Source of the DNA: a virus
Strand: one strand, 5' to 3'
DNA length: 56,240 nucleotides
IMG/VR virus record: IMGVR_UViG_3300004258_000002
Span: 1-56,240 of that record
The notes under the pieces are model-generated. The model saw only the letters and a program-made list of their open reading frames with translations, had not been told where the DNA came from and made no database searches. The stretch's first letter is position 1, and every line of letters starts with the position of its first letter. This document shows, piece by piece, positions 1-56,240 of the stretch. The translations under genes were made by a program, and so were the position numbers.

Positions 1-1
1 C

Positions 2-253
2 ACTCAGAAATGGCAAGGTCAAGACGGTCAGGATCGCTACACCACGGAAATCATTGCCGATACCATGAATATGCTGGATAGCCGCAGCGGCGGCACTTCC
101 GAGTTTGGCGGCGAACAGCCGCAGGGCGGATATTCCGCTCCCGCATCAAGACCGGACAACCCGCCCCAGCCATCGGCGCCGCAAAGCAGTTCCGGCTCCA
201 TGCCGCCGCCACCGCCAAATTATGACGATTTTGATGATGATATCCCGTTCTAG
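2..253 (+). CDS. ssb: Single-stranded DNA-binding protein, C-terminal part (5' truncated)
   Basis: The frame is open from the first bases of the window, so the start lies outside. The visible part begins with the end of an OB fold (residues W-GQDGQDRYTTE, typical of the last strand of bacterial SSB). It continues through a Gly/Pro/Gln/Ser-rich linker and ends in the acidic tip DDDIPF. That tip is the SSB signature for docking replication and repair partners. SSB coats single-stranded DNA during phage replication and recombination. The RuvC-like gene just downstream fits a replication/recombination cluster. Family assignment is firm; total length is unknown. Confidence 0.93.
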   Translation, partial: TQKWQGQDGQDRYTTEIIADTMNMLDSRSGGTSEFGGEQPQGGYSAPASRPDNPPQPSAPQSSSGSMPPPPPNYDDFDDDIPF

Positions 254-265
254 AGGTCACCTAGC

Positions 266-355
266 ATGGTTCTTTTAATGGTTTTTATATGGGCGGCTCT
301 TAGTAATCATTGGATGGTTGCTTTGGCGCTGCTTTATTGCATGCTGACATATTAA
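266..355 (+). CDS. Predicted 29-residue membrane peptide
   Basis: A short ORF fills the gap between the SSB and the resolvase. Its stop lies one base before the next start codon. The product is almost wholly hydrophobic (start MVLLMVFIWAAL), consistent with a single membrane span. A GAGG-type ribosome binding site lies just upstream. No family is recognised. Tight packing and the Shine-Dalgarno sequence support translation, but at this length chance cannot be excluded. Confidence 0.4.
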   Translation: MVLLMVFIWAALSNHWMVALALLYCMLTY

Positions 356-356
356 T

Positions 357-788
357 ATGACTAAAGTTATCGGCATTGACCCAGGCAAGACAACTGGTTT
401 CGCTCTTTGCATTGATGGTCAGTTGACGCATGTTATACCTACTGATTTCTGGGGGTGTATTAGGCTGATTGATGATTGCCCGGATGCAACTATAGTTGTC
501 GAACTGCCATTAACAAAGCACGTTTGGCACAACGGCGCTACATCAAAGAGAGCAGTACAGCGTACTGGCGTCAATGTTGGGTCGTGTATCCGGGAGGCCG
601 AATTGATAGTCGAGTATCTTCAAAAAAATGGCCGCAACTACATTACTCAAAAACCCAAAGGAAAATTAAATGCTGAGTCATTTAAAAAAATAACTGGATG
701 GAAAGGACCGACAAACCAGCATGCAAGAGATGCAGCGATGCTGTGCTTTGGGTTAAAAAATTTAAATAAAGTACAGGTGAGTCAATGA
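357..788 (+). CDS. RuvC-like Holliday junction resolvase
   Basis: A 143-residue protein beginning with GIDPGKTTGFAL, the first RNase H-fold strand of RuvC-type resolvases with its catalytic Asp at residue 8. An acidic strand follows near residues 46-50 (IVVELP, catalytic Glu). A C-terminal HARDAAML helix supplies the last Asp residues. Enzymes of this fold cut four-way DNA junctions so that branched replicated phage DNA can be packaged. Length matches compact phage RuvC homologues. It is encoded between SSB and small ORFs and overlaps the next gene by ATGA, so it is probably translated together with it. Confidence 0.85.
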   Translation: MTKVIGIDPGKTTGFALCIDGQLTHVIPTDFWGCIRLIDDCPDATIVVELPLTKHVWHNGATSKRAVQRTGVNVGSCIREAELIVEYLQKNGRNYITQKPKGKLNAESFKKITGWKGPTNQHARDAAMLCFGLKNLNKVQVSQ

Positions 789-988
789 TCGATCAGAATG
801 AGTTCGCGCATAACGGCGTGGCCTATGTGGCCGAATCATCGCCATCGGTAGGCAGTGTATGTTTTGGCTGTGCATTTTTTGATTATGGTTGCTTTTCGCC
901 TGTAGTTGATAGTTATTCGTGTAGATCAAGCGTTAGAACCGATAAGCGCGACATAATCTGGAAAAGAAAGCTTGGTGCTCATGAGTAA
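785..988 (+). CDS. Small cysteine-rich phage protein, possible zinc ribbon
   Basis: 67 residues with four spaced cysteines (CFGC near 26-29, then C36 and C46), followed by a basic stretch ending in an IIWKRK-type strand. The spacing resembles small phage proteins that use Cys pairs to hold a metal. Function is unknown; DNA or RNA binding is possible but not shown. It overlaps the resolvase stop by four bases and the next ORF start by eight, so it belongs to one coupled operon. Confidence 0.65.
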   Translation: MIDQNEFAHNGVAYVAESSPSVGSVCFGCAFFDYGCFSPVVDSYSCRSSVRTDKRDIIWKRKLGAHE

Positions 989-1151
989 CGATCTTGACAC
1001 GCATTGGTTCAGGGCTAAGTGCGATGCCAACTATATCCCTGCAAATGCCGACAAAGAGCACGACTTTATCGAGCGTGTTGGCATGAAGAATGATAGCGGC
1101 ACTAGCTTAGAGGATTCGAGAAACGAAGCTTGGAAGGAGTGTTTTGCATGA
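981..1151 (+). CDS. Hypothetical 56-residue protein
   Basis: An ATG at 981 lies inside the end of the preceding gene, and the ORF stops with an ATGA overlap into the next. The product is acidic, with Trp-Phe near the start (THWFRAK) and a C-terminal EAWKECFA helix. I do not recognise a family. The start/stop overlaps on both sides are the main support for its being real. Confidence 0.55.
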   Translation: MSNDLDTHWFRAKCDANYIPANADKEHDFIERVGMKNDSGTSLEDSRNEAWKECFA

Positions 1152-1396
1152 GCAGGGTTATAGTTATTGGAACTGGCATATCTGCGAACGTAAGAGCTTT
1201 GATGTTGGCTAAATTATCGCTTATTTGCATAGTTCAAGAGCAAACCAAAATTGATAGCGAGGTTGGGGCACCGGTGATTATTAGGTGTTTTGATCATCAT
1301 GACATCGATGCTTCATCTTTTATCAAAAAAAAACACTGTGATGGCCGTGGTTCGTGGCCCGATACTCGAAAAAGACATAATTCCAGGAAAAAATGA
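1148..1396 (+). CDS. Hypothetical protein, 82 residues
   Basis: The start at 1148 is preferred over an upstream alternative at 1130. It overlaps the previous stop as ATGA and follows a GGAAGGAG ribosome binding site by about nine bases. The N-terminus (SRVIVIGTGISANVR) reads like the first strand and glycine turn of a small alpha/beta fold. The C-terminus is strongly basic (KRHNSRKK). No function can be assigned. Confidence 0.55.
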   Translation: MSRVIVIGTGISANVRALMLAKLSLICIVQEQTKIDSEVGAPVIIRCFDHHDIDASSFIKKKHCDGRGSWPDTRKRHNSRKK

Positions 1397-1485
1397 TAGA
1401 AACAATAATTGTATTAACCGGTACGGCTGTACTGGTTTATTTTTGGGTTAAGGAGTGGTTGAGTGAGCATGAAGCCAAAAATTAA
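1393..1485 (+). CDS. Predicted 30-residue membrane peptide
   Basis: A short ORF overlapping the previous stop by four bases. It encodes a hydrophobic helix (IIVLTGTAVLVYFWV) followed by a charged tail (KEWLSEHEAKN), the layout of a single-span phage membrane peptide. The only support is coupling to its neighbours and the clear amphipathic design; no family is recognised. Confidence 0.45.
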   Translation: MIETIIVLTGTAVLVYFWVKEWLSEHEAKN

Positions 1486-1597
1486 AAAGCAGTACGGCAG
1501 CTGGGTATGTGTGTGCGATATGGGCATTATTGGGGAAGGCGACATACCGATAATCGCGTTTCTTGATTGGCAGTTAAAGCGTAAAAAACAAAGGTAA
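1463..1597 (+). CDS. Hypothetical small protein, GTG start
   Basis: 44 residues from a GTG at 1463, seven bases after an AAGGAG Shine-Dalgarno. The in-frame ATG at 1469 sits too far from that site to be preferred. It begins MSMKPKIKKQYGSWVC and ends in a basic KRKKQR tail. Function unknown. It overlaps the preceding membrane peptide and is the last gene of the small-ORF run. Confidence 0.5.
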   Translation: MSMKPKIKKQYGSWVCVCDMGIIGEGDIPIIAFLDWQLKRKKQR

Positions 1598-1634
1598 AAC
1601 AATTTCTGGTTTATTAAAGGAACTTAATCTGCTT

Positions 1635-2684
1635 ATGGTAAGTCAATCCGTTATTGATGATGTAAATGAAACCGTTCAGTTGATTATTGCTGATATGGTT
1701 ATTGCAAGTGGCGATGATAACAGAGAGTATTTTGAACGACGTTTTTACCGGGAGCCAGGTATTTACCGGTTACCGGAACCAATACAGCCGATCATGGTTG
1801 ATATGGCGCGAAAGATGGGTACCGTACCGGCAATCAAAGCCATGCAACGGGCTTTTACAGCGCATGGCTGCTATTTAAAGCCTGATGGCATTATTGGGCC
1901 GATCACTGTTTCGGTGTCAAACCTGATGTACCCGGTTTACGGACAACAAGTAAAAGATGCATTGGTAAAGGAAGTCGTTGAATTTTATGCCCGCAGGTCC
2001 GATAAAAAAACAGCTCATAAGCCAATTCTGGATAACCGGATTACCGCGGCATCGTTGAGGGCTGAGCAGGTCGAAATGGTGAAGGTCATGGGGTCAAGAT
2101 TCAAGGAAGCCCGTGAGATTTGCAATATGTCGCAGATATTGGCCGCCAAGGAACTGGGTTACTCAAACTCATCGAAGCTGGCCAAGATCGAGGGTAGCAC
2201 TGACACCATTTCAGTGCCGCTATGGGTAATACGCCGAGCGGCCAGGTTGTACGATGTATCTATTGATTTCTTATTCGGGGAAACCGACGACTGGGAGCGG
2301 GATATAACCGCTTCCCGGCAGAACAATGTTGCGCGCTGGCTGGTTGAGTACGGAAAACAGGCTGACGCGGCCAAGATAAGCGCCTTCCTGGTTCTAAACA
2401 ATAAGCTTTCAGCGCTGGAAAAGGCGGTCGATGTAGCGGTTAAGCGGTCAAATGAGAATTTAACTGTGTTGCGGCGCATTCAAGAGCTGAACCCGGAATT
2501 TGATGAGCTGAAGGGTGGTTCCAAGCTTGTATTATGTGCTCAAGAGTCAGTGGTTGATGCAAATAAGGCGATGGCCGAGCTTAAGCGGTTTCATTGTTTG
2601 ATTGAGGCTTCTCATTCAAATGGGGTTGTGTTGTTCAAGAACGTGGATCTTTTTGATTATAAGGATGATGGGTTTGATTACTAA
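1635..2684 (+). CDS. XRE-type DNA-binding protein with GH108/PG_binding_3-like N-terminal region
   Basis: 349 residues. About residues 150-215 form a Cro/C1 helix-turn-helix (FKEAREICNMSQ, then AAKELGYSNSSKLAKIEG). The N-terminal 40-130 region has the order LPEPIQPIMVDMA, AIKAMQRAF, PDGIIGPIT. That order matches the C-terminal, substrate-side half of GH108 muramidases, but the catalytic EGG segment is absent. The C-terminal 130 residues are helical and unassigned. I infer a regulator; a muralytic role is unlikely without the catalytic Glu. It sits directly before the terminase genes and could be a structural-gene activator, which is untested. The Shine-Dalgarno is distant (about 14 bases). 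Confidence 0.65.
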   Translation: MVSQSVIDDVNETVQLIIADMVIASGDDNREYFERRFYREPGIYRLPEPIQPIMVDMARKMGTVPAIKAMQRAFTAHGCYLKPDGIIGPITVSVSNLMYPVYGQQVKDALVKEVVEFYARRSDKKTAHKPILDNRITAASLRAEQVEMVKVMGSRFKEAREICNMSQILAAKELGYSNSSKLAKIEGSTDTISVPLWVIRRAARLYDVSIDFLFGETDDWERDITASRQNNVARWLVEYGKQADAAKISAFLVLNNKLSALEKAVDVAVKRSNENLTVLRRIQELNPEFDELKGGSKLVLCAQESVVDANKAMAELKRFHCLIEASHSNGVVLFKNVDLFDYKDDGFDY

Positions 2685-2696
2685 GGTTTGTTTTTA

Positions 2697-3524
2697 ATGG
2701 CACGGCTAACTAAACAGCAATGGTCCGATGCCCGCAAGGTATGGGAACTTGACCCGCGTGAAGGCCATCAGTGGCTTGCCGATGATTTGATTGGTAAGGG
2801 CTTTGATGTAAACCGGGTAGCCATTGCCAAGGCTGCAAAAAGACAGGAATGGGCTAAGGTCACTCAGGGCGAAAAAGTCACTGAAAGCGTCACTCAAAAA
2901 GTCACTCAGAGTGACAAAAAGTCACTTAAAAAAGTTACTACTAAAAAAACAAAAACGGTACCAGTTATTACCGATGCGGTGTGGGAAGAGGTAGATGAAA
3001 AGACCGAGCGATTGCATGGGAATTCTCTTTATAAACATGAATATGCTGAGCAAGTTTATAAGTTGTGCTTGTTGAGTGCTACTGATGTTGAGATAGCAGA
3101 CTTTTTTAGAGTGTCTGAGCAAACAATTAACAACTGGAAGCATGGTTATCCCGATTTCCTTGAGTCCCTGCACCGTGGCAAGCTCATGGCTGATGCCAAT
3201 GTAACGGACAGGCTTTATCAGCGAGCTATGGGCTATTCGCATGCTGATGAAAAGATATTTAATAACATGGGTGAGATTGTCAGGGCTGAAACCATTAAAC
3301 ACTATCCTCCCGACACTGGCGCTATAAAGTTATGGTTGTTCAATCGTCGACCTAAAGATTGGAAAGCCAACGTTGAGGCTCCTATTGAAATCAATCTGAA
3401 TGTATTCCCAGCAAAAGAAGTGCTGGATGGTATTTATGAAAAAGCGCTTGAAGAAGCAGCCAAGCGTGATCAAAAGCTAATCGGCAGGCGTGAGCGGCTG
3501 GGTATATTGATCGAGCACGATTAA
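2697..3524 (+). CDS. terS: Terminase small subunit
   Basis: 275 residues from the ATG at 2697, ten bases after AAGG; an in-frame TTG nine bases earlier is less likely. The C-terminal half carries the typical small-terminase run YKHEYAEQVYKLCLL, an HTH (DVEIADFFRVSEQTINNWK), the GKLMADANVTDRLYQRAMGY helix, and KHYPPDTGAIKLWLFNRRP. The N-terminal domain (KQQWSDARKVWELD) resembles a second DNA-binding helix set. Small terminases recognise phage DNA and hand it to the large subunit. The stop overlaps the large-subunit start as TAATG. Confidence 0.88.
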   Translation: MARLTKQQWSDARKVWELDPREGHQWLADDLIGKGFDVNRVAIAKAAKRQEWAKVTQGEKVTESVTQKVTQSDKKSLKKVTTKKTKTVPVITDAVWEEVDEKTERLHGNSLYKHEYAEQVYKLCLLSATDVEIADFFRVSEQTINNWKHGYPDFLESLHRGKLMADANVTDRLYQRAMGYSHADEKIFNNMGEIVRAETIKHYPPDTGAIKLWLFNRRPKDWKANVEAPIEINLNVFPAKEVLDGIYEKALEEAAKRDQKLIGRRERLGILIEHD

Positions 3525-5050
3525 TGTCCGATAAGCGCGTACTACTTCCTGAAGATCCGCGATGGCTTCCGTTTTGCGAGCGATACGCGGGCGACTTGGA
3601 AAAGTTCGCCATTGAAGTGCAGGGGGTTATTCCATCCTCGCAACAAGTTGAGTTATTTGCAAGTGTTTCGCCGTCACGGTCACGCACGTCGGTGGCTTCT
3701 GGTCATGGGACTGGAAAAACCTTTTCAATCGCCAATATCGTACTTTGGCATCTTCTCTGTTACCCGATGTCCGTAACATTGCTCACGGCAAACGACATGG
3801 ACCAGCTGAAGGTAACGGTATGGAAAGAAATTGGCATAGCACTGGAGCGTATCAGGCGAGGGCCGCATGGATGGATTGCCGAGCACGTTGATATTTTAGC
3901 CGACGCTACGTGCCGTGTTGTTGGTTTTGAGGCGGTATGGTTTGTAGAATCTAAGACAGCCAATGAAAAGACTGCAAACAAGATGGCCGGGCGCCACGGC
4001 GAATGGCTGTTAATTATCGGCGACGAAGCATCCTCATTGCCCGAGATTGTGCTGACAACGCTCTCAGGAGCACTTACTGAGCAGCACAACCGGATGATGT
4101 TGACCAGTCAGCCGACCCGTAACGCCGGTTTTTTCTACCGAACACACAATGACCTTTCAAGCAATAACGGCGGCGAATGGACATCGTTAGTATTTGATTC
4201 GTTTGATTCTCCGTTTGTTAGCGATGAGTCGCTTATGGAACTGTGGAATCAGTACGAGGATGACGAGCGTAATGTCAGGTTGCTTGGCCGGTTTCCACAG
4301 GATTCATCAAAGCACATGATGAGCCGGGCTGTTGCTGAGTCAATGTACACGCGAGGCCGTATTATTCAAGATAATGAGAATTACGGCTGGCTTTCCCTGG
4401 GTGATATTGCGTCTGGTGAGGGGTTACGCGATAAGTCGGCAAACGTCATCGCAAAGGTTGTCGGTTATGGCGATATTGGCCCGGATGCGCGGCGGGTAGA
4501 GGTCGTCATCATCCCGCTGTTGACCAATAAAATACGCTCAAATCAGTTTGCGTGGTCAATGGTCGACAATGGTTCTGATTTTCATAATATTACCTATACG
4601 GTTGACTCGGGTGGTCTTGGTATTAATGTGTGCCAGGATCTCGAAGATGCCGATAAGGTTGTTCACCGGGTCAACTGGGGCAATCCTTGTTTCAAGAAAA
4701 GCAATAAGGATCGATACCTTAATCTTAGGGCTCAAGCCATGCACCAAGCGGCTAGGGCGGCTAAAGAGGGGCGTTTATCTGTACTGACTGTTGATTTTAA
4801 GAACGTAATGCTGGATCAGTCATCGCGCATACCGAAAGACTTTACCGATAAGGGGCGTATTCGAGTGCCGCCCAAGGGATCTAAAGAATGGGATGGCCTG
4901 GGCAGTCCGGATTTGTGGGACGCAGTGTGCTTTGCGTTTCTTGAGAACGTAAATTACATGGTTTGTGAGAGCGATAAAGGCGGAGATGGGATTACGGCAG
5001 CCGACACAGCCAAGGCCGAGGCCGCGAATATGTTTGCTGATGTGGCTTAA
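3524..5050 (+). CDS. terL: Terminase large subunit (packaging ATPase-nuclease)
   Basis: 508 residues. Walker A is GHGTGKT at about residues 59-65. An acidic Walker B region is IIGDEASSLPE, and the coupling motif MMLTSQPTRNAG follows. The C-terminal RNase H-like nuclease shows acidic clusters (SLGDIASGEG, TVDSGGLG, and PDLWDAVCFAF near the end). It drives genome translocation into the prohead and cuts concatemers. It overlaps the small subunit by one base. A terminator-like hairpin follows within 100 bases, so the packaging pair may end its transcript there. Confidence 0.93.
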   Translation: MSDKRVLLPEDPRWLPFCERYAGDLEKFAIEVQGVIPSSQQVELFASVSPSRSRTSVASGHGTGKTFSIANIVLWHLLCYPMSVTLLTANDMDQLKVTVWKEIGIALERIRRGPHGWIAEHVDILADATCRVVGFEAVWFVESKTANEKTANKMAGRHGEWLLIIGDEASSLPEIVLTTLSGALTEQHNRMMLTSQPTRNAGFFYRTHNDLSSNNGGEWTSLVFDSFDSPFVSDESLMELWNQYEDDERNVRLLGRFPQDSSKHMMSRAVAESMYTRGRIIQDNENYGWLSLGDIASGEGLRDKSANVIAKVVGYGDIGPDARRVEVVIIPLLTNKIRSNQFAWSMVDNGSDFHNITYTVDSGGLGINVCQDLEDADKVVHRVNWGNPCFKKSNKDRYLNLRAQAMHQAARAAKEGRLSVLTVDFKNVMLDQSSRIPKDFTDKGRIRVPPKGSKEWDGLGSPDLWDAVCFAFLENVNYMVCESDKGGDGITAADTAKAEAANMFADVA

Positions 5051-5118
5051 TTTGACAACTGCTATAGGTGCGGCTATGCTTTGTCTCGGAGTCTCGAAAT
5101 CTCCTCTCAAAGCGGAAC

Positions 5119-5149
5119 CCGCACCCGAAAGACCATGCGGTATTTTTTT
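5119..5149 (+). terminator. Probable Rho-independent terminator after terminase
   Basis: CCGCA at 5119-5123 pairs with TGCGG at 5136-5140 across a 12-base loop and is followed by a seven-T run at 5143-5149. The stem is short. The position just after the large terminase gene supports termination. Confidence 0.5.
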
Positions 5150-5266
5150 GCCTTGCATTTTTCAGATTATCGATCAATGTTGGGGATAGGCTAATACAAG
5201 ACCCGAAAGGGAAATAGGCCTGACTGTCTTTGAGCAGTTTCGAGTCCCCGACACCAAACGGAATAG

Positions 5267-5293
5267 GGGGTATATGGATAATCCACATACCCC
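5267..5293 (+). promoter_or_regulatory. Two-segment hairpin in the leader of the antirepressor gene
   Basis: GGGGTAT (5267-5273) pairs with ATACCCC (5287-5293), and TGGA pairs with TCCA inside, leaving a TAA loop and one A-C mismatch. It ends about 32 bases before the antirepressor ATG and is followed by TTTAATAAT. It could be a weak terminator, an attenuator or an operator dyad. The rest of the 5051-5325 gap holds the terminator at 5119 and another loose inverted repeat (GCTTTG/CAAAGC near 5075-5112). Confidence 0.45.
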
Positions 5294-5325
5294 TTTAATA
5301 ATCGAAAATAACTCAAGGAACCATC

Positions 5326-6345
5326 ATGACCACTCAAACATTAACCATCAATTTCCACGGCACTGATTTATTCATCGTTGAACACGACGGACAGCCTTAT
5401 ACTCCAATGAAAACCATCGTTGAAGGAATGGGTTTAAATTGGGCAAGTCAGTTTGTAAAACTGAAATCAAATGAACAAAGATGGGGTATTGTGAAAATCG
5501 CAATCCCCACCCTTGGCGACATGCAAGAGGCTATATGTATGCCTTTGCGCAAACTAGCTGGGTGGCTATCAACAATCAGCCCAAACAAGGTTAAGGCAGA
5601 TTTACGCGATACCATTATCTATTATCAAAATGAATGCGATGATGTCTTATGGAATCACTGGACAAAAGAACATGTTCAATACGGCCTAAAACAACTCCCA
5701 GAACCTAAAACCAAAAAAGCCCTGCCCGGCGGACTGACTCTTGAAATGCAGGACGAAATCAAAGCTCTGATCAAAGAGCGCGTCGAAATGCTACCGCAAG
5801 AGAAATGGCGTGGTGCATCAATGCAGCTTTGGGGTAGCATTAAAAAGAAATTCAGCTTAACCAAAGAGCAATCTTACAAAGATTTATCGCCAGAGCATTA
5901 TGCCAGCTGCCTTTCCATGCTTACCAGATTGGAGCTAAAAGGCGACCCACTACTTCACGTCACGCCGCTGGAACTTGCCGCCCTGGTAGATGAGCGGGTT
6001 AAGGCGATTGAGGGCGAATTATTGCCCAAAACAAAGCCCGTGCAATACAACAGCATCACACTAAACCTTGTACCGATTACCGACGGCAAGATGAAGCGCT
6101 TTATGGTAACTCAACATCCTGAGGGTGGGATGGATTTTTGGGCGGTCGGTGACGATAAGAAAATCATGACCGACGAGCAAATGATCTTGCATTTACAAAA
6201 TAATAATTATGTCGTTGTCGAGCGCACACCCGGCGGCATGACCCGTATGGTTGCGCACTATTTGCCTCATCAGGTCTTGCCGGTTCTATTACGAGCTATT
6301 GGTGAGCGAATTGAAAGAACTGAAACGGGTAAATTGCAGGCTTAA
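5326..6345 (+). CDS. ant: Phage antirepressor (P22_AR_N plus ORF6C domains)
   Basis: 339 residues with an AAGGA site seven bases upstream. Residues 1-115 match the P22-type antirepressor N-domain (QPYTPMKTIVEGMGLNW, then MPLRKLAGWLSTISPNKV). Residues about 135-200 match ORF6C (LIKERVEMLPQEKWRGA, FSLTKEQSYKDLSPEHY). Such proteins inactivate the prophage repressor by direct binding. The C-terminal 130 residues are unassigned. It is separated from terminase by regulatory hairpins and does not carry the CTCGGAAAACC late-promoter box, so it probably has its own control. Confidence 0.82.
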   Translation: MTTQTLTINFHGTDLFIVEHDGQPYTPMKTIVEGMGLNWASQFVKLKSNEQRWGIVKIAIPTLGDMQEAICMPLRKLAGWLSTISPNKVKADLRDTIIYYQNECDDVLWNHWTKEHVQYGLKQLPEPKTKKALPGGLTLEMQDEIKALIKERVEMLPQEKWRGASMQLWGSIKKKFSLTKEQSYKDLSPEHYASCLSMLTRLELKGDPLLHVTPLELAALVDERVKAIEGELLPKTKPVQYNSITLNLVPITDGKMKRFMVTQHPEGGMDFWAVGDDKKIMTDEQMILHLQNNNYVVVERTPGGMTRMVAHYLPHQVLPVLLRAIGERIERTETGKLQA

Positions 6346-6380
6346 TTGCCGAGTGCCATCAAGCCAAGGATGGCGTACTC

Positions 6381-6420
6381 GGAAAACGCCAAAAATCATT
6401 AATCCAAATCCAATTAACCT
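6381..6420 (+). promoter_or_regulatory. Late-type promoter 1 (GGAAAAC box + TAACCT -10)
   Basis: GGAAAAC at 6381-6387, preceded by TACTC, lies 27 nt before the hexamer TAACCT (6415-6420). No -35 hexamer is visible. Predicted +1 is near 6427, 43 nt before the TTG start of the secreted-protein gene. It is one of ten sites with identical spacing. Confidence 0.65.
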
Positions 6421-6469
6421 ATCCGCTCATTGTAAAAAAAATGAATTAGTTAATTTTAGGAGACATATC

Positions 6470-6775
6470 TTGAAGAAAATACCTTATCTTGTTGCACTCA
6501 TGATTGCGTTTTTTGTTAGCTTGGCTGCTCCAGTAGCCGCTATGGCTGATACCGAAACCGGCTGGGTGGCGCAACATCAAAGTAATGAGGTTTCGGCCAT
6601 TTACGCTGAGCCGGTTATCTTGCATGCAAATCGAAGCGGTATCACAGATACTGTTTTGGATTTTTATGCTGTATTGCCTAACGATAGAGGCTATTCTCGA
6701 CCGAGTTCAGATCAGGTTATGGGTTATAACGGCAAGGCTGTTGTGGCTGGTTACAAAGATCGACCGGGTTGGTAA
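6470..6775 (+). CDS. Small secreted protein, TTG start
   Basis: 101 residues. The TTG at 6470 is chosen because TTAGGAGA lies about seven bases upstream and the protein then begins KKIPYLVALMIAFF. That is a clear Sec signal peptide ending APVAAMAD near residue 25. The mature part of about 75 residues (ETGWVAQHQSNEVS, then FYAVLPNDRGYSRPSSDQ) has no family I recognise. It is monocistronic, between a late-type promoter and a strong terminator. That suggests a late product exported to the periplasm, perhaps a moron or an adsorption or lysis modifier. Confidence 0.7.
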   Translation: MKKIPYLVALMIAFFVSLAAPVAAMADTETGWVAQHQSNEVSAIYAEPVILHANRSGITDTVLDFYAVLPNDRGYSRPSSDQVMGYNGKAVVAGYKDRPGW

Positions 6776-6794
6776 ATGTAGTTTTGACCAACAC

Positions 6795-6833
6795 AAAAAG
6801 CCCCTTGCATGAAGAATGTTAAGGGGCTTTTTT
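6795..6833 (+). terminator. Strong Rho-independent terminator
   Basis: AAAAAGCCCCTT (6795-6806) pairs with AAGGGGCTTTTTT (6821-6833) over a 14-base loop and runs into a T tract. It isolates the secreted-protein gene from the head operon. Confidence 0.9.
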
Positions 6834-6849
6834 ATTGCCCGGCGCATTC

Positions 6850-6889
6850 GGAAAACCGCAAATAAATAGGCAATTTACCCGCCTATCAT
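6850..6889 (+). promoter_or_regulatory. Late-type promoter 2 (GGAAAAC box + TATCAT -10), head module
   Basis: GGAAAAC at 6850-6856, within CATTCGGAAAACC, lies 27 nt before TATCAT (6884-6889). Predicted +1 is near 6896, 24 nt before the ATG of the protease/scaffold gene. A strong terminator ends just upstream. Confidence 0.7.
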
Positions 6890-6919
6890 TGCCCTGACAG
6901 TTTTTAATAGGGTAATGCC

Positions 6920-7786
6920 ATGCCAAAGTCAATCGTACAGCCACCGCTGATAACCTACAACCTGAATGACCGCGGCCGTAAGCATCGTGGAAAGGACAGA
7001 AATTTCAATATCAAGGCTATTTGTGACGCGATAAATAGTCCTGCCTGTCAGGAGCGTGTCAAGACTCGCGCTATGCTGGGCTACTACGGGCATTTACCAA
7101 GGCGATTAGCCGGACTGGAGCCGGTTGAAAGCTTGGTCAATTCTGGAAAGTACAATGAAATAGAACCGGCCATCGTAACGACAAGCCTTGAAGCGTTTCC
7201 GGATGGAACAATCAGGCATCAAACTGAATTCCTTGATTCTTTTCCAGGCAGAAAAGCCGCTCGAATGTTTGCCAATAAGGTCGGCGGATTCAGTTCGGCC
7301 ATTGATAAAAATAAGCCTGAAATGTTTGGTTTTGACTATGTTTTGGACCCGAACTACTCCACTAACCGTGGATTCACGCTGGATTCAGCGGGCGTTACCT
7401 TTGATGACGCATCCGGGGAAGAGTTAGCGCTTGATCAGGTTATCGAAATTGTTCAGAGTGAGGAGCAAGAGTCTTTGCTTTCAATAATCGAGCAAAAAAA
7501 CGCCCAAATCGAGCAAATGGCGCAGGCACTTGATAGCGCAAACGCCGAAAATGAAGAACTGCTTTCGATACTGGCATCCAAGAACACCAACGCCGTTCTC
7601 GATAGCGCGTCTATAGCGCCAATAGCTGTGTCTTTGGATAGCATTGACCGTATCAAAAAAGACACCGAATTCTTCAGACAGACAGCGAAATTGCCTGGCT
7701 TTGTAGCGCCGTTATCCGGCGACCAAAAACAGGCCGAAAAAGAAACTAACGACCTGTTTGGTCGGATGAGTCAGCGCAATGTTTGA
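6920..7786 (+). CDS. Probable prohead maturation protease fused to a scaffold segment
   Basis: 288 residues. The N-terminal 130 residues show a phage-protease layout: LGYYGHLPRR with candidate catalytic His58, TIRHQTEFLDSFPG, and VGGFSSAIDK with candidate Ser125 or Ser126. Residues about 170-220 are a Glu/Gln-rich coiled coil, as in scaffold domains. LDSA occurs at 154-157, 204-207 and 227-230, with LDSI at 239, and could be autocleavage sites. Such proteins build the prohead core and then cleave capsid and core proteins. It is the first gene of the head operon. Protease assignment is by motif layout only. Confidence 0.55.
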   Translation: MPKSIVQPPLITYNLNDRGRKHRGKDRNFNIKAICDAINSPACQERVKTRAMLGYYGHLPRRLAGLEPVESLVNSGKYNEIEPAIVTTSLEAFPDGTIRHQTEFLDSFPGRKAARMFANKVGGFSSAIDKNKPEMFGFDYVLDPNYSTNRGFTLDSAGVTFDDASGEELALDQVIEIVQSEEQESLLSIIEQKNAQIEQMAQALDSANAENEELLSILASKNTNAVLDSASIAPIAVSLDSIDRIKKDTEFFRQTAKLPGFVAPLSGDQKQAEKETNDLFGRMSQRNV

Positions 7787-8507
7787 GGCGGTTAAGGTTG
7801 GCTTTGGTGGCTACATGGGGGCATTTTATACGTCCATTTCGTCAACAACAATGAAGTCGCTGCATGAGTACACAGCGCGTGGACTTGCAAAGAGTATCGT
7901 TTGGGCGCCATCCAGAATGATTGACCAGGCCGAAGATATGCTGTCTTTATGGCAGCGTAACGATACCGATAGCAGCGACACTCATCCAGCCAAGTTGCCG
8001 GTGGTTATTGTAGCCGTTGCCAGGGATTACACGCCAACTGGCAGGGATTTTACGCGGCAGATTTCTGACTCCACACACGTCATTATCCCAGGCGATACCA
8101 AAGAGCGTCATTTTGGCTTACGGACTATTGCCGGGGACATTCGCGCGCAAGTAGCCATATTCGCAGCCGACGAGCCGACAGCGCACTCTCTTGCATCCCA
8201 GTTTTGCCTATTCCTTGATGCTATGCCGAATCGGCGCTTTCATGCCGATTATGCTTTTGCCGGTGTAACGACCGGGTGGCCGGTGCAGATCGAGTCTCCC
8301 GATAGTCCAGTAGCATCCGTCCAAACCGGGTTAAAAAACGTAGTGATTATGGTTGTCGACTTAACTTTAAAGGCCTCAATCCCGCTATTCGATGCGCCTA
8401 AAGTTGGCGACCCTTATAACGACGGCAAAGGAACTCCAGGAACCGATGACCCGGCCGGTTATCAACTGGTTGTCCAGGTTGATGTGACCGATACGGAGAT
8501 TCAATGA
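7779..8507 (+). CDS. Hypothetical neck/tail-completion protein
   Basis: 242 residues, overlapping the previous gene by eight bases. The middle reads like a beta-rich virion protein (HVIIPGDTKERHFGLRTIAG, FCLFLDAMPNRRFHADYAF). The C-terminus is Gly/Asp-rich and ends in a strand (YQLVVQVDVTDTEIQ). Size and position between protease and capsid fit a tail terminator or sheath-stabiliser protein of the head-tail joint. No specific family could be confirmed, so this role is inferred from position. Confidence 0.5.
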   Translation: MFEAVKVGFGGYMGAFYTSISSTTMKSLHEYTARGLAKSIVWAPSRMIDQAEDMLSLWQRNDTDSSDTHPAKLPVVIVAVARDYTPTGRDFTRQISDSTHVIIPGDTKERHFGLRTIAGDIRAQVAIFAADEPTAHSLASQFCLFLDAMPNRRFHADYAFAGVTTGWPVQIESPDSPVASVQTGLKNVVIMVVDLTLKASIPLFDAPKVGDPYNDGKGTPGTDDPAGYQLVVQVDVTDTEIQ

Positions 8508-8719
8508 TGGTTTTAACGCTAATTGATTTTTCGTTGCGGTACTTCGTGATTGGTTTGGTAACCCTGCTTGTCTTGATTCAGATCGCTAAAAAGGATGATT
8601 ACGACTATCAAAGCATGTCTGAAAATCTTGGTCGATTTGTTATTTTTGGGATACTTGGGTGGCCTTATGTGGCGGTTGTGTGGGTTTTCTCGTGGTCAAT
8701 CTGGCTCAAGAAATTATGA
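8504..8719 (+). CDS. Small membrane protein with two predicted spans
   Basis: 71 residues with hydrophobic helices at about 5-25 (YFVIGLVTLLVLIQIA) and 45-66 (FVIFGILGWPYVAVVWVF), separated by a charged KKDDYDYQ loop. The start overlaps the previous stop and the stop overlaps the next ATG. It is embedded in the head operon. No family is recognised; a holin-like or entry-related role cannot be excluded. Confidence 0.55.
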   Translation: MMVLTLIDFSLRYFVIGLVTLLVLIQIAKKDDYDYQSMSENLGRFVIFGILGWPYVAVVWVFSWSIWLKKL

Positions 8720-9216
8720 TTGCCATACAAACCACAATAGTCGGCTATTCGGGCAAGCCCTGTACGCTATTTTCGGCATATGACCAAGAATCTCAGGTAT
8801 TGGTTGTGTCGGTCGAGGCGGCATACCGTCGGGACCGGCGCGATGGCTGTATGGTCATTACCAATGATGACAATATCGAACGTGACGGACTGTTCTCGGA
8901 AGAAGATTTGCAAACATCCATTACTTCATATTTCAGCATGCTGGGCAGTGTGGCCTTGGACGGAAAAAGCTCCAGGGTTGTGTTCGCCGACAAGGCGGCG
9001 CGGGCAAACCCGGCGCAATCGATTGAAAAAGACGGAATGGACTCGAGTGGTCAGCGCTACCGAATTGCCGAAACCATTACCAGTGCTCAAATTGCCGCAT
9101 TGGCAACCTGTTGGTATACCTCATCACGAGTCAACACCATAGACAAAATGCTAATCATGGCAGACAAGCTGTTAGACATAGAGCTTCTTAATCGTGGCGG
9201 GATTTTAACAATATGA
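8716..9216 (+). CDS. Hypothetical virion/neck protein
   Basis: 166 residues from the ATG at 8716, which overlaps the previous stop as ATGA. This start is preferred over an earlier one inside the preceding gene. Beta-rich N-terminus (IQTTIVGYSGKPCTLFSAY), then charged helices. It contains a SVALDG sequence resembling the recurrent LDSA motif. No family is recognised. Operon position suggests a head-tail joining protein. Confidence 0.5.
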   Translation: MIAIQTTIVGYSGKPCTLFSAYDQESQVLVVSVEAAYRRDRRDGCMVITNDDNIERDGLFSEEDLQTSITSYFSMLGSVALDGKSSRVVFADKAARANPAQSIEKDGMDSSGQRYRIAETITSAQIAALATCWYTSSRVNTIDKMLIMADKLLDIELLNRGGILTI

Positions 9217-9668
9217 ACCAATTAACTTATGCGCGAAAAACGTCGATACTTTTTGCTTTGGCTTTGATGTATTCGTGCTCGCATCCTGATCCTGTTATGG
9301 CGGTCGAATACGGAGATAAGCCAGCAACGGTAATCAAGGTACATGACGGCGATACTATCGCTGTATCAATACCTGATTGGCCCAGCGTGATCGGCAATAA
9401 AATTCCTGTCCGTGTTTATGGGATCGATACGCCGGAACTATTGGGCAAATGCGCCAATGAAAAAGCAAAAGCGCTATTGGCTAAAGCGTTCACTGAAAAC
9501 TTTGTCAATTCAAAGCTGGTCACGTTAAAGGCGATCAAGCGCGACAAGTATTTCAGAATCCTGGCAAGTGTTTACGTGGGCGATAGCAGCCTTGCCGATG
9601 GATTACTTAAAGCAAATCTGGCTCGACCGTATTTTGGCAGTAGCAAATCGAATTGGTGTGCGCCTTAA
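9213..9668 (+). CDS. Secreted thermonuclease-like (SNase-fold) nuclease
   Basis: 151 residues. An N-terminal export signal (SILFALALMYSCSHP, with a lipobox-like LMYSC) precedes an SNase domain. Family motifs are visible: VHDGDTIAV, RVYGIDTPELLG with the catalytic Arg, Asp and Glu region, and IKRDKYFR. Domain length is normal for the family. The enzyme degrades DNA or RNA with calcium. Its export signal implies periplasmic or outer-membrane action, perhaps against incoming or extracellular DNA. It is unusual inside a head-gene operon and overlaps both neighbours. Confidence 0.82.
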   Translation: MNQLTYARKTSILFALALMYSCSHPDPVMAVEYGDKPATVIKVHDGDTIAVSIPDWPSVIGNKIPVRVYGIDTPELLGKCANEKAKALLAKAFTENFVNSKLVTLKAIKRDKYFRILASVYVGDSSLADGLLKANLARPYFGSSKSNWCAP

Positions 9669-10003
9669 TGAGCGATGTAGACAGCCAGGCCGCAAAGGAC
9701 TTTTACAGGGAAGTACGGCGGTTTTCTGAGCGCACAAAGCTTTGGGAGAAAGCAATATTTCACGAAGTAACGCCGGATGAAATGCGGGACTTTACCCTTG
9801 TTTCGGCGCGTGTTTATGGTCGGCGCGATGAGTATTTGGCTGTTATGGCAGCGGCCGGTATAGATACTGTCGATCAGCCTTTGCCACAAAAGACGCTGGT
9901 ATTGCCGACCGACTCGCAGTTGAGCGTAATTAAGCGCCTGACCGGCTTTGAAAGCCGGGATGAATATCGTCAGGATGGCAAGCCAACTTGGAGTGAGGAT
10001 TAA
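9668..10003 (+). CDS. Hypothetical protein
   Basis: 111 residues from the ATG at 9668, overlapping the nuclease stop as TAATG. An earlier in-frame start at 9653 lies inside the nuclease gene and is not needed. Mostly helical and charged (KDFYREVRRFSERTKLWEKA), ending RQDGKPTWSED. The C-terminal part (PTDSQLSVIKRLTGFESRDEY) looks like a small helical module. No family is recognised. Confidence 0.5.
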   Translation: MSDVDSQAAKDFYREVRRFSERTKLWEKAIFHEVTPDEMRDFTLVSARVYGRRDEYLAVMAAAGIDTVDQPLPQKTLVLPTDSQLSVIKRLTGFESRDEYRQDGKPTWSED

Positions 10004-10005
10004 AT

Positions 10006-11112
10006 ATGGCCGATAACTCATGGCTTGGTAGCTTAAAAGGGTCGGCTTCAGAGGCGAAGCAGCGGGCAAAAGAAGATGCCGCACAGCGCAAGGCTGAAGG
10101 GCAGCGAAAGGATAGTATCATCCTAAATCAGAAGGATATACAAACCGGCAGCTGGGATGCAACAAAGGTTTTATTTACAACTATCGGCGGGCAGCTTCGA
10201 CCTATAACGGCCGATGATTTGGCAGCATTCCGGCGCAACATTGCTTCGGCGCAGTCACAAACAGGAAGATTTGCAAAAGGTGTTACAGCAAAGCAGGTTA
10301 TAGACTGGTCGGCCGGTATTGTTCAGGGCACACAGTTTGCAGTTTATGGTATTCAAAAATCTGATTTAGACCGGGCAACTCGCGAGATAACGATGGCCGT
10401 CCCGGTATCGGCTCAAAACAGTGTCGATGGGCAGGGCGCAAAGGTACGATTTATCACCAATGCTGGACCTGATTCCGATGTGTCTCGGCATCATATCCTG
10501 GTTGAGTTCATGAACTATGGCCCCGAAGCAGCATCCGGGCTTACCGATCCGCGTAAATCAGCTATGCGCTTACGCAACGGCCCGCTAAAAATTGAGTGCG
10601 ATTGCGGTCGCTGGCGCTACTGGTTTAGATATTTGGCTACGATCGGCGGCTATAACGCCGGGCGACCAGAAACGGGTTACCCAAAAATACGCAACCCAAA
10701 ACTACAAGGAATAGCCTGTAAGCACATTGTCAGGGTTATGTCTGAGGTTAAGTCTGGATCGGCAACGCTTAATTTTTTAACCAAATTAATGGACAAGGCC
10801 AAGTCAAGCGACGAGGCCAAGGCGGCTCTACGAAGTAAACAATCAGAGGCCGAAAAACTAATTAAAAACCAATCCAGGCGCACGGCCGGCAACGAGATTA
10901 AAGCCAGTGAACAAAAACGACTGGAGCGCTCAGCAAAGAACGCCGCCAACGCCACCAAGCAAGCCGCAAAACCGAAAAAAGAAAAGCGCATGTCCAAAAA
11001 AATAGCCGGAATGACTCCAGATCAAAGGGAGGCGGCTTTACGCGCGTCGATGGCTCAGTTTGGAGCGGTGCCGACACCTGAGCAGATATCCGGAGTAAGA
11101 AATGCTAAATAA
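10006..11112 (+). CDS. Virion-associated protein with SWIM-like zinc motif
   Basis: 368 residues. Residues about 200-248 contain a CxCx(n)CxH pattern: ECDCGRWRYWFRY, then the NPKLQGIACKHIVRV segment. This is the SWIM-type zinc signature. It is seen in large-phage head or neck proteins that carry a CxC core followed by NP-x-L-x-G and CKH. The C-terminal 110 residues are a Lys/Ala/Glu-rich helix, highly charged. A DNA-binding structural role at the packaging vertex is inferred. It lies between neck-type genes and the capsid gene, overlapping the next ORF by 11 bases. Confidence 0.6.
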   Translation: MADNSWLGSLKGSASEAKQRAKEDAAQRKAEGQRKDSIILNQKDIQTGSWDATKVLFTTIGGQLRPITADDLAAFRRNIASAQSQTGRFAKGVTAKQVIDWSAGIVQGTQFAVYGIQKSDLDRATREITMAVPVSAQNSVDGQGAKVRFITNAGPDSDVSRHHILVEFMNYGPEAASGLTDPRKSAMRLRNGPLKIECDCGRWRYWFRYLATIGGYNAGRPETGYPKIRNPKLQGIACKHIVRVMSEVKSGSATLNFLTKLMDKAKSSDEAKAALRSKQSEAEKLIKNQSRRTAGNEIKASEQKRLERSAKNAANATKQAAKPKKEKRMSKKIAGMTPDQREAALRASMAQFGAVPTPEQISGVRNAK

Positions 11113-11575
11113 TGTCCCTGAAGCCATTAATAAAATGGCTCGAAATGTCGTCATCAATCACCCTAATTCTTACAACTGCATTGCAGTGCGCAAGCGGGTA
11201 ACTCGTCCGGGCGCAGTAGTCAGTGGATTGCCAACTCTTGGCGGCATGGGTGTAATCAGTTCGGACGATGAAGAGTCTATCGAATGGGATTTACTGGGCA
11301 ACGGCTATGCGCTAAAAGCAGATCCGTTCGGCGTTTCGCAGATGATGGACCGGCAGGATGCAAACAATGGATCGGAGGACGAGTTCCGGTTCTTAATCGA
11401 ACCCGAAGAGGAAGGTTTGTTCGCCATAAAAAAACACGACGTAATCTACCTTGTGTTCGGTGATGTTCGCTTGGCCTTCCAGATTGTCGGCGTTGAAACA
11501 ACCAGTGATATTCCGCCATACACCCAGCGCTATGTCTGCAACCGGCGGGATGATCTGCATTTCGTAGAAGGATAG
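11102..11575 (+). CDS. Hypothetical head-closure/neck protein
   Basis: 157 residues. Acidic middle (SSDDEESIEWDLLG) and a beta-rich C-terminus (DVIYLVFGDVRLAFQIVGVE, PPYTQRYVCNRRDDLHF). Length and the gene order just before the capsid promoter fit a head-closure or adaptor protein. No confident homology is visible. It is the last gene before the late-type promoter of the capsid unit. Confidence 0.5.
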   Translation: MLNNVPEAINKMARNVVINHPNSYNCIAVRKRVTRPGAVVSGLPTLGGMGVISSDDEESIEWDLLGNGYALKADPFGVSQMMDRQDANNGSEDEFRFLIEPEEEGLFAIKKHDVIYLVFGDVRLAFQIVGVETTSDIPPYTQRYVCNRRDDLHFVEG

Positions 11576-11614
11576 CCCATTAAATTACAGGGCGAACTTG
11601 TACTTTTCACACTC

Positions 11615-11654
11615 GGAAAACCTCACAAAAAGGCAAATTTTTAGAACTCAGAAT
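11615..11654 (+). promoter_or_regulatory. Late-type promoter 3 (GGAAAAC box + CAGAAT -10), capsid
   Basis: GGAAAAC at 11615-11621 within CACTCGGAAAACC lies 27 nt before CAGAAT (11649-11654). Predicted +1 is at about 11661, the first base of a 7-bp hairpin in the capsid leader. Confidence 0.7.
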
Positions 11655-11660
11655 TAAACC

Positions 11661-11679
11661 ATGCCGTTGAAGACGGCAT
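11661..11679 (+). promoter_or_regulatory. 5'-terminal hairpin of the capsid mRNA leader
   Basis: ATGCCGT (11661-11667) pairs perfectly with ACGGCAT (11673-11679) over a TGAAG loop. It begins at the predicted transcription start, so the capsid transcript would open with a stem-loop. Such a structure typically protects an mRNA 5' end. The T-poor tail that follows argues against a terminator. Confidence 0.55.
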
Positions 11680-11706
11680 TTGTTTAACTTCTTGGGACAT
11701 AAAAAA

Positions 11707-13410
11707 ATGCCAACTTCTATCCGGCGCTCGCAGCGCATCGTAAACAGCGCCACGGCTATCGGCGCGGCTCAATTCTTTGATAGTTTGAAAGACAATAAAA
11801 TTGCAACATTTGATTCCGCTAATGACGCTTCATTGGCTGTATTCGACTCGGCGGCGGCCAATGAGCTTGTTTCGGCTACGGATACGAATGTGCCGGAAAA
11901 CCTGCAAATGGTTTTCGACGAAATCGGCGCTGAAAAAACAGCCGATGTTGTTAAGGCGATTCTTTGCGGGGCAAACGAATACGAAAGCAGACATGGCGTA
12001 TCGGTCCCAGCTGACGTACTGAATTATGCGTTTAGCTTGGCGGCCGGAACAACCGATCAAGCCCGTGCGGTGATGGCCCTCGACTCGGCCAACAGCTTGC
12101 ATGGCGACAACTTATCGATGCAACCCAATCGCGCAGTGATCGCTGTTTATGCAGCCTTAATGGAAGCGATTCCTTTTGCGCATTATCTGCCGGTGGATAT
12201 TGGCTCCAATGAAGCAAAGTTGGGCATTGTTACGCACCAAGCTGGCGGCCATTTCGGTATGTATGCGGCTAACGGCGGCATGGACGGCATCTCTTCTGGC
12301 GATCCGTACATCACGTCTTCGCGTATCCATGCCACGACCAATAGTTCCGGTGCTCATACCGGACAATTAACTTCCGTTCAAACCGACCGCGACACTTGCG
12401 CCGCAGTCAGTGGCGATGTGGTTGCTGTTAAGTTGCTGCGAGGCCGTACTCAGGTTTACGTCAATGGCCGTATCGTTGCCCGCGAGGTCAGTTCGGCTGG
12501 CTCTGGCTTATCGACCGTTAGCGGTTCCGTGGTTATCTCCGGCACAACCTATCAAATCGGCGGAACAGTAAACACCGATACGGGCGCCATTGCACTGACC
12601 TCTACGCCTGCGCTTGGCGACAGCGTACCGGTGCATGTTGAAGGCTTCCTCGATTACGACCGCCAACCCTCGTTGACACCAACTATCGTAACCAACGCGG
12701 AAATGTTCTCCATTTTTGCCAAACCTTGGCAGGTGGCTACACAAATCGGCATGTCGAGCAGAACGCAAATGGCGAACGAGCTTGGTTTGGATGCGCATTG
12801 CGAAAGCTTGCTGACTATTCAGTCCCAGTTCGCGAACGAGCGTCATTACGAGGTGCTGGATAAAGCGCTGCGCCTTGCTACTTACAGCGGCAATACCGCT
12901 ACTTTCGACTTTGCCTGGTCAACCCAAAGCGCGCAAAAAACGCGTGCCGATGTGTTGCAGGATCTCCAGTCTCACTTGGGCGTCGTGTCTCAACAAATGG
13001 CAATTGACACCATGTCTTACGGCGTTACACACCTCTACGTCGGTAAGTATCTCGGCGCAATGATGTTGGGATTGCCTACAACCATCTGGCAGCCGTCCGG
13101 TGTGCGTCATCGCCCAAGCATTTACCGCTTAGGCCGCTTGTTTGGTCTGTACGACGTTTACTACACGCCAAAAATCATCACCGAATCCAGCTCAGCCGGT
13201 CAAATCCTGTGTATCGGTCAAGCGCCTGACGTTGCTCGCAACCCGTTTGTCTTGGGTGATGCGGTTCCACCAACACTGGTTGTATTGGGTGTTGGCATGG
13301 ACCTGAAACAAGGTAACGGCTTCTACGGTCGTAACTTTACTGAAACCAATCCGCACGGACCTTCTTCAATGGGTTGCGCACTGATTAATGTCACCAACAT
13401 GGGTCTTTAA
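11707..13410 (+). CDS. Major capsid protein
   Basis: 567 residues from the ATG at 11707 (GGGA nine bases upstream); an upstream TTG in frame is less likely. The first 140 residues are poorly structured and carry FDSL (24-27), FDSA (35-38), FDSA (46-49) and LDSA (125-128). The HK97-fold-like body then begins at NRAVIAVYAALMEAIPFAHY. This suggests an N-terminal delta region removed by the maturation protease. Beta-rich insertions (near 240-330) and the C-terminal GFYGRNFTETNPHGPSSMG are conserved in appearance. It is located after its own promoter and before sheath genes, and is the most probable major capsid protein of the window. Confidence 0.82.
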   Translation: MPTSIRRSQRIVNSATAIGAAQFFDSLKDNKIATFDSANDASLAVFDSAAANELVSATDTNVPENLQMVFDEIGAEKTADVVKAILCGANEYESRHGVSVPADVLNYAFSLAAGTTDQARAVMALDSANSLHGDNLSMQPNRAVIAVYAALMEAIPFAHYLPVDIGSNEAKLGIVTHQAGGHFGMYAANGGMDGISSGDPYITSSRIHATTNSSGAHTGQLTSVQTDRDTCAAVSGDVVAVKLLRGRTQVYVNGRIVAREVSSAGSGLSTVSGSVVISGTTYQIGGTVNTDTGAIALTSTPALGDSVPVHVEGFLDYDRQPSLTPTIVTNAEMFSIFAKPWQVATQIGMSSRTQMANELGLDAHCESLLTIQSQFANERHYEVLDKALRLATYSGNTATFDFAWSTQSAQKTRADVLQDLQSHLGVVSQQMAIDTMSYGVTHLYVGKYLGAMMLGLPTTIWQPSGVRHRPSIYRLGRLFGLYDVYYTPKIITESSSAGQILCIGQAPDVARNPFVLGDAVPPTLVVLGVGMDLKQGNGFYGRNFTETNPHGPSSMGCALINVTNMGL

Positions 13411-13439
13411 GACACCGGTCTTAGCTTAGGAGCGAACTA

Positions 13440-13862
13440 ATGAATATTGTGAAATTAGGCGCTCCTTCCCTAACCGGGAAGGACGCAAACGATTTAGTGG
13501 CAGAAGCTTTCAAAGATGCCGCATTCCCATTACAGATTAAAGCAACGAATTTAGTTGCTCATCCGCTGAGCTTTCCTGAAGTGTCCGGTATGTATTTGGA
13601 TCCTTGCACGCATGGCGACAAAGCGACCGTAGTGGTCACCGTGACAAGCAACGACGCGCTGCAAAGACTGGCTTCCAGTATCGAGCAAATCGCGGAATTG
13701 AATCATCATGAGGCAATGCTGGAGCTGTCGGCATATGACGCCGAAGCGAAATTGGTTGACGAAGCGTCGGAAGAGCAACCGGAAGTAGACGCTACCGGTT
13801 CCGATACTGATACAGCCGAAGCGGGTGACAAAAAAACTCGTTCTGCAAAATCAAAAATCTAA
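13440..13862 (+). CDS. Hypothetical virion protein following the capsid gene
   Basis: 140 residues with a GGAGCG-type site upstream. The N-terminal 80 residues are mixed alpha/beta (ATNLVAHPLSFPEVSGMYL, DKATVVVTVTSNDALQRLAS). The last 50 are acidic, then basic (GDKKTRSAKSKI). Position directly after the capsid gene is where decoration or head-stabilising proteins often lie. No family is recognised. Confidence 0.55.
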   Translation: MNIVKLGAPSLTGKDANDLVAEAFKDAAFPLQIKATNLVAHPLSFPEVSGMYLDPCTHGDKATVVVTVTSNDALQRLASSIEQIAELNHHEAMLELSAYDAEAKLVDEASEEQPEVDATGSDTDTAEAGDKKTRSAKSKI

Positions 13863-13876
13863 CTGGAGTTTAGGCT

Positions 13877-15724
13877 ATGACAACCGCTTTTGTTAGGCAA
13901 TTAGGTGCGGAAGCGGGTGTTCAGCTGAACCCGTTACGCGACAATTCAGAAATACCGACACAGGACAATTACGATCAGGTGTTTGGAATCATGATGCGGG
14001 CCACACGCGGACGCATCGATAAACCGTTTAAAGTTAACCGTGCCAACGTAGCAAGTAAGCTCGGCAAGGGCGAACAAATCCGCGTTTCAGCGTTAAATGA
14101 AGCGTGGGTGCATGTGGTCGAGGCGTTAAACAATGGCGCTTATGAGGCCGTTGTTCAGCGCCTGATAACTTCGTCAGCGGTAATTAAGTACGCCGTCTGC
14201 TACATGGGTTCTGGTTTGGTTTTGGGTACGCCGGTTGTTTCCAGCGGTGCCGTTACCAGCATTCCGATTACCAGTGGCGGTACCGGTTACGGCGTTGCAC
14301 CTGACATCACTATTACTGGCGTTGGAACAGGGGCATCGGCAACGGCAACTGTTGTTGCCGGTGTGGTTACCGCGCTGACCATAGTGGGCGGAACCGGTTA
14401 TACCTCAGCTCCGACTGTCACTGTAGCAGATACGCCTAAATTTTTGGCCGAAACGGCGTTACCCAGCATCCCATACCTGTTTGCCGTTAAGCATCTTGAA
14501 TGCTTTAACGACGGCATTAAAGTTGATTTTAGGGCGGATGAAAAACGCTCTGGCGGCGTCAGTGCTGCCAACGATCAAATCACGCTGATTATCAGGGATA
14601 TTGACGGCAATGCGCTGTATGAGTTTACCGGTTCGCTAAGTTCTACGGCACAGGATGATTATAACAATTCGGCCTATCTGGCTGATGTTGTATCGGGCAG
14701 GACCGATGCTGTCGAGGTGACTGTTGGCTTGCTGGGCACGATTCCGACTACATCAACCGCATATGGCTACAGCGACACGACCGGTCAGCCCAATTGGGCA
14801 AAATCCGGCACGCTGGCTTGCTTTACCGAGGGCGGTACCGGTTATTCGACATCCGATTACTCGGCTGCGCGAGTAAAACTGCAATATTCGCCTCAGAATT
14901 ATGCCTATATCAGTTCTGGCGGCTCTCAGTCGGCGGCATTATTGGCACAGCTGGCGCAATTGTCATTTGATACCAACAGACAGCTAAGATTAGACGTGCC
15001 CGGCGGACTTACTGTGGACGCAGCCATTACATTCGTTGAGCAGTTAAACATGGGGGCAAGCCAGACATCGCATTTGATGCATCAGTTTTGGCCTTTGTTT
15101 AAGTCTGATGACCCTACAGGCATCAACGGTAAGGGATATTACGGAACGGCAACACTGAATATTGCTTATGCCTGTGCGCGTAACGCTCAAACCAATGCTA
15201 AGGGATTTGCGCCAAAGAACTATCCGATAGCTGGTAAGCAATGGCCAGTAAGGCGCACAGGTATTGTTCATGATGCACGGCCTTCTGATCAGGATTTAAA
15301 CGCCCTGGCCAGAGCCAAGATCAACCCTGTTATGTTTGAAACTTACACCGGTGGCGGCCGTACTGTGTTTCGCGATTCTTTAACTGCGGCACAGGTTGAA
15401 TCAAGCTCGAAAAAACTGATCGCTGTTGCAGACATGTCTTCGTCAATTGATGATGCCGTGACCCGGTTTAGCAACGACGCGTTGCAGCTGCCGATGGATA
15501 TTGCAGTGAAGCGCACCAAGGATTATCTGAAGGCGTTATTTGAAGGCGCTCAGGCGGCTGGCTGGATTGTTCCATCGTCTGATCCGAGCATGAATGGTGC
15601 TGCGTTTATCTATGAGGTCAAGCCAAATGATGTAAGGCCGTATGACCGTATGGATGTGAGCTATGGCTTGCGCTACGACGGCACCGTAAGGCAAATTTTT
15701 GTAACTCAAACGCTACCCAAATAA
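13877..15724 (+). CDS. Tail sheath protein
   Basis: 615 residues. The C-terminal third is sheath-like: [20 protein letters not shown], then the beta segment [18 protein letters not shown] and a final strand [13 protein letters not shown]. The sheath contracts around the tube to drive DNA injection. Residues about 118-180 hold two glycine-rich GGTGY/APTITI-type repeats ([19 protein letters not shown], then [14 protein letters not shown]), an insertion usually found on surface-exposed tail proteins. This gene defines the phage as contractile-tailed. Confidence 0.88.
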
Positions 15725-15737
15725 GGGGCAATAAAAA

Positions 15738-16427
15738 ATGAACGACTTTTTACGAGAAATGCTGAAGCCTAAAAAAGCGGCCAAAAACAAACCGGCTTTG
15801 GATGGCTGCGGCGAGGATAAAGACAAGGAAATGCCGGTTCTGGATGGCGCTGTTGATTACACAACGGCCGACATTTCGCTGAAGTCAGTGGCGGCGGTAC
15901 AGCAATGGGTTGAAACCGATGACCTTGACGAAGGCGAAACTTTGGTCGACCGCCTGATGAATATGTTTGTCGGCATTGCCGACGCCAATAAAGACGGCGA
16001 AATCAGTGAAGACGAGCAGGGCGTAGTTGATATTGCCCTGAACGAAGCCTGGGGTTATCTGGAGCAGTACGGCGTTGCAGAGGACGATATTTCAGCGTTA
16101 CTGAACGACTGGGATAACGATGCCGCTGAACGCATTCGCGATTTACTGGCCGCGTCTTTGCCGGAAGGCGAAGCGGCCGATGCTGATATTGACGGCTTTG
16201 TTTTCGGTAGCGGCGATCAAGAGCCAGCCCTGGATGCTGTCTATAAAAAGACCATGGCAGTCCGTGACGGCAAAAAAGTCAGAATCAATAAGCGTATCAG
16301 TGGAACTGTTAGGCTTTCAGCCAAGCAAAAAATAGCTATCCGCAAGGCCGGAATGAAATCGCATAGCGCAATGGCAATGATGCATCGCGCTAAATCAATG
16401 AAAGTCCGCAAAAGAACCGGGCTGTAA
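15738..16427 (+). CDS. Acidic/basic core-type protein with an EF-hand-like loop
   Basis: 229 residues. The N-terminal two-thirds is very acidic. Residues 82-93 read DANKDGEISEDE, an exact EF-hand calcium loop pattern. The last 50 residues are strongly basic with the layout RLSAKQKIAIRKAG, HSAMAMMHRAKSMKVRKRTGL, common in phage core or scaffold proteins. PALDG, PVLDG and PALDA resemble the recurrent LDSA candidate cleavage site. A prohead core protein or calcium-stabilised virion protein is inferred; exact role unknown. Confidence 0.6.
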   Translation: MNDFLREMLKPKKAAKNKPALDGCGEDKDKEMPVLDGAVDYTTADISLKSVAAVQQWVETDDLDEGETLVDRLMNMFVGIADANKDGEISEDEQGVVDIALNEAWGYLEQYGVAEDDISALLNDWDNDAAERIRDLLAASLPEGEAADADIDGFVFGSGDQEPALDAVYKKTMAVRDGKKVRINKRISGTVRLSAKQKIAIRKAGMKSHSAMAMMHRAKSMKVRKRTGL

Positions 16428-16429
16428 TT

Positions 16430-17149
16430 GTGGCTGAGCCGCCGCTGTCATCCTTATGGGACGGGCTATCGCCGCATCTGATCGCCTCGTTCTATGAAGT
16501 TAATCGTGACGGCTCTCGCGTTAATTACGACTTGACCGTTAAAGCGCCGTTGATGGATGTCAATATCGACGTGACGCAGAACTGGCAAAGCCCTTTTGAG
16601 AATGTAGGGCAAAGCAATTTCCCTACGTTGCAGCAATTGTTACAGAGCGGAGCCGCTTTACCGTTAGCGCAAATAGCGGATGACAAATTAGGCACGGATC
16701 TTAAGAGGCTGGTTGCATCCGTCGATGGCAAGAGCAGCGTAACCAAGCTGAACTCTATTCAGGTATGGAGCGGCGCGCCGCCGGCAAAAATTCAAGGCAC
16801 GGCGGTTTTTCGCGCCTGGAAAGATGCCGTGTCAGAAGTTGAAAACCCTGTCGATCAACTCATGAAGTGGTCCTTGCCAGTTAATCTGGCCGCTGACGGG
16901 TTAATTTTTTCCAGGCTTGCCGACAAAGGCGCGAGCGTGGATACCGTGCTTCCGTCCGAAGTGCCAGTGCTGATCGCCATGAAATACAAAAACAGAACTT
17001 ATTCGCCAATGGTTATCGAATCCATAGGTATGCCGTTGTCCAGCCCGGTTAATGCCGATGGCCGGTATGTTGAGTTATCCGTGCCAATTACGCTCTGCAC
17101 TTTAACCGCCATTGACCGGTCAGACTGGATCAACTACACAAAAATCTAA
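16430..17149 (+). CDS. Putative baseplate/tail structural protein, GTG start
   Basis: 239 residues beginning at a GTG three bases after the previous stop. Visible segments are TQNWQSPFENVGQSNFPTL, QVWSGAPPAKIQGTAVFRAW, and a C-terminal MVIESIGMPLSSPVNADGR, ITLCTLTAIDRSDW. The last part resembles beta-rich tail or baseplate proteins seen in large myoviruses. Position between the core-type protein and the tail chaperones supports a tail role. Family not certain. Confidence 0.55.
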   Translation: MAEPPLSSLWDGLSPHLIASFYEVNRDGSRVNYDLTVKAPLMDVNIDVTQNWQSPFENVGQSNFPTLQQLLQSGAALPLAQIADDKLGTDLKRLVASVDGKSSVTKLNSIQVWSGAPPAKIQGTAVFRAWKDAVSEVENPVDQLMKWSLPVNLAADGLIFSRLADKGASVDTVLPSEVPVLIAMKYKNRTYSPMVIESIGMPLSSPVNADGRYVELSVPITLCTLTAIDRSDWINYTKI

Positions 17150-17163
17150 CAAGGTATAGCGTC

Positions 17164-17940
17164 TTGAAACACTTTCCCATCCTGAGAACCCGGCGATTAA
17201 CGGTACAGCTCAAAGAGCTGAGTATCGGTGACGCTATTGCAATTGCCAATATGCCTGAGCACATGGCAGAGGCTGAACTCGCTGCATTTATTCGCTGCAT
17301 AACCGCCGAAGTAACGGCCGGACCGACTGATCCGGCAGACTGGACCGTGCAGGAACGAACATTGGTTGTTTCTCATTATTTAGCATCCGTAGTCGATGAT
17401 GGCCCGGACTTTTCATTAGGCGCTGGTAAATACTCGGATTACCTGGACGGTGCCGCCGATATATCGCTGGCGTTTACGCAAGTGCCTATTGGCGAAGTAG
17501 GCGGAGACCGGTGGGAAATAAGACACTTAACCGGCGCAATGGCGGAATCTATCGAGCGGCTACAGGGTGAAATCGACCGGCTTGAATCGAGGCTGCACTG
17601 GATTGTCGGCGCTATGGCCGCGCAATTAACAAGGTCCGGGGAAGAAATACCGGAGCTATCGGCAGACGGTGGCTATGATGAATGGCTTTTAGGGCGCATT
17701 AATATCCTGATTGGATTCCCTGAAAGCGACTTTGAGAAGTTGATGGGCAGCTATCAGGCGGGGCGCGAAAAGCTGCATCATCTATTCGCCTTTACCTTTG
17801 ATGATGGCGGTATTGTTATCTTGCCGAAACAAGGAGGTGCGGAAGGATTACCTCCCGCACGATTTCCGGTACGCACCTGCTTGTCAAAACTCGCGTGCTC
17901 AATGGCGGGAAAACCTAACGGATTTGGCAGTCAGCCTTAG
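17164..17940 (+). CDS. Tail assembly chaperone (upstream frame)
   Basis: 258 residues as an uninterrupted frame. The N-terminal region (RRLTVQLKELSIGDAIAIAN, AAFIRCITAEVT) is typical of the chaperones that coat the tape measure before tube assembly. The last 30 or so residues (after LPKQGG) look like low-information shadow sequence. The overlapping frame carries a conserved-looking continuation, which suggests that a fraction of ribosomes change frame near 17831-17857. No start codon with a suitable site exists for independent translation of the second frame. Confidence 0.7.
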   Translation: MKHFPILRTRRLTVQLKELSIGDAIAIANMPEHMAEAELAAFIRCITAEVTAGPTDPADWTVQERTLVVSHYLASVVDDGPDFSLGAGKYSDYLDGAADISLAFTQVPIGEVGGDRWEIRHLTGAMAESIERLQGEIDRLESRLHWIVGAMAAQLTRSGEEIPELSADGGYDEWLLGRINILIGFPESDFEKLMGSYQAGREKLHHLFAFTFDDGGIVILPKQGGAEGLPPARFPVRTCLSKLACSMAGKPNGFGSQP

Positions 17941-18142
17941 TTTATATTCGTCAACGTCGCTTAATGATGCACTAAATTTGCCGGTTTCCATAGCAATGCG
18001 GTTTTTCGAATCAAAGCCGTTTTCGGACTGGAAAAAATCAAGAGAATCTGAAAACAAAATACAGGTAGCCATCATCGACAGGCTGAACGGGGTCATTAGG
18101 TCGTTCGGAGTTTTTGCAAAAGCAATCGCGGGGAGGAGATAA
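17798..18142 (+). CDS. Tail assembly chaperone extension in shifted frame
   Basis: This frame overlaps the end of the upstream chaperone gene. It carries the coherent region HDFRYAPACQNSRAQW, NLPVSIAMRFFESKPFSDWK, a layout frequent in phage tail-chaperone C-terminal extensions. Going from the upstream frame to this one needs a +1 (or -2) shift. The ATG at 17798 lies far upstream of the coherent part, so the real product is probably the fusion 17164-18142 made by frameshifting. It ends three bases before the holin-like gene. Confidence 0.6.
   Translation: MMMAVLLSCRNKEVRKDYLPHDFRYAPACQNSRAQWRENLTDLAVSLSLYSSTSLNDALNLPVSIAMRFFESKPFSDWKKSRESENKIQVAIIDRLNGVIRSFGVFAKAIAGRR
17831..17857 (+). promoter_or_regulatory. 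Candidate programmed frameshift signal
   Basis: Two Shine-Dalgarno-like stretches, AAGGAGG (17831-17837) and GGAAGGA (17841-17847), precede the in-frame codons CCT CCC G (17851-17857). CCC followed by G lets a proline tRNA slip +1. GGAGGT (17833-17838) can pair with ACCTCC (17850-17855). The exact slip site is not proven. Confidence 0.45.
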
Positions 18143-18144
18143 AT

Positions 18145-18318
18145 ATGACATTAGGTATAGATTTTAGTCAACGTACAACAAGACTTGGCGCTCTAGTGTT
18201 GCTGGGCGTTGTTATAGCACTGCTTTTTTTGGCATTCAGCACGCCTGAAAAAGCCTTTGCCGTCATGACGATCATTGGAACTGCATCTGGACTATTGGGT
18301 CTGGCAGTAAAAGACTAA
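18145..18318 (+). CDS. Putative holin, 57 residues
   Basis: A GGAGGAG site lies seven bases upstream. Two hydrophobic helices (LGALVLLGVVIALLFLAF and AVMTIIGTASGLLGLAV) are joined by a short polar turn, the design of a class II holin. It heads the lysis cassette, and its stop overlaps the i-spanin start. Holins open the inner membrane so that the endolysin reaches the wall. Confidence 0.65.
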   Translation: MTLGIDFSQRTTRLGALVLLGVVIALLFLAFSTPEKAFAVMTIIGTASGLLGLAVKD

Positions 18319-18818
18319 TGCCAATCATGACCGAGGTTAAGTTAGTCGTATTGGCGTTATCCGCGGCTTCCATTTTTGGGGCTGGATTTGGACTTTCGCA
18401 TAAAATCGATGAGGCTAAAATTCAGCGCATGGAGTTTGGTATTTTGATGGCTAACAATGAGGCGAAATCACTGCTTCAGTTAGCCTCAGAACGAGCGGAA
18501 ACGGCCACGGCCAATGCAAAAAAGTTAAATTCAGAGTTGGATGAAGCCCATGAAGCATTTATTAAAACTGCTGTTGATTACGATCAGCAGCTTGATTCTA
18601 TCCGCTTGTACGCCGACCGTAGGCCGTGTGGTTCTGGCGCCGCGACAGCAAGTAATTCTACCGGAATTTCTCAAGAAGCCGCCCGTGAAGCCGAACTTGA
18701 CTCAGAAATTGATAGAACTATCAAAGAGGCGGCAGTTGTTGCGGACATTGCCGCCGACTACGCTCACAACGCCTACACGTTCGCCAATGTAAATAACTGC
18801 GGAATACTAAGGGAATGA
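18318..18818 (+). CDS. Rz: i-spanin (Rz-like)
   Basis: 166 residues: one N-terminal membrane anchor (LVVLALSAASIFGAGFGL), a long charged coiled coil (residues 35-100), a RLYADRRPCGSG turn, and a second helical stretch. This is the inner-membrane spanin layout. An o-spanin is nested in another frame, as in classic Rz/Rz1 pairs. The spanin complex fuses inner and outer membranes as the last lysis step, and its presence points to a Gram-negative host. Confidence 0.8.
   Translation: MPIMTEVKLVVLALSAASIFGAGFGLSHKIDEAKIQRMEFGILMANNEAKSLLQLASERAETATANAKKLNSELDEAHEAFIKTAVDYDQQLDSIRLYADRRPCGSGAATASNSTGISQEAAREAELDSEIDRTIKEAAVVADIAADYAHNAYTFANVNNCGILRE
18541..18792 (+). CDS. Rz1: o-spanin lipoprotein nested in Rz (Rz1-like)
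   Basis: 83 residues in the +1 frame wholly inside the i-spanin gene. The signal peptide (LLKLLLITISSLILSAC) ends in an LSAC lipobox. The mature part begins CTPTVGRVVLAPRQQV and is proline-containing. Translation may start at the first Met or at Met4. Nesting, lipobox and position make this a confident Rz1 equivalent, anchored in the outer membrane. The mature part (about 60 residues) is longer than in the shortest Rz1 proteins. Confidence 0.78.
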   Translation: MKPMKHLLKLLLITISSLILSACTPTVGRVVLAPRQQVILPEFLKKPPVKPNLTQKLIELSKRRQLLRTLPPTTLTTPTRSPM

Positions 18819-19063
18819 ATATGCCAAGTGATGAATGTAGAATTGCAAAACTTGAACAGCGCATGGATGGTTTGTGCCGTGAACGCAATGAAGATAAAGC
18901 CGAAACCAAAGATCTGATCGATAAAATATTCGCCAAGCTTGATGCGATTCTCGATACACAATCAAAACAAAAAGGATTCTGGTCTGGAGTGGCTTTTATC
19001 CTATCTGCGATAGCAGGATCATTCGGCATTATTATATATTTTGTAACGGGGAAGTCGGCATGA
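18815..19063 (+). CDS. XhlA-like holin accessory protein
   Basis: 82 residues: an N-terminal amphipathic charged helix (CRIAKLEQRMDGLCRERNED) and a C-terminal membrane span (GVAFILSAIAGSFGIIIYFV). This matches haemolysin XhlA-type proteins that work with holins. Its start overlaps the Rz stop as ATGA and its stop overlaps the endolysin start, so the cassette is translationally coupled. Confidence 0.65.
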   Translation: MNMPSDECRIAKLEQRMDGLCRERNEDKAETKDLIDKIFAKLDAILDTQSKQKGFWSGVAFILSAIAGSFGIIIYFVTGKSA

Positions 19064-19473
19064 TAAACAGCAGAAACATTAATGATTTAACGACAAAGGC
19101 TGCCGACTTGTGTTACTTGTTTATCGCTAAATGCGCCAAGCAGGGAATTGACGTTATCGTTACCAGCACCTATCGCGACGCCGATTCTCAAAATGCTTTG
19201 TACGCTCAAGGACGCACAAAGCCAGGGCCTAAAGTAACAAATGCTAAAGCTGGAGAATCCTTTCATAACTACCGTGTTGCTTTTGACTTTTGCCCAATTG
19301 TCAACGGCAAGGCAGCCTGGAACGATACCATGTTGTTTGAGCGTTGCGGTGAGATAGCCGAATCAATCGGCCTGGAGTGGGCTGGACGCTGGAAGTCATT
19401 TAAAGAGCTGGCGCATTGTCAAATGAGCGGCTACACGCTTGCCGAATTAAAGGCAGGAAAGGCGGTTGTTTAA
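19060..19473 (+). CDS. Endolysin, M15 (VanY-type) peptidase
   Basis: 137 residues, full length for a single-domain endolysin. Motifs in order: SIYR-like STYRDADSQNALYAQG, AGESFHNYRVAFDF supplying the zinc-binding His and Asp, and LAHCQ near the end for the second His. Such enzymes are zinc L-alanyl-D-glutamate or D,D-peptidases that cut peptidoglycan cross-bridges. No signal peptide is present, so release depends on the holin. Located between the XhlA-like gene and a DUF6527-type gene. Confidence 0.85.
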   Translation: MINSRNINDLTTKAADLCYLFIAKCAKQGIDVIVTSTYRDADSQNALYAQGRTKPGPKVTNAKAGESFHNYRVAFDFCPIVNGKAAWNDTMLFERCGEIAESIGLEWAGRWKSFKELAHCQMSGYTLAELKAGKAVV

Positions 19474-19476
19474 TTT

Positions 19477-19839
19477 ATGAGTCAATTATCTGCAATTTTG
19501 CGAGATACCGAAGGCAACGGGATTATGTTCTGGTGCCCCGGTTGTGATGGCGCTCACCGTATCCAGCATGGCGCTGGTACTGGGCCGCGCTGGGGTTGGA
19601 ACGGCGATACTGAAAAGCCAACGTTTACACCTTCTGTTTTGGTTAACGCTACTGAGCTGACCGAAAAAGGCGAACAAGAGCGTCGGGATTGGGTTGATGC
19701 CGGTTATCCGAAGCTTGAAAAACCTTTAGACTCGGTACCGACTGTTTGTCACTCATTCGTAACCGATGGAAACATCCAATTCTTAACTGATAGCACTCAT
19801 TCGCTGTCCGGACAAACCGTACCATTGCCAGAGTGGTAA
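19477..19839 (+). CDS. DUF6527-type phage protein
   Basis: 120 residues with a pattern typical of this family: FWCPGCDGAHRI, RWGWNGDTEKPTFTPSV, VCHSFVTDGNIQFLTDS, HSLSGQTVPLPEW. The CxxC, C and His residues could hold a metal. Function is unknown, but the family often lies beside lysis genes. It is followed by the tube promoter region. Confidence 0.75.
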   Translation: MSQLSAILRDTEGNGIMFWCPGCDGAHRIQHGAGTGPRWGWNGDTEKPTFTPSVLVNATELTEKGEQERRDWVDAGYPKLEKPLDSVPTVCHSFVTDGNIQFLTDSTHSLSGQTVPLPEW

Positions 19840-19949
19840 AAATCGCCATAATCCTGTGCGAAAACCCTATGCATCAACTCTAATTAGGGCAATCAATCCA
19901 GGCTGCCGTGGGCGATTTAATACGCGGCAGACAAATATTAGTAACACTC

Positions 19950-19989
19950 GGAAAACCCCACCAAAACCAAAAAATTCACATAATAAAGT
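19950..19989 (+). promoter_or_regulatory. Late-type promoter 4 (GGAAAAC box + TAAAGT -10), tail tube
   Basis: GGAAAAC at 19950-19956 within CACTCGGAAAACC lies 27 nt before TAAAGT (19984-19989). A CATAAT at 19979-19984 is an alternative hexamer. Predicted +1 is near 19996, 26 nt before the tube start. Confidence 0.6.
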
Positions 19990-20021
19990 TATGGCACATT
20001 TTCAATTACTGGAATACCGCC

Positions 20022-20522
20022 ATGACCATCAGCAACGCCGCTTACTTGAAAATCTTTCACGATACCGCAAAAGCAAGCGGCGCGAAGGCTATTTCATCTG
20101 ACTTTTCTTTCGAGATTGAAGGGTTTGAAGCCAACTGGATACTGACCAAGCAATGCCCTTGGCCGGTAGTTTCCACCGCTGGCGAAATTGAAGTACCCAT
20201 GCCGCTGGGATCAACCGGATGGGAAATGCAGCAAGCCAAGGTTAATCAGCAAGGGGCCATTGCCTTTATGGAAACCACCGTGGGCAGTATTGATCAGATG
20301 ATGGTCAATTTAATCGCTCAAGGCGGCAAGTTCAACGCCAAAATCTATGAAGGAACTCCGCAGAAATTCTTGCGGGCAAAGCGTATTGAAGATTGTTACA
20401 TTCAGCTCGATAACGCAGACCGTGATTGGGAAAACCGTTCGCAAATTTTAATGTTCAGCGGAACCCTGTTTTTCCACTATTTTGGAGAAATTATTCAAGG
20501 CAATTCCAACGATTACCGCTAA
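20022..20522 (+). CDS. Tail tube protein
   Basis: 166 residues from the ATG at 20022. An earlier ATG at 19908 would precede the predicted transcription start and adds an unlikely leader. Segments: FEIEGFEANWILTKQCPW, then AIAFMETTVGSIDQMM, and the C-terminal FSGTLFFHYFGEIIQGNSN, the size and shape of a myovirus tube subunit. It heads the unit holding the first fibre locus, the hub and the spike. Confidence 0.65.
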   Translation: MTISNAAYLKIFHDTAKASGAKAISSDFSFEIEGFEANWILTKQCPWPVVSTAGEIEVPMPLGSTGWEMQQAKVNQQGAIAFMETTVGSIDQMMVNLIAQGGKFNAKIYEGTPQKFLRAKRIEDCYIQLDNADRDWENRSQILMFSGTLFFHYFGEIIQGNSNDYR

Positions 20523-20558
20523 TTTTATTTTTAACTTACTTAAAGAGGATTAAATCTC

Positions 20559-20921
20559 ATGCCAGGACCAAATGATTCACCGGCTTATATTGGACCAATC
20601 TCCGTTCCTCCTGGAGCAACAGGCGACTTGGTTCCACAGCGCCAAGAAATTGATGCGGAATTTACAAAGAAAACCGGGCTTGTTATTTCCGAGGCGGCAA
20701 ATGGCAAGCAGGGCGTAGCAACATTAGTAGCTGGAACCCAGGTGGTTTCAAATACCAGTATCACGGCAAACAGCCGCATCTTTTTGACCACCAACACGCC
20801 AGGCGGTACACCGGGTTGGTTACAGGTTTCCGCAAGAACAGCCGGAACAAACTTTACAATTTTATCTAGCAGCAATACCGATACCAGTGTTGTTGCTTAT
20901 GAAATTTTCGAGCCAGCTTAA
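20559..20921 (+). CDS. Small virion/tail protein with TANSRIFLT beta domain
   Basis: 120 residues. The region VATLVAGTQVVSNTSITANS then RIFLTTNTPGGTPGWLQVS is a very common phage beta-sandwich found in tail or decoration proteins, either alone or at fibre ends. The N-terminal 50 residues are Pro/Gly-rich. An AAAGAGG site precedes the start. It lies between the tube and fibre genes. Confidence 0.65.
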   Translation: MPGPNDSPAYIGPISVPPGATGDLVPQRQEIDAEFTKKTGLVISEAANGKQGVATLVAGTQVVSNTSITANSRIFLTTNTPGGTPGWLQVSARTAGTNFTILSSSNTDTSVVAYEIFEPA

Positions 20922-20941
20922 GTAAATGACAACTACTGGCA

Positions 20942-21256
20942 ATGGCGTTTCTTAAAATAAAACAAGGTGAGTCATTTACTCTGAATGGGCGGTATTTGGA
21001 GGATGATGGGATTACCTCTAAATCACTGGACGGAGTAACACTGAAAAGCCAGATAAGGCTTGAAAGCAAACTAATATCGACCTTGACAGTTACAGTACTT
21101 AATTCAGCGGAAGGCACTTACAGGCTCGATGCAGTAGAAGGCACCGCAAATTGGCCTGTCGGCACTTTATCTTGGGATATAAAAGAACGGGTATTAGGGG
21201 TTGATAGGCTAACGGAAACCCATCAGATCAGCGTAAAAAAAGCGGTTACGATATGA
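20942..21256 (+). CDS. Small beta-rich tail protein
   Basis: 104 residues (IKQGESFTLNGRYLEDDG, KSQIRLESKLISTLTV, WPVGTLSWDIKERV). The pattern resembles short Ig-like or baseplate-upper-protein-type domains frequently encoded before fibre genes. It overlaps the next gene by ATGA. The specific role is unknown. Confidence 0.55.
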   Translation: MAFLKIKQGESFTLNGRYLEDDGITSKSLDGVTLKSQIRLESKLISTLTVTVLNSAEGTYRLDAVEGTANWPVGTLSWDIKERVLGVDRLTETHQISVKKAVTI

Positions 21257-21732
21257 GCATGCATAGATTTGCCATCCCCCCATCATCAACTATTCAGGTA
21301 GTCGGTGGGGGGGCGGGTAATGTTGTAGTATTTTCATCTTTTTCGCCACCACCAGGCCTTAGTGCGTATCAGATCGCCGTTAAAAACGGCTTTATAGGTG
21401 GCGAAGCTGAATGGCTGGTGTCGTTATCCGGTCCGGCAGGTAATCCATCGGGTAGCGATATAGATGCGCTGCTAGAGCAAAGGTTATCCGATTTGGCCGC
21501 TGCGGTCGCCATTGATATAGCCGACCTCAATCAAAAAACAGCCAAGTATGAACACCATCAAGCGACACCGGAAGTGCAATGGGTGGCGCAGCACAACTTG
21601 AACAAAATACCAAGTATTACCGTGCTTGACTCGGCGGGGAGCGAAGTGGAAGGGGACTACAGCTACCCTTCATTGGATCAAACACATCTACAATTTTCCT
21701 CACCGTTTGGTGGGGTGGCTTACTTTAAATAA
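21253..21732 (+). CDS. Tail fibre-associated protein
   Basis: 159 residues. The N-terminal half (SAYQIAVKNGFIGGEAEWL, SLSGPAGNPSG) is a fibre-linker type seen before collagen-like segments. The C-terminal half (QHNLNKIPSITVLDSAGSEV, then FSSPFGGVAYFK) is a common beta module of phage fibres. The LDSA here belongs to that general module and is not counted as a cleavage candidate. Translationally coupled to the previous gene. Confidence 0.65.
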   Translation: MSMHRFAIPPSSTIQVVGGGAGNVVVFSSFSPPPGLSAYQIAVKNGFIGGEAEWLVSLSGPAGNPSGSDIDALLEQRLSDLAAAVAIDIADLNQKTAKYEHHQATPEVQWVAQHNLNKIPSITVLDSAGSEVEGDYSYPSLDQTHLQFSSPFGGVAYFK

Positions 21733-21741
21733 GGATCAATC

Positions 21742-22839
21742 ATGGCGAAGAAACTGCTGACCAATTTGGATCTCAATAAAAACGAACTGCAAAATGCCAG
21801 GACTCAGAATTTAGCGGCGCCCCCAGGTGCCCCCGTCGCGGGTTTGCGCTACCACGATACCCTTTTACTGTCTGAGCATTTTTACAACGGAACCAGCTGG
21901 GTGCCGTGCGATGCGCGACTCCGTAACGGCATCCCTATAACCAATTTAGCCACCGACCCGCTGGCCCGAGGCAATCATACCGGCACTCAAGTCGCTTCGA
22001 CTATTTCCGACTTGGCTACGGTTGTGCAGACTTATCGACTTGATCAGTTTGCAATGCCGACCGCGTCTGTCGCTTTTAATGGACAGAAAATTACCGGCTT
22101 AGGGACTCCGACGGCGGGCTCCAATGATGCCGCCCGTATTGTGGATGTTGAGAACGCCGTCCAGTCGTCGGCTGCGGGGATTGACTCCAAGCCGTCGGTG
22201 CGGGTGGTCTCGGTTGCCAACATCGCCACCTTGTCCGGATTACCTACTATCGATGGCATTACATTGCTATCAGGGGAGCGCATCTTGTTGACGGGACAGA
22301 CGACTTCAGCCCAGAACGGCCCGTATTCCGTGGCAGCGGGGGCCTGGTCGCGCGTGGTCGATGCCGATCAAACCGGAGAAGTCACCCCTGGCGCATTTTG
22401 GATGATAGAAGAAGGTACGCTGTACAATAAGACTCAATGGCGGTGCGGCAACTCCGGGGCCATTACATTAGGCACTACGGCCATCACTATCACCCAATTT
22501 GGTGCGGCCAGTATGTACACGGGGGGCGCAGGTCTAGTGCTGACCGGTGTGGATTTCTCTGTCGGCCAAGGCGCAGGCATTATTGTTGCGGACGATACGG
22601 TCAGTATCGATACCGCTGTCGTGGTCCGCAAGTATGCAGCAACGATTGGCGACGGCGCAGCTACTTCGATCACTGTCACGCACAGTCTTAACACGCAAGA
22701 TGTTACTTACAGTATTCGCGAGGTGGCGACTAATAGTATGGTGGATTGCGACGTGCAAGCTAACGGGGTTAATACGGTAGTGCTCACCTTCGCCAGCGCC
22801 CCGGCTAATAACTCATTACGTGTTGTGGTGCATGGCTAA
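21742..22839 (+). CDS. Tail fibre protein
   Basis: 365 residues with AAGGA upstream. The N-terminus (KKLLTNLDLNKNELQNAR) is the typical start of phage fibre/collar proteins. Residues about 152-215 form the VRVVSVANIATLSGLPTIDG module, which occurs again in the fibre gene at 49374. The C-terminal 60 residues (ATSITVTHSLNTQDVTYSI) match a common fibre-tip beta domain. It overlaps the next gene start by one base (TAATG). Adsorption role inferred. Confidence 0.72.
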   Translation: MAKKLLTNLDLNKNELQNARTQNLAAPPGAPVAGLRYHDTLLLSEHFYNGTSWVPCDARLRNGIPITNLATDPLARGNHTGTQVASTISDLATVVQTYRLDQFAMPTASVAFNGQKITGLGTPTAGSNDAARIVDVENAVQSSAAGIDSKPSVRVVSVANIATLSGLPTIDGITLLSGERILLTGQTTSAQNGPYSVAAGAWSRVVDADQTGEVTPGAFWMIEEGTLYNKTQWRCGNSGAITLGTTAITITQFGAASMYTGGAGLVLTGVDFSVGQGAGIIVADDTVSIDTAVVVRKYAATIGDGAATSITVTHSLNTQDVTYSIREVATNSMVDCDVQANGVNTVVLTFASAPANNSLRVVVHG

Positions 22840-23576
22840 TGAAGAGCTTATCGTATAAAACAGCTCCTAGTATTGCGACTTTGCCTGAAGCAATTAGTGC
22901 GTTGGCAGGAGCTATCGCCAGGCTAACTAACAATAACCGTCCATTTTGGTGTACAGGTTCGACGTGGATTGACCTAATGCCGGTACCCGGCGAAATACGC
23001 ATGTACGCCGGAGCCTCCGCCCCGGAAGGCTGGTTGATCTGCGATGGATCGCAAATACTGATAGCGACGTACCCGGCACTGGCCGCTGCGATCGGCACCA
23101 CGTACGGAGGTAATGGCACGACGCACGTGGCGCTGCCCGATTTGCGTGGTCGCATGGCGATGGGCGCGAGCACCGCACATGCCCTTGGAGCTACAGGCGG
23201 GGCAGAGTCAGCTACCCTGACTACCGCGCAAGTGCCGCTGGCTGCGCATACGCACACGGCTACGTTTACACCCGGCGCGGATGTTTCGGTTAATATCGCT
23301 ATCCCTGCGGTTTCCGGCGCTGACGCAACAACCAATTCACCCGGTACAGGAGTAAACCTTGGCGTAGGCTTGGCGGATCTTAACGGTGTTGGAGCCGGTA
23401 CCGGGCCAGCCAATATTTACAGCACCAGCGCAGCGAATACCACATTGAAACCGTTTTCGGTGTCGGTGCCTGCCAGCTCCGGTACGGTTGCGGTCAACGC
23501 CAACACTGCATCGTCCGCAAGCCCCGTTTCGCTACTGAACCCGTTCTGTGCGCTGAATTTCATTATTGCTACATGA
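22839..23576 (+). CDS. Tail collar (microcystin-dependent-type) fibre protein
   Basis: 245 residues. The collar domain is clear: PVPGEIRMYAGASAPEGWLI, CDGSQILIATYPALAAAIG, then ALPDLRGRMAMGAS. The C-terminal part is Ala/Thr/Val-rich and ends LLNPFCALNFIIAT, the usual closing motif of the family. These proteins form the short-fibre or collar tip of many phages. Adjacent to the preceding fibre gene with a one-base overlap. Confidence 0.82.
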   Translation: MKSLSYKTAPSIATLPEAISALAGAIARLTNNNRPFWCTGSTWIDLMPVPGEIRMYAGASAPEGWLICDGSQILIATYPALAAAIGTTYGGNGTTHVALPDLRGRMAMGASTAHALGATGGAESATLTTAQVPLAAHTHTATFTPGADVSVNIAIPAVSGADATTNSPGTGVNLGVGLADLNGVGAGTGPANIYSTSAANTTLKPFSVSVPASSGTVAVNANTASSASPVSLLNPFCALNFIIAT

Positions 23577-23601
23577 AAGAACGTGGTGAAAAGGAAGTAA
23601 A

Positions 23602-24015
23602 ATGCTCTTAATTGAACTTGTAGATCGCTTTGAATCTCAGGAACATCCAATCGGAATGCTGGACACCACAGTTATTCTTGCGCAGGCTATCGCCGCCGTC
23701 AGCTTTTACGCGGGTTATGCTGTACTTGCTGCGCATCTGGCAATACCGATTGCCGATCCTGCGCCGGTAACGCCGACTCCATACCCGGAGATAACGGAGG
23801 CCACCGATATAAGCGTGTCTGAATGGGCACTTATCCGGCCACTTTTTCTGTTGTATGTAGAGCGAGAAAATGCATTGCAGCTTGAAGCATCGCGCGGTAT
23901 GGGTATTGACCCATTTGGTCGGACATCGTCCGAGGTTGCCGCCGATATTGCGCTAATGGAAAGCAGTACGGAGCTGCCGCATAGGGCATCTTGTAGTCCT
24001 ATTATTACAATTTAG
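23602..24015 (+). CDS. Hypothetical protein in tail module
   Basis: 137 residues: a hydrophobic N-terminal helix (VILAQAIAAVSFYAGYAVLAA), a Pro/Thr linker, then a helical domain (SEWALIRPLFLLYVERENAL). No family is recognised. Location between a fibre gene and the hub gene suggests a baseplate or neck-type role; it lacks a clear signal peptide. Confidence 0.55.
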   Translation: MLLIELVDRFESQEHPIGMLDTTVILAQAIAAVSFYAGYAVLAAHLAIPIADPAPVTPTPYPEITEATDISVSEWALIRPLFLLYVERENALQLEASRGMGIDPFGRTSSEVAADIALMESSTELPHRASCSPIITI

Positions 24016-24025
24016 CAGAACCGCA

Positions 24026-24916
24026 ATGATCCTAACCCCATCTAACGGCAAAGCCTTACGCGGCGATATTATCAAATCGGCAGTATTGCGCTACGACCTG
24101 TCACCGGTGCCGTCCACACTTGAGGCCGAAATACGCGTTGATGATGAATTGCGCAAGTTATTGGCCGAAGGTCAGATAATCAACTGCAACGGCGATGATT
24201 TTCGCATCATCAAGCCCGTGGGCGGATCGGGTAAAGATGCCCAGGGGCAGCACGATTTAAGCGTTTTGCAGATCACAGCTTTGCTGAATGCTTGCCATGC
24301 GGTAACGTTCGTGCGGCAAAGGGCCATTATTAAAGAAAACGCGGTGTTATCTGAAATCTACCGTGCGGCCGGGGCGACGCTTCGACCTGTGGACGGTGAT
24401 TTTAAGGTTGACCGGTTTAACTGCATGGTCGGCGGCACGCCAAGCTTTCATATCGCAAAATTATTGCAGGAAGAGGGCGGCGTGGTGCGTTGGAAAAACG
24501 GCAAGCTCGGATTTTTACGCCTGCCTGATTTGTTTAAGCAGAAAGCGGCCATGTTGCTACCGGACAACGCCAGTGAAAACGTAGTCAGTGGATTCCTTGA
24601 GCGCCATGAAATAGCGGCGTTTTATTCAATTTCTCCGACCGGAGAAGTTGTACATGGCAATCGTGAAAAGCCACGGTCGGCCGAATTTGTGCTGGGCAAA
24701 AACCAATTGCAGCTGATTAATATGTCGCGTTGCTTGGTTCAGCGAAAAATATCAAAGACTTCATATAACGAAAAGCTGCACGCCGGTGACCTGATTGATT
24801 TTGTCGGTTCCGGTCCGCTGGTTATCGTTACCGCTGCGCATGTCTTTCAAGGCGGAACTGATGGGGCAGGCAGCAATCAGTACACAAAGCTCTGGTTGAG
24901 CGGATTATCATCATGA
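24026..24916 (+). CDS. Putative baseplate hub protein
   Basis: 296 residues. Beta-rich N-terminus (VLRYDLSPVPSTLEAEIRVD) and mid-region (SFHIAKLLQEEGGVVRWKN) recall the hub (gp27/gpD-like) fold. It is encoded immediately before the spike and overlaps it by ATGA, the normal order in myoviruses. Hub trimers connect tube and spike. Homology is by layout, so confidence is moderate. Confidence 0.6.
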   Translation: MILTPSNGKALRGDIIKSAVLRYDLSPVPSTLEAEIRVDDELRKLLAEGQIINCNGDDFRIIKPVGGSGKDAQGQHDLSVLQITALLNACHAVTFVRQRAIIKENAVLSEIYRAAGATLRPVDGDFKVDRFNCMVGGTPSFHIAKLLQEEGGVVRWKNGKLGFLRLPDLFKQKAAMLLPDNASENVVSGFLERHEIAAFYSISPTGEVVHGNREKPRSAEFVLGKNQLQLINMSRCLVQRKISKTSYNEKLHAGDLIDFVGSGPLVIVTAAHVFQGGTDGAGSNQYTKLWLSGLSS

Positions 24917-25452
24917 CAAGTTACGGAACCTATCCGGGGAAATACCCGGCCTTCGTCGAATCCTACGAAAAAACAACCCGGCAGGTGCGCGTGTCGATAC
25001 CCGGTATTACCGACGGAAAGGACGTGTTCCCGGTGTCCGAAATCGAATACCCAATAGGCGACAAGTCGCGCATTGTAGAGGGGCAGCATTCAACTGAAAT
25101 AGAAATTCTGCCCGGTGACCATGTTTGGGTGATGTTTATCCGCGGCGATGAACGCTGTCCGATTATTACCGGCTACCGAAACCCCAATGCGCCCAGTTCA
25201 AATTCAATCGACTGGCGCCGGTTTCATCATGCCAACATAGAACTGACAGCCGACGGCGTTATGCGCCTTAATGCGAATGCCATTGAGATTAATGCAGCGA
25301 CGACAATTACTACCAATGCGGCCAATGCCATTATTAACGCCAATACCGACATTAACGGATCAACGCTAACCCACAACGACAAGTCAGTGGGAGACAATCA
25401 TCAGCATTCTGGGGTTCAACCAGGATCAGGAAACACAGGGGCACCAACATAA
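24913..25452 (+). CDS. Baseplate central spike (gpV/gp45-like)
   Basis: 179 residues. An OB-fold region (VRVSIPGITDGKDVFPVSEI, HVWVMFIRGDERCPIITGY) is followed by an alternating beta-helix stalk rich in Asn/Ala/Ile/Thr (residues 118-155). The tip is VGDNHQHSGVQPGSG. The HxH at the apex matches the iron-binding tip of P2 gpV-type spikes. The spike pierces the outer membrane on contraction. Overlaps the next gene start by one base. Confidence 0.82.
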   Translation: MTSYGTYPGKYPAFVESYEKTTRQVRVSIPGITDGKDVFPVSEIEYPIGDKSRIVEGQHSTEIEILPGDHVWVMFIRGDERCPIITGYRNPNAPSSNSIDWRRFHHANIELTADGVMRLNANAIEINAATTITTNAANAIINANTDINGSTLTHNDKSVGDNHQHSGVQPGSGNTGAPT

Positions 25453-25955
25453 TGAACCAGCCAAGCAAATCAAATTTATTGTTCACCTTCGCCGATATGT
25501 CGGTTAAGGACAAAGCCGCCAAGCAGGTAATGAAATACTTCGCCAGAGCTGGCACTAATGTCGTATCGCAAGATGTATCGACGCAGGTAAAACGCACATC
25601 CGGTATCAGTTACCGGGAAATGCTATTGACCTTTGGTGACTCTCAAAAAGTGCTGTTTAGAATTAAGCAGTCTGGCGACATTTATCAAGTATTGCTGAAC
25701 GGCAAGCTGGTCCCGATCAAACGCCAAGATGACCATATTGGTGCTGTCACCGAGATAGTGCAAATGATGGACTCCGGACGCACTAAGTTTCAAGCAAAGC
25801 TGGCGGCCGCGGTGGTCAAGATTCCGCCGGCTATAAAAACAGCTGCACCGAAAATGCTTCAGGTGTTGACTGAAAAGCGCGATAGCCTGAGGTCGGCCAT
25901 TGCCGATGTTAGGGCTGAAATAGCGCAGATTCGCGGCGATTCTGCCAGTGCATAA
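25452..25955 (+). CDS. DarA N-terminal-like anti-restriction protein
   Basis: 167 residues. Visible pattern: LLFTFADMSVKDKAAKQVM, SGISYREMLLTFGDSQKVL, SGDIYQVLLNGKLVPIKRQ, then a helix with KIPPAIKTAAPKMLQVLTEK. This matches the DarA-type (defence against restriction) N-terminal domain of head-packaged phage proteins. The same domain seems to recur inside the large protein at 26134. DarA-family proteins are packaged in the virion and protect injected DNA. It overlaps the spike stop as TAATG. Confidence 0.6.
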   Translation: MNQPSKSNLLFTFADMSVKDKAAKQVMKYFARAGTNVVSQDVSTQVKRTSGISYREMLLTFGDSQKVLFRIKQSGDIYQVLLNGKLVPIKRQDDHIGAVTEIVQMMDSGRTKFQAKLAAAVVKIPPAIKTAAPKMLQVLTEKRDSLRSAIADVRAEIAQIRGDSASA

Positions 25956-26104
25956 TGCCCATGTAGCCCTGCATTACCGGTTCCTATGTTGGCTTTCCGA
26001 AAAGCAGCGTAAGCCAGGCGCAGCTTCACTATTACACGCTGGCGATGCGTGAAGAAGATCCGGAATGGAAGCCTGCCCACTTGCCCAGGAAAACCGGCCA
26101 ATAA
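25955..26104 (+). pseudogene. Small ORF interrupted by an amber at codon 4
   Basis: A start codon overlaps the previous stop as TAATG, but the frame reads Met-Pro-Met then TAG (25964-25966). After it, 45 uninterrupted codons give a protein-like sequence (CITGSYVGFPKSSVSQAQ, REEDPEWKPAHLPRK) to a TAA at 26104. No usable start codon exists in the open part before an internal Met. Its end overlaps the polyvalent-gene promoter. It is either a broken gene, a sequencing error, or a read-through product; I do not recognise the family. Confidence 0.4.
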
Positions 26105-26127
26105 TTCCACTAAGTCATGGCGATAAT
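26088..26127 (+). promoter_or_regulatory. Late-type promoter 5 (GGAAAAC box + GATAAT -10), polyvalent protein
   Basis: GGAAAAC at 26088-26094 within CCCAGGAAAACC lies 27 nt before GATAAT (26122-26127). The standard +1 would be 26134, which is the A of the start codon, so the mRNA may be leaderless. Confidence 0.65.
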
Positions 26128-26133
26128 ACCGTC

Positions 26134-28971
26134 ATGACTAAAAATATAATCAACGACTTCATTAAGATCGAAAACGCCGCGCATGACGGCGCTTTCGGTG
26201 ACAATCCGCGAGCAATCCCCACCGATGCTCAGTCCGTAGCGGGAAATTATAAACTTGGCCGGGTTACCGCTTACGGGCTACCTATCGCCATCGAACAACC
26301 ACGCAATTCATATCGTACCGGCATAGACCAGAAGACCGGCAAGCGCTGGACAAACCGAATGGCGGCGCATTATGGCTACTTTTCCGGCACCAAAGGCGCA
26401 GACGGTGACGGAGTAGACTGCTTTATCGGTTTCTATCCGCAATCGGAGTACGTTTACATCATCAATCAGTTTGTTGGTGGGCGTTTCGATGAGCACAAGG
26501 TTTGTCTTGCGTTTCCTGATGAACAATCCGCAATAAACGCATACCTGAATAGTTACGACAAAGGCTGGAAAGGTTTGCACTCAATTATTACAGCATCCAT
26601 CACCCAATTTAAGTGGTGGCTAAAAAACGGCAACATGAAGAACCCAATTGCACTCAATCATTTACCCTTTGAAGGACTTGAAACCATGAGACAACAAGTA
26701 GCCTGGGACAGCACTGAAAACCCAAAAGGCATGACCTTGGATAAGGTGCTGTACGAAATAAAGCGCGCCGATGGCGGCAATAATTTGATATTCGACGCAA
26801 TCTGTATGCGGGATATTTTGGATGATGCTGACAGCGTAATTACGTTTGATGCCCTGGTTACGCCTTACGCACAACTTGAGCGAAAGATGCAGGTACTAAA
26901 AAACATAATGGATCGTTCTGGTGGTGCAATCAAGACAGCGGCGCTACAGATCAGTGACCCATTCAAGCAAAGCGGAGTAGCGCAAGTGGCGGCGGTATTT
27001 GAGCTATCGGACGGGCAAACTGTATCGATATTTTTCCATAACCCGGATGTGGACCCGCGCAAGATCCAGCAAGGCGACGAATTGATCAGCTGGAAGTGGC
27101 TGCTCAATAAAAAGGACATCACAATTGTGGTTGCCCCAGAAAAAGGCGTTGACTTGAACATCATGAATGTTGCCCAGCGCATCATGAAGCTGGCGGAGAA
27201 AAACAGCGCGGCATTTATCCGTGCGAACGGTAAGCGGGCAGAAAAAATGCAGGCTATTGAGGATATAAAGGTTGAAATTGTTGGTCTTGAGGCTGAATTA
27301 AAGACAGTTCTACATGAACTTGAAGTCGCCAAGGTTGAGGCCGAGGATGTGGCGGTTGTTGACCCCGTTGTTGATCCACAGTCCGTTGAAGGTGATGACG
27401 CAGACCCAGTAATAACGCCTGAATCTGAATTAACTCCTGCCCCTGAGATTACTCCTGACCCAGCGGCCGAAACAGAAGCGCTAAAACAAGCAACCTTACA
27501 AGCTCTGGTTGATAATTTTGGCTGGAAAAATCAGTCAACCGTTGGCGGCCCGTTATTTTGGGTGACCAAAGAAATTGGCGGCGGACACAAGGGCGGAATG
27601 GTTAACCCTGATGGAATTCGCCGGGTAAGCGCCAAGTTTGAGGAATCTAGCATGATTGCCATGCACGGCGACAATGTTGTGGCTCGGTCATGGTTTGATG
27701 TTAGCAAAACCCCTGAAGAAAACGCAGATGAACTCAACCGGGTAGTTAATTCGATTGATCCCAATTATGTTAAGCCTGATGAAAGCGAGGTTGTTGACCC
27801 TAAGCCGGAACTAGAATTAACGCCTGTGCCAGAAATTACACCTGATCCTGAAGTAATTCCAGAACCAGAAACAATAATTCCAACTGAAGAGCAAACCAAT
27901 GAGCAAGAAAACGAGCAAGCAGAAATTACGCCGGAAACAGAAACGGGCGGAGCGGAAGGCGATTTAGTTTCGACCAAACCATTTGATGATTATGTGTCGG
28001 ATGCCAATGGCGATTTATATGATGCAGCAAAAAATTATTTCAAGTCAGAATTACAGAATAAGGTTGTAAGAACAGTTATTGGTGATGTTTATATTATTGG
28101 ATCAACCTTTACCGAAATGAAGCGTGGATTAAAACGCGATGAGATTAAGGCTAATTTATTTTCGTTTATTGAGCCTATCTTGACGAATGGATCTTATAAA
28201 GGAAAAGAGGAGCTAAATAAACTACGCAATGATAGTTTTATAGCATTTCACTTTTTTGAATTGGATAATATTAAGATAGGTGAGTATTTAGTCAATGCGG
28301 GTGTTACCGTTGCTCAGCGAGTAAGCGGAGAGCTTGAGTTTGATTTATCTGCCTATGGGTTAGGCCATAGTAATGAAGTAAGGTGGCAAAAAAGAAAAGG
28401 GGGTAGCCCGCTACTCCGGTCAAGAGCCGAAGACGAATTACCCCCCATAGAGTCAGCAGAGCCAGCTCTTGATTCAAGTTTAGATCAAGAAAGCGAATCA
28501 ATCAATTTAATCATCTTAAAAGTAACGGATTTAGATGGTAATGAGCTTGTAGAGTTGGAGGATGATGTTAATGAGCATGAGCAAATCGACGAACCTGAAA
28601 CAGAAAACGAACCCATACCGGTTACCGCCGGTAGTGACGAAACTATTACTCCTGCGGGCGAAAAGTCCGACGAAATGGATAGCCAAGTTAAAGAACCGAT
28701 CAACGAAGCCCAAGCGGTGGAAGATCTGGCACCGGCCGTAAGTGAAGCGGCAATAGAGCCACAAGTTAACCCAATAAAAGCGGGATTTGAGGCGGAGCTT
28801 GAGGCGCTAAAGCTTGAAACCGACATTGAGACATACGATAAGCGACTGGATGAGATTTATGAGCGCATTGAAGCTGCCGGGTTAGCTGAAGAAATGGATG
28901 CTAAACTGCATGAAACGGCTGACGTACTGACTGAGTTACTGATGGAGGCTGAGAAGAATTTCCAGGAATAG
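26134..28971 (+). CDS. Polyvalent protein: pyrophosphatase-like and DarA-like domains
   Basis: 945 residues from the ATG at 26134. Residues about 25-165 are the InPase-type polyvalent domain (AGNYKLGRVTAYGLPIAIEQ, SGTKGADGDGVDCFIGFY with spaced Asp, FDEHKVCLAF). Residues about 205-400 resemble the DarA N-domain found in the preceding small gene. Acidic Pro/Glu/Thr linkers separate later segments (about 405-460 and 555-615), and the C-terminus is a charged coiled coil. Such multi-domain proteins are packaged with DNA and injected to counter host defence. Contains ALDSS near residue 783 as a weak match to the candidate cleavage motif. Confidence 0.75.
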   Translation: MTKNIINDFIKIENAAHDGAFGDNPRAIPTDAQSVAGNYKLGRVTAYGLPIAIEQPRNSYRTGIDQKTGKRWTNRMAAHYGYFSGTKGADGDGVDCFIGFYPQSEYVYIINQFVGGRFDEHKVCLAFPDEQSAINAYLNSYDKGWKGLHSIITASITQFKWWLKNGNMKNPIALNHLPFEGLETMRQQVAWDSTENPKGMTLDKVLYEIKRADGGNNLIFDAICMRDILDDADSVITFDALVTPYAQLERKMQVLKNIMDRSGGAIKTAALQISDPFKQSGVAQVAAVFELSDGQTVSIFFHNPDVDPRKIQQGDELISWKWLLNKKDITIVVAPEKGVDLNIMNVAQRIMKLAEKNSAAFIRANGKRAEKMQAIEDIKVEIVGLEAELKTVLHELEVAKVEAEDVAVVDPVVDPQSVEGDDADPVITPESELTPAPEITPDPAAETEALKQATLQALVDNFGWKNQSTVGGPLFWVTKEIGGGHKGGMVNPDGIRRVSAKFEESSMIAMHGDNVVARSWFDVSKTPEENADELNRVVNSIDPNYVKPDESEVVDPKPELELTPVPEITPDPEVIPEPETIIPTEEQTNEQENEQAEITPETETGGAEGDLVSTKPFDDYVSDANGDLYDAAKNYFKSELQNKVVRTVIGDVYIIGSTFTEMKRGLKRDEIKANLFSFIEPILTNGSYKGKEELNKLRNDSFIAFHFFELDNIKIGEYLVNAGVTVAQRVSGELEFDLSAYGLGHSNEVRWQKRKGGSPLLRSRAEDELPPIESAEPALDSSLDQESESINLIILKVTDLDGNELVELEDDVNEHEQIDEPETENEPIPVTAGSDETITPAGEKSDEMDSQVKEPINEAQAVEDLAPAVSEAAIEPQVNPIKAGFEAELEALKLETDIETYDKRLDEIYERIEAAGLAEEMDAKLHETADVLTELLMEAEKNFQE

Positions 28972-28980
28972 TCTTGCTAA

Positions 28981-29010
28981 AATGACGGTCAAGATTGGTT
29001 AAGCGTCATT
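28981..29010 (+). terminator. Inverted repeat after the polyvalent gene
   Basis: AATGACG (28981-28987) pairs with CGTCATT (29004-29010) over 16 bases; a six-T run follows a few bases later. A weak first terminator ahead of the stronger one at 29031. Confidence 0.4.
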
Positions 29011-29030
29011 CTTACCGGTTTTTTAATAAC

Positions 29031-29055
29031 AAGCCTCTTAATTGAGGCTTTTTTA
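29031..29055 (+). terminator. Rho-independent terminator
   Basis: AAGCCTC (29031-29037) pairs with GAGGCTT (29044-29050) over a TTAATT loop and continues into Ts. It separates the two polyvalent transcription units. Confidence 0.85.
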
Positions 29056-29063
29056 TGCGAGCA

Positions 29064-29103
29064 GGAAAAGCGGGCGTTTCCATGCTCCGCAGCGCCCTAA
29101 GAT
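29064..29103 (+). promoter_or_regulatory. Late-type promoter 6 (GGAAAAG variant + TAAGAT -10), DarB-like gene
   Basis: GGAAAAG at 29064-29070 lies 27 nt before TAAGAT (29098-29103). It is a variant box, but the spacing and the conserved A and T of the hexamer are kept. Predicted +1 near 29110, just after the terminator. Confidence 0.5.
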
Positions 29104-29136
29104 ATTGGCACAATCGCCATTATCAGGATGCAACAA

Positions 29137-31854
29137 ATGCTATCGTTTTCAGAAAAAAGAACCTCCCAGCGCATTATCGTTGAGCAAAACAAAATCCTTT
29201 CTGGTTCTCCATTATTTACAGCTAAACGCAACGCCCAAAAGGTCAAGCTTGAGGCTATGGCTAAGTTGGGGATGGTTGCAAAAACTGTTGCAGGGATACA
29301 GCTTGAGCCAAGCGATGATGGTGCTTTTTATGAAATAAAAAATGCAACACCAGGGCGAGAAGATCAGTTTATTAATAAGTCACCGCTTTGGGAGCGCACC
29401 GGGCCCAGTGCGTCGTCAGAATCCGAAGATCAGACCTTCTTACTCCCAGAAGCCAAAGACGGCTTAAATAAAAGTGTAGACCAAAATTCAAATATCAGCA
29501 ACTCAAACTACGGGCTGCAAACCAGCGGCATTAAGACCAGAGAAAAAATAAACGACCAAGTTAAAGCCGTTGCCAATCAAATCCAAGCTGGGAAAGACCC
29601 GGCAACATTGACTGCTGACGAGGTGGCGCTGCTTAAGCAGTATTCCGGAAAGGGCGGCTTAACCATCAATTCGCAGTTCGAGTATTTTACACCAACCCCG
29701 GTTGCTGAGGGTACTTGGGATGCACTTAAAATTAACGGGTTTGAAAACGGGAATGTTCTTGAGCCGAGTACCGGTGCAGGCGTGTTCCTGGCTACCAAGC
29801 CGGCCGGCGTTATTGCCACCGGTACCGAGATTGACCCGACAAGCGCCACAGTCGCCCAAGTGCTTAACCCGACCGATCAAGTTTCAAACCAGTCTTTTGA
29901 AAAGCTGGCGGTCAATGCCCCGGATAACAGCTTCGATGCAGTCATCGGCAACGTTCCGTTCGGTAACGCGCGCGGTCCGTCAGCGCACGATGATCCGGCC
30001 TATAAATCAGAAAAGCTGATTGAGCGCTATTTTGTCAACCGGGTTATTGATAAGGTTCGTCCGGGCGGCTTGATTGCGTTGGTTGTGCCGGTCAATATCA
30101 TCCGGGCCAAAGGCAAGGCTTGGGAAAAGTTTCGCATTGCAATCAGCAAAAAAGCCGAGTTTTTGGGCGCCCATAAGCTTCCTTCGAAAACTTTCGCCAA
30201 GCAAGGCACCGATACCGTTGTTGATGTTCTGGTTATGCGTAAGCACAGCGCCGATTTCCTGAGCACTATTAACGACCTTCCATTCGATACATTGATAGCG
30301 GCCAATGTGGTATGGCCGGAATTCATCGAAGGCCGATACTGGCAAGGCGAAGGCAAGCGCTTTATTCATGGTGAATTTGTACCCAAAGACCCGACCAAGT
30401 TCCGCGACACGGACAAGGTTATTGCCGGCGAGAATTTTACTGACGAGTCATTAAAGCGCGCGCTGGCTGTTAAGTTTTCCAGTCGCATTGACTGGACCAT
30501 GTTGGATGCCGCCGAGCCCATTGTCCGTAATTATACCGAAGGCGACCGCCGGGAAATGAACGGCCTTGATTATGAACTGAAAGACGGCGTATGGATGAAG
30601 GTCGCTTATACAGACAATACGGTTGCGCTGGATTCGGCCATCTATGGCGTTGAATCTATGACCGCATTGCAGTCAATCATGCAATCGGAATCGGGCATTT
30701 TGTCGCTTGGCTGGGGGCATATTGAGTCAATAGCAGAAACATTCCCGAACATGGTCCCGCAAAGCGTTAAAGATGCGCTCAAGTTCTCCCGCCTACAGCC
30801 GGATGATGTGCAGTGGAGGGCATTCCGAGGCGCTGTCATCGGAGCAAAGATTGAGGCCTATACCAATGGCCGAACCGACGATCCAGGCGAATTGGCTGAA
30901 TTAAAAGAGCTGATTCTGCATGAAGTTATCCAGTATGGCCCCCCGAAAGATATTAAGGGTTTGGTACTGGCCGGAAACGACTCTAAGCGCCTGGGCATGT
31001 TTATCAACTCAGTGGACGAGTCCGGTAATTTCTCCGCTTTGATCGAAGCTGGCTCCATCCAGCAAGAAACCGACAGCTTTAACTCTAAAGACGTGCTGTC
31101 GATTATCGATTACTTGTTCGAGCAGAACCAATACCCGATTGAACTTGGGGTCGTACTATCACTTTACGACGGCGACATGCTCATAGAGGACCTTGGCGAC
31201 ATAGTTACCAAAATACCTGGACTGGCCGTTTCTCCGGATGGATTCATTTACCCATTCGACCAATACTGTTCTGGGCTGATTTATCCAAAACTCAACGCGA
31301 TGCGCGATGCGATGGTGCAGGAAAAGGACAAGCGCATTATTGAGCAGTACAAAAAGCAAATTGAAAGCATTGATACTAAGTGCCGCAAAACGCCGACCGA
31401 AAATATTACGTTTGGGATGCGGCAAAAATGGTTCAACCATACTGCTTACGCGCTGGAGTTCTTGAAAGCCAACGGCTATAACCGAGCCATCGACTATAAC
31501 GAAGAGCGCGGCGAATTCGTATCCAACAGCACCGGTGGCATTGCATCACAAATCGTCAATTATCTGAACGATAAGCCGGTAATGGGCGGCGTCAAGGTAT
31601 CTGAGTACAAAGACGGTATTCGTGCGCTGGAAGAGCAATTTGACGCCTTCATGAAGTCGCACGCCGATAGCGAAGACTTGACCAGCGAATATAATCGTAA
31701 ATTTAACGGTTATGTCGAGTTCGATTACAGTTCAAGTGATTTGAAGCTGAAAAATATCGATGATAGATTGGTTCCGCACAGCTATCAAAACGAGGCGATA
31801 CGACGATTATCACGTGAAGGGATCGGTATTTTAGGGTTCGATGTCGGCCTGTGA
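29137..31854 (+). CDS. DarB-like protein, N-terminal methylase half ending at in-frame TGA
   Basis: About 905 residues from the ATG at 29137, which has TCAGGA eight bases upstream; the ATG at 29128 overlaps that site. An N6-adenine methyltransferase domain is visible: GNVLEPSTGAGVFLATKPAG (motif I), TGTEID, and FDAVIGNVPFGNARG (motif IV of NPPY type). A VALDSAIY sequence near residue 498 matches the candidate protease site. The frame then runs to FDVGL and stops at TGA in the middle of a Walker A motif, with the helicase continuing in the same frame. DarB-type methylase-helicases are injected to block type I restriction. Confidence 0.72.
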   Translation: MLSFSEKRTSQRIIVEQNKILSGSPLFTAKRNAQKVKLEAMAKLGMVAKTVAGIQLEPSDDGAFYEIKNATPGREDQFINKSPLWERTGPSASSESEDQTFLLPEAKDGLNKSVDQNSNISNSNYGLQTSGIKTREKINDQVKAVANQIQAGKDPATLTADEVALLKQYSGKGGLTINSQFEYFTPTPVAEGTWDALKINGFENGNVLEPSTGAGVFLATKPAGVIATGTEIDPTSATVAQVLNPTDQVSNQSFEKLAVNAPDNSFDAVIGNVPFGNARGPSAHDDPAYKSEKLIERYFVNRVIDKVRPGGLIALVVPVNIIRAKGKAWEKFRIAISKKAEFLGAHKLPSKTFAKQGTDTVVDVLVMRKHSADFLSTINDLPFDTLIAANVVWPEFIEGRYWQGEGKRFIHGEFVPKDPTKFRDTDKVIAGENFTDESLKRALAVKFSSRIDWTMLDAAEPIVRNYTEGDRREMNGLDYELKDGVWMKVAYTDNTVALDSAIYGVESMTALQSIMQSESGILSLGWGHIESIAETFPNMVPQSVKDALKFSRLQPDDVQWRAFRGAVIGAKIEAYTNGRTDDPGELAELKELILHEVIQYGPPKDIKGLVLAGNDSKRLGMFINSVDESGNFSALIEAGSIQQETDSFNSKDVLSIIDYLFEQNQYPIELGVVLSLYDGDMLIEDLGDIVTKIPGLAVSPDGFIYPFDQYCSGLIYPKLNAMRDAMVQEKDKRIIEQYKKQIESIDTKCRKTPTENITFGMRQKWFNHTAYALEFLKANGYNRAIDYNEERGEFVSNSTGGIASQIVNYLNDKPVMGGVKVSEYKDGIRALEEQFDAFMKSHADSEDLTSEYNRKFNGYVEFDYSSSDLKLKNIDDRLVPHSYQNEAIRRLSREGIGILGFDVGL
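31852..31854 (+). other. In-frame TGA replacing the Walker A glycine
   Basis: The frame reads GFDVGL, TGA, KTLSSFALQAY. The family motif is G-x-G-K-T, so a GGA-to-TGA change would explain it. No other stop interrupts the joined frame from 29137 to 35637. Confidence 0.8.
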
Positions 31855-31896
31855 AAAACCCTAAGTTCGTTTGCGCTGCAAGCTTACAACGAACAA

Positions 31897-34800
31897 ATGG
31901 ACCGGTCTAAGCGGACTTGTATCGTGGTTCCTGATGCGGTGCTGGCGAATTGGTATCATGAACACCGGGCGTTTTATAAAGACACATCGAAGATGCTGTT
32001 TGTTGGCATGTCGCCTAAAACAAATAAAGACGGCGGCATTCAACGCGAGCCAATACTGGACGAGCAGGGCAATCCAAAGCTGGTCAATGATAAGGAAATC
32101 TATCAAGACATCCTGACTAAGGACAACAAGGACATTATCTGGGATAAGATGCACAAAATCCCGCAGTCTAACTTTTCCTTGGTGGTGATGTCGCATTCTC
32201 GGTTCGGCATGATTCCGGTAAAGGGCGACACCAAGCGTAAATACGCAGACCTGATGATGTCGCGTGAGTTATTAAGTGCCGGCGAGGCCGACAAGCTGAT
32301 GAGCGCGAATCCAGGGAAAGTATCGTATGCAGATGCGCAAAATAATGACCGGTTAGGGCAGAAATACTCGGACGAAGGCACGACCAAGCAGGATGCTTAC
32401 CCATATTTTGAAGATATGGGTTTTGATACGGTTATCGTGGATGAGGCGCATTTTTTTAAAAATTCATTTTCTCCGGGTAAAGAATCGCAACGCATAGCGT
32501 ACCTGCCAACACCGAACCCATCACAACGCGCTATCGATATGTCGCTGAAAATGTCCCATATCCGGGAGATTAATGGCGGTAGGGGAGTAATTTTACTTTC
32601 AGCCACTCCTGTTACAAACAGTCCTTTGGAGATTTACAACATGCTGTCTTTGTTGATCCCAATGGAAGAGTTTGAGGCGTTTGGGGTGTACACGCCTGAT
32701 GATTTCGTACGCGTGTTCGGCGATATTCAGCACATAGAAAAAATGAAGGTATCCGGGGAAATCGGCAATGTTGATGCAATGGTTGGCTTCCAGAACCTTG
32801 ACGGTTTGCGTTCGCTGTTCCACAAATATTCCATTATCAAGAATGCCGACGATGTGAAACTGCCATTGCCGGATTCAGAAGAAGTTCAGGCAACCGTGGA
32901 ATTGTCGGATGAGCAACAGGAAATTTATGTAGGGTTAAGAGCTGAAGCCAAAGACGCCACATCAGGCGATCAGAAGGTACGCGAAGCGGCAAGGCCGCTT
33001 TTTTCCATCATCCGGGACATGGATAGGACTACGACAGACCTTGATATGTTCCACAAGCGCATTACCTTTATTTTCAAATCAGAGTTTAAAGATGCTGTTA
33101 ATTCAGCGCTGGTTAAGATGCCAAAAACCGTGCAGCGCAAAGAATACGACTCCGATCAGGAAAAGGATGTTGTTATCACAGTACCGTTTGAATATGAAGT
33201 CACCGAGAATAATGGCAAGATTATTGTGATGATGACCGATGCCGGCGAAGAGGATATGGTTAATGCTATCCAGAAAGTCGGTATTCCAGAAGATGAGGTA
33301 GCGCACCCAATTACGCCAAAGTATGCCGAGTTGCTTAAAAATCTGGCTCATGAAATGGAATTGGGCGGCAAGCAGATCATTTTTATCGAGGAAAAAACCC
33401 AGCACAAAAAGTTGGCTCGAATCCTGGTCCATTTTCTGCCGATTACCTTAGCGAACATTGGCATTATCAATGCAACCGATGCCGCCGGCGAAAAGTTGCA
33501 GCGTATTTCCGACGATTATAATGCTGGAAAAATCAAGATTGTGATTGCCAACAAAAAAGCCGAGGTCGGAGTAAACCTGCAAAAAGGTACGTCAGCGATC
33601 CACCATTTAACTTTCCCTTGGGTACCGGCCAGTATGCAGCAGCGCAATGGCCGAGGCATCAGGCAAGGCAATACCGTCGAAACAGTGCGTATTTACCATT
33701 ATATCGGCAAGGGTTCGTTTGACCTATTCAGGCTAAACCTGATCAACCAAAAAGGCAGCTGGATTAACGATATTTTGCGCGGTACCGAGTCCAATATGGA
33801 AAGCAAGGGCGACGGGCATTTGTCGGCCGAAGATGTGATGGTGCTGCTGTCGGATAATCCAGAAGAAGCGCGCGCGAGAATGGAAGAGTCCAAGGCCAAG
33901 CGCGAGAAGGCTAAAAAGGGAAAAGCCGATAAAGCGATGGTGATTAACTTGAACCAGCTTATCGAAGCGCGGCGCAAGTTATCCTTGCTGTCTGGATGGA
34001 AAGCTGACGAAAAAACCAAGATTGAAGACGAAATCAGCAAGCTGAATGCCCGCATCGAGGCCCACCAAGACGACGGCACCGAAGATGCCAAAAACAAACT
34101 GATCGACTTAAAACGCAAGCGTACGATTCAGGCGAATAAACTATCAGGGCTGGATGCCAAATACCAAGCTATCGAAGAATCGGCGGCGTCTTCCGTGAAG
34201 CAGAAGACAGTATTCCTAAAGGCTAAGGCTGCTTCCGGTGAACTGCCGTTTGATACCGGTGCCATTGATAACCCGGATTCCGTGTTGATTACTCGGGATG
34301 GCCGGGTAATACGTGCCGGCATGGTGTTCGATTTCACCACGGAAAAATACGGCGGAACGGCCATTACCGGGTTGCGCCTGGTTTCGGCGATTGATTCAAA
34401 AACTCAAGCGGTATCGTTGCTGTCCAAGGGCTCAACCTATGTGCAAAATATCGGCCTGGGCGAGCTTTACCGTTACGCTATGAAGACGGTGGCGATGACA
34501 ACCGAAGAATGGGATCTAATGTCTAAATTGTCGCGGGAATTATCGCTACAGGAAGTCATTGACCTGGGCCGCGATACCGTTGATAAATTCAAGTCCGAAA
34601 TCAAGCTGAAGTACGCTGAATATTACCTTGTGGATGCCGGTGACGGCGAAGTGCTGATAGTAAAAAACAACAGCTCTTATGAGACACTGGACAAAAAGGC
34701 GTTCACTTGGCCGGAACTGAAAAACGAGGCGCAAAAATGTAGCGTTGCCAAGTATTACCTGGGCAATACGCTGTATGGTGTTGATGATTTTATGGCGTTA

Positions 34801-35637
34801 TTGTTTGGCGCTGAATGGAAAACGGTGATTGAGCAATTTGCCGAAAATGCGACTCAAGAGGATGTTATTAAATCCTGCAATGCGGCTTATCTGGACATTG
34901 TTAAGCGTGTTTCTAGTGGCGATGAATTTCTATTTATGTCATCAAACGCCAATTACAACCTATCGAGTGTTATAAATCAGATTGTACCGGATATTACTGG
35001 CGACAACCGGCAGCAAATAAAAACTTGGGTTTCCGAGTTTATATCCGGCCGTAAAGTCTGGTACGACGAAGAGAGTATTAAGCGCAAAGCCGAAGCCGAC
35101 CAAAAAGCACGAGAAGCGCTTAAAAGCAGTCCTGACTACAAAGAGGTTCCTGCTGATGTGACCAGCCGACTCGCAGCAAAAGGCATTACAGCAAAATACA
35201 ATGCCAGTTCTATTTATGCACGCCGTAATTGGCCTGCTTTCTCGTTGCTATTACTTCAAGATGAAAGCGGTAAGAATGGCTTGCTGTTTGCTACCAAGGA
35301 CCGGTTAAAGAGTTCATTTGGCGCTCAGTTTGGTGCCGATATTTCCGGTGATTTCCGGGGCGCTTGGTGGTATGTTTCATCTAGCACTGATATTAATGCG
35401 CTGGTTTCGGTTGTGCTTGATGAAAAAGAAGTAGAGCTGGTTAATGCCAACAAGGGCGCCCCAGAAAAACTTAAAATCCCGGCTGGCAAGGTTGCTGTTG
35501 GCGATATGTTAGCGGGATTTACCGTAAATAGCCTAGGAAAAACCTGGGAAGCCAAAAGCTATGATATAAGTTCAGTAAAACGAGATTCCGGCTTCGATAT
35601 TGAAGAAGGTGATTTAATTCAATATGCAAGGTTCTAA
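31897..35637 (+). CDS. DarB-like protein, SNF2-type helicase half
   Basis: The same frame as the preceding methylase half continues here; coherent sequence in fact begins directly after the TGA at 31855. From the first Met (31897) it has 1246 residues. Helicase motifs: TVIVDEAHFFKNSF (DEAH box), VILLSATPVTNSPLEIYNML (motif III), KIVIANKKAEVGVNLQKGT, and MQQRNGRGIRQGN (motif VI). Charged coiled coils and unassigned domains follow. There is no good ribosome site before 31897, and a product starting there would lack Walker A. Function therefore depends on whether the TGA is real, read through or an error. Confidence 0.72.
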   Translation: MDRSKRTCIVVPDAVLANWYHEHRAFYKDTSKMLFVGMSPKTNKDGGIQREPILDEQGNPKLVNDKEIYQDILTKDNKDIIWDKMHKIPQSNFSLVVMSHSRFGMIPVKGDTKRKYADLMMSRELLSAGEADKLMSANPGKVSYADAQNNDRLGQKYSDEGTTKQDAYPYFEDMGFDTVIVDEAHFFKNSFSPGKESQRIAYLPTPNPSQRAIDMSLKMSHIREINGGRGVILLSATPVTNSPLEIYNMLSLLIPMEEFEAFGVYTPDDFVRVFGDIQHIEKMKVSGEIGNVDAMVGFQNLDGLRSLFHKYSIIKNADDVKLPLPDSEEVQATVELSDEQQEIYVGLRAEAKDATSGDQKVREAARPLFSIIRDMDRTTTDLDMFHKRITFIFKSEFKDAVNSALVKMPKTVQRKEYDSDQEKDVVITVPFEYEVTENNGKIIVMMTDAGEEDMVNAIQKVGIPEDEVAHPITPKYAELLKNLAHEMELGGKQIIFIEEKTQHKKLARILVHFLPITLANIGIINATDAAGEKLQRISDDYNAGKIKIVIANKKAEVGVNLQKGTSAIHHLTFPWVPASMQQRNGRGIRQGNTVETVRIYHYIGKGSFDLFRLNLINQKGSWINDILRGTESNMESKGDGHLSAEDVMVLLSDNPEEARARMEESKAKREKAKKGKADKAMVINLNQLIEARRKLSLLSGWKADEKTKIEDEISKLNARIEAHQDDGTEDAKNKLIDLKRKRTIQANKLSGLDAKYQAIEESAASSVKQKTVFLKAKAASGELPFDTGAIDNPDSVLITRDGRVIRAGMVFDFTTEKYGGTAITGLRLVSAIDSKTQAVSLLSKGSTYVQNIGLGELYRYAMKTVAMTTEEWDLMSKLSRELSLQEVIDLGRDTVDKFKSEIKLKYAEYYLVDAGDGEVLIVKNNSSYETLDKKAFTWPELKNEAQKCSVAKYYLGNTLYGVDDFMALLFGAEWKTVIEQFAENATQEDVIKSCNAAYLDIVKRVSSGDEFLFMSSNANYNLSSVINQIVPDITGDNRQQIKTWVSEFISGRKVWYDEESIKRKAEADQKAREALKSSPDYKEVPADVTSRLAAKGITAKYNASSIYARRNWPAFSLLLLQDESGKNGLLFATKDRLKSSFGAQFGADISGDFRGAWWYVSSSTDINALVSVVLDEKEVELVNANKGAPEKLKIPAGKVAVGDMLAGFTVNSLGKTWEAKSYDISSVKRDSGFDIEEGDLIQYARF

Positions 35638-35638
35638 C

Positions 35639-36046
35639 ATGCGACTTTATAACAAACAGGATTTACAGGACCCATTATTCGAGGCGCTGGACAATAACAA
35701 AAGCGAGGTCGAATTTATCAAAAAATACGCTACCAATGTCGGTAAAATCATCAAGAAAAAGCCGCAGTTTTACCGCTATTTTGGTCCGTACTGGTGGGCT
35801 TTAAAAGCCATTATGCTTAAGTATGATGTGCCGGGAATTGATGACTTTATCGACTTGGAGTGGCTTGATCGAATCAATCTTGCCGGCGATTCTTACGTTT
35901 GTGTAGCGGCATGGGCCATGCAGGAGAGCCGAATAGAGGCCATGGAGTTACCTACTAATTTGGTTATGTTGGAAGATGAAGACGGCAATGTAACCGAGTG
36001 CGTAGTCATTGACCCATTTCTTGAGGCGCTAGTTAAGAGCGGTTGA
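35639..36046 (+). CDS. Hypothetical protein after the polyvalent cluster
   Basis: 135 residues from the ATG at 35639, just after the helicase stop and seven bases from AAGG; an earlier in-frame ATG at 35624 overlaps the helicase gene. Helical and aromatic-rich (RYFGPYWWALKAIMLKYDV, SYVCVAAWAMQESRIEAM), ending in an acidic strand. No family is recognised. It may be packaged or co-expressed with the DarB-like protein. Confidence 0.55.
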   Translation: MRLYNKQDLQDPLFEALDNNKSEVEFIKKYATNVGKIIKKKPQFYRYFGPYWWALKAIMLKYDVPGIDDFIDLEWLDRINLAGDSYVCVAAWAMQESRIEAMELPTNLVMLEDEDGNVTECVVIDPFLEALVKSG

Positions 36047-36099
36047 ATGCAATTAATGCGACTTCGATAAGTCATAACATCGACTAGCCATATTCCACC

Positions 36100-36139
36100 G
36101 GAAAACCAACCAAAAAAACCACAACTGACGCTCCATAAT
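36100..36139 (+). promoter_or_regulatory. Late-type promoter 7 (GGAAAAC box + CATAAT -10), portal
   Basis: GGAAAAC at 36100-36106 within CCACCGGAAAACC lies 27 nt before CATAAT (36134-36139). Predicted +1 near 36146, 23 nt before the portal ATG. The -10 lies inside the left arm of a perfect 12-bp dyad. Confidence 0.7.
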
Positions 36140-36172
36140 TAGCCAAACTACCATCATAGCGGCTAATTATGG
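36133..36172 (+). repeat. Perfect 12-bp inverted repeat over portal promoter and start codon
   Basis: CCATAATTAGCC (36133-36144) and GGCTAATTATGG (36161-36172) are exact inverted copies separated by 16 bases. The left arm covers the predicted -10 and the right arm contains the portal ATG. This is the layout of an operator straddling a transcription start. No Shine-Dalgarno is visible before the ATG. Confidence 0.7.
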
Positions 36173-37704
36173 CGAAAATCTTCTCACAGCTTGGTATATC
36201 AAAGCGTCAATTTATGACGACGCATGTTGATCCTGCTAAGCAAATTTCACAGGCCGATACATTCCTTTACGGTTCTGGAACCACCACAGTAGCAACGCTG
36301 TTAGGTTCCGGTAGGCGCGTAGCCAAGGCCCGGCAACTGATCTATGAAAAGTGGTCGACCATGGAGGCTGACGCAATATGCTCATCGGCTTTGATGCTAC
36401 TTGTTACCACGGCACTCGGCGGGCATGAAACCACCGGGCAAATGGTCTTCATCGAAAAAAACCCAAAGCACCAAGACGACAAGCGCATGACTGCTATGGT
36501 CGACGAGATTGCCGAAGATTTGACCGGGCTATTTAATCGTGTCGCCTATCAAATGGCCTATACCGGGTCCGCATTCGGCGACTCTTATGCACGTATTTAC
36601 AGCAATGGCCGTGGCGTTATCGACCTTTACACGGACGAAATGGTTCGTCCGCCACTGGTACAGCCGTTTGAGCGCGGTAGTCGCACTGTCGGCTACGCGG
36701 TCTATGTCGGAGAGCGTAATTTCGAAAAACTGGACGTTACCCAGCTGGCCCGGTTAAAAATGCCGCGTACCCAGTGGGTGCCGCAGAACGGCGTTGTCGA
36801 AAAATCATTGCGGATTGCGATTACTGAAGACGATCCTGATAAGCTGCCAATTATGCCCGCTATGGCCGGCGGCTCATTGCTTTATAACGCCGAAGAATCA
36901 TATGACAACATGGTTGCATCCTTAATGGGCTTGGTCGGCCAGCGCTGGATGGATTCGATTGATGAAAAAATGCTCTCGGTCAATCTGGAGTCCATGACCG
37001 TTGACCAACAAGACAAGTTCGTCGGCTCGATTGTAAAAATGCTCAAGCGGTCAAAGGAGCTGGCCGAAAATGCCGTCAAGGGCGGAAAGCCGATCATGGA
37101 GCGTATCCGGCATATCATTCCGGTATTCAATGAAAAGCAAGTCACGCAAATTGACGCATCCGGCGCACAAACAGGCCGTTCCGGGACTATTTCCATTGAA
37201 GATGTCATCCTACATGCCCGGCTAATGTCCGGCGCTATTGGCGTTGATTTGGCGATGCTGGGTTTTGCCGACCAGCTCAGCGGCGGACTTGGTGATGGTG
37301 GTTTTTTCAGGGTATCGGCTCAGGCCGCAGAGCGCGCGCGGGTGATTCGTTCGGCACTGGCCGATTTCTTCAACGATGTCATCGATATTCATACCCTTAA
37401 GCGCTATGGCGTGGTTTTCCCGGCCAATGACCGGCCTTGGGCAATGAATTTTTATGGCTCCATTTCCTCACTCGAAGCCGAAAGGCAGCGCAGCAAAGTA
37501 GACGGCGCCAACGCGGGAATGGTCTTGGCGCAAGCCATTCAAATGTTCAAAGACATGGGCTGCACGTCTGAAATTTTAGCGGACATACTCAGCAAAGAAT
37601 TTCTGCTAGACGAAGAGCAAGCCAAAATGTACGCCAAGATTTTGGATGTTAAGCCGCCCGAGCCGCCTGAAGGCGATGGCGGCAATGGCGGTGGGTTTCG
37701 ATGA
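36169..37704 (+). CDS. Portal protein
   Basis: 511 residues. Helical wing and stem segments typical of portals: KARQLIYEKWSTMEADAICS, FNRVAYQMAYTGSAFGDSYA, DLYTDEMVRPP, and a late RVSAQAAERARVIRSALADF stem. Length fits gp20-type portals. The dodecamer forms the DNA entry vertex. The C-terminus is Pro/Gly-rich (PPEPPEGDGGNGGGFR). It lies under its own late-type promoter, far from the terminase genes, and overlaps the next gene by four bases. Confidence 0.72.
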   Translation: MAKIFSQLGISKRQFMTTHVDPAKQISQADTFLYGSGTTTVATLLGSGRRVAKARQLIYEKWSTMEADAICSSALMLLVTTALGGHETTGQMVFIEKNPKHQDDKRMTAMVDEIAEDLTGLFNRVAYQMAYTGSAFGDSYARIYSNGRGVIDLYTDEMVRPPLVQPFERGSRTVGYAVYVGERNFEKLDVTQLARLKMPRTQWVPQNGVVEKSLRIAITEDDPDKLPIMPAMAGGSLLYNAEESYDNMVASLMGLVGQRWMDSIDEKMLSVNLESMTVDQQDKFVGSIVKMLKRSKELAENAVKGGKPIMERIRHIIPVFNEKQVTQIDASGAQTGRSGTISIEDVILHARLMSGAIGVDLAMLGFADQLSGGLGDGGFFRVSAQAAERARVIRSALADFFNDVIDIHTLKRYGVVFPANDRPWAMNFYGSISSLEAERQRSKVDGANAGMVLAQAIQMFKDMGCTSEILADILSKEFLLDEEQAKMYAKILDVKPPEPPEGDGGNGGGFR

Positions 37705-38606
37705 GCCTATACGACGACATTTCAAACTCACTTTCCACAAAAGGACTGACAACCGCAGTAGGCGACGGAGTTAACTCGGCGCTGGGCGGCGTCGGTGAAG
37801 GTATAGCTGGAGCGCTGGGTGGCGGCACATTCGGCAAGGCCGTTTCCAATATCGGCACCAGCATGGCTCGTAATGCCGCCGTCGGCCTGGTCAATAAATA
37901 CGTACCAGCCAAAGTGCAGCGCCTGGCGAATGCCGGTACCGGTGCATTGGGCGACATCATGAACGGCGATTTTAACAATGCCGGTCTTCGCCTGCTGGAT
38001 TCTGGACTGCTCAGCGAGTTTCTGCCCGGCATGGATGGCGTCGGTTCTCAAGCTCGATACTGGGGAACGCCGACGCCGCTATTTGGCGGCATAACCCCGG
38101 CAGAAGCACGAAGCATCTATCAAGAAATGCGCAGCAATCAATATTGTCGTAAGAATTTATGGCTGATTGAGGTTGAAAGCTGGCTGCTTGATGATGTTTC
38201 AGGCCGATTCAATATGTTTGCTATCGATCTTGAATATACGCCGCTGACTATCTCCGGCGAAAAACGTAAGATCGGCGCAGCCCATGTGGATTGCGTCAAC
38301 TCGTCCGATCCGATTGAACTGCGAATGACCACGATGGATGATACCAGTGGATTTGTTAAAAGCTGGTTCCGCACCCATTGCGCCGCCGCAGCCGCACCAG
38401 ACGGCACTGTAGGCGTTCCATCCGAATATGCTATCAAGATAAAAGTCGTTCACGGCTTCATTACCCAGAGCAGTAACCTTGGCGGTTATCAGGATCTTGG
38501 GTTATTCCGTTGCGCATCAATGGACGTAAGCCTGTCCCGTCGTGAAGATGGGTTGCAAGAACTACCGTTAACATTTGTCCAGTTGGACACCTTTATTAAA
38601 CCGTAA
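37701..38606 (+). CDS. Putative tube-initiator/baseplate protein
   Basis: 301 residues. The first 120 residues are Gly/Ala-rich and probably membrane-active or flexible (GVGEGIAGALGGGTFGKAV). The C-terminal 160 residues are beta-rich (NLWLIEVESWLLDDVSG, MTTMDDTSGFVKSWFRTHC, PSEYAIKIKVVHGFITQ). Those patterns recall tail-tube-fold baseplate proteins that start tube assembly. Encoded directly before the tape measure. Assignment is by context and pattern. Confidence 0.55.
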   Translation: MSLYDDISNSLSTKGLTTAVGDGVNSALGGVGEGIAGALGGGTFGKAVSNIGTSMARNAAVGLVNKYVPAKVQRLANAGTGALGDIMNGDFNNAGLRLLDSGLLSEFLPGMDGVGSQARYWGTPTPLFGGITPAEARSIYQEMRSNQYCRKNLWLIEVESWLLDDVSGRFNMFAIDLEYTPLTISGEKRKIGAAHVDCVNSSDPIELRMTTMDDTSGFVKSWFRTHCAAAAAPDGTVGVPSEYAIKIKVVHGFITQSSNLGGYQDLGLFRCASMDVSLSRREDGLQELPLTFVQLDTFIKP

Positions 38607-38609
38607 ATC

Positions 38610-41186
38610 ATGCCTCTACAATCCGACTCACAAGGCTTTTTAATCGGCGATGTCGTTACCGATATTCGCCGTGCAACCGATCATCTTCTGGCAATCCGCG
38701 CCGATATAAGGGCAATTAAAAACGCAGTTTCCGGCGTGTCGCCTGGGAGCCGAGAAAGCGGCAATGCTCGCGGTTCCGACAGCGGAGGCAGTATCCGCGC
38801 CAATAGTCTCCGCAGTAGCACTGCTACACCAACCGGCTCGGTAGGTGGAAATCCAAGTCCGGCGATTAGGGATTTATCATTGATAAATTCCAATGAAGTG
38901 GCTACGCCAGGTGGAAGAACCCGTGATGCTTCTGGAAGATTTATTGCAAACAGAAATGCCGGGGCGGATTCATCTGGAGCGCCAGGTGATGATCCCGAGG
39001 ATAAAAATAAAAATAAAGAAAAAGAACAGGGTCGCCTTTTAAATGGCTTCGCAAACCGGATTGCCACAGCCATAACCGCAACAACTGCTGGCGCCGAAGA
39101 AGCCGATCCAACCATCAAAGCATTTAAAGAAGTCGCTGAACCGCTTGCCCGAGGTTATGAAATATTTGCCGGTGGTGACAAAAAAGAGCGCTGGTATAGG
39201 AAAATATTTGGCGTACTCAATAAGATTAGAGGAGAAGAATCGATATTCAACCGCATAGCCAGAAGTTTGCATAATATTGAGAATAACCCTGGCGGATCGG
39301 GTGGTGCCGGTGGAAGTGGCGGTAGTGGTGGAGTAGGTGGCGGCTTAATAGGCATGTTGGCCGGGCTGATGGGTGGTAGAGGCTTGCTTGGCGCGGGTAG
39401 AGGATTGCTTGGTGCTGGAGCGGGATTATTAGGCGGCGCAGGAAGGGGTTTGCTTGGTGCAGGCAAGGGATTATTTAAGAGAATACCTATTCTTGGCGCC
39501 CTACTTGGTGGCATGACAGCCGCTTCTGATGTTTACGGGGCTGAAAATGATAATACCTTAGCGCGCGGGGAAAAAGACAGGCGAGACGGCAAAGCGGCCG
39601 GCGGCTTGGCCGGAAGCTTCGCGGGGATGGCAGCAGGAGCTAAGCTGGGTGCAATGGCGGGAGCTTTTGGTGGCCCCATTGGTGCGGCTATAGGGGGGGT
39701 AGTCGGCGGCGCAGCGGGAATGTTCTTCGGTGATCAAGCTGGGCAAATTATCGGCGAGAAAATGGGGGAATGGACAACCCAACTTCGTGAGGCGGACATA
39801 CCTGGCAAGATTGTTGGGGCGTGGGAAACAACAACCAGTGCCATAAAAAGCGGCTGGGACGGCGCTTTAAAGCTGATGTCAGATACTTGGGGCAAAGCCA
39901 AAGACCTTGGCAATGCGGCTAATGACTTTGTGAAGGACAAGACCGGGATTGATGTAAAAGCAGAAGTTAAAAACGCCTATGACGACGTAGTTAAATATAC
40001 CACAGATACCGTTATTCCATCCTTAGTAGACCTGAAAAACAAGGGGGTTGATGCAGCGGGAAAGGGTGCTCAATGGGTTGGTGAGAACACGACAGTAGGC
40101 AAAGGAGCCAAGGCCGCATGGAATGGAATGAAATCAATTGGTGATATTTTACGTGGTGGCGAAAGTGGTAAGGAGGGCTATAACGCATATAACCGCGGTA
40201 CTGGGTTAGGATCAAATGGGCATAGAGATTTAACCAATATGACCATTGCTGATATTCAATCAGCTCAAGAATTACCAAAGAGCGATAAAGGCAGATTAAT
40301 GGCTGTTGGCAAATATCAAATGATGCCGTCAACATTAAAAGAGGGGGCTGAAGCATTGAAGCTTGGGTCGGATGCAAAATTCGATGAAGCAACTCAAGAG
40401 AAGCTATTTAGTCAGTACCTACTTGGCAAGAAGCGCCCACAAATTCAAGATTACATCACAGGTAAAAGCGATGATGCGCAAGCTGCTCAAATAGCCGGCG
40501 CAAAAGAATGGAGGTCGATTGCTGACCCGCGAACAGGAAAAACCTATGCAGATAAAGGCGCTTCCGGCAATAAAGCATCTATTTCATCGGATGACTGGTT
40601 GTCGTCGATGGATGCAGCTAAAAAACAATACCAAGAGAACCTAAAGCTGGGTTTAAATGAAACAGAGGCATACAGCAAGGCCGTTTCCGGACTACAAGCG
40701 GTCACCGCTATTAATGAAGCGGGAACGCCAACCGCCATGCCGTCTTTAGCCGACGATCCAACCCAGAGCGGCCGCTTCAAATACGAAACGCTTGAAGGCG
40801 GAACTGTTCAAGTAACTGATAGTCAAGATGGTACGATTTCACTTGCCAGCGACGAGCAGGCCAACGCCTACAGAAAGCAGCAGGGTAAGCCGTATTTAGA
40901 TGCGTTTGCTAAGGCCAATAACCCGGATTCTTACAGGTCGCTTAATAGCTTCGTATCGGGACCAGGCAACGCCGCCCAGGTGCAAGTTGCCTCAGCACCG
41001 CCCATAAAACCGCCGGTATTCGCGCCGCCTCCGCCAATTCCCGAAGCACCGCCGATAATCGAGCCGCTGGCCAGTAATTCAAACCGCAGTATGACGGTAT
41101 CGATGCCAGCACAGGATGTTGGACAGGATGTTAAGGATAGAGGGATTGCGCACATTGTTACAGGAGGATATTCAAGTCGCGGGTAA
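38610..41186 (+). CDS. Tape measure protein with muralytic domain
   Basis: 858 residues. Central residues about 250-295 are glycine/leucine repeats of GLLGAG type followed by hydrophobic segments, as in tape measures that insert in the inner membrane. Residues about 520-665 form a lysozyme-like phage muralytic domain (NAYNRGTGLGSNG, GRLMAVGKYQMMPSTLKEG, YLLGKKRPQIQDYI). The C-terminus is Pro-rich (PPIKPPVFAPPPPIPEAPP). It sets tail length and helps cross the cell wall. It ends the portal unit, facing the KilA-N gene on the other strand. Confidence 0.7.
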   Translation: MPLQSDSQGFLIGDVVTDIRRATDHLLAIRADIRAIKNAVSGVSPGSRESGNARGSDSGGSIRANSLRSSTATPTGSVGGNPSPAIRDLSLINSNEVATPGGRTRDASGRFIANRNAGADSSGAPGDDPEDKNKNKEKEQGRLLNGFANRIATAITATTAGAEEADPTIKAFKEVAEPLARGYEIFAGGDKKERWYRKIFGVLNKIRGEESIFNRIARSLHNIENNPGGSGGAGGSGGSGGVGGGLIGMLAGLMGGRGLLGAGRGLLGAGAGLLGGAGRGLLGAGKGLFKRIPILGALLGGMTAASDVYGAENDNTLARGEKDRRDGKAAGGLAGSFAGMAAGAKLGAMAGAFGGPIGAAIGGVVGGAAGMFFGDQAGQIIGEKMGEWTTQLREADIPGKIVGAWETTTSAIKSGWDGALKLMSDTWGKAKDLGNAANDFVKDKTGIDVKAEVKNAYDDVVKYTTDTVIPSLVDLKNKGVDAAGKGAQWVGENTTVGKGAKAAWNGMKSIGDILRGGESGKEGYNAYNRGTGLGSNGHRDLTNMTIADIQSAQELPKSDKGRLMAVGKYQMMPSTLKEGAEALKLGSDAKFDEATQEKLFSQYLLGKKRPQIQDYITGKSDDAQAAQIAGAKEWRSIADPRTGKTYADKGASGNKASISSDDWLSSMDAAKKQYQENLKLGLNETEAYSKAVSGLQAVTAINEAGTPTAMPSLADDPTQSGRFKYETLEGGTVQVTDSQDGTISLASDEQANAYRKQQGKPYLDAFAKANNPDSYRSLNSFVSGPGNAAQVQVASAPPIKPPVFAPPPPIPEAPPIIEPLASNSNRSMTVSMPAQDVGQDVKDRGIAHIVTGGYSSRG

Positions 41187-41187
41187 A

Positions 41188-41955
41188 TCATTTTCCTTTC
41201 AAAGCATCCCGTAAGCCAGCAATTCCTTTTTTATGGGATTCTGCGTTAAACGCTTTTGGCTCTGTTTTTTTCGGTGCTTTTGAACGTGAATCTTCGAGCG
41301 CTTTGCGAACAGATAGTCCTTTATCAAACGATACCTGCGCGCAATCTTGAATACCGCGAACATCAAATTCATCTATTTCTTCGGAAGCCAAAGCTTCGGC
41401 AAGGCCAATGGCCGCCAATGAAGACATTTTTGCATGGTCGCGGATGTTTATTTTTTTTGGAAGATTTGGCTTGTTCTCGCGAATGCCTTGTTCTATTTCA
41501 GATTTATTCTTGTTAAAAATGCCCTTGTAAATCTTATTGGTGCATTGGCCTATTTCATGGCCGGGCTTAACATCATGCTCTATCAGAGTTGATGTATAAA
41601 CTTTACGTGTGTCGATATACTGCTCGCGCTTAGAGATCCATTGATCGTCATGCCCTTGATTTTTCCATGACGCCTTTGCTCTTTCTCGGCTCCGAGTTAT
41701 ACCAAGCTCGGGATCTATAGTTTCTTCGAGTCTTTCCTTAAACACCTGATTAACAGCAAGATGAAGCTCTGGAGAAAGATATTGCGCATAAGACAAAGCG
41801 AGCTGCCAGTGCGCCCAGGTGCCGCCATTAACTCCACGTCTTGTTTTTAAAACGGGGGATTTACCCCCATTTATTGATTCTATTACCTTTTTGGCACTAA
41901 TTAACCTGACATGAGATTTAAACCATGCAAACACAAGACTGGCAGGCGACCGCAA
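41188..41955 (-). CDS. KilA-N domain protein, apparently N-terminally truncated
   Basis: At most 255 residues on the minus strand, reading from a TTG at 41955 or a GTG at 41934. The visible part of KilA-N is its C-terminal half (RRGVNGGTWAHWQLALSYA, QYLSPELHLAVNQVFKE). The first 25-30 residues of the domain are missing, and no ATG or Shine-Dalgarno is present. The rest is a charged helical C-terminal region. KilA-N proteins bind DNA and regulate or kill. The 5' end overlaps the DUF6471 gene, so the gene may have lost its start in a rearrangement. Confidence 0.6.
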   Translation of the reverse strand: MRSPASLVFAWFKSHVRLISAKKVIESINGGKSPVLKTRRGVNGGTWAHWQLALSYAQYLSPELHLAVNQVFKERLEETIDPELGITRSRERAKASWKNQGHDDQWISKREQYIDTRKVYTSTLIEHDVKPGHEIGQCTNKIYKGIFNKNKSEIEQGIRENKPNLPKKINIRDHAKMSSLAAIGLAEALASEEIDEFDVRGIQDCAQVSFDKGLSVRKALEDSRSKAPKKTEPKAFNAESHKKGIAGLRDALKGK

Positions 41956-42146
41956 AGAACATTCTAAAAGCAGAGCTAAAGCGTAAGGGGGTTGATTACG
42001 AAACCCTTGCTGAGAAGCTTAAGGGATTTGGGATAGAGGAAAGCTATAACAGCATCAATACCAAGATCAACCGGGGAACCTTTACCTTTCAGTTCTTCTT
42101 GCAGTGCATGAAGGCTATCGGAGTTAATGACATTAGACTTTACTAG
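41925..42146 (+). CDS. DUF6471-type HTH-like protein
   Basis: 73 residues. Pattern WQATAKNILKAELKRKGVDY, YETLAEKLKGFGIEE, then KINRGTFTFQFFLQCMKAI, which fits the DUF6471 family of small predicted DNA-binding proteins. Convergence with regulatory genes and its compact size suggest a repressor-like role. It overlaps the KilA-N 5' end by 31 bases on the opposite strand. Confidence 0.7.
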   Translation: MQTQDWQATAKNILKAELKRKGVDYETLAEKLKGFGIEESYNSINTKINRGTFTFQFFLQCMKAIGVNDIRLY

Positions 42147-42187
42147 AGGAAGCATAAAAATATAAATGGGAATAATTTGGGAATATT

Positions 42188-42218
42188 TTGCTATAAATTT
42201 TCAGTTTTTGTGTATAAT
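42188..42218 (+). promoter_or_regulatory. Sigma70-type promoter of the ImmA/IrrE pair
   Basis: A consensus TATAAT at 42213-42218 is preceded by TTGCTA (42188-42193) with a long 19-base spacer in AT-rich DNA. It lies about 27 bases before the start at 42246. It lacks the GGAAAAC box, so this pair appears to be expressed independently of the late system. Confidence 0.5.
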
Positions 42219-42245
42219 GGATTATCGAAAAAAGGTAAGAGGATT

Positions 42246-42869
42246 ATGATGATTTCAAGCGCTGAAGCTGTAGAAATTTTAGAGTTACATTTTGCTGCAT
42301 TTCATAAAGTCGCGCATGATGCGTGGGATGCATATTTGGAAATACCTGAGAAATCCAGAATGGGACTCTCCAAGCGTTCAAGAGCTAGCATAGTGCATGA
42401 TTACATGATTCTTGAAGCTGCAAAATATGCGGACTCAGCAGATGGAATTAAGTTATTTAATCTTAAAATGCTATACGGATTGGTAATTGACAATGTTGCC
42501 ATAAGGTTTAAAAAATTTAATGAGCTCAATTTATCAAGCAATAATTTAACCGCTCAAGTTAAAAATTTTAGGAACCAGCTTCAAATAGAAGGAATTCCAG
42601 CCATTTGCCACCTAGAAGTTGGATATAGCCTAGATGATCATGAAAAAGAAATTTCTCAAGTTACGCTGGCATGTCCGGGTGGAGTAAGAAGTAACATTTG
42701 GGAAATGGAGCTCAATGGGGCAGAAGCTATTCCATTAGTTGAAAACATATTTGATTCAATTAAAAAGGACGACATAAAACCTTCAATAATCAAATCGAAG
42801 AAAAAAGGCGAGGTTATCCCGATTGGAATAGCCTCAGGAGAGCAAAAAGATGGTAACGACGACAAGTAA
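42246..42869 (+). CDS. Hypothetical partner of the ImmA/IrrE protein
   Basis: About 207 residues from the ATG pair at 42246 with AAGAGGA upstream; the longer frame from 42177 begins before the promoter. A helical N-terminal part (AEAVEILELHFAAFHKVAH) precedes KMLYGLVIDNVAIRFKKFNE and a Lys-rich tail. It overlaps the next gene by 20 bases. I do not recognise a family. Tight coupling to an XRE-metallopeptidase gene suggests a toxin-antitoxin or defence pair, which is an inference. Confidence 0.6.
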   Translation: MMISSAEAVEILELHFAAFHKVAHDAWDAYLEIPEKSRMGLSKRSRASIVHDYMILEAAKYADSADGIKLFNLKMLYGLVIDNVAIRFKKFNELNLSSNNLTAQVKNFRNQLQIEGIPAICHLEVGYSLDDHEKEISQVTLACPGGVRSNIWEMELNGAEAIPLVENIFDSIKKDDIKPSIIKSKKKGEVIPIGIASGEQKDGNDDK

Positions 42870-43956
42870 AATTAATGGAGACCTACTAATTCTTGCTAGA
42901 GAATATCGTGCAATAACGCAAGAAGAACTCGCAAAAAAAATAAATATTGCCCAATCTACTATCGCAAAAATTGAAAATGGCATTAAAAATGATGTTGATA
43001 ATGAGATGGCTGAATTAATATCCAGAGAACTAGACTTTCCCGTCGAGTTTTTTTATCAGCAAGAGGATATTTTGAGTTTTGGATCGAGCGCTTATTTTTA
43101 TAGAAAGAGGGCAACAATGCCTGCATCTGAGCGAAAAAGAATCCATAGCATTGTTAATATCACAAGAATAGGTATAAAAAAAATTCTTAAATTTGTTGAT
43201 ATTGAGCCTACCTTGTCTCTTCCTGAAGTAGAAATTGATGAATATGGCAATAGCGCCTCACAAGTTGCAAAAGCGATCAGGGTTTTTTGGCATTTAGCCG
43301 ACGGCCCAATAAAAAATCTTACAGGATTGTTAGAAAGCGCAGGAATTATAATAATTCCATGTGATTTTGGCACGAGAGCAATCGACGCGACCAGCTTAAG
43401 ACTCTCTGAGATGCCGCCGCTTATCTTTATAAATAGAGACATTCCTGGGGATAGATGGCGATTTACTTTAGCTCATGAGTTAGCTCATCTGATCATGCAT
43501 CGAATTCCTCACGAGAGAATGGAGCAAGAGGCAGATGAATTCGCAGCAGAATTTTTAGTTCCTGAAATTGAGGTTAAACCCCAATTCAGAATGATTCCAA
43601 CTTTAAAACTACCGGATTTAATAAAATTAAAAGAATTTTGGAAGGTTTCTATAGCTATGCTTGTAATGCGCGCAAAGTCGCTGGATATAATTAATGACAC
43701 ACAAGTGCGCTATCAATTCATGATGTTAAGTAAAAGTGGTTATCGTATTAATGAACCAGCTCCTTTACAAAAAGAAGTTACAAGTAGTATTGGCAGGATT
43801 CTATCTGCAATGGTTGATGACAGCGGATTAACAAAAGAAGATATAGCAACAGCACTCAAGTGGTCTGTTCGCGATACGGAATATTTACTTCCTTTACCGT
43901 TTCAGGTCAATAGAACTCAGTTACGACTTGTAAGGCAGGGTAATAAAAGATATTAA
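42850..43956 (+). CDS. XRE-ImmA/IrrE metallopeptidase
   Basis: 368 residues. Residues about 8-62 are a Cro/C1 HTH (REYRAITQEELAKKINIAQ, STIAKIENG). A gluzincin-like region carries FTLAHELAHLIMH (HExxH) near residue 220 and EQEADEFAAEFLVP. This is the COG2856-type architecture that cleaves phage or mobile-element repressors or acts with toxins. It overlaps its upstream partner by 20 bases and shares its AT-rich composition, unlike the surrounding structural genes. Confidence 0.85.
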   Translation: MVTTTSKINGDLLILAREYRAITQEELAKKINIAQSTIAKIENGIKNDVDNEMAELISRELDFPVEFFYQQEDILSFGSSAYFYRKRATMPASERKRIHSIVNITRIGIKKILKFVDIEPTLSLPEVEIDEYGNSASQVAKAIRVFWHLADGPIKNLTGLLESAGIIIIPCDFGTRAIDATSLRLSEMPPLIFINRDIPGDRWRFTLAHELAHLIMHRIPHERMEQEADEFAAEFLVPEIEVKPQFRMIPTLKLPDLIKLKEFWKVSIAMLVMRAKSLDIINDTQVRYQFMMLSKSGYRINEPAPLQKEVTSSIGRILSAMVDDSGLTKEDIATALKWSVRDTEYLLPLPFQVNRTQLRLVRQGNKRY

Positions 43957-43964
43957 TAAGATTC

Positions 43965-43994
43965 GAGCCAATGACGCGCCAACGTCATTGGCTC
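43965..43994 (+). terminator. Perfect 12-bp hairpin after the ImmA/IrrE gene
   Basis: GAGCCAATGACG (43965-43976) pairs perfectly with CGTCATTGGCTC (43983-43994) over a CGCCAA loop, nine bases after the stop. No T tract follows, so it may act as an mRNA-stabilising or processing hairpin rather than a full terminator. The remaining gap to 44347 holds a small ORF, a terminator at 44257, and nothing else I can identify. Confidence 0.55.
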
Positions 43995-44116
43995 CTAGTG
44001 ACATGGAAGTCGAGCATCCCTCTGTCACCTACAGCTTGTCCTAGCAGACTCCATGAATAATAGTCTATTCATAGGTTGTAGGCAAATATTGCTCTCCATA
44101 TTACTTGGAGATAAAC

Positions 44117-44245
44117 ATGAGAAATGTTTACAACAGAGTAAAAGATGTATTTGTTAACAAATATACTCGATTCCGTTTCGGACGTATCGAGCATGTTTGC
44201 CAACATTGGCGGTCGCATCCTGGGCAGCTAGATTTGTTTAATTAA
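44117..44245 (+). CDS. Predicted 42-residue protein
   Basis: A short ORF with TTGGAGA six bases upstream and a terminator 12 bases after its stop, so it forms a complete small unit. Basic and aromatic (KYTRFRFGRIEHVCQHWRS), ending PGQLDLFN. The HVCQHWRS stretch resembles short conserved Cys/His tails I have seen in proteobacterial small proteins, but no family name can be given. Confidence 0.5.
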   Translation: MRNVYNRVKDVFVNKYTRFRFGRIEHVCQHWRSHPGQLDLFN

Positions 44246-44256
44246 TACTGCTATTT

Positions 44257-44292
44257 TGCCGTGCCATTTGAAAATAATGGCGCGGCATTTTT
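44257..44292 (+). terminator. Rho-independent terminator
   Basis: A 12-bp near-perfect stem (44257-44268 with 44276-44287, one mismatch; outer pairs TGCCG/CGGCA) followed by TTTTT at 44288-44292. It can end the small-ORF transcript. Confidence 0.75.
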
Positions 44293-44347
44293 ATTTCCGC
44301 CTTTGTGCGGCTGCTACATAATACTGAAAAATAACGAAAGTTGTCAA

Positions 44348-44641
44348 TTACTCGGATTTTTTAACAAGTTCAACTGATATTAATTTTTTAAGTGTTCCGC
44401 CATATTCATTTTTTTCCACCATTGCAGTGGCTTTGCAAACATCGCCGCCATGACATTTATCAAATATTTTTTTTGACTTTGGGTCATTAGAAATAAAGGT
44501 TATGTCATTGCCACTTTCGTCAGTAATTGATGAGTCTAACGTACCGTATTGCAATACTCCGGTGACAGTTACTTTCTCATCTTTTGCTTGAGCAGAAAAC
44601 GCAATAAATAATCCTAACGCCATAACAACAACTTTTTTCAT
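44348..44641 (-). CDS. Small periplasmic protein with signal peptide
   Basis: 97 residues from the ATG at 44641 with GGAG six bases upstream on the minus strand; a TTG 12 bases earlier is less likely. Signal peptide MKKVVVMALGLFIAFSAQA, cleavage near AQA-KD. The mature part (VTVTGVLQYGTLDSSITDE, IFDKCHGGDVCKATAMVE) is beta-rich with two cysteines that could form a disulfide, and it suggests a small OB-type fold. Host-like moron; no family is recognised. An attC-like element lies just upstream. Confidence 0.65.
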   Translation of the reverse strand: MKKVVVMALGLFIAFSAQAKDEKVTVTGVLQYGTLDSSITDESGNDITFISNDPKSKKIFDKCHGGDVCKATAMVEKNEYGGTLKKLISVELVKKSE

Positions 44642-44661
44642 ACCATTCTCCAAATTTAATC

Positions 44662-44711
44662 GCTAACAAAAATCATAAGCCGCGCATGGTCGCCGAAGCT
44701 GGGCGTTATGT
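44662..44711. repeat. Possible integron attC-like element
   Basis: TAACAA at 44664 and GGGCGTTATG at 44701-44710 bracket about 35 bases containing AAGCCG. This resembles short attC sites of gene cassettes, with TAAC and GTTA as outer pairs. The internal symmetry is poor, so the call is tentative. Confidence 0.25.
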
Positions 44712-44736
44712 CAATCGTGTTAGGGTGCATAAAGTC

Positions 44737-44776
44737 GGAAAATCAGAGAAAAGCTTTATAAATCCATGAATATAAT
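44737..44776 (+). promoter_or_regulatory. Late-type promoter 8 (GGAAAAT variant + TATAAT -10), antisense
   Basis: GGAAAAT at 44737-44743, within AGTCGGAAAAT, lies 27 nt before a perfect TATAAT (44771-44776). Predicted +1 is near 44783 on the plus strand, so transcription would run antisense through the membrane-protein gene at 44816-45130 and into the gene at 45135. Confidence 0.6.
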
Positions 44777-44815
44777 AAAGCCAACTATCGGGGCGTGTCG
44801 CTTGCTCGGTCGTAC

Positions 44816-45130
44816 TTAGTTTGTTTGCAGTAAAGACATGACATTGCAGGCCAAGCCAATAATTTGCATGAAAAAACCGGCTGCTAATAACTTGGTCCCG
44901 GTTTTTTCTGCCTCATTGACTTGGTTATGCATACCATGAATCTGAATATTACGAATATTCTCCCCCCTTGCTCTGGCGGCATTGACTTGAAAATTAATAT
45001 CCAGCGCCCGGACAGCCAAAGAGAGCGAGCCAAGAATTTTTGTAACCCTCCACGATACAAGCAAGGTTCCAATAAACATGAAAACAGCACTCAGTATTTT
45101 TAATAGATTTACATCAATTTCGAGGATCAT
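44816..45130 (-). CDS. Membrane protein with two predicted spans
   Basis: 104 residues on the minus strand. Hydrophobic helices at about 8-30 (LLKILSAVFMFIGTLLVSW) and 80-102 (LLAAGFFMQIIGLACNVMSL) flank a polar stretch (ARARGENIRNIQIHGMHNQ). It starts five bases from the divergent plus-strand gene at 45135, so the two compete for upstream space. Its antisense strand carries a late-type promoter. Function unknown; host-like accessory gene. Confidence 0.6.
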   Translation of the reverse strand: MILEIDVNLLKILSAVFMFIGTLLVSWRVTKILGSLSLAVRALDINFQVNAARARGENIRNIQIHGMHNQVNEAEKTGTKLLAAGFFMQIIGLACNVMSLLQTN

Positions 45131-45134
45131 AAAA

Positions 45135-45350
45135 ATGTGGCCATTTAAAAAAAGTAAAAAATCAGAACCTGTAAAAGATTTATATTCGTTTACTCCTCAA
45201 GACGATATTACCGCTCTTGAATGTGCTGATTTCTTAAGTGATTCGACTAGGTTCAGAATTATAACCGAAGACTATGTAAGCAATCTTCCCGACTCGATGA
45301 AAAGGCATTTCCAAAAAATATCTGCATCCGATTGCGAGTCCAAGCAATAG
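45135..45350 (+). CDS. Hypothetical small protein (MWPFKK start)
   Basis: 71 residues from the ATG at 45135 with GAGG ten bases upstream. A longer frame from 45078 would overlap the divergent gene. Basic N-terminus (MWPFKKSKKSEPVKDL), then an acidic domain (YSFTPQDDITALECADFL). No family is recognised. It could be transcribed from the antisense late promoter at 44737. Confidence 0.5.
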   Translation: MWPFKKSKKSEPVKDLYSFTPQDDITALECADFLSDSTRFRIITEDYVSNLPDSMKRHFQKISASDCESKQ

Positions 45351-45378
45351 CTCGGGATAAGCCGCTTTTTTCGCCATA

Positions 45379-45418
45379 GGAAAACGGTGTAAATACAACT
45401 AAATTTAGGCAATAACAT
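45379..45418 (+). promoter_or_regulatory. Late-type promoter 9 (GGAAAAC box + TAACAT -10), regulator operon
   Basis: GGAAAAC at 45379-45385 within CATAGGAAAAC lies 27 nt before TAACAT (45413-45418). Predicted +1 near 45425, 24 nt before the GTG start at 45449. Confidence 0.6.
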
Positions 45419-45448
45419 AATGACTCTATAATTTTTACGGAGTCAATT

Positions 45449-46075
45449 GTGAGCAATTTAATCAAAAGCAACGCGGTCGCAAGACTTCTTTCTGTGACCA
45501 TGCATACTATCCGCGACATGCGGCGTGACGGACTTCTTCCGCTGCCTGTTGTTGTTGGAAAAAGCGAGTTATGGGTTGATGCTGAGATCGAATCCTGGCT
45601 AAAGTGCAAGTTAGCCGAAAGAGAGGGGTGCAACATGGATGTTGTTAACGACCTGCCTTGGCCTCCTGTTTTGTTGAGTGGCAGACAGGTAGCAAGTATT
45701 TTTAAGGTAATGGATGATACCGTCTTGGTCCTTGCCAAGGCCGGTAAATTACCAGGCGCAATTATCATCGCAAAGAAAAATTCTTACCGATGGGTTAAGT
45801 CTGAAGTTTATGACCTCATTAAAAAGCTTCTTTTAGAGAGAGGTTGCGCTAATGAAATACCTTCCGAGCCTGTTTTGATTGGCGCAAATGAAGTCGCTAT
45901 AAAATTAGGTTTCACAAATTCCGGCTATATATCAGCGCTCAGCAAGAAAGGGGTACTGCCCAAGCCAATCACGATAGGAGGCAAGCTACTTTTTTGGGTT
46001 GAGTCTGAGATTCAGGAATATGCTGACAGCAAAATAGCGGAGCGTGACGCGGCTGTTGATGGGGGTGCGGAATGA
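45449..46075 (+). CDS. Triple AlpA/excisionase-type HTH protein
   Basis: 208 residues from a GTG with ACGGAG six bases upstream. Three similar winged-helix units follow one another: residues about 6-59 (SNAVARLLSVTMHTIRDM), 75-132 (SGRQVASIFKVMDDTVLVLA) and 143-201 (GANEVAIKLGFTNSGYISAL). Each ends in a W-V-x-S/A-E-I/V helix. AlpA-like proteins are usually single-domain activators or excisionases, so three tandem copies are unusual. Under a late-type promoter and coupled to the BRO gene, it may be a regulator. Confidence 0.65.
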   Translation: MSNLIKSNAVARLLSVTMHTIRDMRRDGLLPLPVVVGKSELWVDAEIESWLKCKLAEREGCNMDVVNDLPWPPVLLSGRQVASIFKVMDDTVLVLAKAGKLPGAIIIAKKNSYRWVKSEVYDLIKKLLLERGCANEIPSEPVLIGANEVAIKLGFTNSGYISALSKKGVLPKPITIGGKLLFWVESEIQEYADSKIAERDAAVDGGAE

Positions 46076-46827
46076 GCCAGTTAATTCCATTCGAGTTTGA
46101 AAGTTCGTCTGTTCGCATAATTACCAATGATAATGGCGATCCATTATTTGTGGCGAAGGATGTTTCTGAAGCGCTGGGTTACGCTTGGTCCGGTGCCGCT
46201 ACGATCAGGCATATACCGAATGAATGGAAGGGGGTTGATTCGGTTCCAACCCCCTCCGGAAACCAAGAAATGTCAGTACTTACAGAGCAAGGCTTGTACT
46301 TTTTCCTTGGTAGAAGTGACAAGCCAAAAGCGCTCCCAATGCAAAAATGGATTGCAGGCGATGTTTTGCCATCAATCCGCAAAACCGGCAAATACGAACT
46401 AAATCCAGCTGATCAACAATACAAATTGCCCGGCAATTATATCGAAGCTCTTGAGGCTCTACTTGAGTCTGAAAAGCAAAGAGCCCTGGATGCGCCAAAA
46501 GTCCGACTAGCCACACTCATTTCAGAGTCATCAAATTCTCGCTGCATTAGGGTTTGGGTTAAAGCCATGAAAAACGAGAATAACCTATGTGTTGGTGAGC
46601 GCGACGTTTTCAAATATTTGATCGATAAAAAGTACATCTTCAAGCCGAAAGGTGAAAAAGGCTATCTCCCATATTCCCGCCACGAATCAACAGGAACGGG
46701 TTTTTTCGCGGTTGTTGTCGATGAAATTAACGGAAAGCCAAGGCGAATGCTCAAGATAACAGGAAAAGGGGTTTTGAACTTAACCGCCAAAGTGATTGAG
46801 CATTTCAATGAGGATATAGCTGCTTAG
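46072..46827 (+). CDS. BRO-N antirepressor with KilAC-type C-terminal domain
   Basis: 251 residues overlapping the AlpA-like gene by ATGA. N-terminal BRO-N: VRIITNDNGDPLFVAKDVSE, ALGYAW, MSVLTEQGLYFFLGRS. C-terminal phage antirepressor domain (NNLCVGERDVFKYLIDK, KYIFKPKGEKGYLPYSRHES). It is a second antirepressor besides the gene at 5326. Ends exactly where promoter 10 begins. Confidence 0.8.
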   Translation: MSQLIPFEFESSSVRIITNDNGDPLFVAKDVSEALGYAWSGAATIRHIPNEWKGVDSVPTPSGNQEMSVLTEQGLYFFLGRSDKPKALPMQKWIAGDVLPSIRKTGKYELNPADQQYKLPGNYIEALEALLESEKQRALDAPKVRLATLISESSNSRCIRVWVKAMKNENNLCVGERDVFKYLIDKKYIFKPKGEKGYLPYSRHESTGTGFFAVVVDEINGKPRRMLKITGKGVLNLTAKVIEHFNEDIAA

Positions 46828-46833
46828 CTACTC

Positions 46834-46873
46834 GGAAAACCCGACAAAGCAACAGAATCATGCCTCATATACT
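46834..46873 (+). promoter_or_regulatory. Late-type promoter 10 (GGAAAAC box + TATACT -10), baseplate
   Basis: GGAAAAC at 46834-46840 within CTCGGAAAACC lies 27 nt before TATACT (46868-46873). The standard +1 would be 46880, exactly the A of the baseplate start codon, implying a leaderless or near-leaderless mRNA. Confidence 0.7.
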
Positions 46874-46879
46874 TGAGCC

Positions 46880-47173
46880 ATGAATAAAATTACCGGAAGT
46901 GAAGTTCAGGGTATGGTTGAGCACTGGCTGAATACGCCAACCTGCGGCTATTTGGGGTCCGACTACGGTCAGGATGCTAAGGCATTACTGCAACTTCCGC
47001 AATCCGACGGTGCAGCCGATGACTTCCTGCGAAAATTGCGCGATGACGTTCAGATTTTGCAGGCATACCCGCCTGGAAGCCTGAATATTTACGGTGTGCA
47101 CTCTGGAGCTGACCGGTTGGATCTATTTATCGAGGTAGCCGGGCCGGCTATTTCTGTGCCGGGCGTCAAATAA
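46880..47173 (+). CDS. Putative baseplate wedge protein (gp25/W-like position)
   Basis: 97 residues (GMVEHWLNTPTCGYLGSDYG, FLRKLRDDVQILQAYPPG, LDLFIEVAGP). It directly precedes the J-like gene with a one-base overlap, the normal place for a small gp25/W-type wedge protein. The sequence itself is not diagnostic. First gene of the baseplate/second fibre unit. Confidence 0.55.
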   Translation: MNKITGSEVQGMVEHWLNTPTCGYLGSDYGQDAKALLQLPQSDGAADDFLRKLRDDVQILQAYPPGSLNIYGVHSGADRLDLFIEVAGPAISVPGVK

Positions 47174-48666
47174 TGCTGATTAAGGCTGATTTTTCAAAAG
47201 CGATTGCTGATTCTATAGTCAAATACCCGGCTATCGGCCCATTGTACCAGGCGGGAGATCCACGCATATTACAAGGACTAGATGCCATGGCAACCATGCT
47301 GGCAATGATGTCGGCGCAAATGGAAGCAGCCCAAGCCGAACCCTTTGAAAAAGTGCGTGACGCTACTGTGCTGGCCGACTCGGCCATGCGCGGCATCATC
47401 CGTAAGGCGGCACCGGGCCGGGTTAGAGTACGGGTCAGTAATAGCAACAACTCCAGTTTTACTGTGGAAACCGGCCGGGTTATCTTTGATTCGGTCGGCA
47501 ATCCCTATATTGTCGAAACGGCGGCGGTTATTGCGGCGGGCAACAGCGGTACTTTTTACGCGATCCAGGTTAAGCACGACGTGATTACCCATACCGTTAC
47601 CGGCAGCGTGCCGTTTTACGCCATTGAAATTACCGATCCCGGCGACGGCTCTTATTTAAGCGGGATTGCCGTCAGTGATTCGGGCGGCGAATATGAATAC
47701 CGTGAGCGTTACGTCAACACTTGGCCGGATGAGCGGGTTTTTCACGTTGAGGTGGATGATAAGCAGCGAGTTTATGTGCGCTTCGGGCAAACTGATATTG
47801 TCAGTGTTCAGCCGTTGGACGGGCAGGTTATAACGCTCACTATTTCGCGCACGGACGGGGAAATAGCGCCGGCATCCGGCTCGCCGTTTTCGTTTGAATA
47901 CCTTCAGTCGCCCTTGGAGTCCGGCATTGATCTGACAATGGATGCCTTGGTATTTAAGGGCCAAAACCCGCCCGATATGGCGACTTTGCGCGACCTGATT
48001 AAATACCCCTCTGTTTACGACCATAACGCGGTTTACCTGGGCGAGTTCGATTTCGTGGTGCGCCGGGCCTATCCCGATGTGAAATTTTTGTCGGTCTGGA
48101 ATGAGTCTATTGAAGAAATGGTGCGCGGCGCTGATGTCGATAACATTAATACGCTGTTTGTCGCGGTGCTGTCAGCCGATGATAGCGAAACGGTTTTAAC
48201 GGAGCCGGACCCAAATAATCCGGTAAGCCCAATAGTCATTCCTGAGTCTGAGTATACGGCAACTCATGTGGGTATAAAAAACACGATAAATGCAGCAGAT
48301 GATAGCTACCGCGTAAGGTTTTTAACGCCGGTCAGATCGTTAATAGAAGTAACAGTCTCGGCTACGGTATCGACCAGCTATGTTGCCAGTGATGTCAGGT
48401 CAAAAATTATTGATGTCTTGCTTGCTGAATACGGTGAAGGCGCTGCGGCGTCAAGCCGGGGCTCGAATAAACTACTGTACCGCCTCATATATGCCTTACT
48501 GAAAGAAAGGGTGCCAGCGCTATCCGATGGCAATGCCGATATTAGACTCACGGTTGCTGATCCAGTTGGCGAGTTACGTCCTGAACTTTGGCGTTGCGTT
48601 TCGACCGACAGTCTTACTGTGACCGTTACGCCGGTGAATATCACCCTGCCATCCTGGGGCCGATAG
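47173..48666 (+). CDS. Baseplate J-like wedge protein
   Basis: 497 residues. Characteristic segments: ATVLADSAMRGIIRKAAPGR, EYRERYVNTWPDERVFHVEV, FDFVVRRAYPDVKFLSVWNE, and a C-terminal half with VRSLIEVTVSATVSTSYVAS. This is the gpJ/gp6 layout. J-type proteins form the baseplate ring connecting fibres with the sheath. One-base overlap with the previous gene; the next gene follows without a gap. Confidence 0.8.
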   Translation: MLIKADFSKAIADSIVKYPAIGPLYQAGDPRILQGLDAMATMLAMMSAQMEAAQAEPFEKVRDATVLADSAMRGIIRKAAPGRVRVRVSNSNNSSFTVETGRVIFDSVGNPYIVETAAVIAAGNSGTFYAIQVKHDVITHTVTGSVPFYAIEITDPGDGSYLSGIAVSDSGGEYEYRERYVNTWPDERVFHVEVDDKQRVYVRFGQTDIVSVQPLDGQVITLTISRTDGEIAPASGSPFSFEYLQSPLESGIDLTMDALVFKGQNPPDMATLRDLIKYPSVYDHNAVYLGEFDFVVRRAYPDVKFLSVWNESIEEMVRGADVDNINTLFVAVLSADDSETVLTEPDPNNPVSPIVIPESEYTATHVGIKNTINAADDSYRVRFLTPVRSLIEVTVSATVSTSYVASDVRSKIIDVLLAEYGEGAAASSRGSNKLLYRLIYALLKERVPALSDGNADIRLTVADPVGELRPELWRCVSTDSLTVTVTPVNITLPSWGR

Positions 48667-49377
48667 ATGGATTTTCAAAACACCGAACTGCCTAAATTAA
48701 CGCCGTTAAAATACAGTTTTGCGGCTGATGACGTTGAAAATGACCTACGCAATTTATTCATCGACCTATTTGAGACGTTACTGGCCGGTCAGGCATTCGA
48801 TATAAATGTCTTGGGCGCGGCGCATCTTGGTAGCCTTGATCTGGTTCGTAAAATGGTCAATGCGGACGGTTTGGTTCTGATTGAAGGTGACCGGGAAGAG
48901 GCGGCAACCCGCTACCTGTATCGGGCATGGAAAGCTAGGAACTGTCAGGGCAGGGGCTTTCATTTCCTACGCACTTACTTACAGTTGCTGTTCCCGAATG
49001 CGGCTACGGTTGAGCAAATGGCACAATCAAAAATATCGCCATATCCAACCGGATTAAAGCCACTTCAAAGCACCGAGCCAGCAAGCCATTATTCCACAAG
49101 CCGAGTACGAGTAACCATAGATGCAAGGGTTACGTCATGGGAAAACGTCGAGAAAATGCACCCCATACTGCGCTCTATAATACCCGCACGGTTTTTACTC
49201 TATTTCACACTGCTTACTGTCTGGAACCAAAAGACTTATGCCGGGGCCGCAATGCTGTCATCTGGTATCGCAACGATTTATCCGGCAGCCAGTCAGCCTA
49301 CGGAATGGAGTAGCAATACATTTATAGGTGCAGCAATGTCCAGTATTTCAACGATTACTATCTACCCACAATCATGA
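48667..49377 (+). CDS. Tail protein I-like baseplate protein
   Basis: 236 residues. NLFIDLFETLLAGQAFDINV, EATRYLYRAW-type helix and FHFLRTYLQLLFPNA fit gpI-type baseplate proteins. The C-terminus has two repeats of a GAAMLSSGIATIYP / GAAMSSISTITIYP unit, probably an exposed fibre-anchoring strand pair. It overlaps the fibre gene by ATGA, matching the J-I-H order of P2-like phages. Confidence 0.65.
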   Translation: MDFQNTELPKLTPLKYSFAADDVENDLRNLFIDLFETLLAGQAFDINVLGAAHLGSLDLVRKMVNADGLVLIEGDREEAATRYLYRAWKARNCQGRGFHFLRTYLQLLFPNAATVEQMAQSKISPYPTGLKPLQSTEPASHYSTSRVRVTIDARVTSWENVEKMHPILRSIIPARFLLYFTLLTVWNQKTYAGAAMLSSGIATIYPAASQPTEWSSNTFIGAAMSSISTITIYPQS

Positions 49378-50732
49378 GTGTTTACTACACCCTATTAACA
49401 GCTGTAGGCGCGTCTGCGATGTCATACGCCGCCGCTCACGGCACGCCAGTAGTGCTGACCGAAATCGCCCTGGGTGATGGCGGCGGGTCGGTGCCGTCAC
49501 CGACAAAAGACACGACTGCGCTGGTCAACGAGGTATACCGAGCTGACATTAATTCGATAACTCAAGATCCTGTGAATTCATCCTGGTTTATCGTTGAGTT
49601 GGTTATTCCGCCCGAGGTGGGCGGATTTACGATACGCGAATTCAGGATCGACGATGCAGCCGGAAATGCAATTTACGTCGGTAACTGCGCGGCCGAAACC
49701 AAGCCGGTTTTGCCCGAAGGTATGACACGAGACAGTATTTATCGCTTAATTGTTGAAACCAGCAATGCAGCGACAATCAATCTATCGGTTGACCCTACAA
49801 TAGCCATTGCTACGCATGATTACGTACAGGGCGAGCTACAGAAACTTGATCATAAACAGTCGGTAAGAGTTGCTTCAACCGCCAATATCCCAACGCTATC
49901 CGGGCTGTTAACGATTGACGGCGTATTGCTTGTTGAGGGTGATCGGGTACTTGTCAAAAACAATACCACGGCCAGCCAAAACGGGATTTATATCGCATCG
50001 CCCGGTGGATGGTTGCGTGACGTCGATGCTAATTCAGCATTAAAAATCAATGCCGGAATGACGTTTGTTATTGAGGCCGGTACCGCCAATGCGGATACGG
50101 TTTGGATGTTGCTGACTAATAACCCCATTACGATCGGCACTACGGCACTGACATTCGACTGGATTGCCGGTGTTAGGGTCACAATGCCATTAGGGACCAG
50201 TGATGCTACAAATGCGTCAACCGCATTTGTGCAAAATACCGTAGGCGGCATGGTAACAAAGTCGGTCACAGGCGTTGGCGCAACCTTAACGCTGACTTCA
50301 GTTGAAGCTGGCAACGCAACAATTAAGCTGACCGGAACGTTAACGACAAACCTGAATGTTATTGTCCCGGCCGCCGTAACGCGCGGCTGGACCGTCATTA
50401 ATGCGACTACTGGGGCTTATTCGCTCACCGTTAAACCTTCTGGCGGTGCTGGAATAGTCACCACCCAGGGTAATTCGATCAAGGTTTACTCTGACGGGAC
50501 AAACGTTACCTCGTCAGAAAGAGACATTATTGCTGAACATGTGTCGGCTGCCGATCCTCATGCTCAGTACACAACGACAGCGGAAGCGGAAGCTTTAGCC
50601 GCTGATGCGATTTTTGCACATAACGCTTCATCTGACCCACACCCTCAATACACATCTGATGCTGAAGTTGACGCAAAAATTGCGGCATCAACGACTGCGT
50701 TGGGAATTCTTTACTTCATGGGACAACTTTAA
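49374..50732 (+). CDS. Tail fibre protein (gpH N-terminal type)
   Basis: 452 residues. The N-terminal 140 residues match the phage fibre N-domain (YYTLLTAVGASAMSYAAAHG, VVLTEIALGDGGGSVPSP). Residues about 163-225 repeat the VRVASTANIPTLSGLLTIDG module found in the gene at 21742. The C-terminal ADPHAQYTTTAEAEA and SSDPHPQYTSDAEVDAK repeats are common fibre-shaft motifs. One-base overlap with the next gene. Confidence 0.8.
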   Translation: MSVYYTLLTAVGASAMSYAAAHGTPVVLTEIALGDGGGSVPSPTKDTTALVNEVYRADINSITQDPVNSSWFIVELVIPPEVGGFTIREFRIDDAAGNAIYVGNCAAETKPVLPEGMTRDSIYRLIVETSNAATINLSVDPTIAIATHDYVQGELQKLDHKQSVRVASTANIPTLSGLLTIDGVLLVEGDRVLVKNNTTASQNGIYIASPGGWLRDVDANSALKINAGMTFVIEAGTANADTVWMLLTNNPITIGTTALTFDWIAGVRVTMPLGTSDATNASTAFVQNTVGGMVTKSVTGVGATLTLTSVEAGNATIKLTGTLTTNLNVIVPAAVTRGWTVINATTGAYSLTVKPSGGAGIVTTQGNSIKVYSDGTNVTSSERDIIAEHVSAADPHAQYTTTAEAEALAADAIFAHNASSDPHPQYTSDAEVDAKIAASTTALGILYFMGQL

Positions 50733-51049
50733 TGCCTGGGATGATTGGAAAGGCCGCGCTCGCGGCATCAACTTATACGTCGGTTGCGACCGTCACCACC
50801 GAAAAAACGCTGAATATTCGCGTGGTCAATCGCGACCTGATCAATCCGGCCGCAATACGATTGGCTATCTGTCCGTCCGGTTATGTGGCTCCGACAGCAC
50901 CGGCGAACGCCGACCATATCGAACCAATCGACATCATACTGGCGGCAGGTGAAGTGATCGAAGAAACTGGGATAGCGGTCAGCGCAGGTGAGGTCGTGGT
51001 TGCCTATTCAAGTACGGACACAGTGACAGTCCGTGTTCACGGACATTAA
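50732..51049 (+). CDS. Small fibre-associated beta protein
   Basis: 105 residues (VTTEKTLNIRVVNRDLINPA, EPIDIILAAGEVIEETGIAV). An all-beta pattern, common as a short fibre-tip or decoration partner encoded after fibre genes. It overlaps the previous stop as TAATG. Role inferred from position. Confidence 0.55.
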   Translation: MPGMIGKAALAASTYTSVATVTTEKTLNIRVVNRDLINPAAIRLAICPSGYVAPTAPANADHIEPIDIILAAGEVIEETGIAVSAGEVVVAYSSTDTVTVRVHGH

Positions 51050-51064
51050 TAATAAGGAGCTATT

Positions 51065-52741
51065 ATGGGACGTTTTTCAAACAAAGGTTCTGGCGGTTCT
51101 AGCAGTGTCGGCGGATCGTCGATACCTGCGATTACCTCCACGGTGACAGCGGGCGAAGTCGTCTCGCAAGGCCGACTGGCGGTGTTGGGGGCCGATAATC
51201 TCGCTTATATGGGCGATGATCCAAGTGTCGCCTTGAACGCAGTCCGGCCGATACTAAATAAGGCTATTGTGACTAATACGTTTTTATCGACGCTACCGAC
51301 CAAGCCAGCCGGGGCGCTGGCTGTGAATGCGTCGAATGCGTCGAACACTTTGGGCCGTAGCCTTTACGGCGGCGCTGCGCTATCTAACGGCAATTATGTC
51401 GTCGCATGGCAGCTGAATGCTACGCCGTACACGGTTCAATTCGCCATCTTTAATAATGCCGGCGTGCAACAAGGGAGCGTTATATCGGTCGATGCGCTGA
51501 CCGCAACCGACAATTCCGGGTTTAATATCTCTATTGCCGCATTGACCGGCGGTGGGTTTGCGCTTGCTTTTTCGCGTAACTTAACGCCTTGGGCGCATTA
51601 TGCGGTTTACGATAATGCGGGCAGTGTCGTAAAGGCGCTGACAACATTAAAAACGGGCCTGTCGGGGGTGACGACGGTTAAAACGCTGGCGCTCAGCAAT
51701 GGCGGTTTTGCTGTTGTCTATATGTCATTGGCCGATTCATTACAGAATTTCGTGACCTTCGATGCGTCCGGCACCATCGTAACAACTCACACCGCTATCG
51801 GCGGCGGTTACACGTCCGGATTCGTCGAAGCCGCAGCATTTACGGCGGCGCAGGGCGGTGGCTTTGTTGTGGCCTACAGCACATCGACAACCACAAGAGC
51901 TATAAAATACAGTAACGCTGGCGCTGTTGTGGTGGCTACGCAACCGACCGGCGGTGCGGCGTCAGGGTATAGCAATGTGTGCGTGCTGGCGGGTGGCGGT
52001 TATGCGGTGGCAACACTGACAGGCACGGATGTCGATGTCAGCGTGTTCAACAGCGCGGGGGTGCAGTTAGGTTCGACGACATCCACGGGTACAAGCGTGG
52101 CGGGAACTCCCGCCCCGGTGTTGGCGCCACTCAGCAACGGTGATGTTGCCGTCGCTGCGGGCGGGGCGGCGGGCAATACCACACTCAGTTATTGGAGCGG
52201 CACGACGGGGCTTAAATATGTATCAGTTCTCTATGCTACGCTGCCTCTTGCAGTCAATACGCCGGTGTCCATTTTGCCCATAAAAGCCGGAGGCGTCAGT
52301 GTTATATCCGGCAGCGCCCAAGCTGTTTTTGATGCCTCTGGGGCTCTTGTCAATGATGTCGGTACGGTAAATTCATCGTACGGCACAAGCGGCACATACG
52401 CCGTGCCTGCATTGCTGTTTACTTTAACCAGTTCCATCAAAGCTGCTGCTGATGTTGCGGCATACGGTTCGGTTTTGTCGGGGGTGTTGACGGTAGGGCA
52501 ACTGAATATGTACATGCAAAAGCTGACGCCCATTGGTGTGTTCGCCGGGAGCGCGGCGGCGGGAGTGCCGGTACCCATCCAATACACCGGCAATGCAACC
52601 TTAACGACCGCATTTGCGCAGCCGATTAATATTGATGCCCAGGCGCTAAAGCCGCCGGGACAACGGATGAGTATTATAGGGAATAGCGTGATTATGCAGG
52701 GACTGCAACCAGCGAACGCATCAAAACGTAACATCAATTAA
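51065..52741 (+). CDS. Putative receptor-binding protein with seven propeller-like repeats
   Basis: 558 residues with AAGGAG upstream. Residues about 105-430 hold seven repeats of the form (S/G)-N/G-G-x-(F/Y)-x-V-x-(Y/W/F) followed by a (Y/F)-(N/D)-x-(A/S)-G strand: NGNYVVAWQ, GGGFALAFS, NGGFAVVYM, GGGFVVAYS, GGGYAVATL, NGDVAVAAG, AGGVSVISG. Seven units suggest a beta-propeller. A Gly/Ser-rich N-terminus probably attaches to the fibre. A host-receptor role is inferred from its place in the fibre locus. Confidence 0.6.
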   Translation: MGRFSNKGSGGSSSVGGSSIPAITSTVTAGEVVSQGRLAVLGADNLAYMGDDPSVALNAVRPILNKAIVTNTFLSTLPTKPAGALAVNASNASNTLGRSLYGGAALSNGNYVVAWQLNATPYTVQFAIFNNAGVQQGSVISVDALTATDNSGFNISIAALTGGGFALAFSRNLTPWAHYAVYDNAGSVVKALTTLKTGLSGVTTVKTLALSNGGFAVVYMSLADSLQNFVTFDASGTIVTTHTAIGGGYTSGFVEAAAFTAAQGGGFVVAYSTSTTTRAIKYSNAGAVVVATQPTGGAASGYSNVCVLAGGGYAVATLTGTDVDVSVFNSAGVQLGSTTSTGTSVAGTPAPVLAPLSNGDVAVAAGGAAGNTTLSYWSGTTGLKYVSVLYATLPLAVNTPVSILPIKAGGVSVISGSAQAVFDASGALVNDVGTVNSSYGTSGTYAVPALLFTLTSSIKAAADVAAYGSVLSGVLTVGQLNMYMQKLTPIGVFAGSAAAGVPVPIQYTGNATLTTAFAQPINIDAQALKPPGQRMSIIGNSVIMQGLQPANASKRNIN

Positions 52742-52752
52742 CAGGATCTATC

Positions 52753-53013
52753 ATGTCAACAGGACTCATTGCGGCGCTCAGCGCATCGACTTCGGTAACG
52801 TTCACCCCTGATTATAATGCCAAAGTGCTTATAAACGGGACGTGCCTGACAACCGCCGGAACAATCACTGTGAACAGTATCGGTGCGCTTTATCTGCCGA
52901 GTAATTCGTCTAATTCAATCACATTTTACGCGGCGGTGGGCATGCCGGTCACTATTGCTACCCCGGCGAATGTGACAGCTATCGTTTCTTCCCTTGAAGA
53001 GAGTTTATTATGA
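52753..53013 (+). CDS. Small fibre-locus protein
   Basis: 86 residues, Thr/Ser/Ala-rich and all-beta in appearance (STSVTFTPDYNAKVLINGTC, VNSIGALYLPSNSSNSITF). It overlaps the next gene by ATGA. No family is recognised; probably a fibre or decoration component. Confidence 0.5.
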   Translation: MSTGLIAALSASTSVTFTPDYNAKVLINGTCLTTAGTITVNSIGALYLPSNSSNSITFYAAVGMPVTIATPANVTAIVSSLEESLL

Positions 53014-53552
53014 AAGCTATTTTTGTTGTTAACGGCGTAGTGGTAGGCCTCGGTACGGTTTATGCCGATGGTGTAACTATTGCGTCGCATATAGAAGACG
53101 CTCAGCGGGTTGATGTGCCTGACAACTCACCGGTCGGAATCGGCTGGATGATGACTATCCCTGAAATTATTTCAGATCCCGATGCTGAGATTGATCCTGT
53201 GTTGGCGATTGATGACAGCCCAATCGAGCCGGTCTTTAGCGCTCCGATCATACCGGTCATTAATTTCAGTTACCCGCAAGCAGCCGCGAAGGATGCTGAC
53301 ATTACGGTCAATTTGTCGGTTGTCAATCCGGCCGGTAATGCGCCGGTGCCAGTTAACGAAACCTATTATGTACCGCTGATGAATGTCATCACTGGAGCAA
53401 TGGATCAAATGCTGGTTGTGCCTATTATTGACGGTGATGGACACGTTACGTTCAGCGTACCAGCGCCTGGGCGATACAGCATAAAAACCGATCTGATTTT
53501 GCCTAAGCCAACTGCACGATTCTCAGAAACGCCGGATATTGCAATTTATTAG
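53010..53552 (+). CDS. Hypothetical fibre-locus protein
   Basis: 180 residues: MKAIFVVNGVVVGLGTVYAD start, an acidic linker (SDPDAEIDPVLAIDDSPIEP), then a beta-rich C-terminus (NFSYPQAAAKDADITVNLSV, YSIKTDLILPKP). Short proteins with this N-terminal pattern are common after fibre genes. Function unknown. The 76-base gap that follows contains CGCT and seven Ts, a possible weak terminator. Confidence 0.5.
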   Translation: MKAIFVVNGVVVGLGTVYADGVTIASHIEDAQRVDVPDNSPVGIGWMMTIPEIISDPDAEIDPVLAIDDSPIEPVFSAPIIPVINFSYPQAAAKDADITVNLSVVNPAGNAPVPVNETYYVPLMNVITGAMDQMLVVPIIDGDGHVTFSVPAPGRYSIKTDLILPKPTARFSETPDIAIY

Positions 53553-53628
53553 CGCTCAAAACAAAAACGATTACGCTTTTTTTCTAAAAGATTAAAGCAT
53601 TTATTCATTATTCCAACGGGTAAAAACA

Positions 53629-54099
53629 ATGGCCGCAAAAACTGATTATTTTGAAAATAAATTAACCGACTTCCTTTTTAGAGGTCAAACGCTGGTGATT
53701 GGCGGCTCTACCGCGACATGGTCAGCGGCACCCACGTTTTACATTGGGCTGCACACTACTTCGCCAACCGATAGCTCAGCAGGAACGGAAACCTCTGGCG
53801 GCTCTTATGCAAGACAGCCCATTGCGGCTTCTTTAGCGAATATGGCGGGCACACAGTCGGACGGGTCAACGACTGCAAGTACTGGGACAAACGCCACGAC
53901 CAGTAACAATAACGTCATCACATTTACGAACATGCCGGATACGTCAACCGTCGGCTTAGTGTCATTCGGTATTTACGACGCGGTTTCGGGCGGAAACTTG
54001 CTTGAGTATGCGGCGTTAACCGGTCAACCGATCAAGGCAAGTGCAGGTGCAACATTGACTTTCGCGGCAGGCGCTTTGACGATTCAGGAAGACAACTAA
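53629..54099 (+). CDS. Phage tail-fibre-type virion protein
   Basis: 156 residues with the common virion pattern KTDYFENKLTDFLFRGQTLV, TFYIGLHTTSPTDSS, TETSGGSYARQPI and ending LTFAAGALTIQED. These proteins are widespread in phage tail or fibre loci. The function is not established in detail. An ACGGGTAAAAAC leader precedes the start. Confidence 0.65.
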   Translation: MAAKTDYFENKLTDFLFRGQTLVIGGSTATWSAAPTFYIGLHTTSPTDSSAGTETSGGSYARQPIAASLANMAGTQSDGSTTASTGTNATTSNNNVITFTNMPDTSTVGLVSFGIYDAVSGGNLLEYAALTGQPIKASAGATLTFAAGALTIQEDN

Positions 54100-54126
54100 G
54101 CTCGACGAATAAAAGGGGAATTTAAA

Positions 54127-54963
54127 GTGCCTGAATATAAAGACGCGGTAAAAGACCAAACGACAACCACGGGAACCGGAACGCTTACTATTGCAGGCGT
54201 TGCTCCCGCAGGTGCGCGCACTATTGCATCGGCTCATACCAATGGCGCAACAGTGCGGTATCGAATCAATACCTCTGACCAGTCGGCATGGGAAGTCGGG
54301 CAAGGCGTTTGGAACTCCTCAACGACAACGCTAACACGGGATGTTGTTTACGCTTCTAGTAATGCTGGGTCTTTAGTCAGCTTTGCTGCGGGCACCAAGG
54401 CTGTTATCACAGGTTTAACCGCTGCCGACATGAATATTACGCCCACGGCGCTTGTTCTGCTTGCAACGCTTACGCCTACTGCCGCAGCAAATGTTGATGC
54501 TTTGTCGGTATTTACTTCTGCTTATGATAACTATCTGATTATCGGTGAAGGGCTTCAATGCGGCGTCAGTCAGGACATCCCGCAGTTTAGATTGGCCGTA
54601 GCGGGTGCCGCTGATACAGGTTCGAACTACTACAATATCAGAATCTCTATAGGAAGTTACAACACCACTACAGCTCAGACGCTGGGCGAAGTATCTGGGG
54701 GTGTGTATATGAGTGACTGGGCCGGATCAAATGCTGCTCGGGTACTTAATTTCAAATTGGAAGTGTTAAATGTTAATAGCAGCACCCAAAATAAAACAGT
54801 TCTTACAAGCTGTAGCGGGGTCGGTAATAGCACCCCTACATTCGAGGCAAGAATGGGGGTTACTCACTACGTAAATACGGCAGTTGTTACGGGCATACGG
54901 TTTTTCTGGAATACACAGAATTTCGTAGCTGGCGGAAAAATTCGCATATATGGTTACAACTAG
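54127..54963 (+). CDS. Tail fibre/adhesin-type protein, GTG start
   Basis: 278 residues from a GTG with AAGGGG upstream. The N-terminus (EYKDAVKDQTTTTGTGTLTI) is a common fibre anchor. The middle reads ASAHTNGATVRYRIN and STTTLTRDVVYASSN. The C-terminal 140 residues are a beta domain (IGEGLQCGVSQDIPQF, MGVTHYVNTAVVTGIRFFW) that may be the binding head. Ends with YG(Y)N. Role inferred from domain order and position. Confidence 0.65.
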   Translation: MPEYKDAVKDQTTTTGTGTLTIAGVAPAGARTIASAHTNGATVRYRINTSDQSAWEVGQGVWNSSTTTLTRDVVYASSNAGSLVSFAAGTKAVITGLTAADMNITPTALVLLATLTPTAAANVDALSVFTSAYDNYLIIGEGLQCGVSQDIPQFRLAVAGAADTGSNYYNIRISIGSYNTTTAQTLGEVSGGVYMSDWAGSNAARVLNFKLEVLNVNSSTQNKTVLTSCSGVGNSTPTFEARMGVTHYVNTAVVTGIRFFWNTQNFVAGGKIRIYGYN

Positions 54964-54971
54964 GAGAAATT

Positions 54972-55355
54972 ATGACCTATAAAGTTTGTTATTGGGATAG
55001 CGACTTGCAGAAACAGCTTGAGCGCGATGCTACCGAAGATGAAGCACTTGAAATCGATGCGCGCAAGGTTCCTGACCCAGCCAGGTTTCAGGCACAAATA
55101 GTTCAAGCAGCGCAGGATCTGTTAGACAATTTTGCAAAAACAAGAGGCTACGACGGTATTCTATCAGCTTGTAGTTATGCAGCATCCCCGACAGCAAAAT
55201 TCTCATCCGAAGGACAGTATTGCCTTTCGGCAAGGGATTCTGTGTGGGGCACTCTCACGACTTTTCTTGGGGCGGTTGAATCGGGATCTGCATCAATGCC
55301 GTCCACGGTAGATGAAGTACTGGCAACACTTCCTGAATTATCCTGGCCTGAGTAG
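54972..55355 (+). CDS. DUF4376-type fibre assembly protein
   Basis: 127 residues with AGGAG upstream. The C-terminal pattern (LLDNFAKTRGYDGILSACS, FSSEGQYCLSARDSVWGTL, MPSTVDEVLATLPELSWPE) matches the phage DUF4376 family linked to fibre assembly. It probably assists the fibre protein encoded immediately upstream. Confidence 0.75.
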   Translation: MTYKVCYWDSDLQKQLERDATEDEALEIDARKVPDPARFQAQIVQAAQDLLDNFAKTRGYDGILSACSYAASPTAKFSSEGQYCLSARDSVWGTLTTFLGAVESGSASMPSTVDEVLATLPELSWPE

Positions 55356-55361
55356 CTTTAG

Positions 55362-56240
55362 ATGCTTGGCTTATCGCCGTTTGGTGCTTCGCCATTTGGC
55401 GGCGAGCCTGATGACATAATAATTGGTATAGCCGGCGGTGCTGTTAGTGTTGCCAGCGCTACTGGTTCGGCTACCGATAAGCTAAGCCTATCCGGTTCCG
55501 CTACAGCAACGGCGACAGACTCCAGCACCACATCGCTCAAAGTTTCGGCAGCGGGTTCGGCCGGTGCCGTTGCCAGTGATGGTGGCGTTGCTGTTGCGGT
55601 AGACAGCGTCAGAAGCGCCAACATATCGGCATCTATGTTTGGGGCGTCATCGTTTGGTGCGGAACCATTCGGTGCGGAGGGAGAAGGCGTTATCAATGGG
55701 TTTGACGGCCTCTTCGGAAGTGTTGCGAGTGCGGCAGGGGCAACCACAATAACCCTCGGTATATCCGGTTCTTTCGCAGCAACGGCGAATGAATCCGGCG
55801 TAGCATCGATAAGCCTATCAGCGGCGGGTTCCGTCACTTCTGTTTCGAGTGATACGGGAGCCGTAAAAAACACTCTCGGAGTATCTGGATCTGTCGCATC
55901 ATCATCGTCGGATTCCGGCGCAGTATCGCTAAAAATCCCCCTCTCGGGTTCTTCCGCTTCCGTTTCCAGTGATGCAGGAGTCGCCACAAATACCCTCGGC
56001 GTATCCGGTGCAGCAGCAGCTATGGGTTCTGATGCAGCGACACTCGGCGTATCCATAGGTGGTTCGGCAACTTCCGTTTCAAACGATAGTGGCGCCGCGG
56101 TAATTATTGATAGCGTTACTTGTGCCAGCATATCGGCTTCAATGTTTGGAGCGTCGTCATTTGGGTCGTCGTCATTCGGTGCTGAGGGTGATGGTGTAAT
56201 AAATGGTTTTGATGGCAGTGCTAACAGCATTGCCAGTGGT
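55362..56240 (+). CDS. Repetitive fibre protein, runs off the window
   Basis: The plus-strand frame is open from the ATG at 55362 to the end of the window (293 residues seen); the stop lies outside. The sequence is Ser/Ala/Gly-rich with short repeats of a SGS-x-A-x-x-S-x-S-D-x-G-A-x-x-L type, and a longer block (ASMFGASSFG, then GVINGFDG) occurs twice, 169 residues apart. Such repeats suggest an extended fibre. The ribosome site is weak. An antisense frame of similar length exists but reads as a shadow of these repeats. Confidence 0.65.
   Translation, partial: MLGLSPFGASPFGGEPDDIIIGIAGGAVSVASATGSATDKLSLSGSATATATDSSTTSLKVSAAGSAGAVASDGGVAVAVDSVRSANISASMFGASSFGAEPFGAEGEGVINGFDGLFGSVASAAGATTITLGISGSFAATANESGVASISLSAAGSVTSVSSDTGAVKNTLGVSGSVASSSSDSGAVSLKIPLSGSSASVSSDAGVATNTLGVSGAAAAMGSDAATLGVSIGGSATSVSNDSGAAVIIDSVTCASISASMFGASSFGSSSFGAEGDGVINGFDGSANSIASG
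55620..56215 (+). repeat. Direct repeat in the fibre gene, period 507 nt
   Basis: An 89-base block at 55620-55708 recurs at 56127-56215 with several synonymous differences. Both encode a SMFGASSFG and EG-GVINGFDG segment. The copies are 507 bases (169 codons) apart, so the fibre may be built of such units. Confidence 0.7.

Follow-up and report, generated by a model that had tools for sequence, protein, structure and literature searches.

The predicted late-gene region and its ten promoter sites

The stretch of DNA analysed here, referred to as the window (G000), is an IMG/VR virus record of 56,240 bases; an identical but longer record (G1) comprises 73,380 bases. Its sequence marks the window as part of the genome of a P1-related temperate myophage. 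The major capsid protein (11680-13410) has 23% identity to P1 gp23, the terminases are PacA/PacB-like by homology, and further homologs include PmgB, PmgG, Ulx, DarB, portal, sheath, tube and baseplate proteins. A megablast search with 20 kb of the window against known phages gave no match. Some relatives were viral contigs, and others lay in the genomes of bacteria, among them Nitrosomonas, Pigmentiphaga, Pusillimonas, Halomonas and Ectothiorhodospira; eight relatives were analysed over their full length. The features on which the analysis is based, with the predicted two-part promoters (a GGAAAAC-type box followed by a -10-like hexamer), are:

1635-2684, plus strand: candidate late activator, XRE helix-turn-helix (HTH) protein of PHROG 7396; HTH part from about 2034
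2688-5050, plus strand: terminase genes, PacA-like (2688-3524) and PacB-like (3524-5050), directly 3' of the activator candidate
6381-6420, plus strand: promoter, GGAAAAC at 6381-6387, hexamer TAACCT at 6415-6420 (leave-one-out matrix score 20.2), ahead of a small, possibly exported ORF
6850-6889, plus strand: promoter, hexamer TATCAT at 6884-6889, before gene 6920 (tail-fibre-like)
11615-11654, plus strand: promoter, hexamer CAGAAT at 11649-11654, before the major capsid gene 11680
11661-11679, plus strand: hairpin ATGCCGTTGAAGACGGCAT at the 5' end of the capsid leader
19950-19989, plus strand: promoter, hexamer TAAAGT at 19984-19989, before the tail tube gene 20022
26088-26127, plus strand: promoter, hexamer GATAAT at 26122-26127, before gene 26134 (virion-associated protein of 945 aa), start codon at +1
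29064-29103, plus strand: promoter with variant box GGAAAAG, hexamer TAAGAT at 29098-29103, before the DarB-like antirestriction gene 29128
36100-36139, plus strand: promoter, hexamer CATAAT at 36134-36139, before the portal gene 36169
44737-44776, plus strand: candidate promoter with variant box GGAAAAT, hexamer TATAAT at 44771-44776, not conserved
45379-45418, plus strand: promoter, hexamer TAACAT at 45413-45418, before gene 45449 (excisionase-like DNA-binding protein) and antirepressor gene 46072
46834-46873, plus strand: promoter, hexamer TATACT at 46868-46873, before the baseplate operon that begins at 46880, start codon at +1

The ten boxes and hexamers lie where a first-pass annotation of the sequence had placed them, with the sixth base of the hexamer 33 nt past the end of the box at all ten. 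Two of the boxes, 19950 and 26088, fall within mechanically called ORFs; the conserved gene starts (20022 and 26134) are further downstream. At the best sites the box is embedded in a longer word, ACTC-GGAAAAC-C. A second dyad half (GTTTC) is found at some sites only, and the perfect dyad GGAAAACnnnnGTTTTCC was for this reason rejected as the bound site.

Exact GGAAAAC occurs 16 times on both strands, against 9.75 expected. Eight of these 16 boxes have a good -10-like hexamer at exactly N27, where the background is 0.025 per position (binomial p = 1.6e-9). Over all 7-mers and all spacings from 13 to 42, no two-part word is as over-represented as the combination of GGAAAAC, N27 and hexamer. The same box has 0-2 hexamers at other spacings, and when its letters are permuted (105 permutations), GGAAAAC scores 8 while the 104 alternatives reach 2 at most. 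The motif lies far outside chance. A matrix built from the ten sites scores above 14 bits at ten places, all of them on the plus strand; the minus strand has no such place. With each site left out in turn the scores range from 11 to 25, the two lowest being those of the variant boxes 29064 and 44737. Coding copies of GGAAAAC do lack the hexamer, as had been reported; a copy at 2352 (plus strand) and two minus-strand copies had been overlooked and likewise lack it.

Conservation of the promoter and leaderless starts

The promoter of the capsid gene, defined as GGAAA followed by an xAxxxT hexamer whose distance from the GG is 34 or 35 nt, is kept in 67 of 70 non-redundant loci. On the opposite strand the pattern occurs in 6 of the 70, and random windows have it in 5% of cases. 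The same promoter recurs, despite a diverged spacer, at orthologs of genes 6920 (in G2, G3, G5 and G6), 11680, 20022 (in G2, G3 and G6), 26134, 36169 (in G2, G3 and G4) and 46880. Across dozens of relatives the conserved targets are capsid, tail tube, portal, baseplate and internal-protein genes. Conservation also separates the two variant boxes. The ortholog of gene 29128 in relative G5 has an exact GGAAAAC promoter, which bears out the variant at 29064; the site at 44737 is set in accessory DNA that is not conserved, has no gene of the same direction immediately downstream and no clear target, and is unproven as a promoter.

The spacing, first described as invariant, is so within this phage and is either 27 or 28 nt in relatives. 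Among 368 GGAAAAC boxes in relatives, the hexamer stands at N27 in 31 and at N28 in 93, against about 5 for each other spacing. For GGAAAAA[C/T] the peak is at N26-27, and control words have no comparable peak at those distances in the relatives. The distance that is fixed is thus the one from the GG to the hexamer, 34-35 nt. Relatives that seemed to be without the motif in a first scan at fixed N27 proved on inspection to have N28 or box variants instead. In AT-rich phages nothing could be learned from the degenerate pattern GGAAANN, the box being lineage-specific.

The hexamer is not accompanied by a -35 element. The -35 zone matches TTGACA at 2.5 and 2.4 of 6 positions, below the random value of 2.86, in agreement with the original claim. 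The A-richness noted in this zone belongs to this AT-richer genome and is not a feature of the motif. The box itself overlaps or adjoins the -35 position at a fixed distance from the -10.

At the promoters 26088 and 46834 the start codon follows the hexamer by 6 nt, and the other late genes of the window have leaders of about 20-60 nt. Orthologs of gene 26134 have the promoter in 27 of 33 relatives, with the start codon 5-7 nt past the hexamer in 22 of the 27; for gene 46880 the figures are 22 of 24 relatives, with a distance of 5-8 nt in 21 of the 22. For both genes combined, the start codon lies 5-8 nt after the hexamer, that is at +1, in 43 of 49 promoters. That +1 coincides with a conserved ATG argues strongly, and independently, for the hexamer as a true -10 element, and the two late operons are predicted to produce conserved leaderless late mRNAs. 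The mRNA from lambda PRM is also leaderless.

A candidate activator upstream of the terminase genes

The ORF at 1635-2684 is directly upstream of the terminase genes, the position of lpa in P1, so that the P1 order lpa-pacA-pacB resembles the order XRE candidate-PacA-like-PacB-like in the window. At its N-terminus it carries what is left of an N-acetylmuramidase. The XRE part begins at about residue 139, is 37-44% conserved in G2-G6 and belongs to PHROG 7396, annotated as of unknown function. The AlphaFold model (mean pLDDT 83.5) predicts an XRE-type HTH domain followed by two long helices. The PDB neighbours of the HTH are C.BclI, SinR, C.AhdI and P22 c2, with weak E-values and good local superposition. 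An alternative candidate, the Cys-rich ORF 785-988, considered as a Zn-finger activator, was discarded for having neither a family match nor conservation.

A profile search of 14 viral records found an XRE homolog in 11. Two of the remaining three are fragments, and the other, G016 (L054), has no promoter either. Of the long relatives tested, nearly all with the motif also have a homolog, which usually adjoins the small terminase; all 37 XRE-bearing loci have the capsid promoter. The profile search of P1 found no XRE homolog, and the promoter is likewise missing from P1. Co-occurrence of the XRE gene and the promoter within one clade partly reflects common descent. Another conserved gene of the clade could formally be the regulator; among the window proteins conserved in G2-G6, no sequence-specific regulator other than the XRE protein is evident. 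Taken together, these sequence comparisons make it a strong candidate for the activator of the GGAAAAC promoters.

The box and the recognition helix vary together. In the distant relatives G7, L092, L086 and L091, whose capsid proteins are 39-43% identical, the capsid gene is preceded by GGAAAGT, N28 and the hexamer, and in G7 a GGAAAGT promoter also lies ahead of the tail tube gene. The XRE homolog of G7, encoded away from the terminase, and that of the phage of L092 have a common recognition segment (GQKQCSQVSQWE, GQKNPTQVSLWE), unlike the GYSNSSKLSKIE found as recognition helix in the GGAAAAC clade. The helix that goes with GGAAAGT in G7 and L138 is GQKxx(S/T)QVSxWE. A third pairing comes from Acinetobacter phage ABMM1, which was not used to build the hypothesis. 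Its capsid protein is 25% identical, a PHROG 7396 protein with the recognition helix TPHKNRMSEIE is encoded upstream of a terminase-like gene, and GGAACY, a box derived from three ABMM1 promoters before the count, has a hexamer 34 nt after the GG at 16 of 44 occurrences (p = 7e-7). Nine of these 16 promoters are found 66-78 nt ahead of annotated genes, which include those for capsid, sheath, tail tube, baseplate and holin. The ABMM1 protein is tied to the family through PHROG 7396 and the HTH part only (profile E 1e-4). As co-variation of box and helix also tracks phylogeny, it is support for the pairing of XRE protein and box, not proof.

A probable late switch with P1-like logic and a different candidate activator

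A box at -46 to -40, the lack of a -35, a fixed helical phase and the presence of an XRE protein suggest, by analogy, class II activation. We consider it probable that the XRE protein is the class II activator of the GGAAAAC late promoters of this P1-related temperate myophage. Binding, activation, timing and polymerase contact are steps that we infer as follows. Host RNA polymerase with the housekeeping sigma factor would recognise the -10 hexamer alone, and the promoter, having no -35, would be silent unaided. The XRE protein, probably dimerised through its long helices, would bind GGAAAAC at about -46 to -40 and contact sigma region 4 and/or the alpha subunit, thereby recruiting polymerase as lambda cI does at PRM. 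One protein would in this way switch on the capsid, tail tube, portal, virion-internal, antirestriction and baseplate units. We infer the 'late' character from gene content.

The earlier proposal of late-type promoters with a box in class II position and a single regulator is supported by conservation, -35 depletion and a co-inherited regulator. Its extension to all structural units has to be toned down: the terminase operon of the window has no box, the genes behind 45379 are a DNA-binding/antirepressor pair, and the one behind 6381 encodes a small, possibly exported protein. Very probably, a two-part switch in about ten copies turns on the particle-building genes.

The promoters could be real and the activator some other phage or host protein (SspA-like or Fis-like), with the XRE gene a mere syntenic neighbour. 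P1 late promoters require host SspA in addition to Lpa, and binding of the XRE protein to the box is a prediction. Yet the recognition helix differs in step with the box (GGAAAAC, GGAAAGT, GGAACY), and no other sequence-specific regulator is evident among the window proteins conserved in G2-G6; a different activator is unlikely. A repressor function is harder still to accommodate. XRE proteins are repressors more often than activators, many of those in phages act in this way, and the P1 C1 repressor works at many scattered operators, so the box might be an operator at which the XRE protein silences late genes in the lysogen. A repressor site, however, needs no fixed distance of 34-35 nt to the -10, and a promoter without a -35 would hardly be active unaided; we regard repression as improbable.

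Resemblance of the box to a sigma-factor element deserves mention, GGAAC being a typical -35 word of ECF sigma factors. A -35 element of a phage-encoded alternative sigma factor is nevertheless rejected on spacing, given that the 27-28 nt between the elements is no sigma spacer. The hexamer moreover retains the A2 and T6 of sigma-70 -10 elements, and the window proteins searched gave no sigma-factor match. The sigma-factor explanation has next to no credibility, and the same is true of a chance or codon-driven coincidence, which conservation and the spacing statistics refute.

In P1, Lpa binds a 9-bp inverted repeat at 11 late promoters (PMC10695390). The Lpa (gp10) system and that of the window are alike in that their late promoters are scattered, have a -10 but no -35, and carry a box specific to the phage. 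In both, the activator gene (a candidate in the window) stands immediately ahead of the terminase genes, and capsid and terminase proteins are homologous. They differ in the box, which in P1 is of 9 bp (GTGACTTTC type) and centred at -22 rather than at -46 to -40, and in the activator, which is Lpa in P1 and in the window an XRE candidate that P1 lacks. The window contains no GTGACTTTC and no 9-bp box near -22; tblastn for an Lpa homolog in the window gave a best E of 0.84, and profile comparison of Lpa with the XRE family a probability of 0.3%. With neither the -22 box nor Lpa found, the logic is P1-like but the switch is different.

The XRE protein shares its DNA-binding fold with lambda cI acting at PRM, P22 c2 and the C-proteins of restriction-modification systems, whose sites adjoin or replace the -35, and recruitment of polymerase, as by XRE/cI-type class II activators, would be expected by analogy. 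Unlike the cI type, the window system would be a genome-wide late switch of about ten promoters, and its protein has long helices in place of the cI C-terminal domain. Mu C and P2 Ogr / P4 Delta are phage-encoded late activators of promoters with a -10, a poor -35 and an upstream binding site. Their folds and boxes are different, and no homologs of Mu C, Ogr or Delta were met in PHROG searches of the window proteins. No earlier description of GGAAAAC promoters, or of P1-like late promoters of this kind, was found in the open-licence literature.

On balance, it also seems likely that a cI-like class II late system based on PHROG 7396 extends across the clade of P1-related phages in diverse proteobacteria, with about ten promoters, boxes (GGAAAAC, GGAAAGT, GGAACY) that co-evolve with recognition helices, and two leaderless operons whose mRNAs begin exactly at the activated promoter, and that it occupies the place taken in P1 by the unrelated Lpa system. 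The candidate activator, the co-variation of box and helix, the leaderless starts and the breadth of the system go beyond the first-pass annotation. If true, the uncharacterised PHROG 7396 family would have a function, and P1-related phages would use two unrelated activator/promoter systems for late transcription. The boxes and recognition helices would provide a natural series of pairs, and conserved leaderless late mRNAs for structural proteins would be unusual. Late operons and their start sites would be predictable from sequence in dozens of phages and prophages of Nitrosomonas, Xanthomonas, Acinetobacter, Halomonas, Burkholderia, Pigmentiphaga and other hosts.

Predicted 5′ ends of late transcripts

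At two of the late promoters, each composed of a GGAAAAC box and a -10-like hexamer, the start codon falls on the predicted +1: at 26122-26136 it is that of a virion-associated protein, at 46868-46882 that of a baseplate operon. This arrangement is kept in about 20 relatives for each. Judged from the sequence, both would be expressed from leaderless mRNAs. At the very 5′ end of the capsid mRNA a hairpin, ATGCCGTTGAAGACGGCAT (11661-11679), is predicted, and the capsid leaders of many relatives carry a hairpin of other sequence in the same position (mean z -1.2, 47 leaders). This hairpin is perhaps a 5′ stabiliser of the mRNA.

DarB-like helicase and accessory segment

In the stretch 31852-31900, one in-frame TGA breaks the reading frame of the DarB-like helicase within its Walker A motif (GL*KT), reflecting either a broken gene or a sequencing error; in the relative G2, the helicase is a single unbroken ORF. 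The accessory segment at 41188-44700, of low GC (37-40%), encodes an XRE/metalloprotease regulator, and orthologs of the segment were found in none of the relatives read.

Regulators and a possible endolysin remnant

The protein encoded at 45449-46075 apparently comprises three repeated excisionase-like HTH domains and is followed by an antirepressor, both behind a GGAAAAC promoter. The N-terminal part (1635-2030) of the HTH regulator, the candidate late activator, is a remnant of a holin-associated N-acetylmuramidase, and there is another endolysin candidate:

19060-19473, endolysin candidate

The N-terminus of the HTH regulator looks as if an adjoining endolysin gene, since lost, had been fused to the regulator.

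Follow-up and report, generated by a model that had tools for sequence, protein, structure and literature searches.

The window analysed here, IMG/VR virus record IMGVR_UViG_3300004258_000002 at its full length of 56,240 nucleotides, carries a long darB-like frame in a P1-like neighbourhood together with ulx-, portal, darA- and hdf-like genes. The features of the locus are as follows.

25452..25955, plus strand: Hdf-like antirestriction / head protein (DarA_N), intact
26065..28971, plus strand: DarA-like polyvalent protein (InPase, DarA_N, LPD3), intact
29128..31854, plus strand: upstream part of darB, encoding the N-terminus and an N6-adenine methylase domain (N6_Mtase/Eco57I; motif IV NVPF)
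31852..31854, plus strand: internal TGA in place of the second Walker A glycine, which the three closest relatives encode by GGA and most remaining records by other glycine codons
31855..35637, plus strand: downstream part of darB, an open SNF2-type helicase frame ending in TAA
35624..36046, plus strand: Ulx-like antirestriction protein, its start overlapping the darB end by 14 bases
36169..37704, plus strand: portal protein, completing the gene order darB, ulx-like gene, portal

Vibrio phage-plasmids have a similar arrangement, with a small gene and then the portal gene after darB. The virion genes of the window phage stay open. The phage is a P1-like myophage. Its host is probably a methanotroph of the gammaproteobacteria, judging from the related loci of Methylocucumis oryzae and Methylovulum, which lie in genomes of such bacteria. 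Elsewhere in the window, positions 5179-5260, between the terminase-like and anti-repressor genes, match the Rfam family sRNA-Xcc1 (65 bits, gathering threshold 53).

The darB frame extends from 29128 or 29137 to 35637, about 2,167-2,169 codons. Both candidate starts are ATG codons, and the one at 29137 is the better, with AGGA upstream. Reading from 29137 to 35637 gave 2,167 codons, a count that includes the internal TGA and the terminal TAA, and no other stop, as the preliminary description had claimed. The TGA is preceded by 908 codons from the ATG at 29128 or 905 from that at 29137, and was read from the window sequence in the context GILGFDVGL, stop, KTLSSFALQAYN, where it occupies the position of the second Walker A glycine (GFDVGL-stop-KT). 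The PHROG profile phrog_11801 aligned with both halves, covering profile positions 91-892 before the stop and 894-1649 after it, with exactly one profile position absent, at the TGA. A homologous long frame spanning a stop in this way is far beyond chance. The sequence and the profile together confirm the earlier claim of an in-frame TGA at the Walker A glycine of a DarB-like gene, and the helicase motifs said to be intact downstream were all found 3' of the stop (Ia, II (DEAH), III (SATP), V and VI). Every detail of the preliminary description was borne out. The frame thus places an N6-adenine methylase domain upstream of an SNF2-type helicase, as in DarB-like proteins, while the Walker A motif needed for ATP hydrolysis has lost its invariant glycine to the stop. 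Window darB is therefore an interrupted member of the DarB-like methylase-helicases typified by the P1 Dar system.

The same site was compared across 91 aligned records. Glycine (GGT, GGC, GGA or GGG) was found in 90 of them, and the sole TGA was in a second record of the window phage itself. The three closest relatives, which share 68-80% protein identity with window DarB, are record G002, Methylocucumis oryzae and a Methylovulum MAG, two of the three lying in methanotroph genomes. All three have GGA, which supports the inference in the preliminary description of one G-to-T change (GGA to TGA) and answers its call to look for the residue in relatives. The stop is thus absent from relatives while homology continues in frame beyond it, the pattern of a pseudogene formed by nonsense mutation. 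Among 237 Methylocucumis-family genomes, the search yielded two loci known already and a third, distant one, and no phage closer than the known relatives. The darB of Methylocucumis oryzae Sn10-6 (L004/L098 7447-13771) contains several frame changes, which reflect either decay or sequencing indels.

One relative differs within the motif itself. The DarB of a Nitrosomonas MAG (L099 6248-13696) contains an in-frame insertion of ~366 residues within Walker A (GLGK^T), at about 8903-10000. The insertion carries LAGLIDADG motifs and ends in HN just before the T, and is a typical intein. The window TGA sits two codons before this insertion point, and the window has no intein. Because this intein lies exactly in Walker A, the window gene might be imagined as an allele protected at an intein site, or the TGA as a switch read through at low frequency, with the truncated methylase as a functional packaged product. 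We regard these ideas as highly improbable.

The TGA was also present in IMGVR_UViG_3300024966_000001 (73,380 bases), in which the window corresponds to positions 13507-69746. The two sequences are identical throughout the 56,240 bases, and their contigs end at different points. At its right end (55362-56240; L087 8995-10817) the window stops within a long repeat-rich open frame, and the contig break there is attributable to 300-base copies that, in the longer record, share 96% identity and lie 666 bases apart. A 41-base direct repeat (95%) was also observed towards the right end of that record (L087 11586-11626, 12719-12759). A 27-base search found no other near-identical IMG/VR record, and no near-identical DNA was found in phage and plasmid records. 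A literature search likewise turned up no paper that names the metagenome 3300024966. Since the second record has the same TGA, a one-off random base-call error is unlikely, with the reservation that the assemblies may share reads. A broader artefact of assembly, amplification or base calling would mean that the population has a glycine codon and the consensus is in error, or that the assembly captured a minority or amplified variant. Identity over 56 kb is compatible with this reading, as both records may go back to shared reads or to one pool of amplified DNA. G-to-T is also a typical DNA-damage change, and the change at this codon is of that type. However, two records with different contig ends agree on the TGA, and the other homology-checked frames show no broken gene. 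We therefore consider an artefact unlikely; the independence of the two assemblies is the main residual doubt.

If the TGA were translated as glycine, tryptophan or selenocysteine, through functional recoding or readthrough of this lone codon, some full-length DarB would be made. Such decoding would suit a downstream frame that is intact, retains every helicase motif and has been under purifying selection on the window branch. TGA is, however, a regular stop in this genome. About ten homology-checked genes in the 73-kb record end in TGA, including the DnaC-like, ulx-like and portal genes, and the homologues of these genes terminate there or close by, which bears out the earlier judgement that a general code change is unlikely. 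TGA is not used as a sense codon across genes in the manner of code table 25, and darB is the only checked gene in which homology crosses a TGA for a whole domain. A tRNA scan of the 73-kb record found no tRNA genes and hence no suppressor tRNA. At the TGA site no credible Rfam element was found, including a SECIS hairpin just after the codon, and RNA folding around the stop was no better than that of shuffled sequence. No relative shares the TGA, and the gammaproteobacteria in which related phages lie use the standard genetic code. Tryptophan or selenocysteine would in addition displace the invariant P-loop glycine. General recoding was rejected on the combined evidence of stop usage, the tRNA scan, Rfam and folding, and functional decoding of the single codon is very improbable. 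An antisense promoter-like match at the TGA was also rejected, because matches in the region were no more numerous than in shuffles.

The age of the lesion was approached through substitutions on the window branch. A three-way comparison of the window, G002 and the Methylocucumis record gave non-synonymous/synonymous counts of 26/86 (0.30) before the stop and 31/114 (0.27) after it, compared to 0.40 on the sister branch and an expectation of 2.4-3.3 without selection. The window-branch ratios in this comparison lie close to or below those of the other branches. In the other two trios the window branch gave 0.40 and 0.57, and the comparison branches 0.21 to 0.51; all of these branch ratios are crude and uncorrected for multiple hits. 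Relaxed selection on the helicase half after the stop was not seen on the window branch, and this half has been under selection for most of that branch. Because purifying selection on it shows no loss, the stop must either be recent or still permit some full-length DarB to be made; a recent stop is far simpler. The open downstream half fits a recent event, and would also fit readthrough.

The position of the stop was weighed against chance. In window darB, 820 single-base changes can create a stop, and ~3.7% of these fall in any of ten catalytic-motif stretches. The placement in Walker A is striking, yet it is not improbable after the fact, and because that share of possible nonsense changes falls in motifs, a stop on the ATP-binding motif can arise by chance and needs no special cause. 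Lone lesions also occur in other darB genes. Two P1-type genes that are otherwise open each carry a single nonsense codon, TTG to TAG in L059 and GAA to TAA, also a G-to-T change, in L068. At least three others (L033, L076 and L107 / Vibrio vulnificus plasmid p48/10) carry a lone frameshift each. L108 and L106 were left out as evidence, as their many frame breaks resemble sequencing error or advanced decay. Some of the lesions in other records may be sequencing errors, and a lone lesion in so long a gene is not exceptional.

Collectively, these results suggest that darB of this P1-like myophage has very probably undergone a recent nonsense mutation, a single G-to-T change from GGA to TGA that leaves a truncated DarB. 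Of the options raised in the preliminary description, a recent null mutation is favoured over recoding by the tests of code and selection. Translation most likely ends at 31854, which would yield a fragment of about 905-908 residues that retains the N-terminus and the adenine-methylase domain and has no SNF2-type translocase. In P1 the 30 N-terminal residues suffice to direct a protein into the capsid (PMC9024508). Little or no antirestriction by DarB would then be left. A survey of polyvalent proteins argues that methylation of the DarB type strictly depends on the SNF2 motor/ATPase (PMC5512222), so that the allele is probably a null with respect to DarB. With the Hdf-, DarA- and Ulx-like genes intact, other Dar functions may remain, for example in head assembly, where some of them act (PMC12810830). 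Reinitiation giving a working helicase was rejected: the first in-frame ATG after the stop, at 31897, has no clear Shine-Dalgarno sequence, and a product started there or further on would be without Walker A.

It could also be proposed that the stop is adaptive, favoured over full-length DarB for separating the domains and making a packaged stand-alone methylase. The stop does fall between methylase and helicase, and the fragment retains the portion that packages DarB in P1. However, none of the relatives among the 91 records is split at this site, the beginning of the first RecA-like lobe would stay attached to the fragment, no start preceded by a good ribosome site occurs after the stop, and the ATPase is argued to be necessary alongside the methylase. 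We consider this adaptive separation extremely improbable.

Loss of darB by nonsense mutation is also consistent with its dispensability. In a CRISPRi map of P1, darB is non-essential and the portal gene essential (PMC10695390), and virions are still made by P1 delta-darB (PMC9024508). Since darB would be useful only where a host has suitable type I restriction, a null allele could persist. Because the start of the ulx-like gene overlaps the darB end, polarity is possible, and the stop could lower the output of both that gene and the essential portal gene. Against a null allele, selection should oppose such polarity unless other promoters or low-level readthrough help.

The observation is real and its explanation ordinary, and a change of the genetic code is without support. 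The locus offers a modest natural case in which a P1-like phage has probably lost a helicase-methylase antirestriction protein. It is also a caution against equating a single stop codon in a catalytic motif with recoding before the code, relatives and selection have been tested. Should the truncated protein prove to be packaged and active, the functions of the two DarB domains could be told apart.

Among known systems, the TGA-to-glycine code of Gracilibacteria/SR1 (table 25) resembles the window in having TGA where glycine is expected, at one codon here. In contrast to that code, the window genome uses TGA as a normal stop, and its related phages lie in gammaproteobacteria. The closer counterpart is DarB of P1/P7, a head-packaged methylase-SNF2 helicase antirestriction protein. 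Window DarB shares its domain order and 39% identity in the helicase core, and its gene likewise lies beside a ulx-like gene and the portal gene with DarA- and Hdf-like genes nearby, whereas at Walker A the window copy has a stop and P1 has glycine. The interrupted darB genes of other P1-like phages and phage-plasmids, namely L059, L068, L076, L033 and p48/10, each show, like the window, one lesion in a frame that is otherwise open, although their lesions lie at other places.
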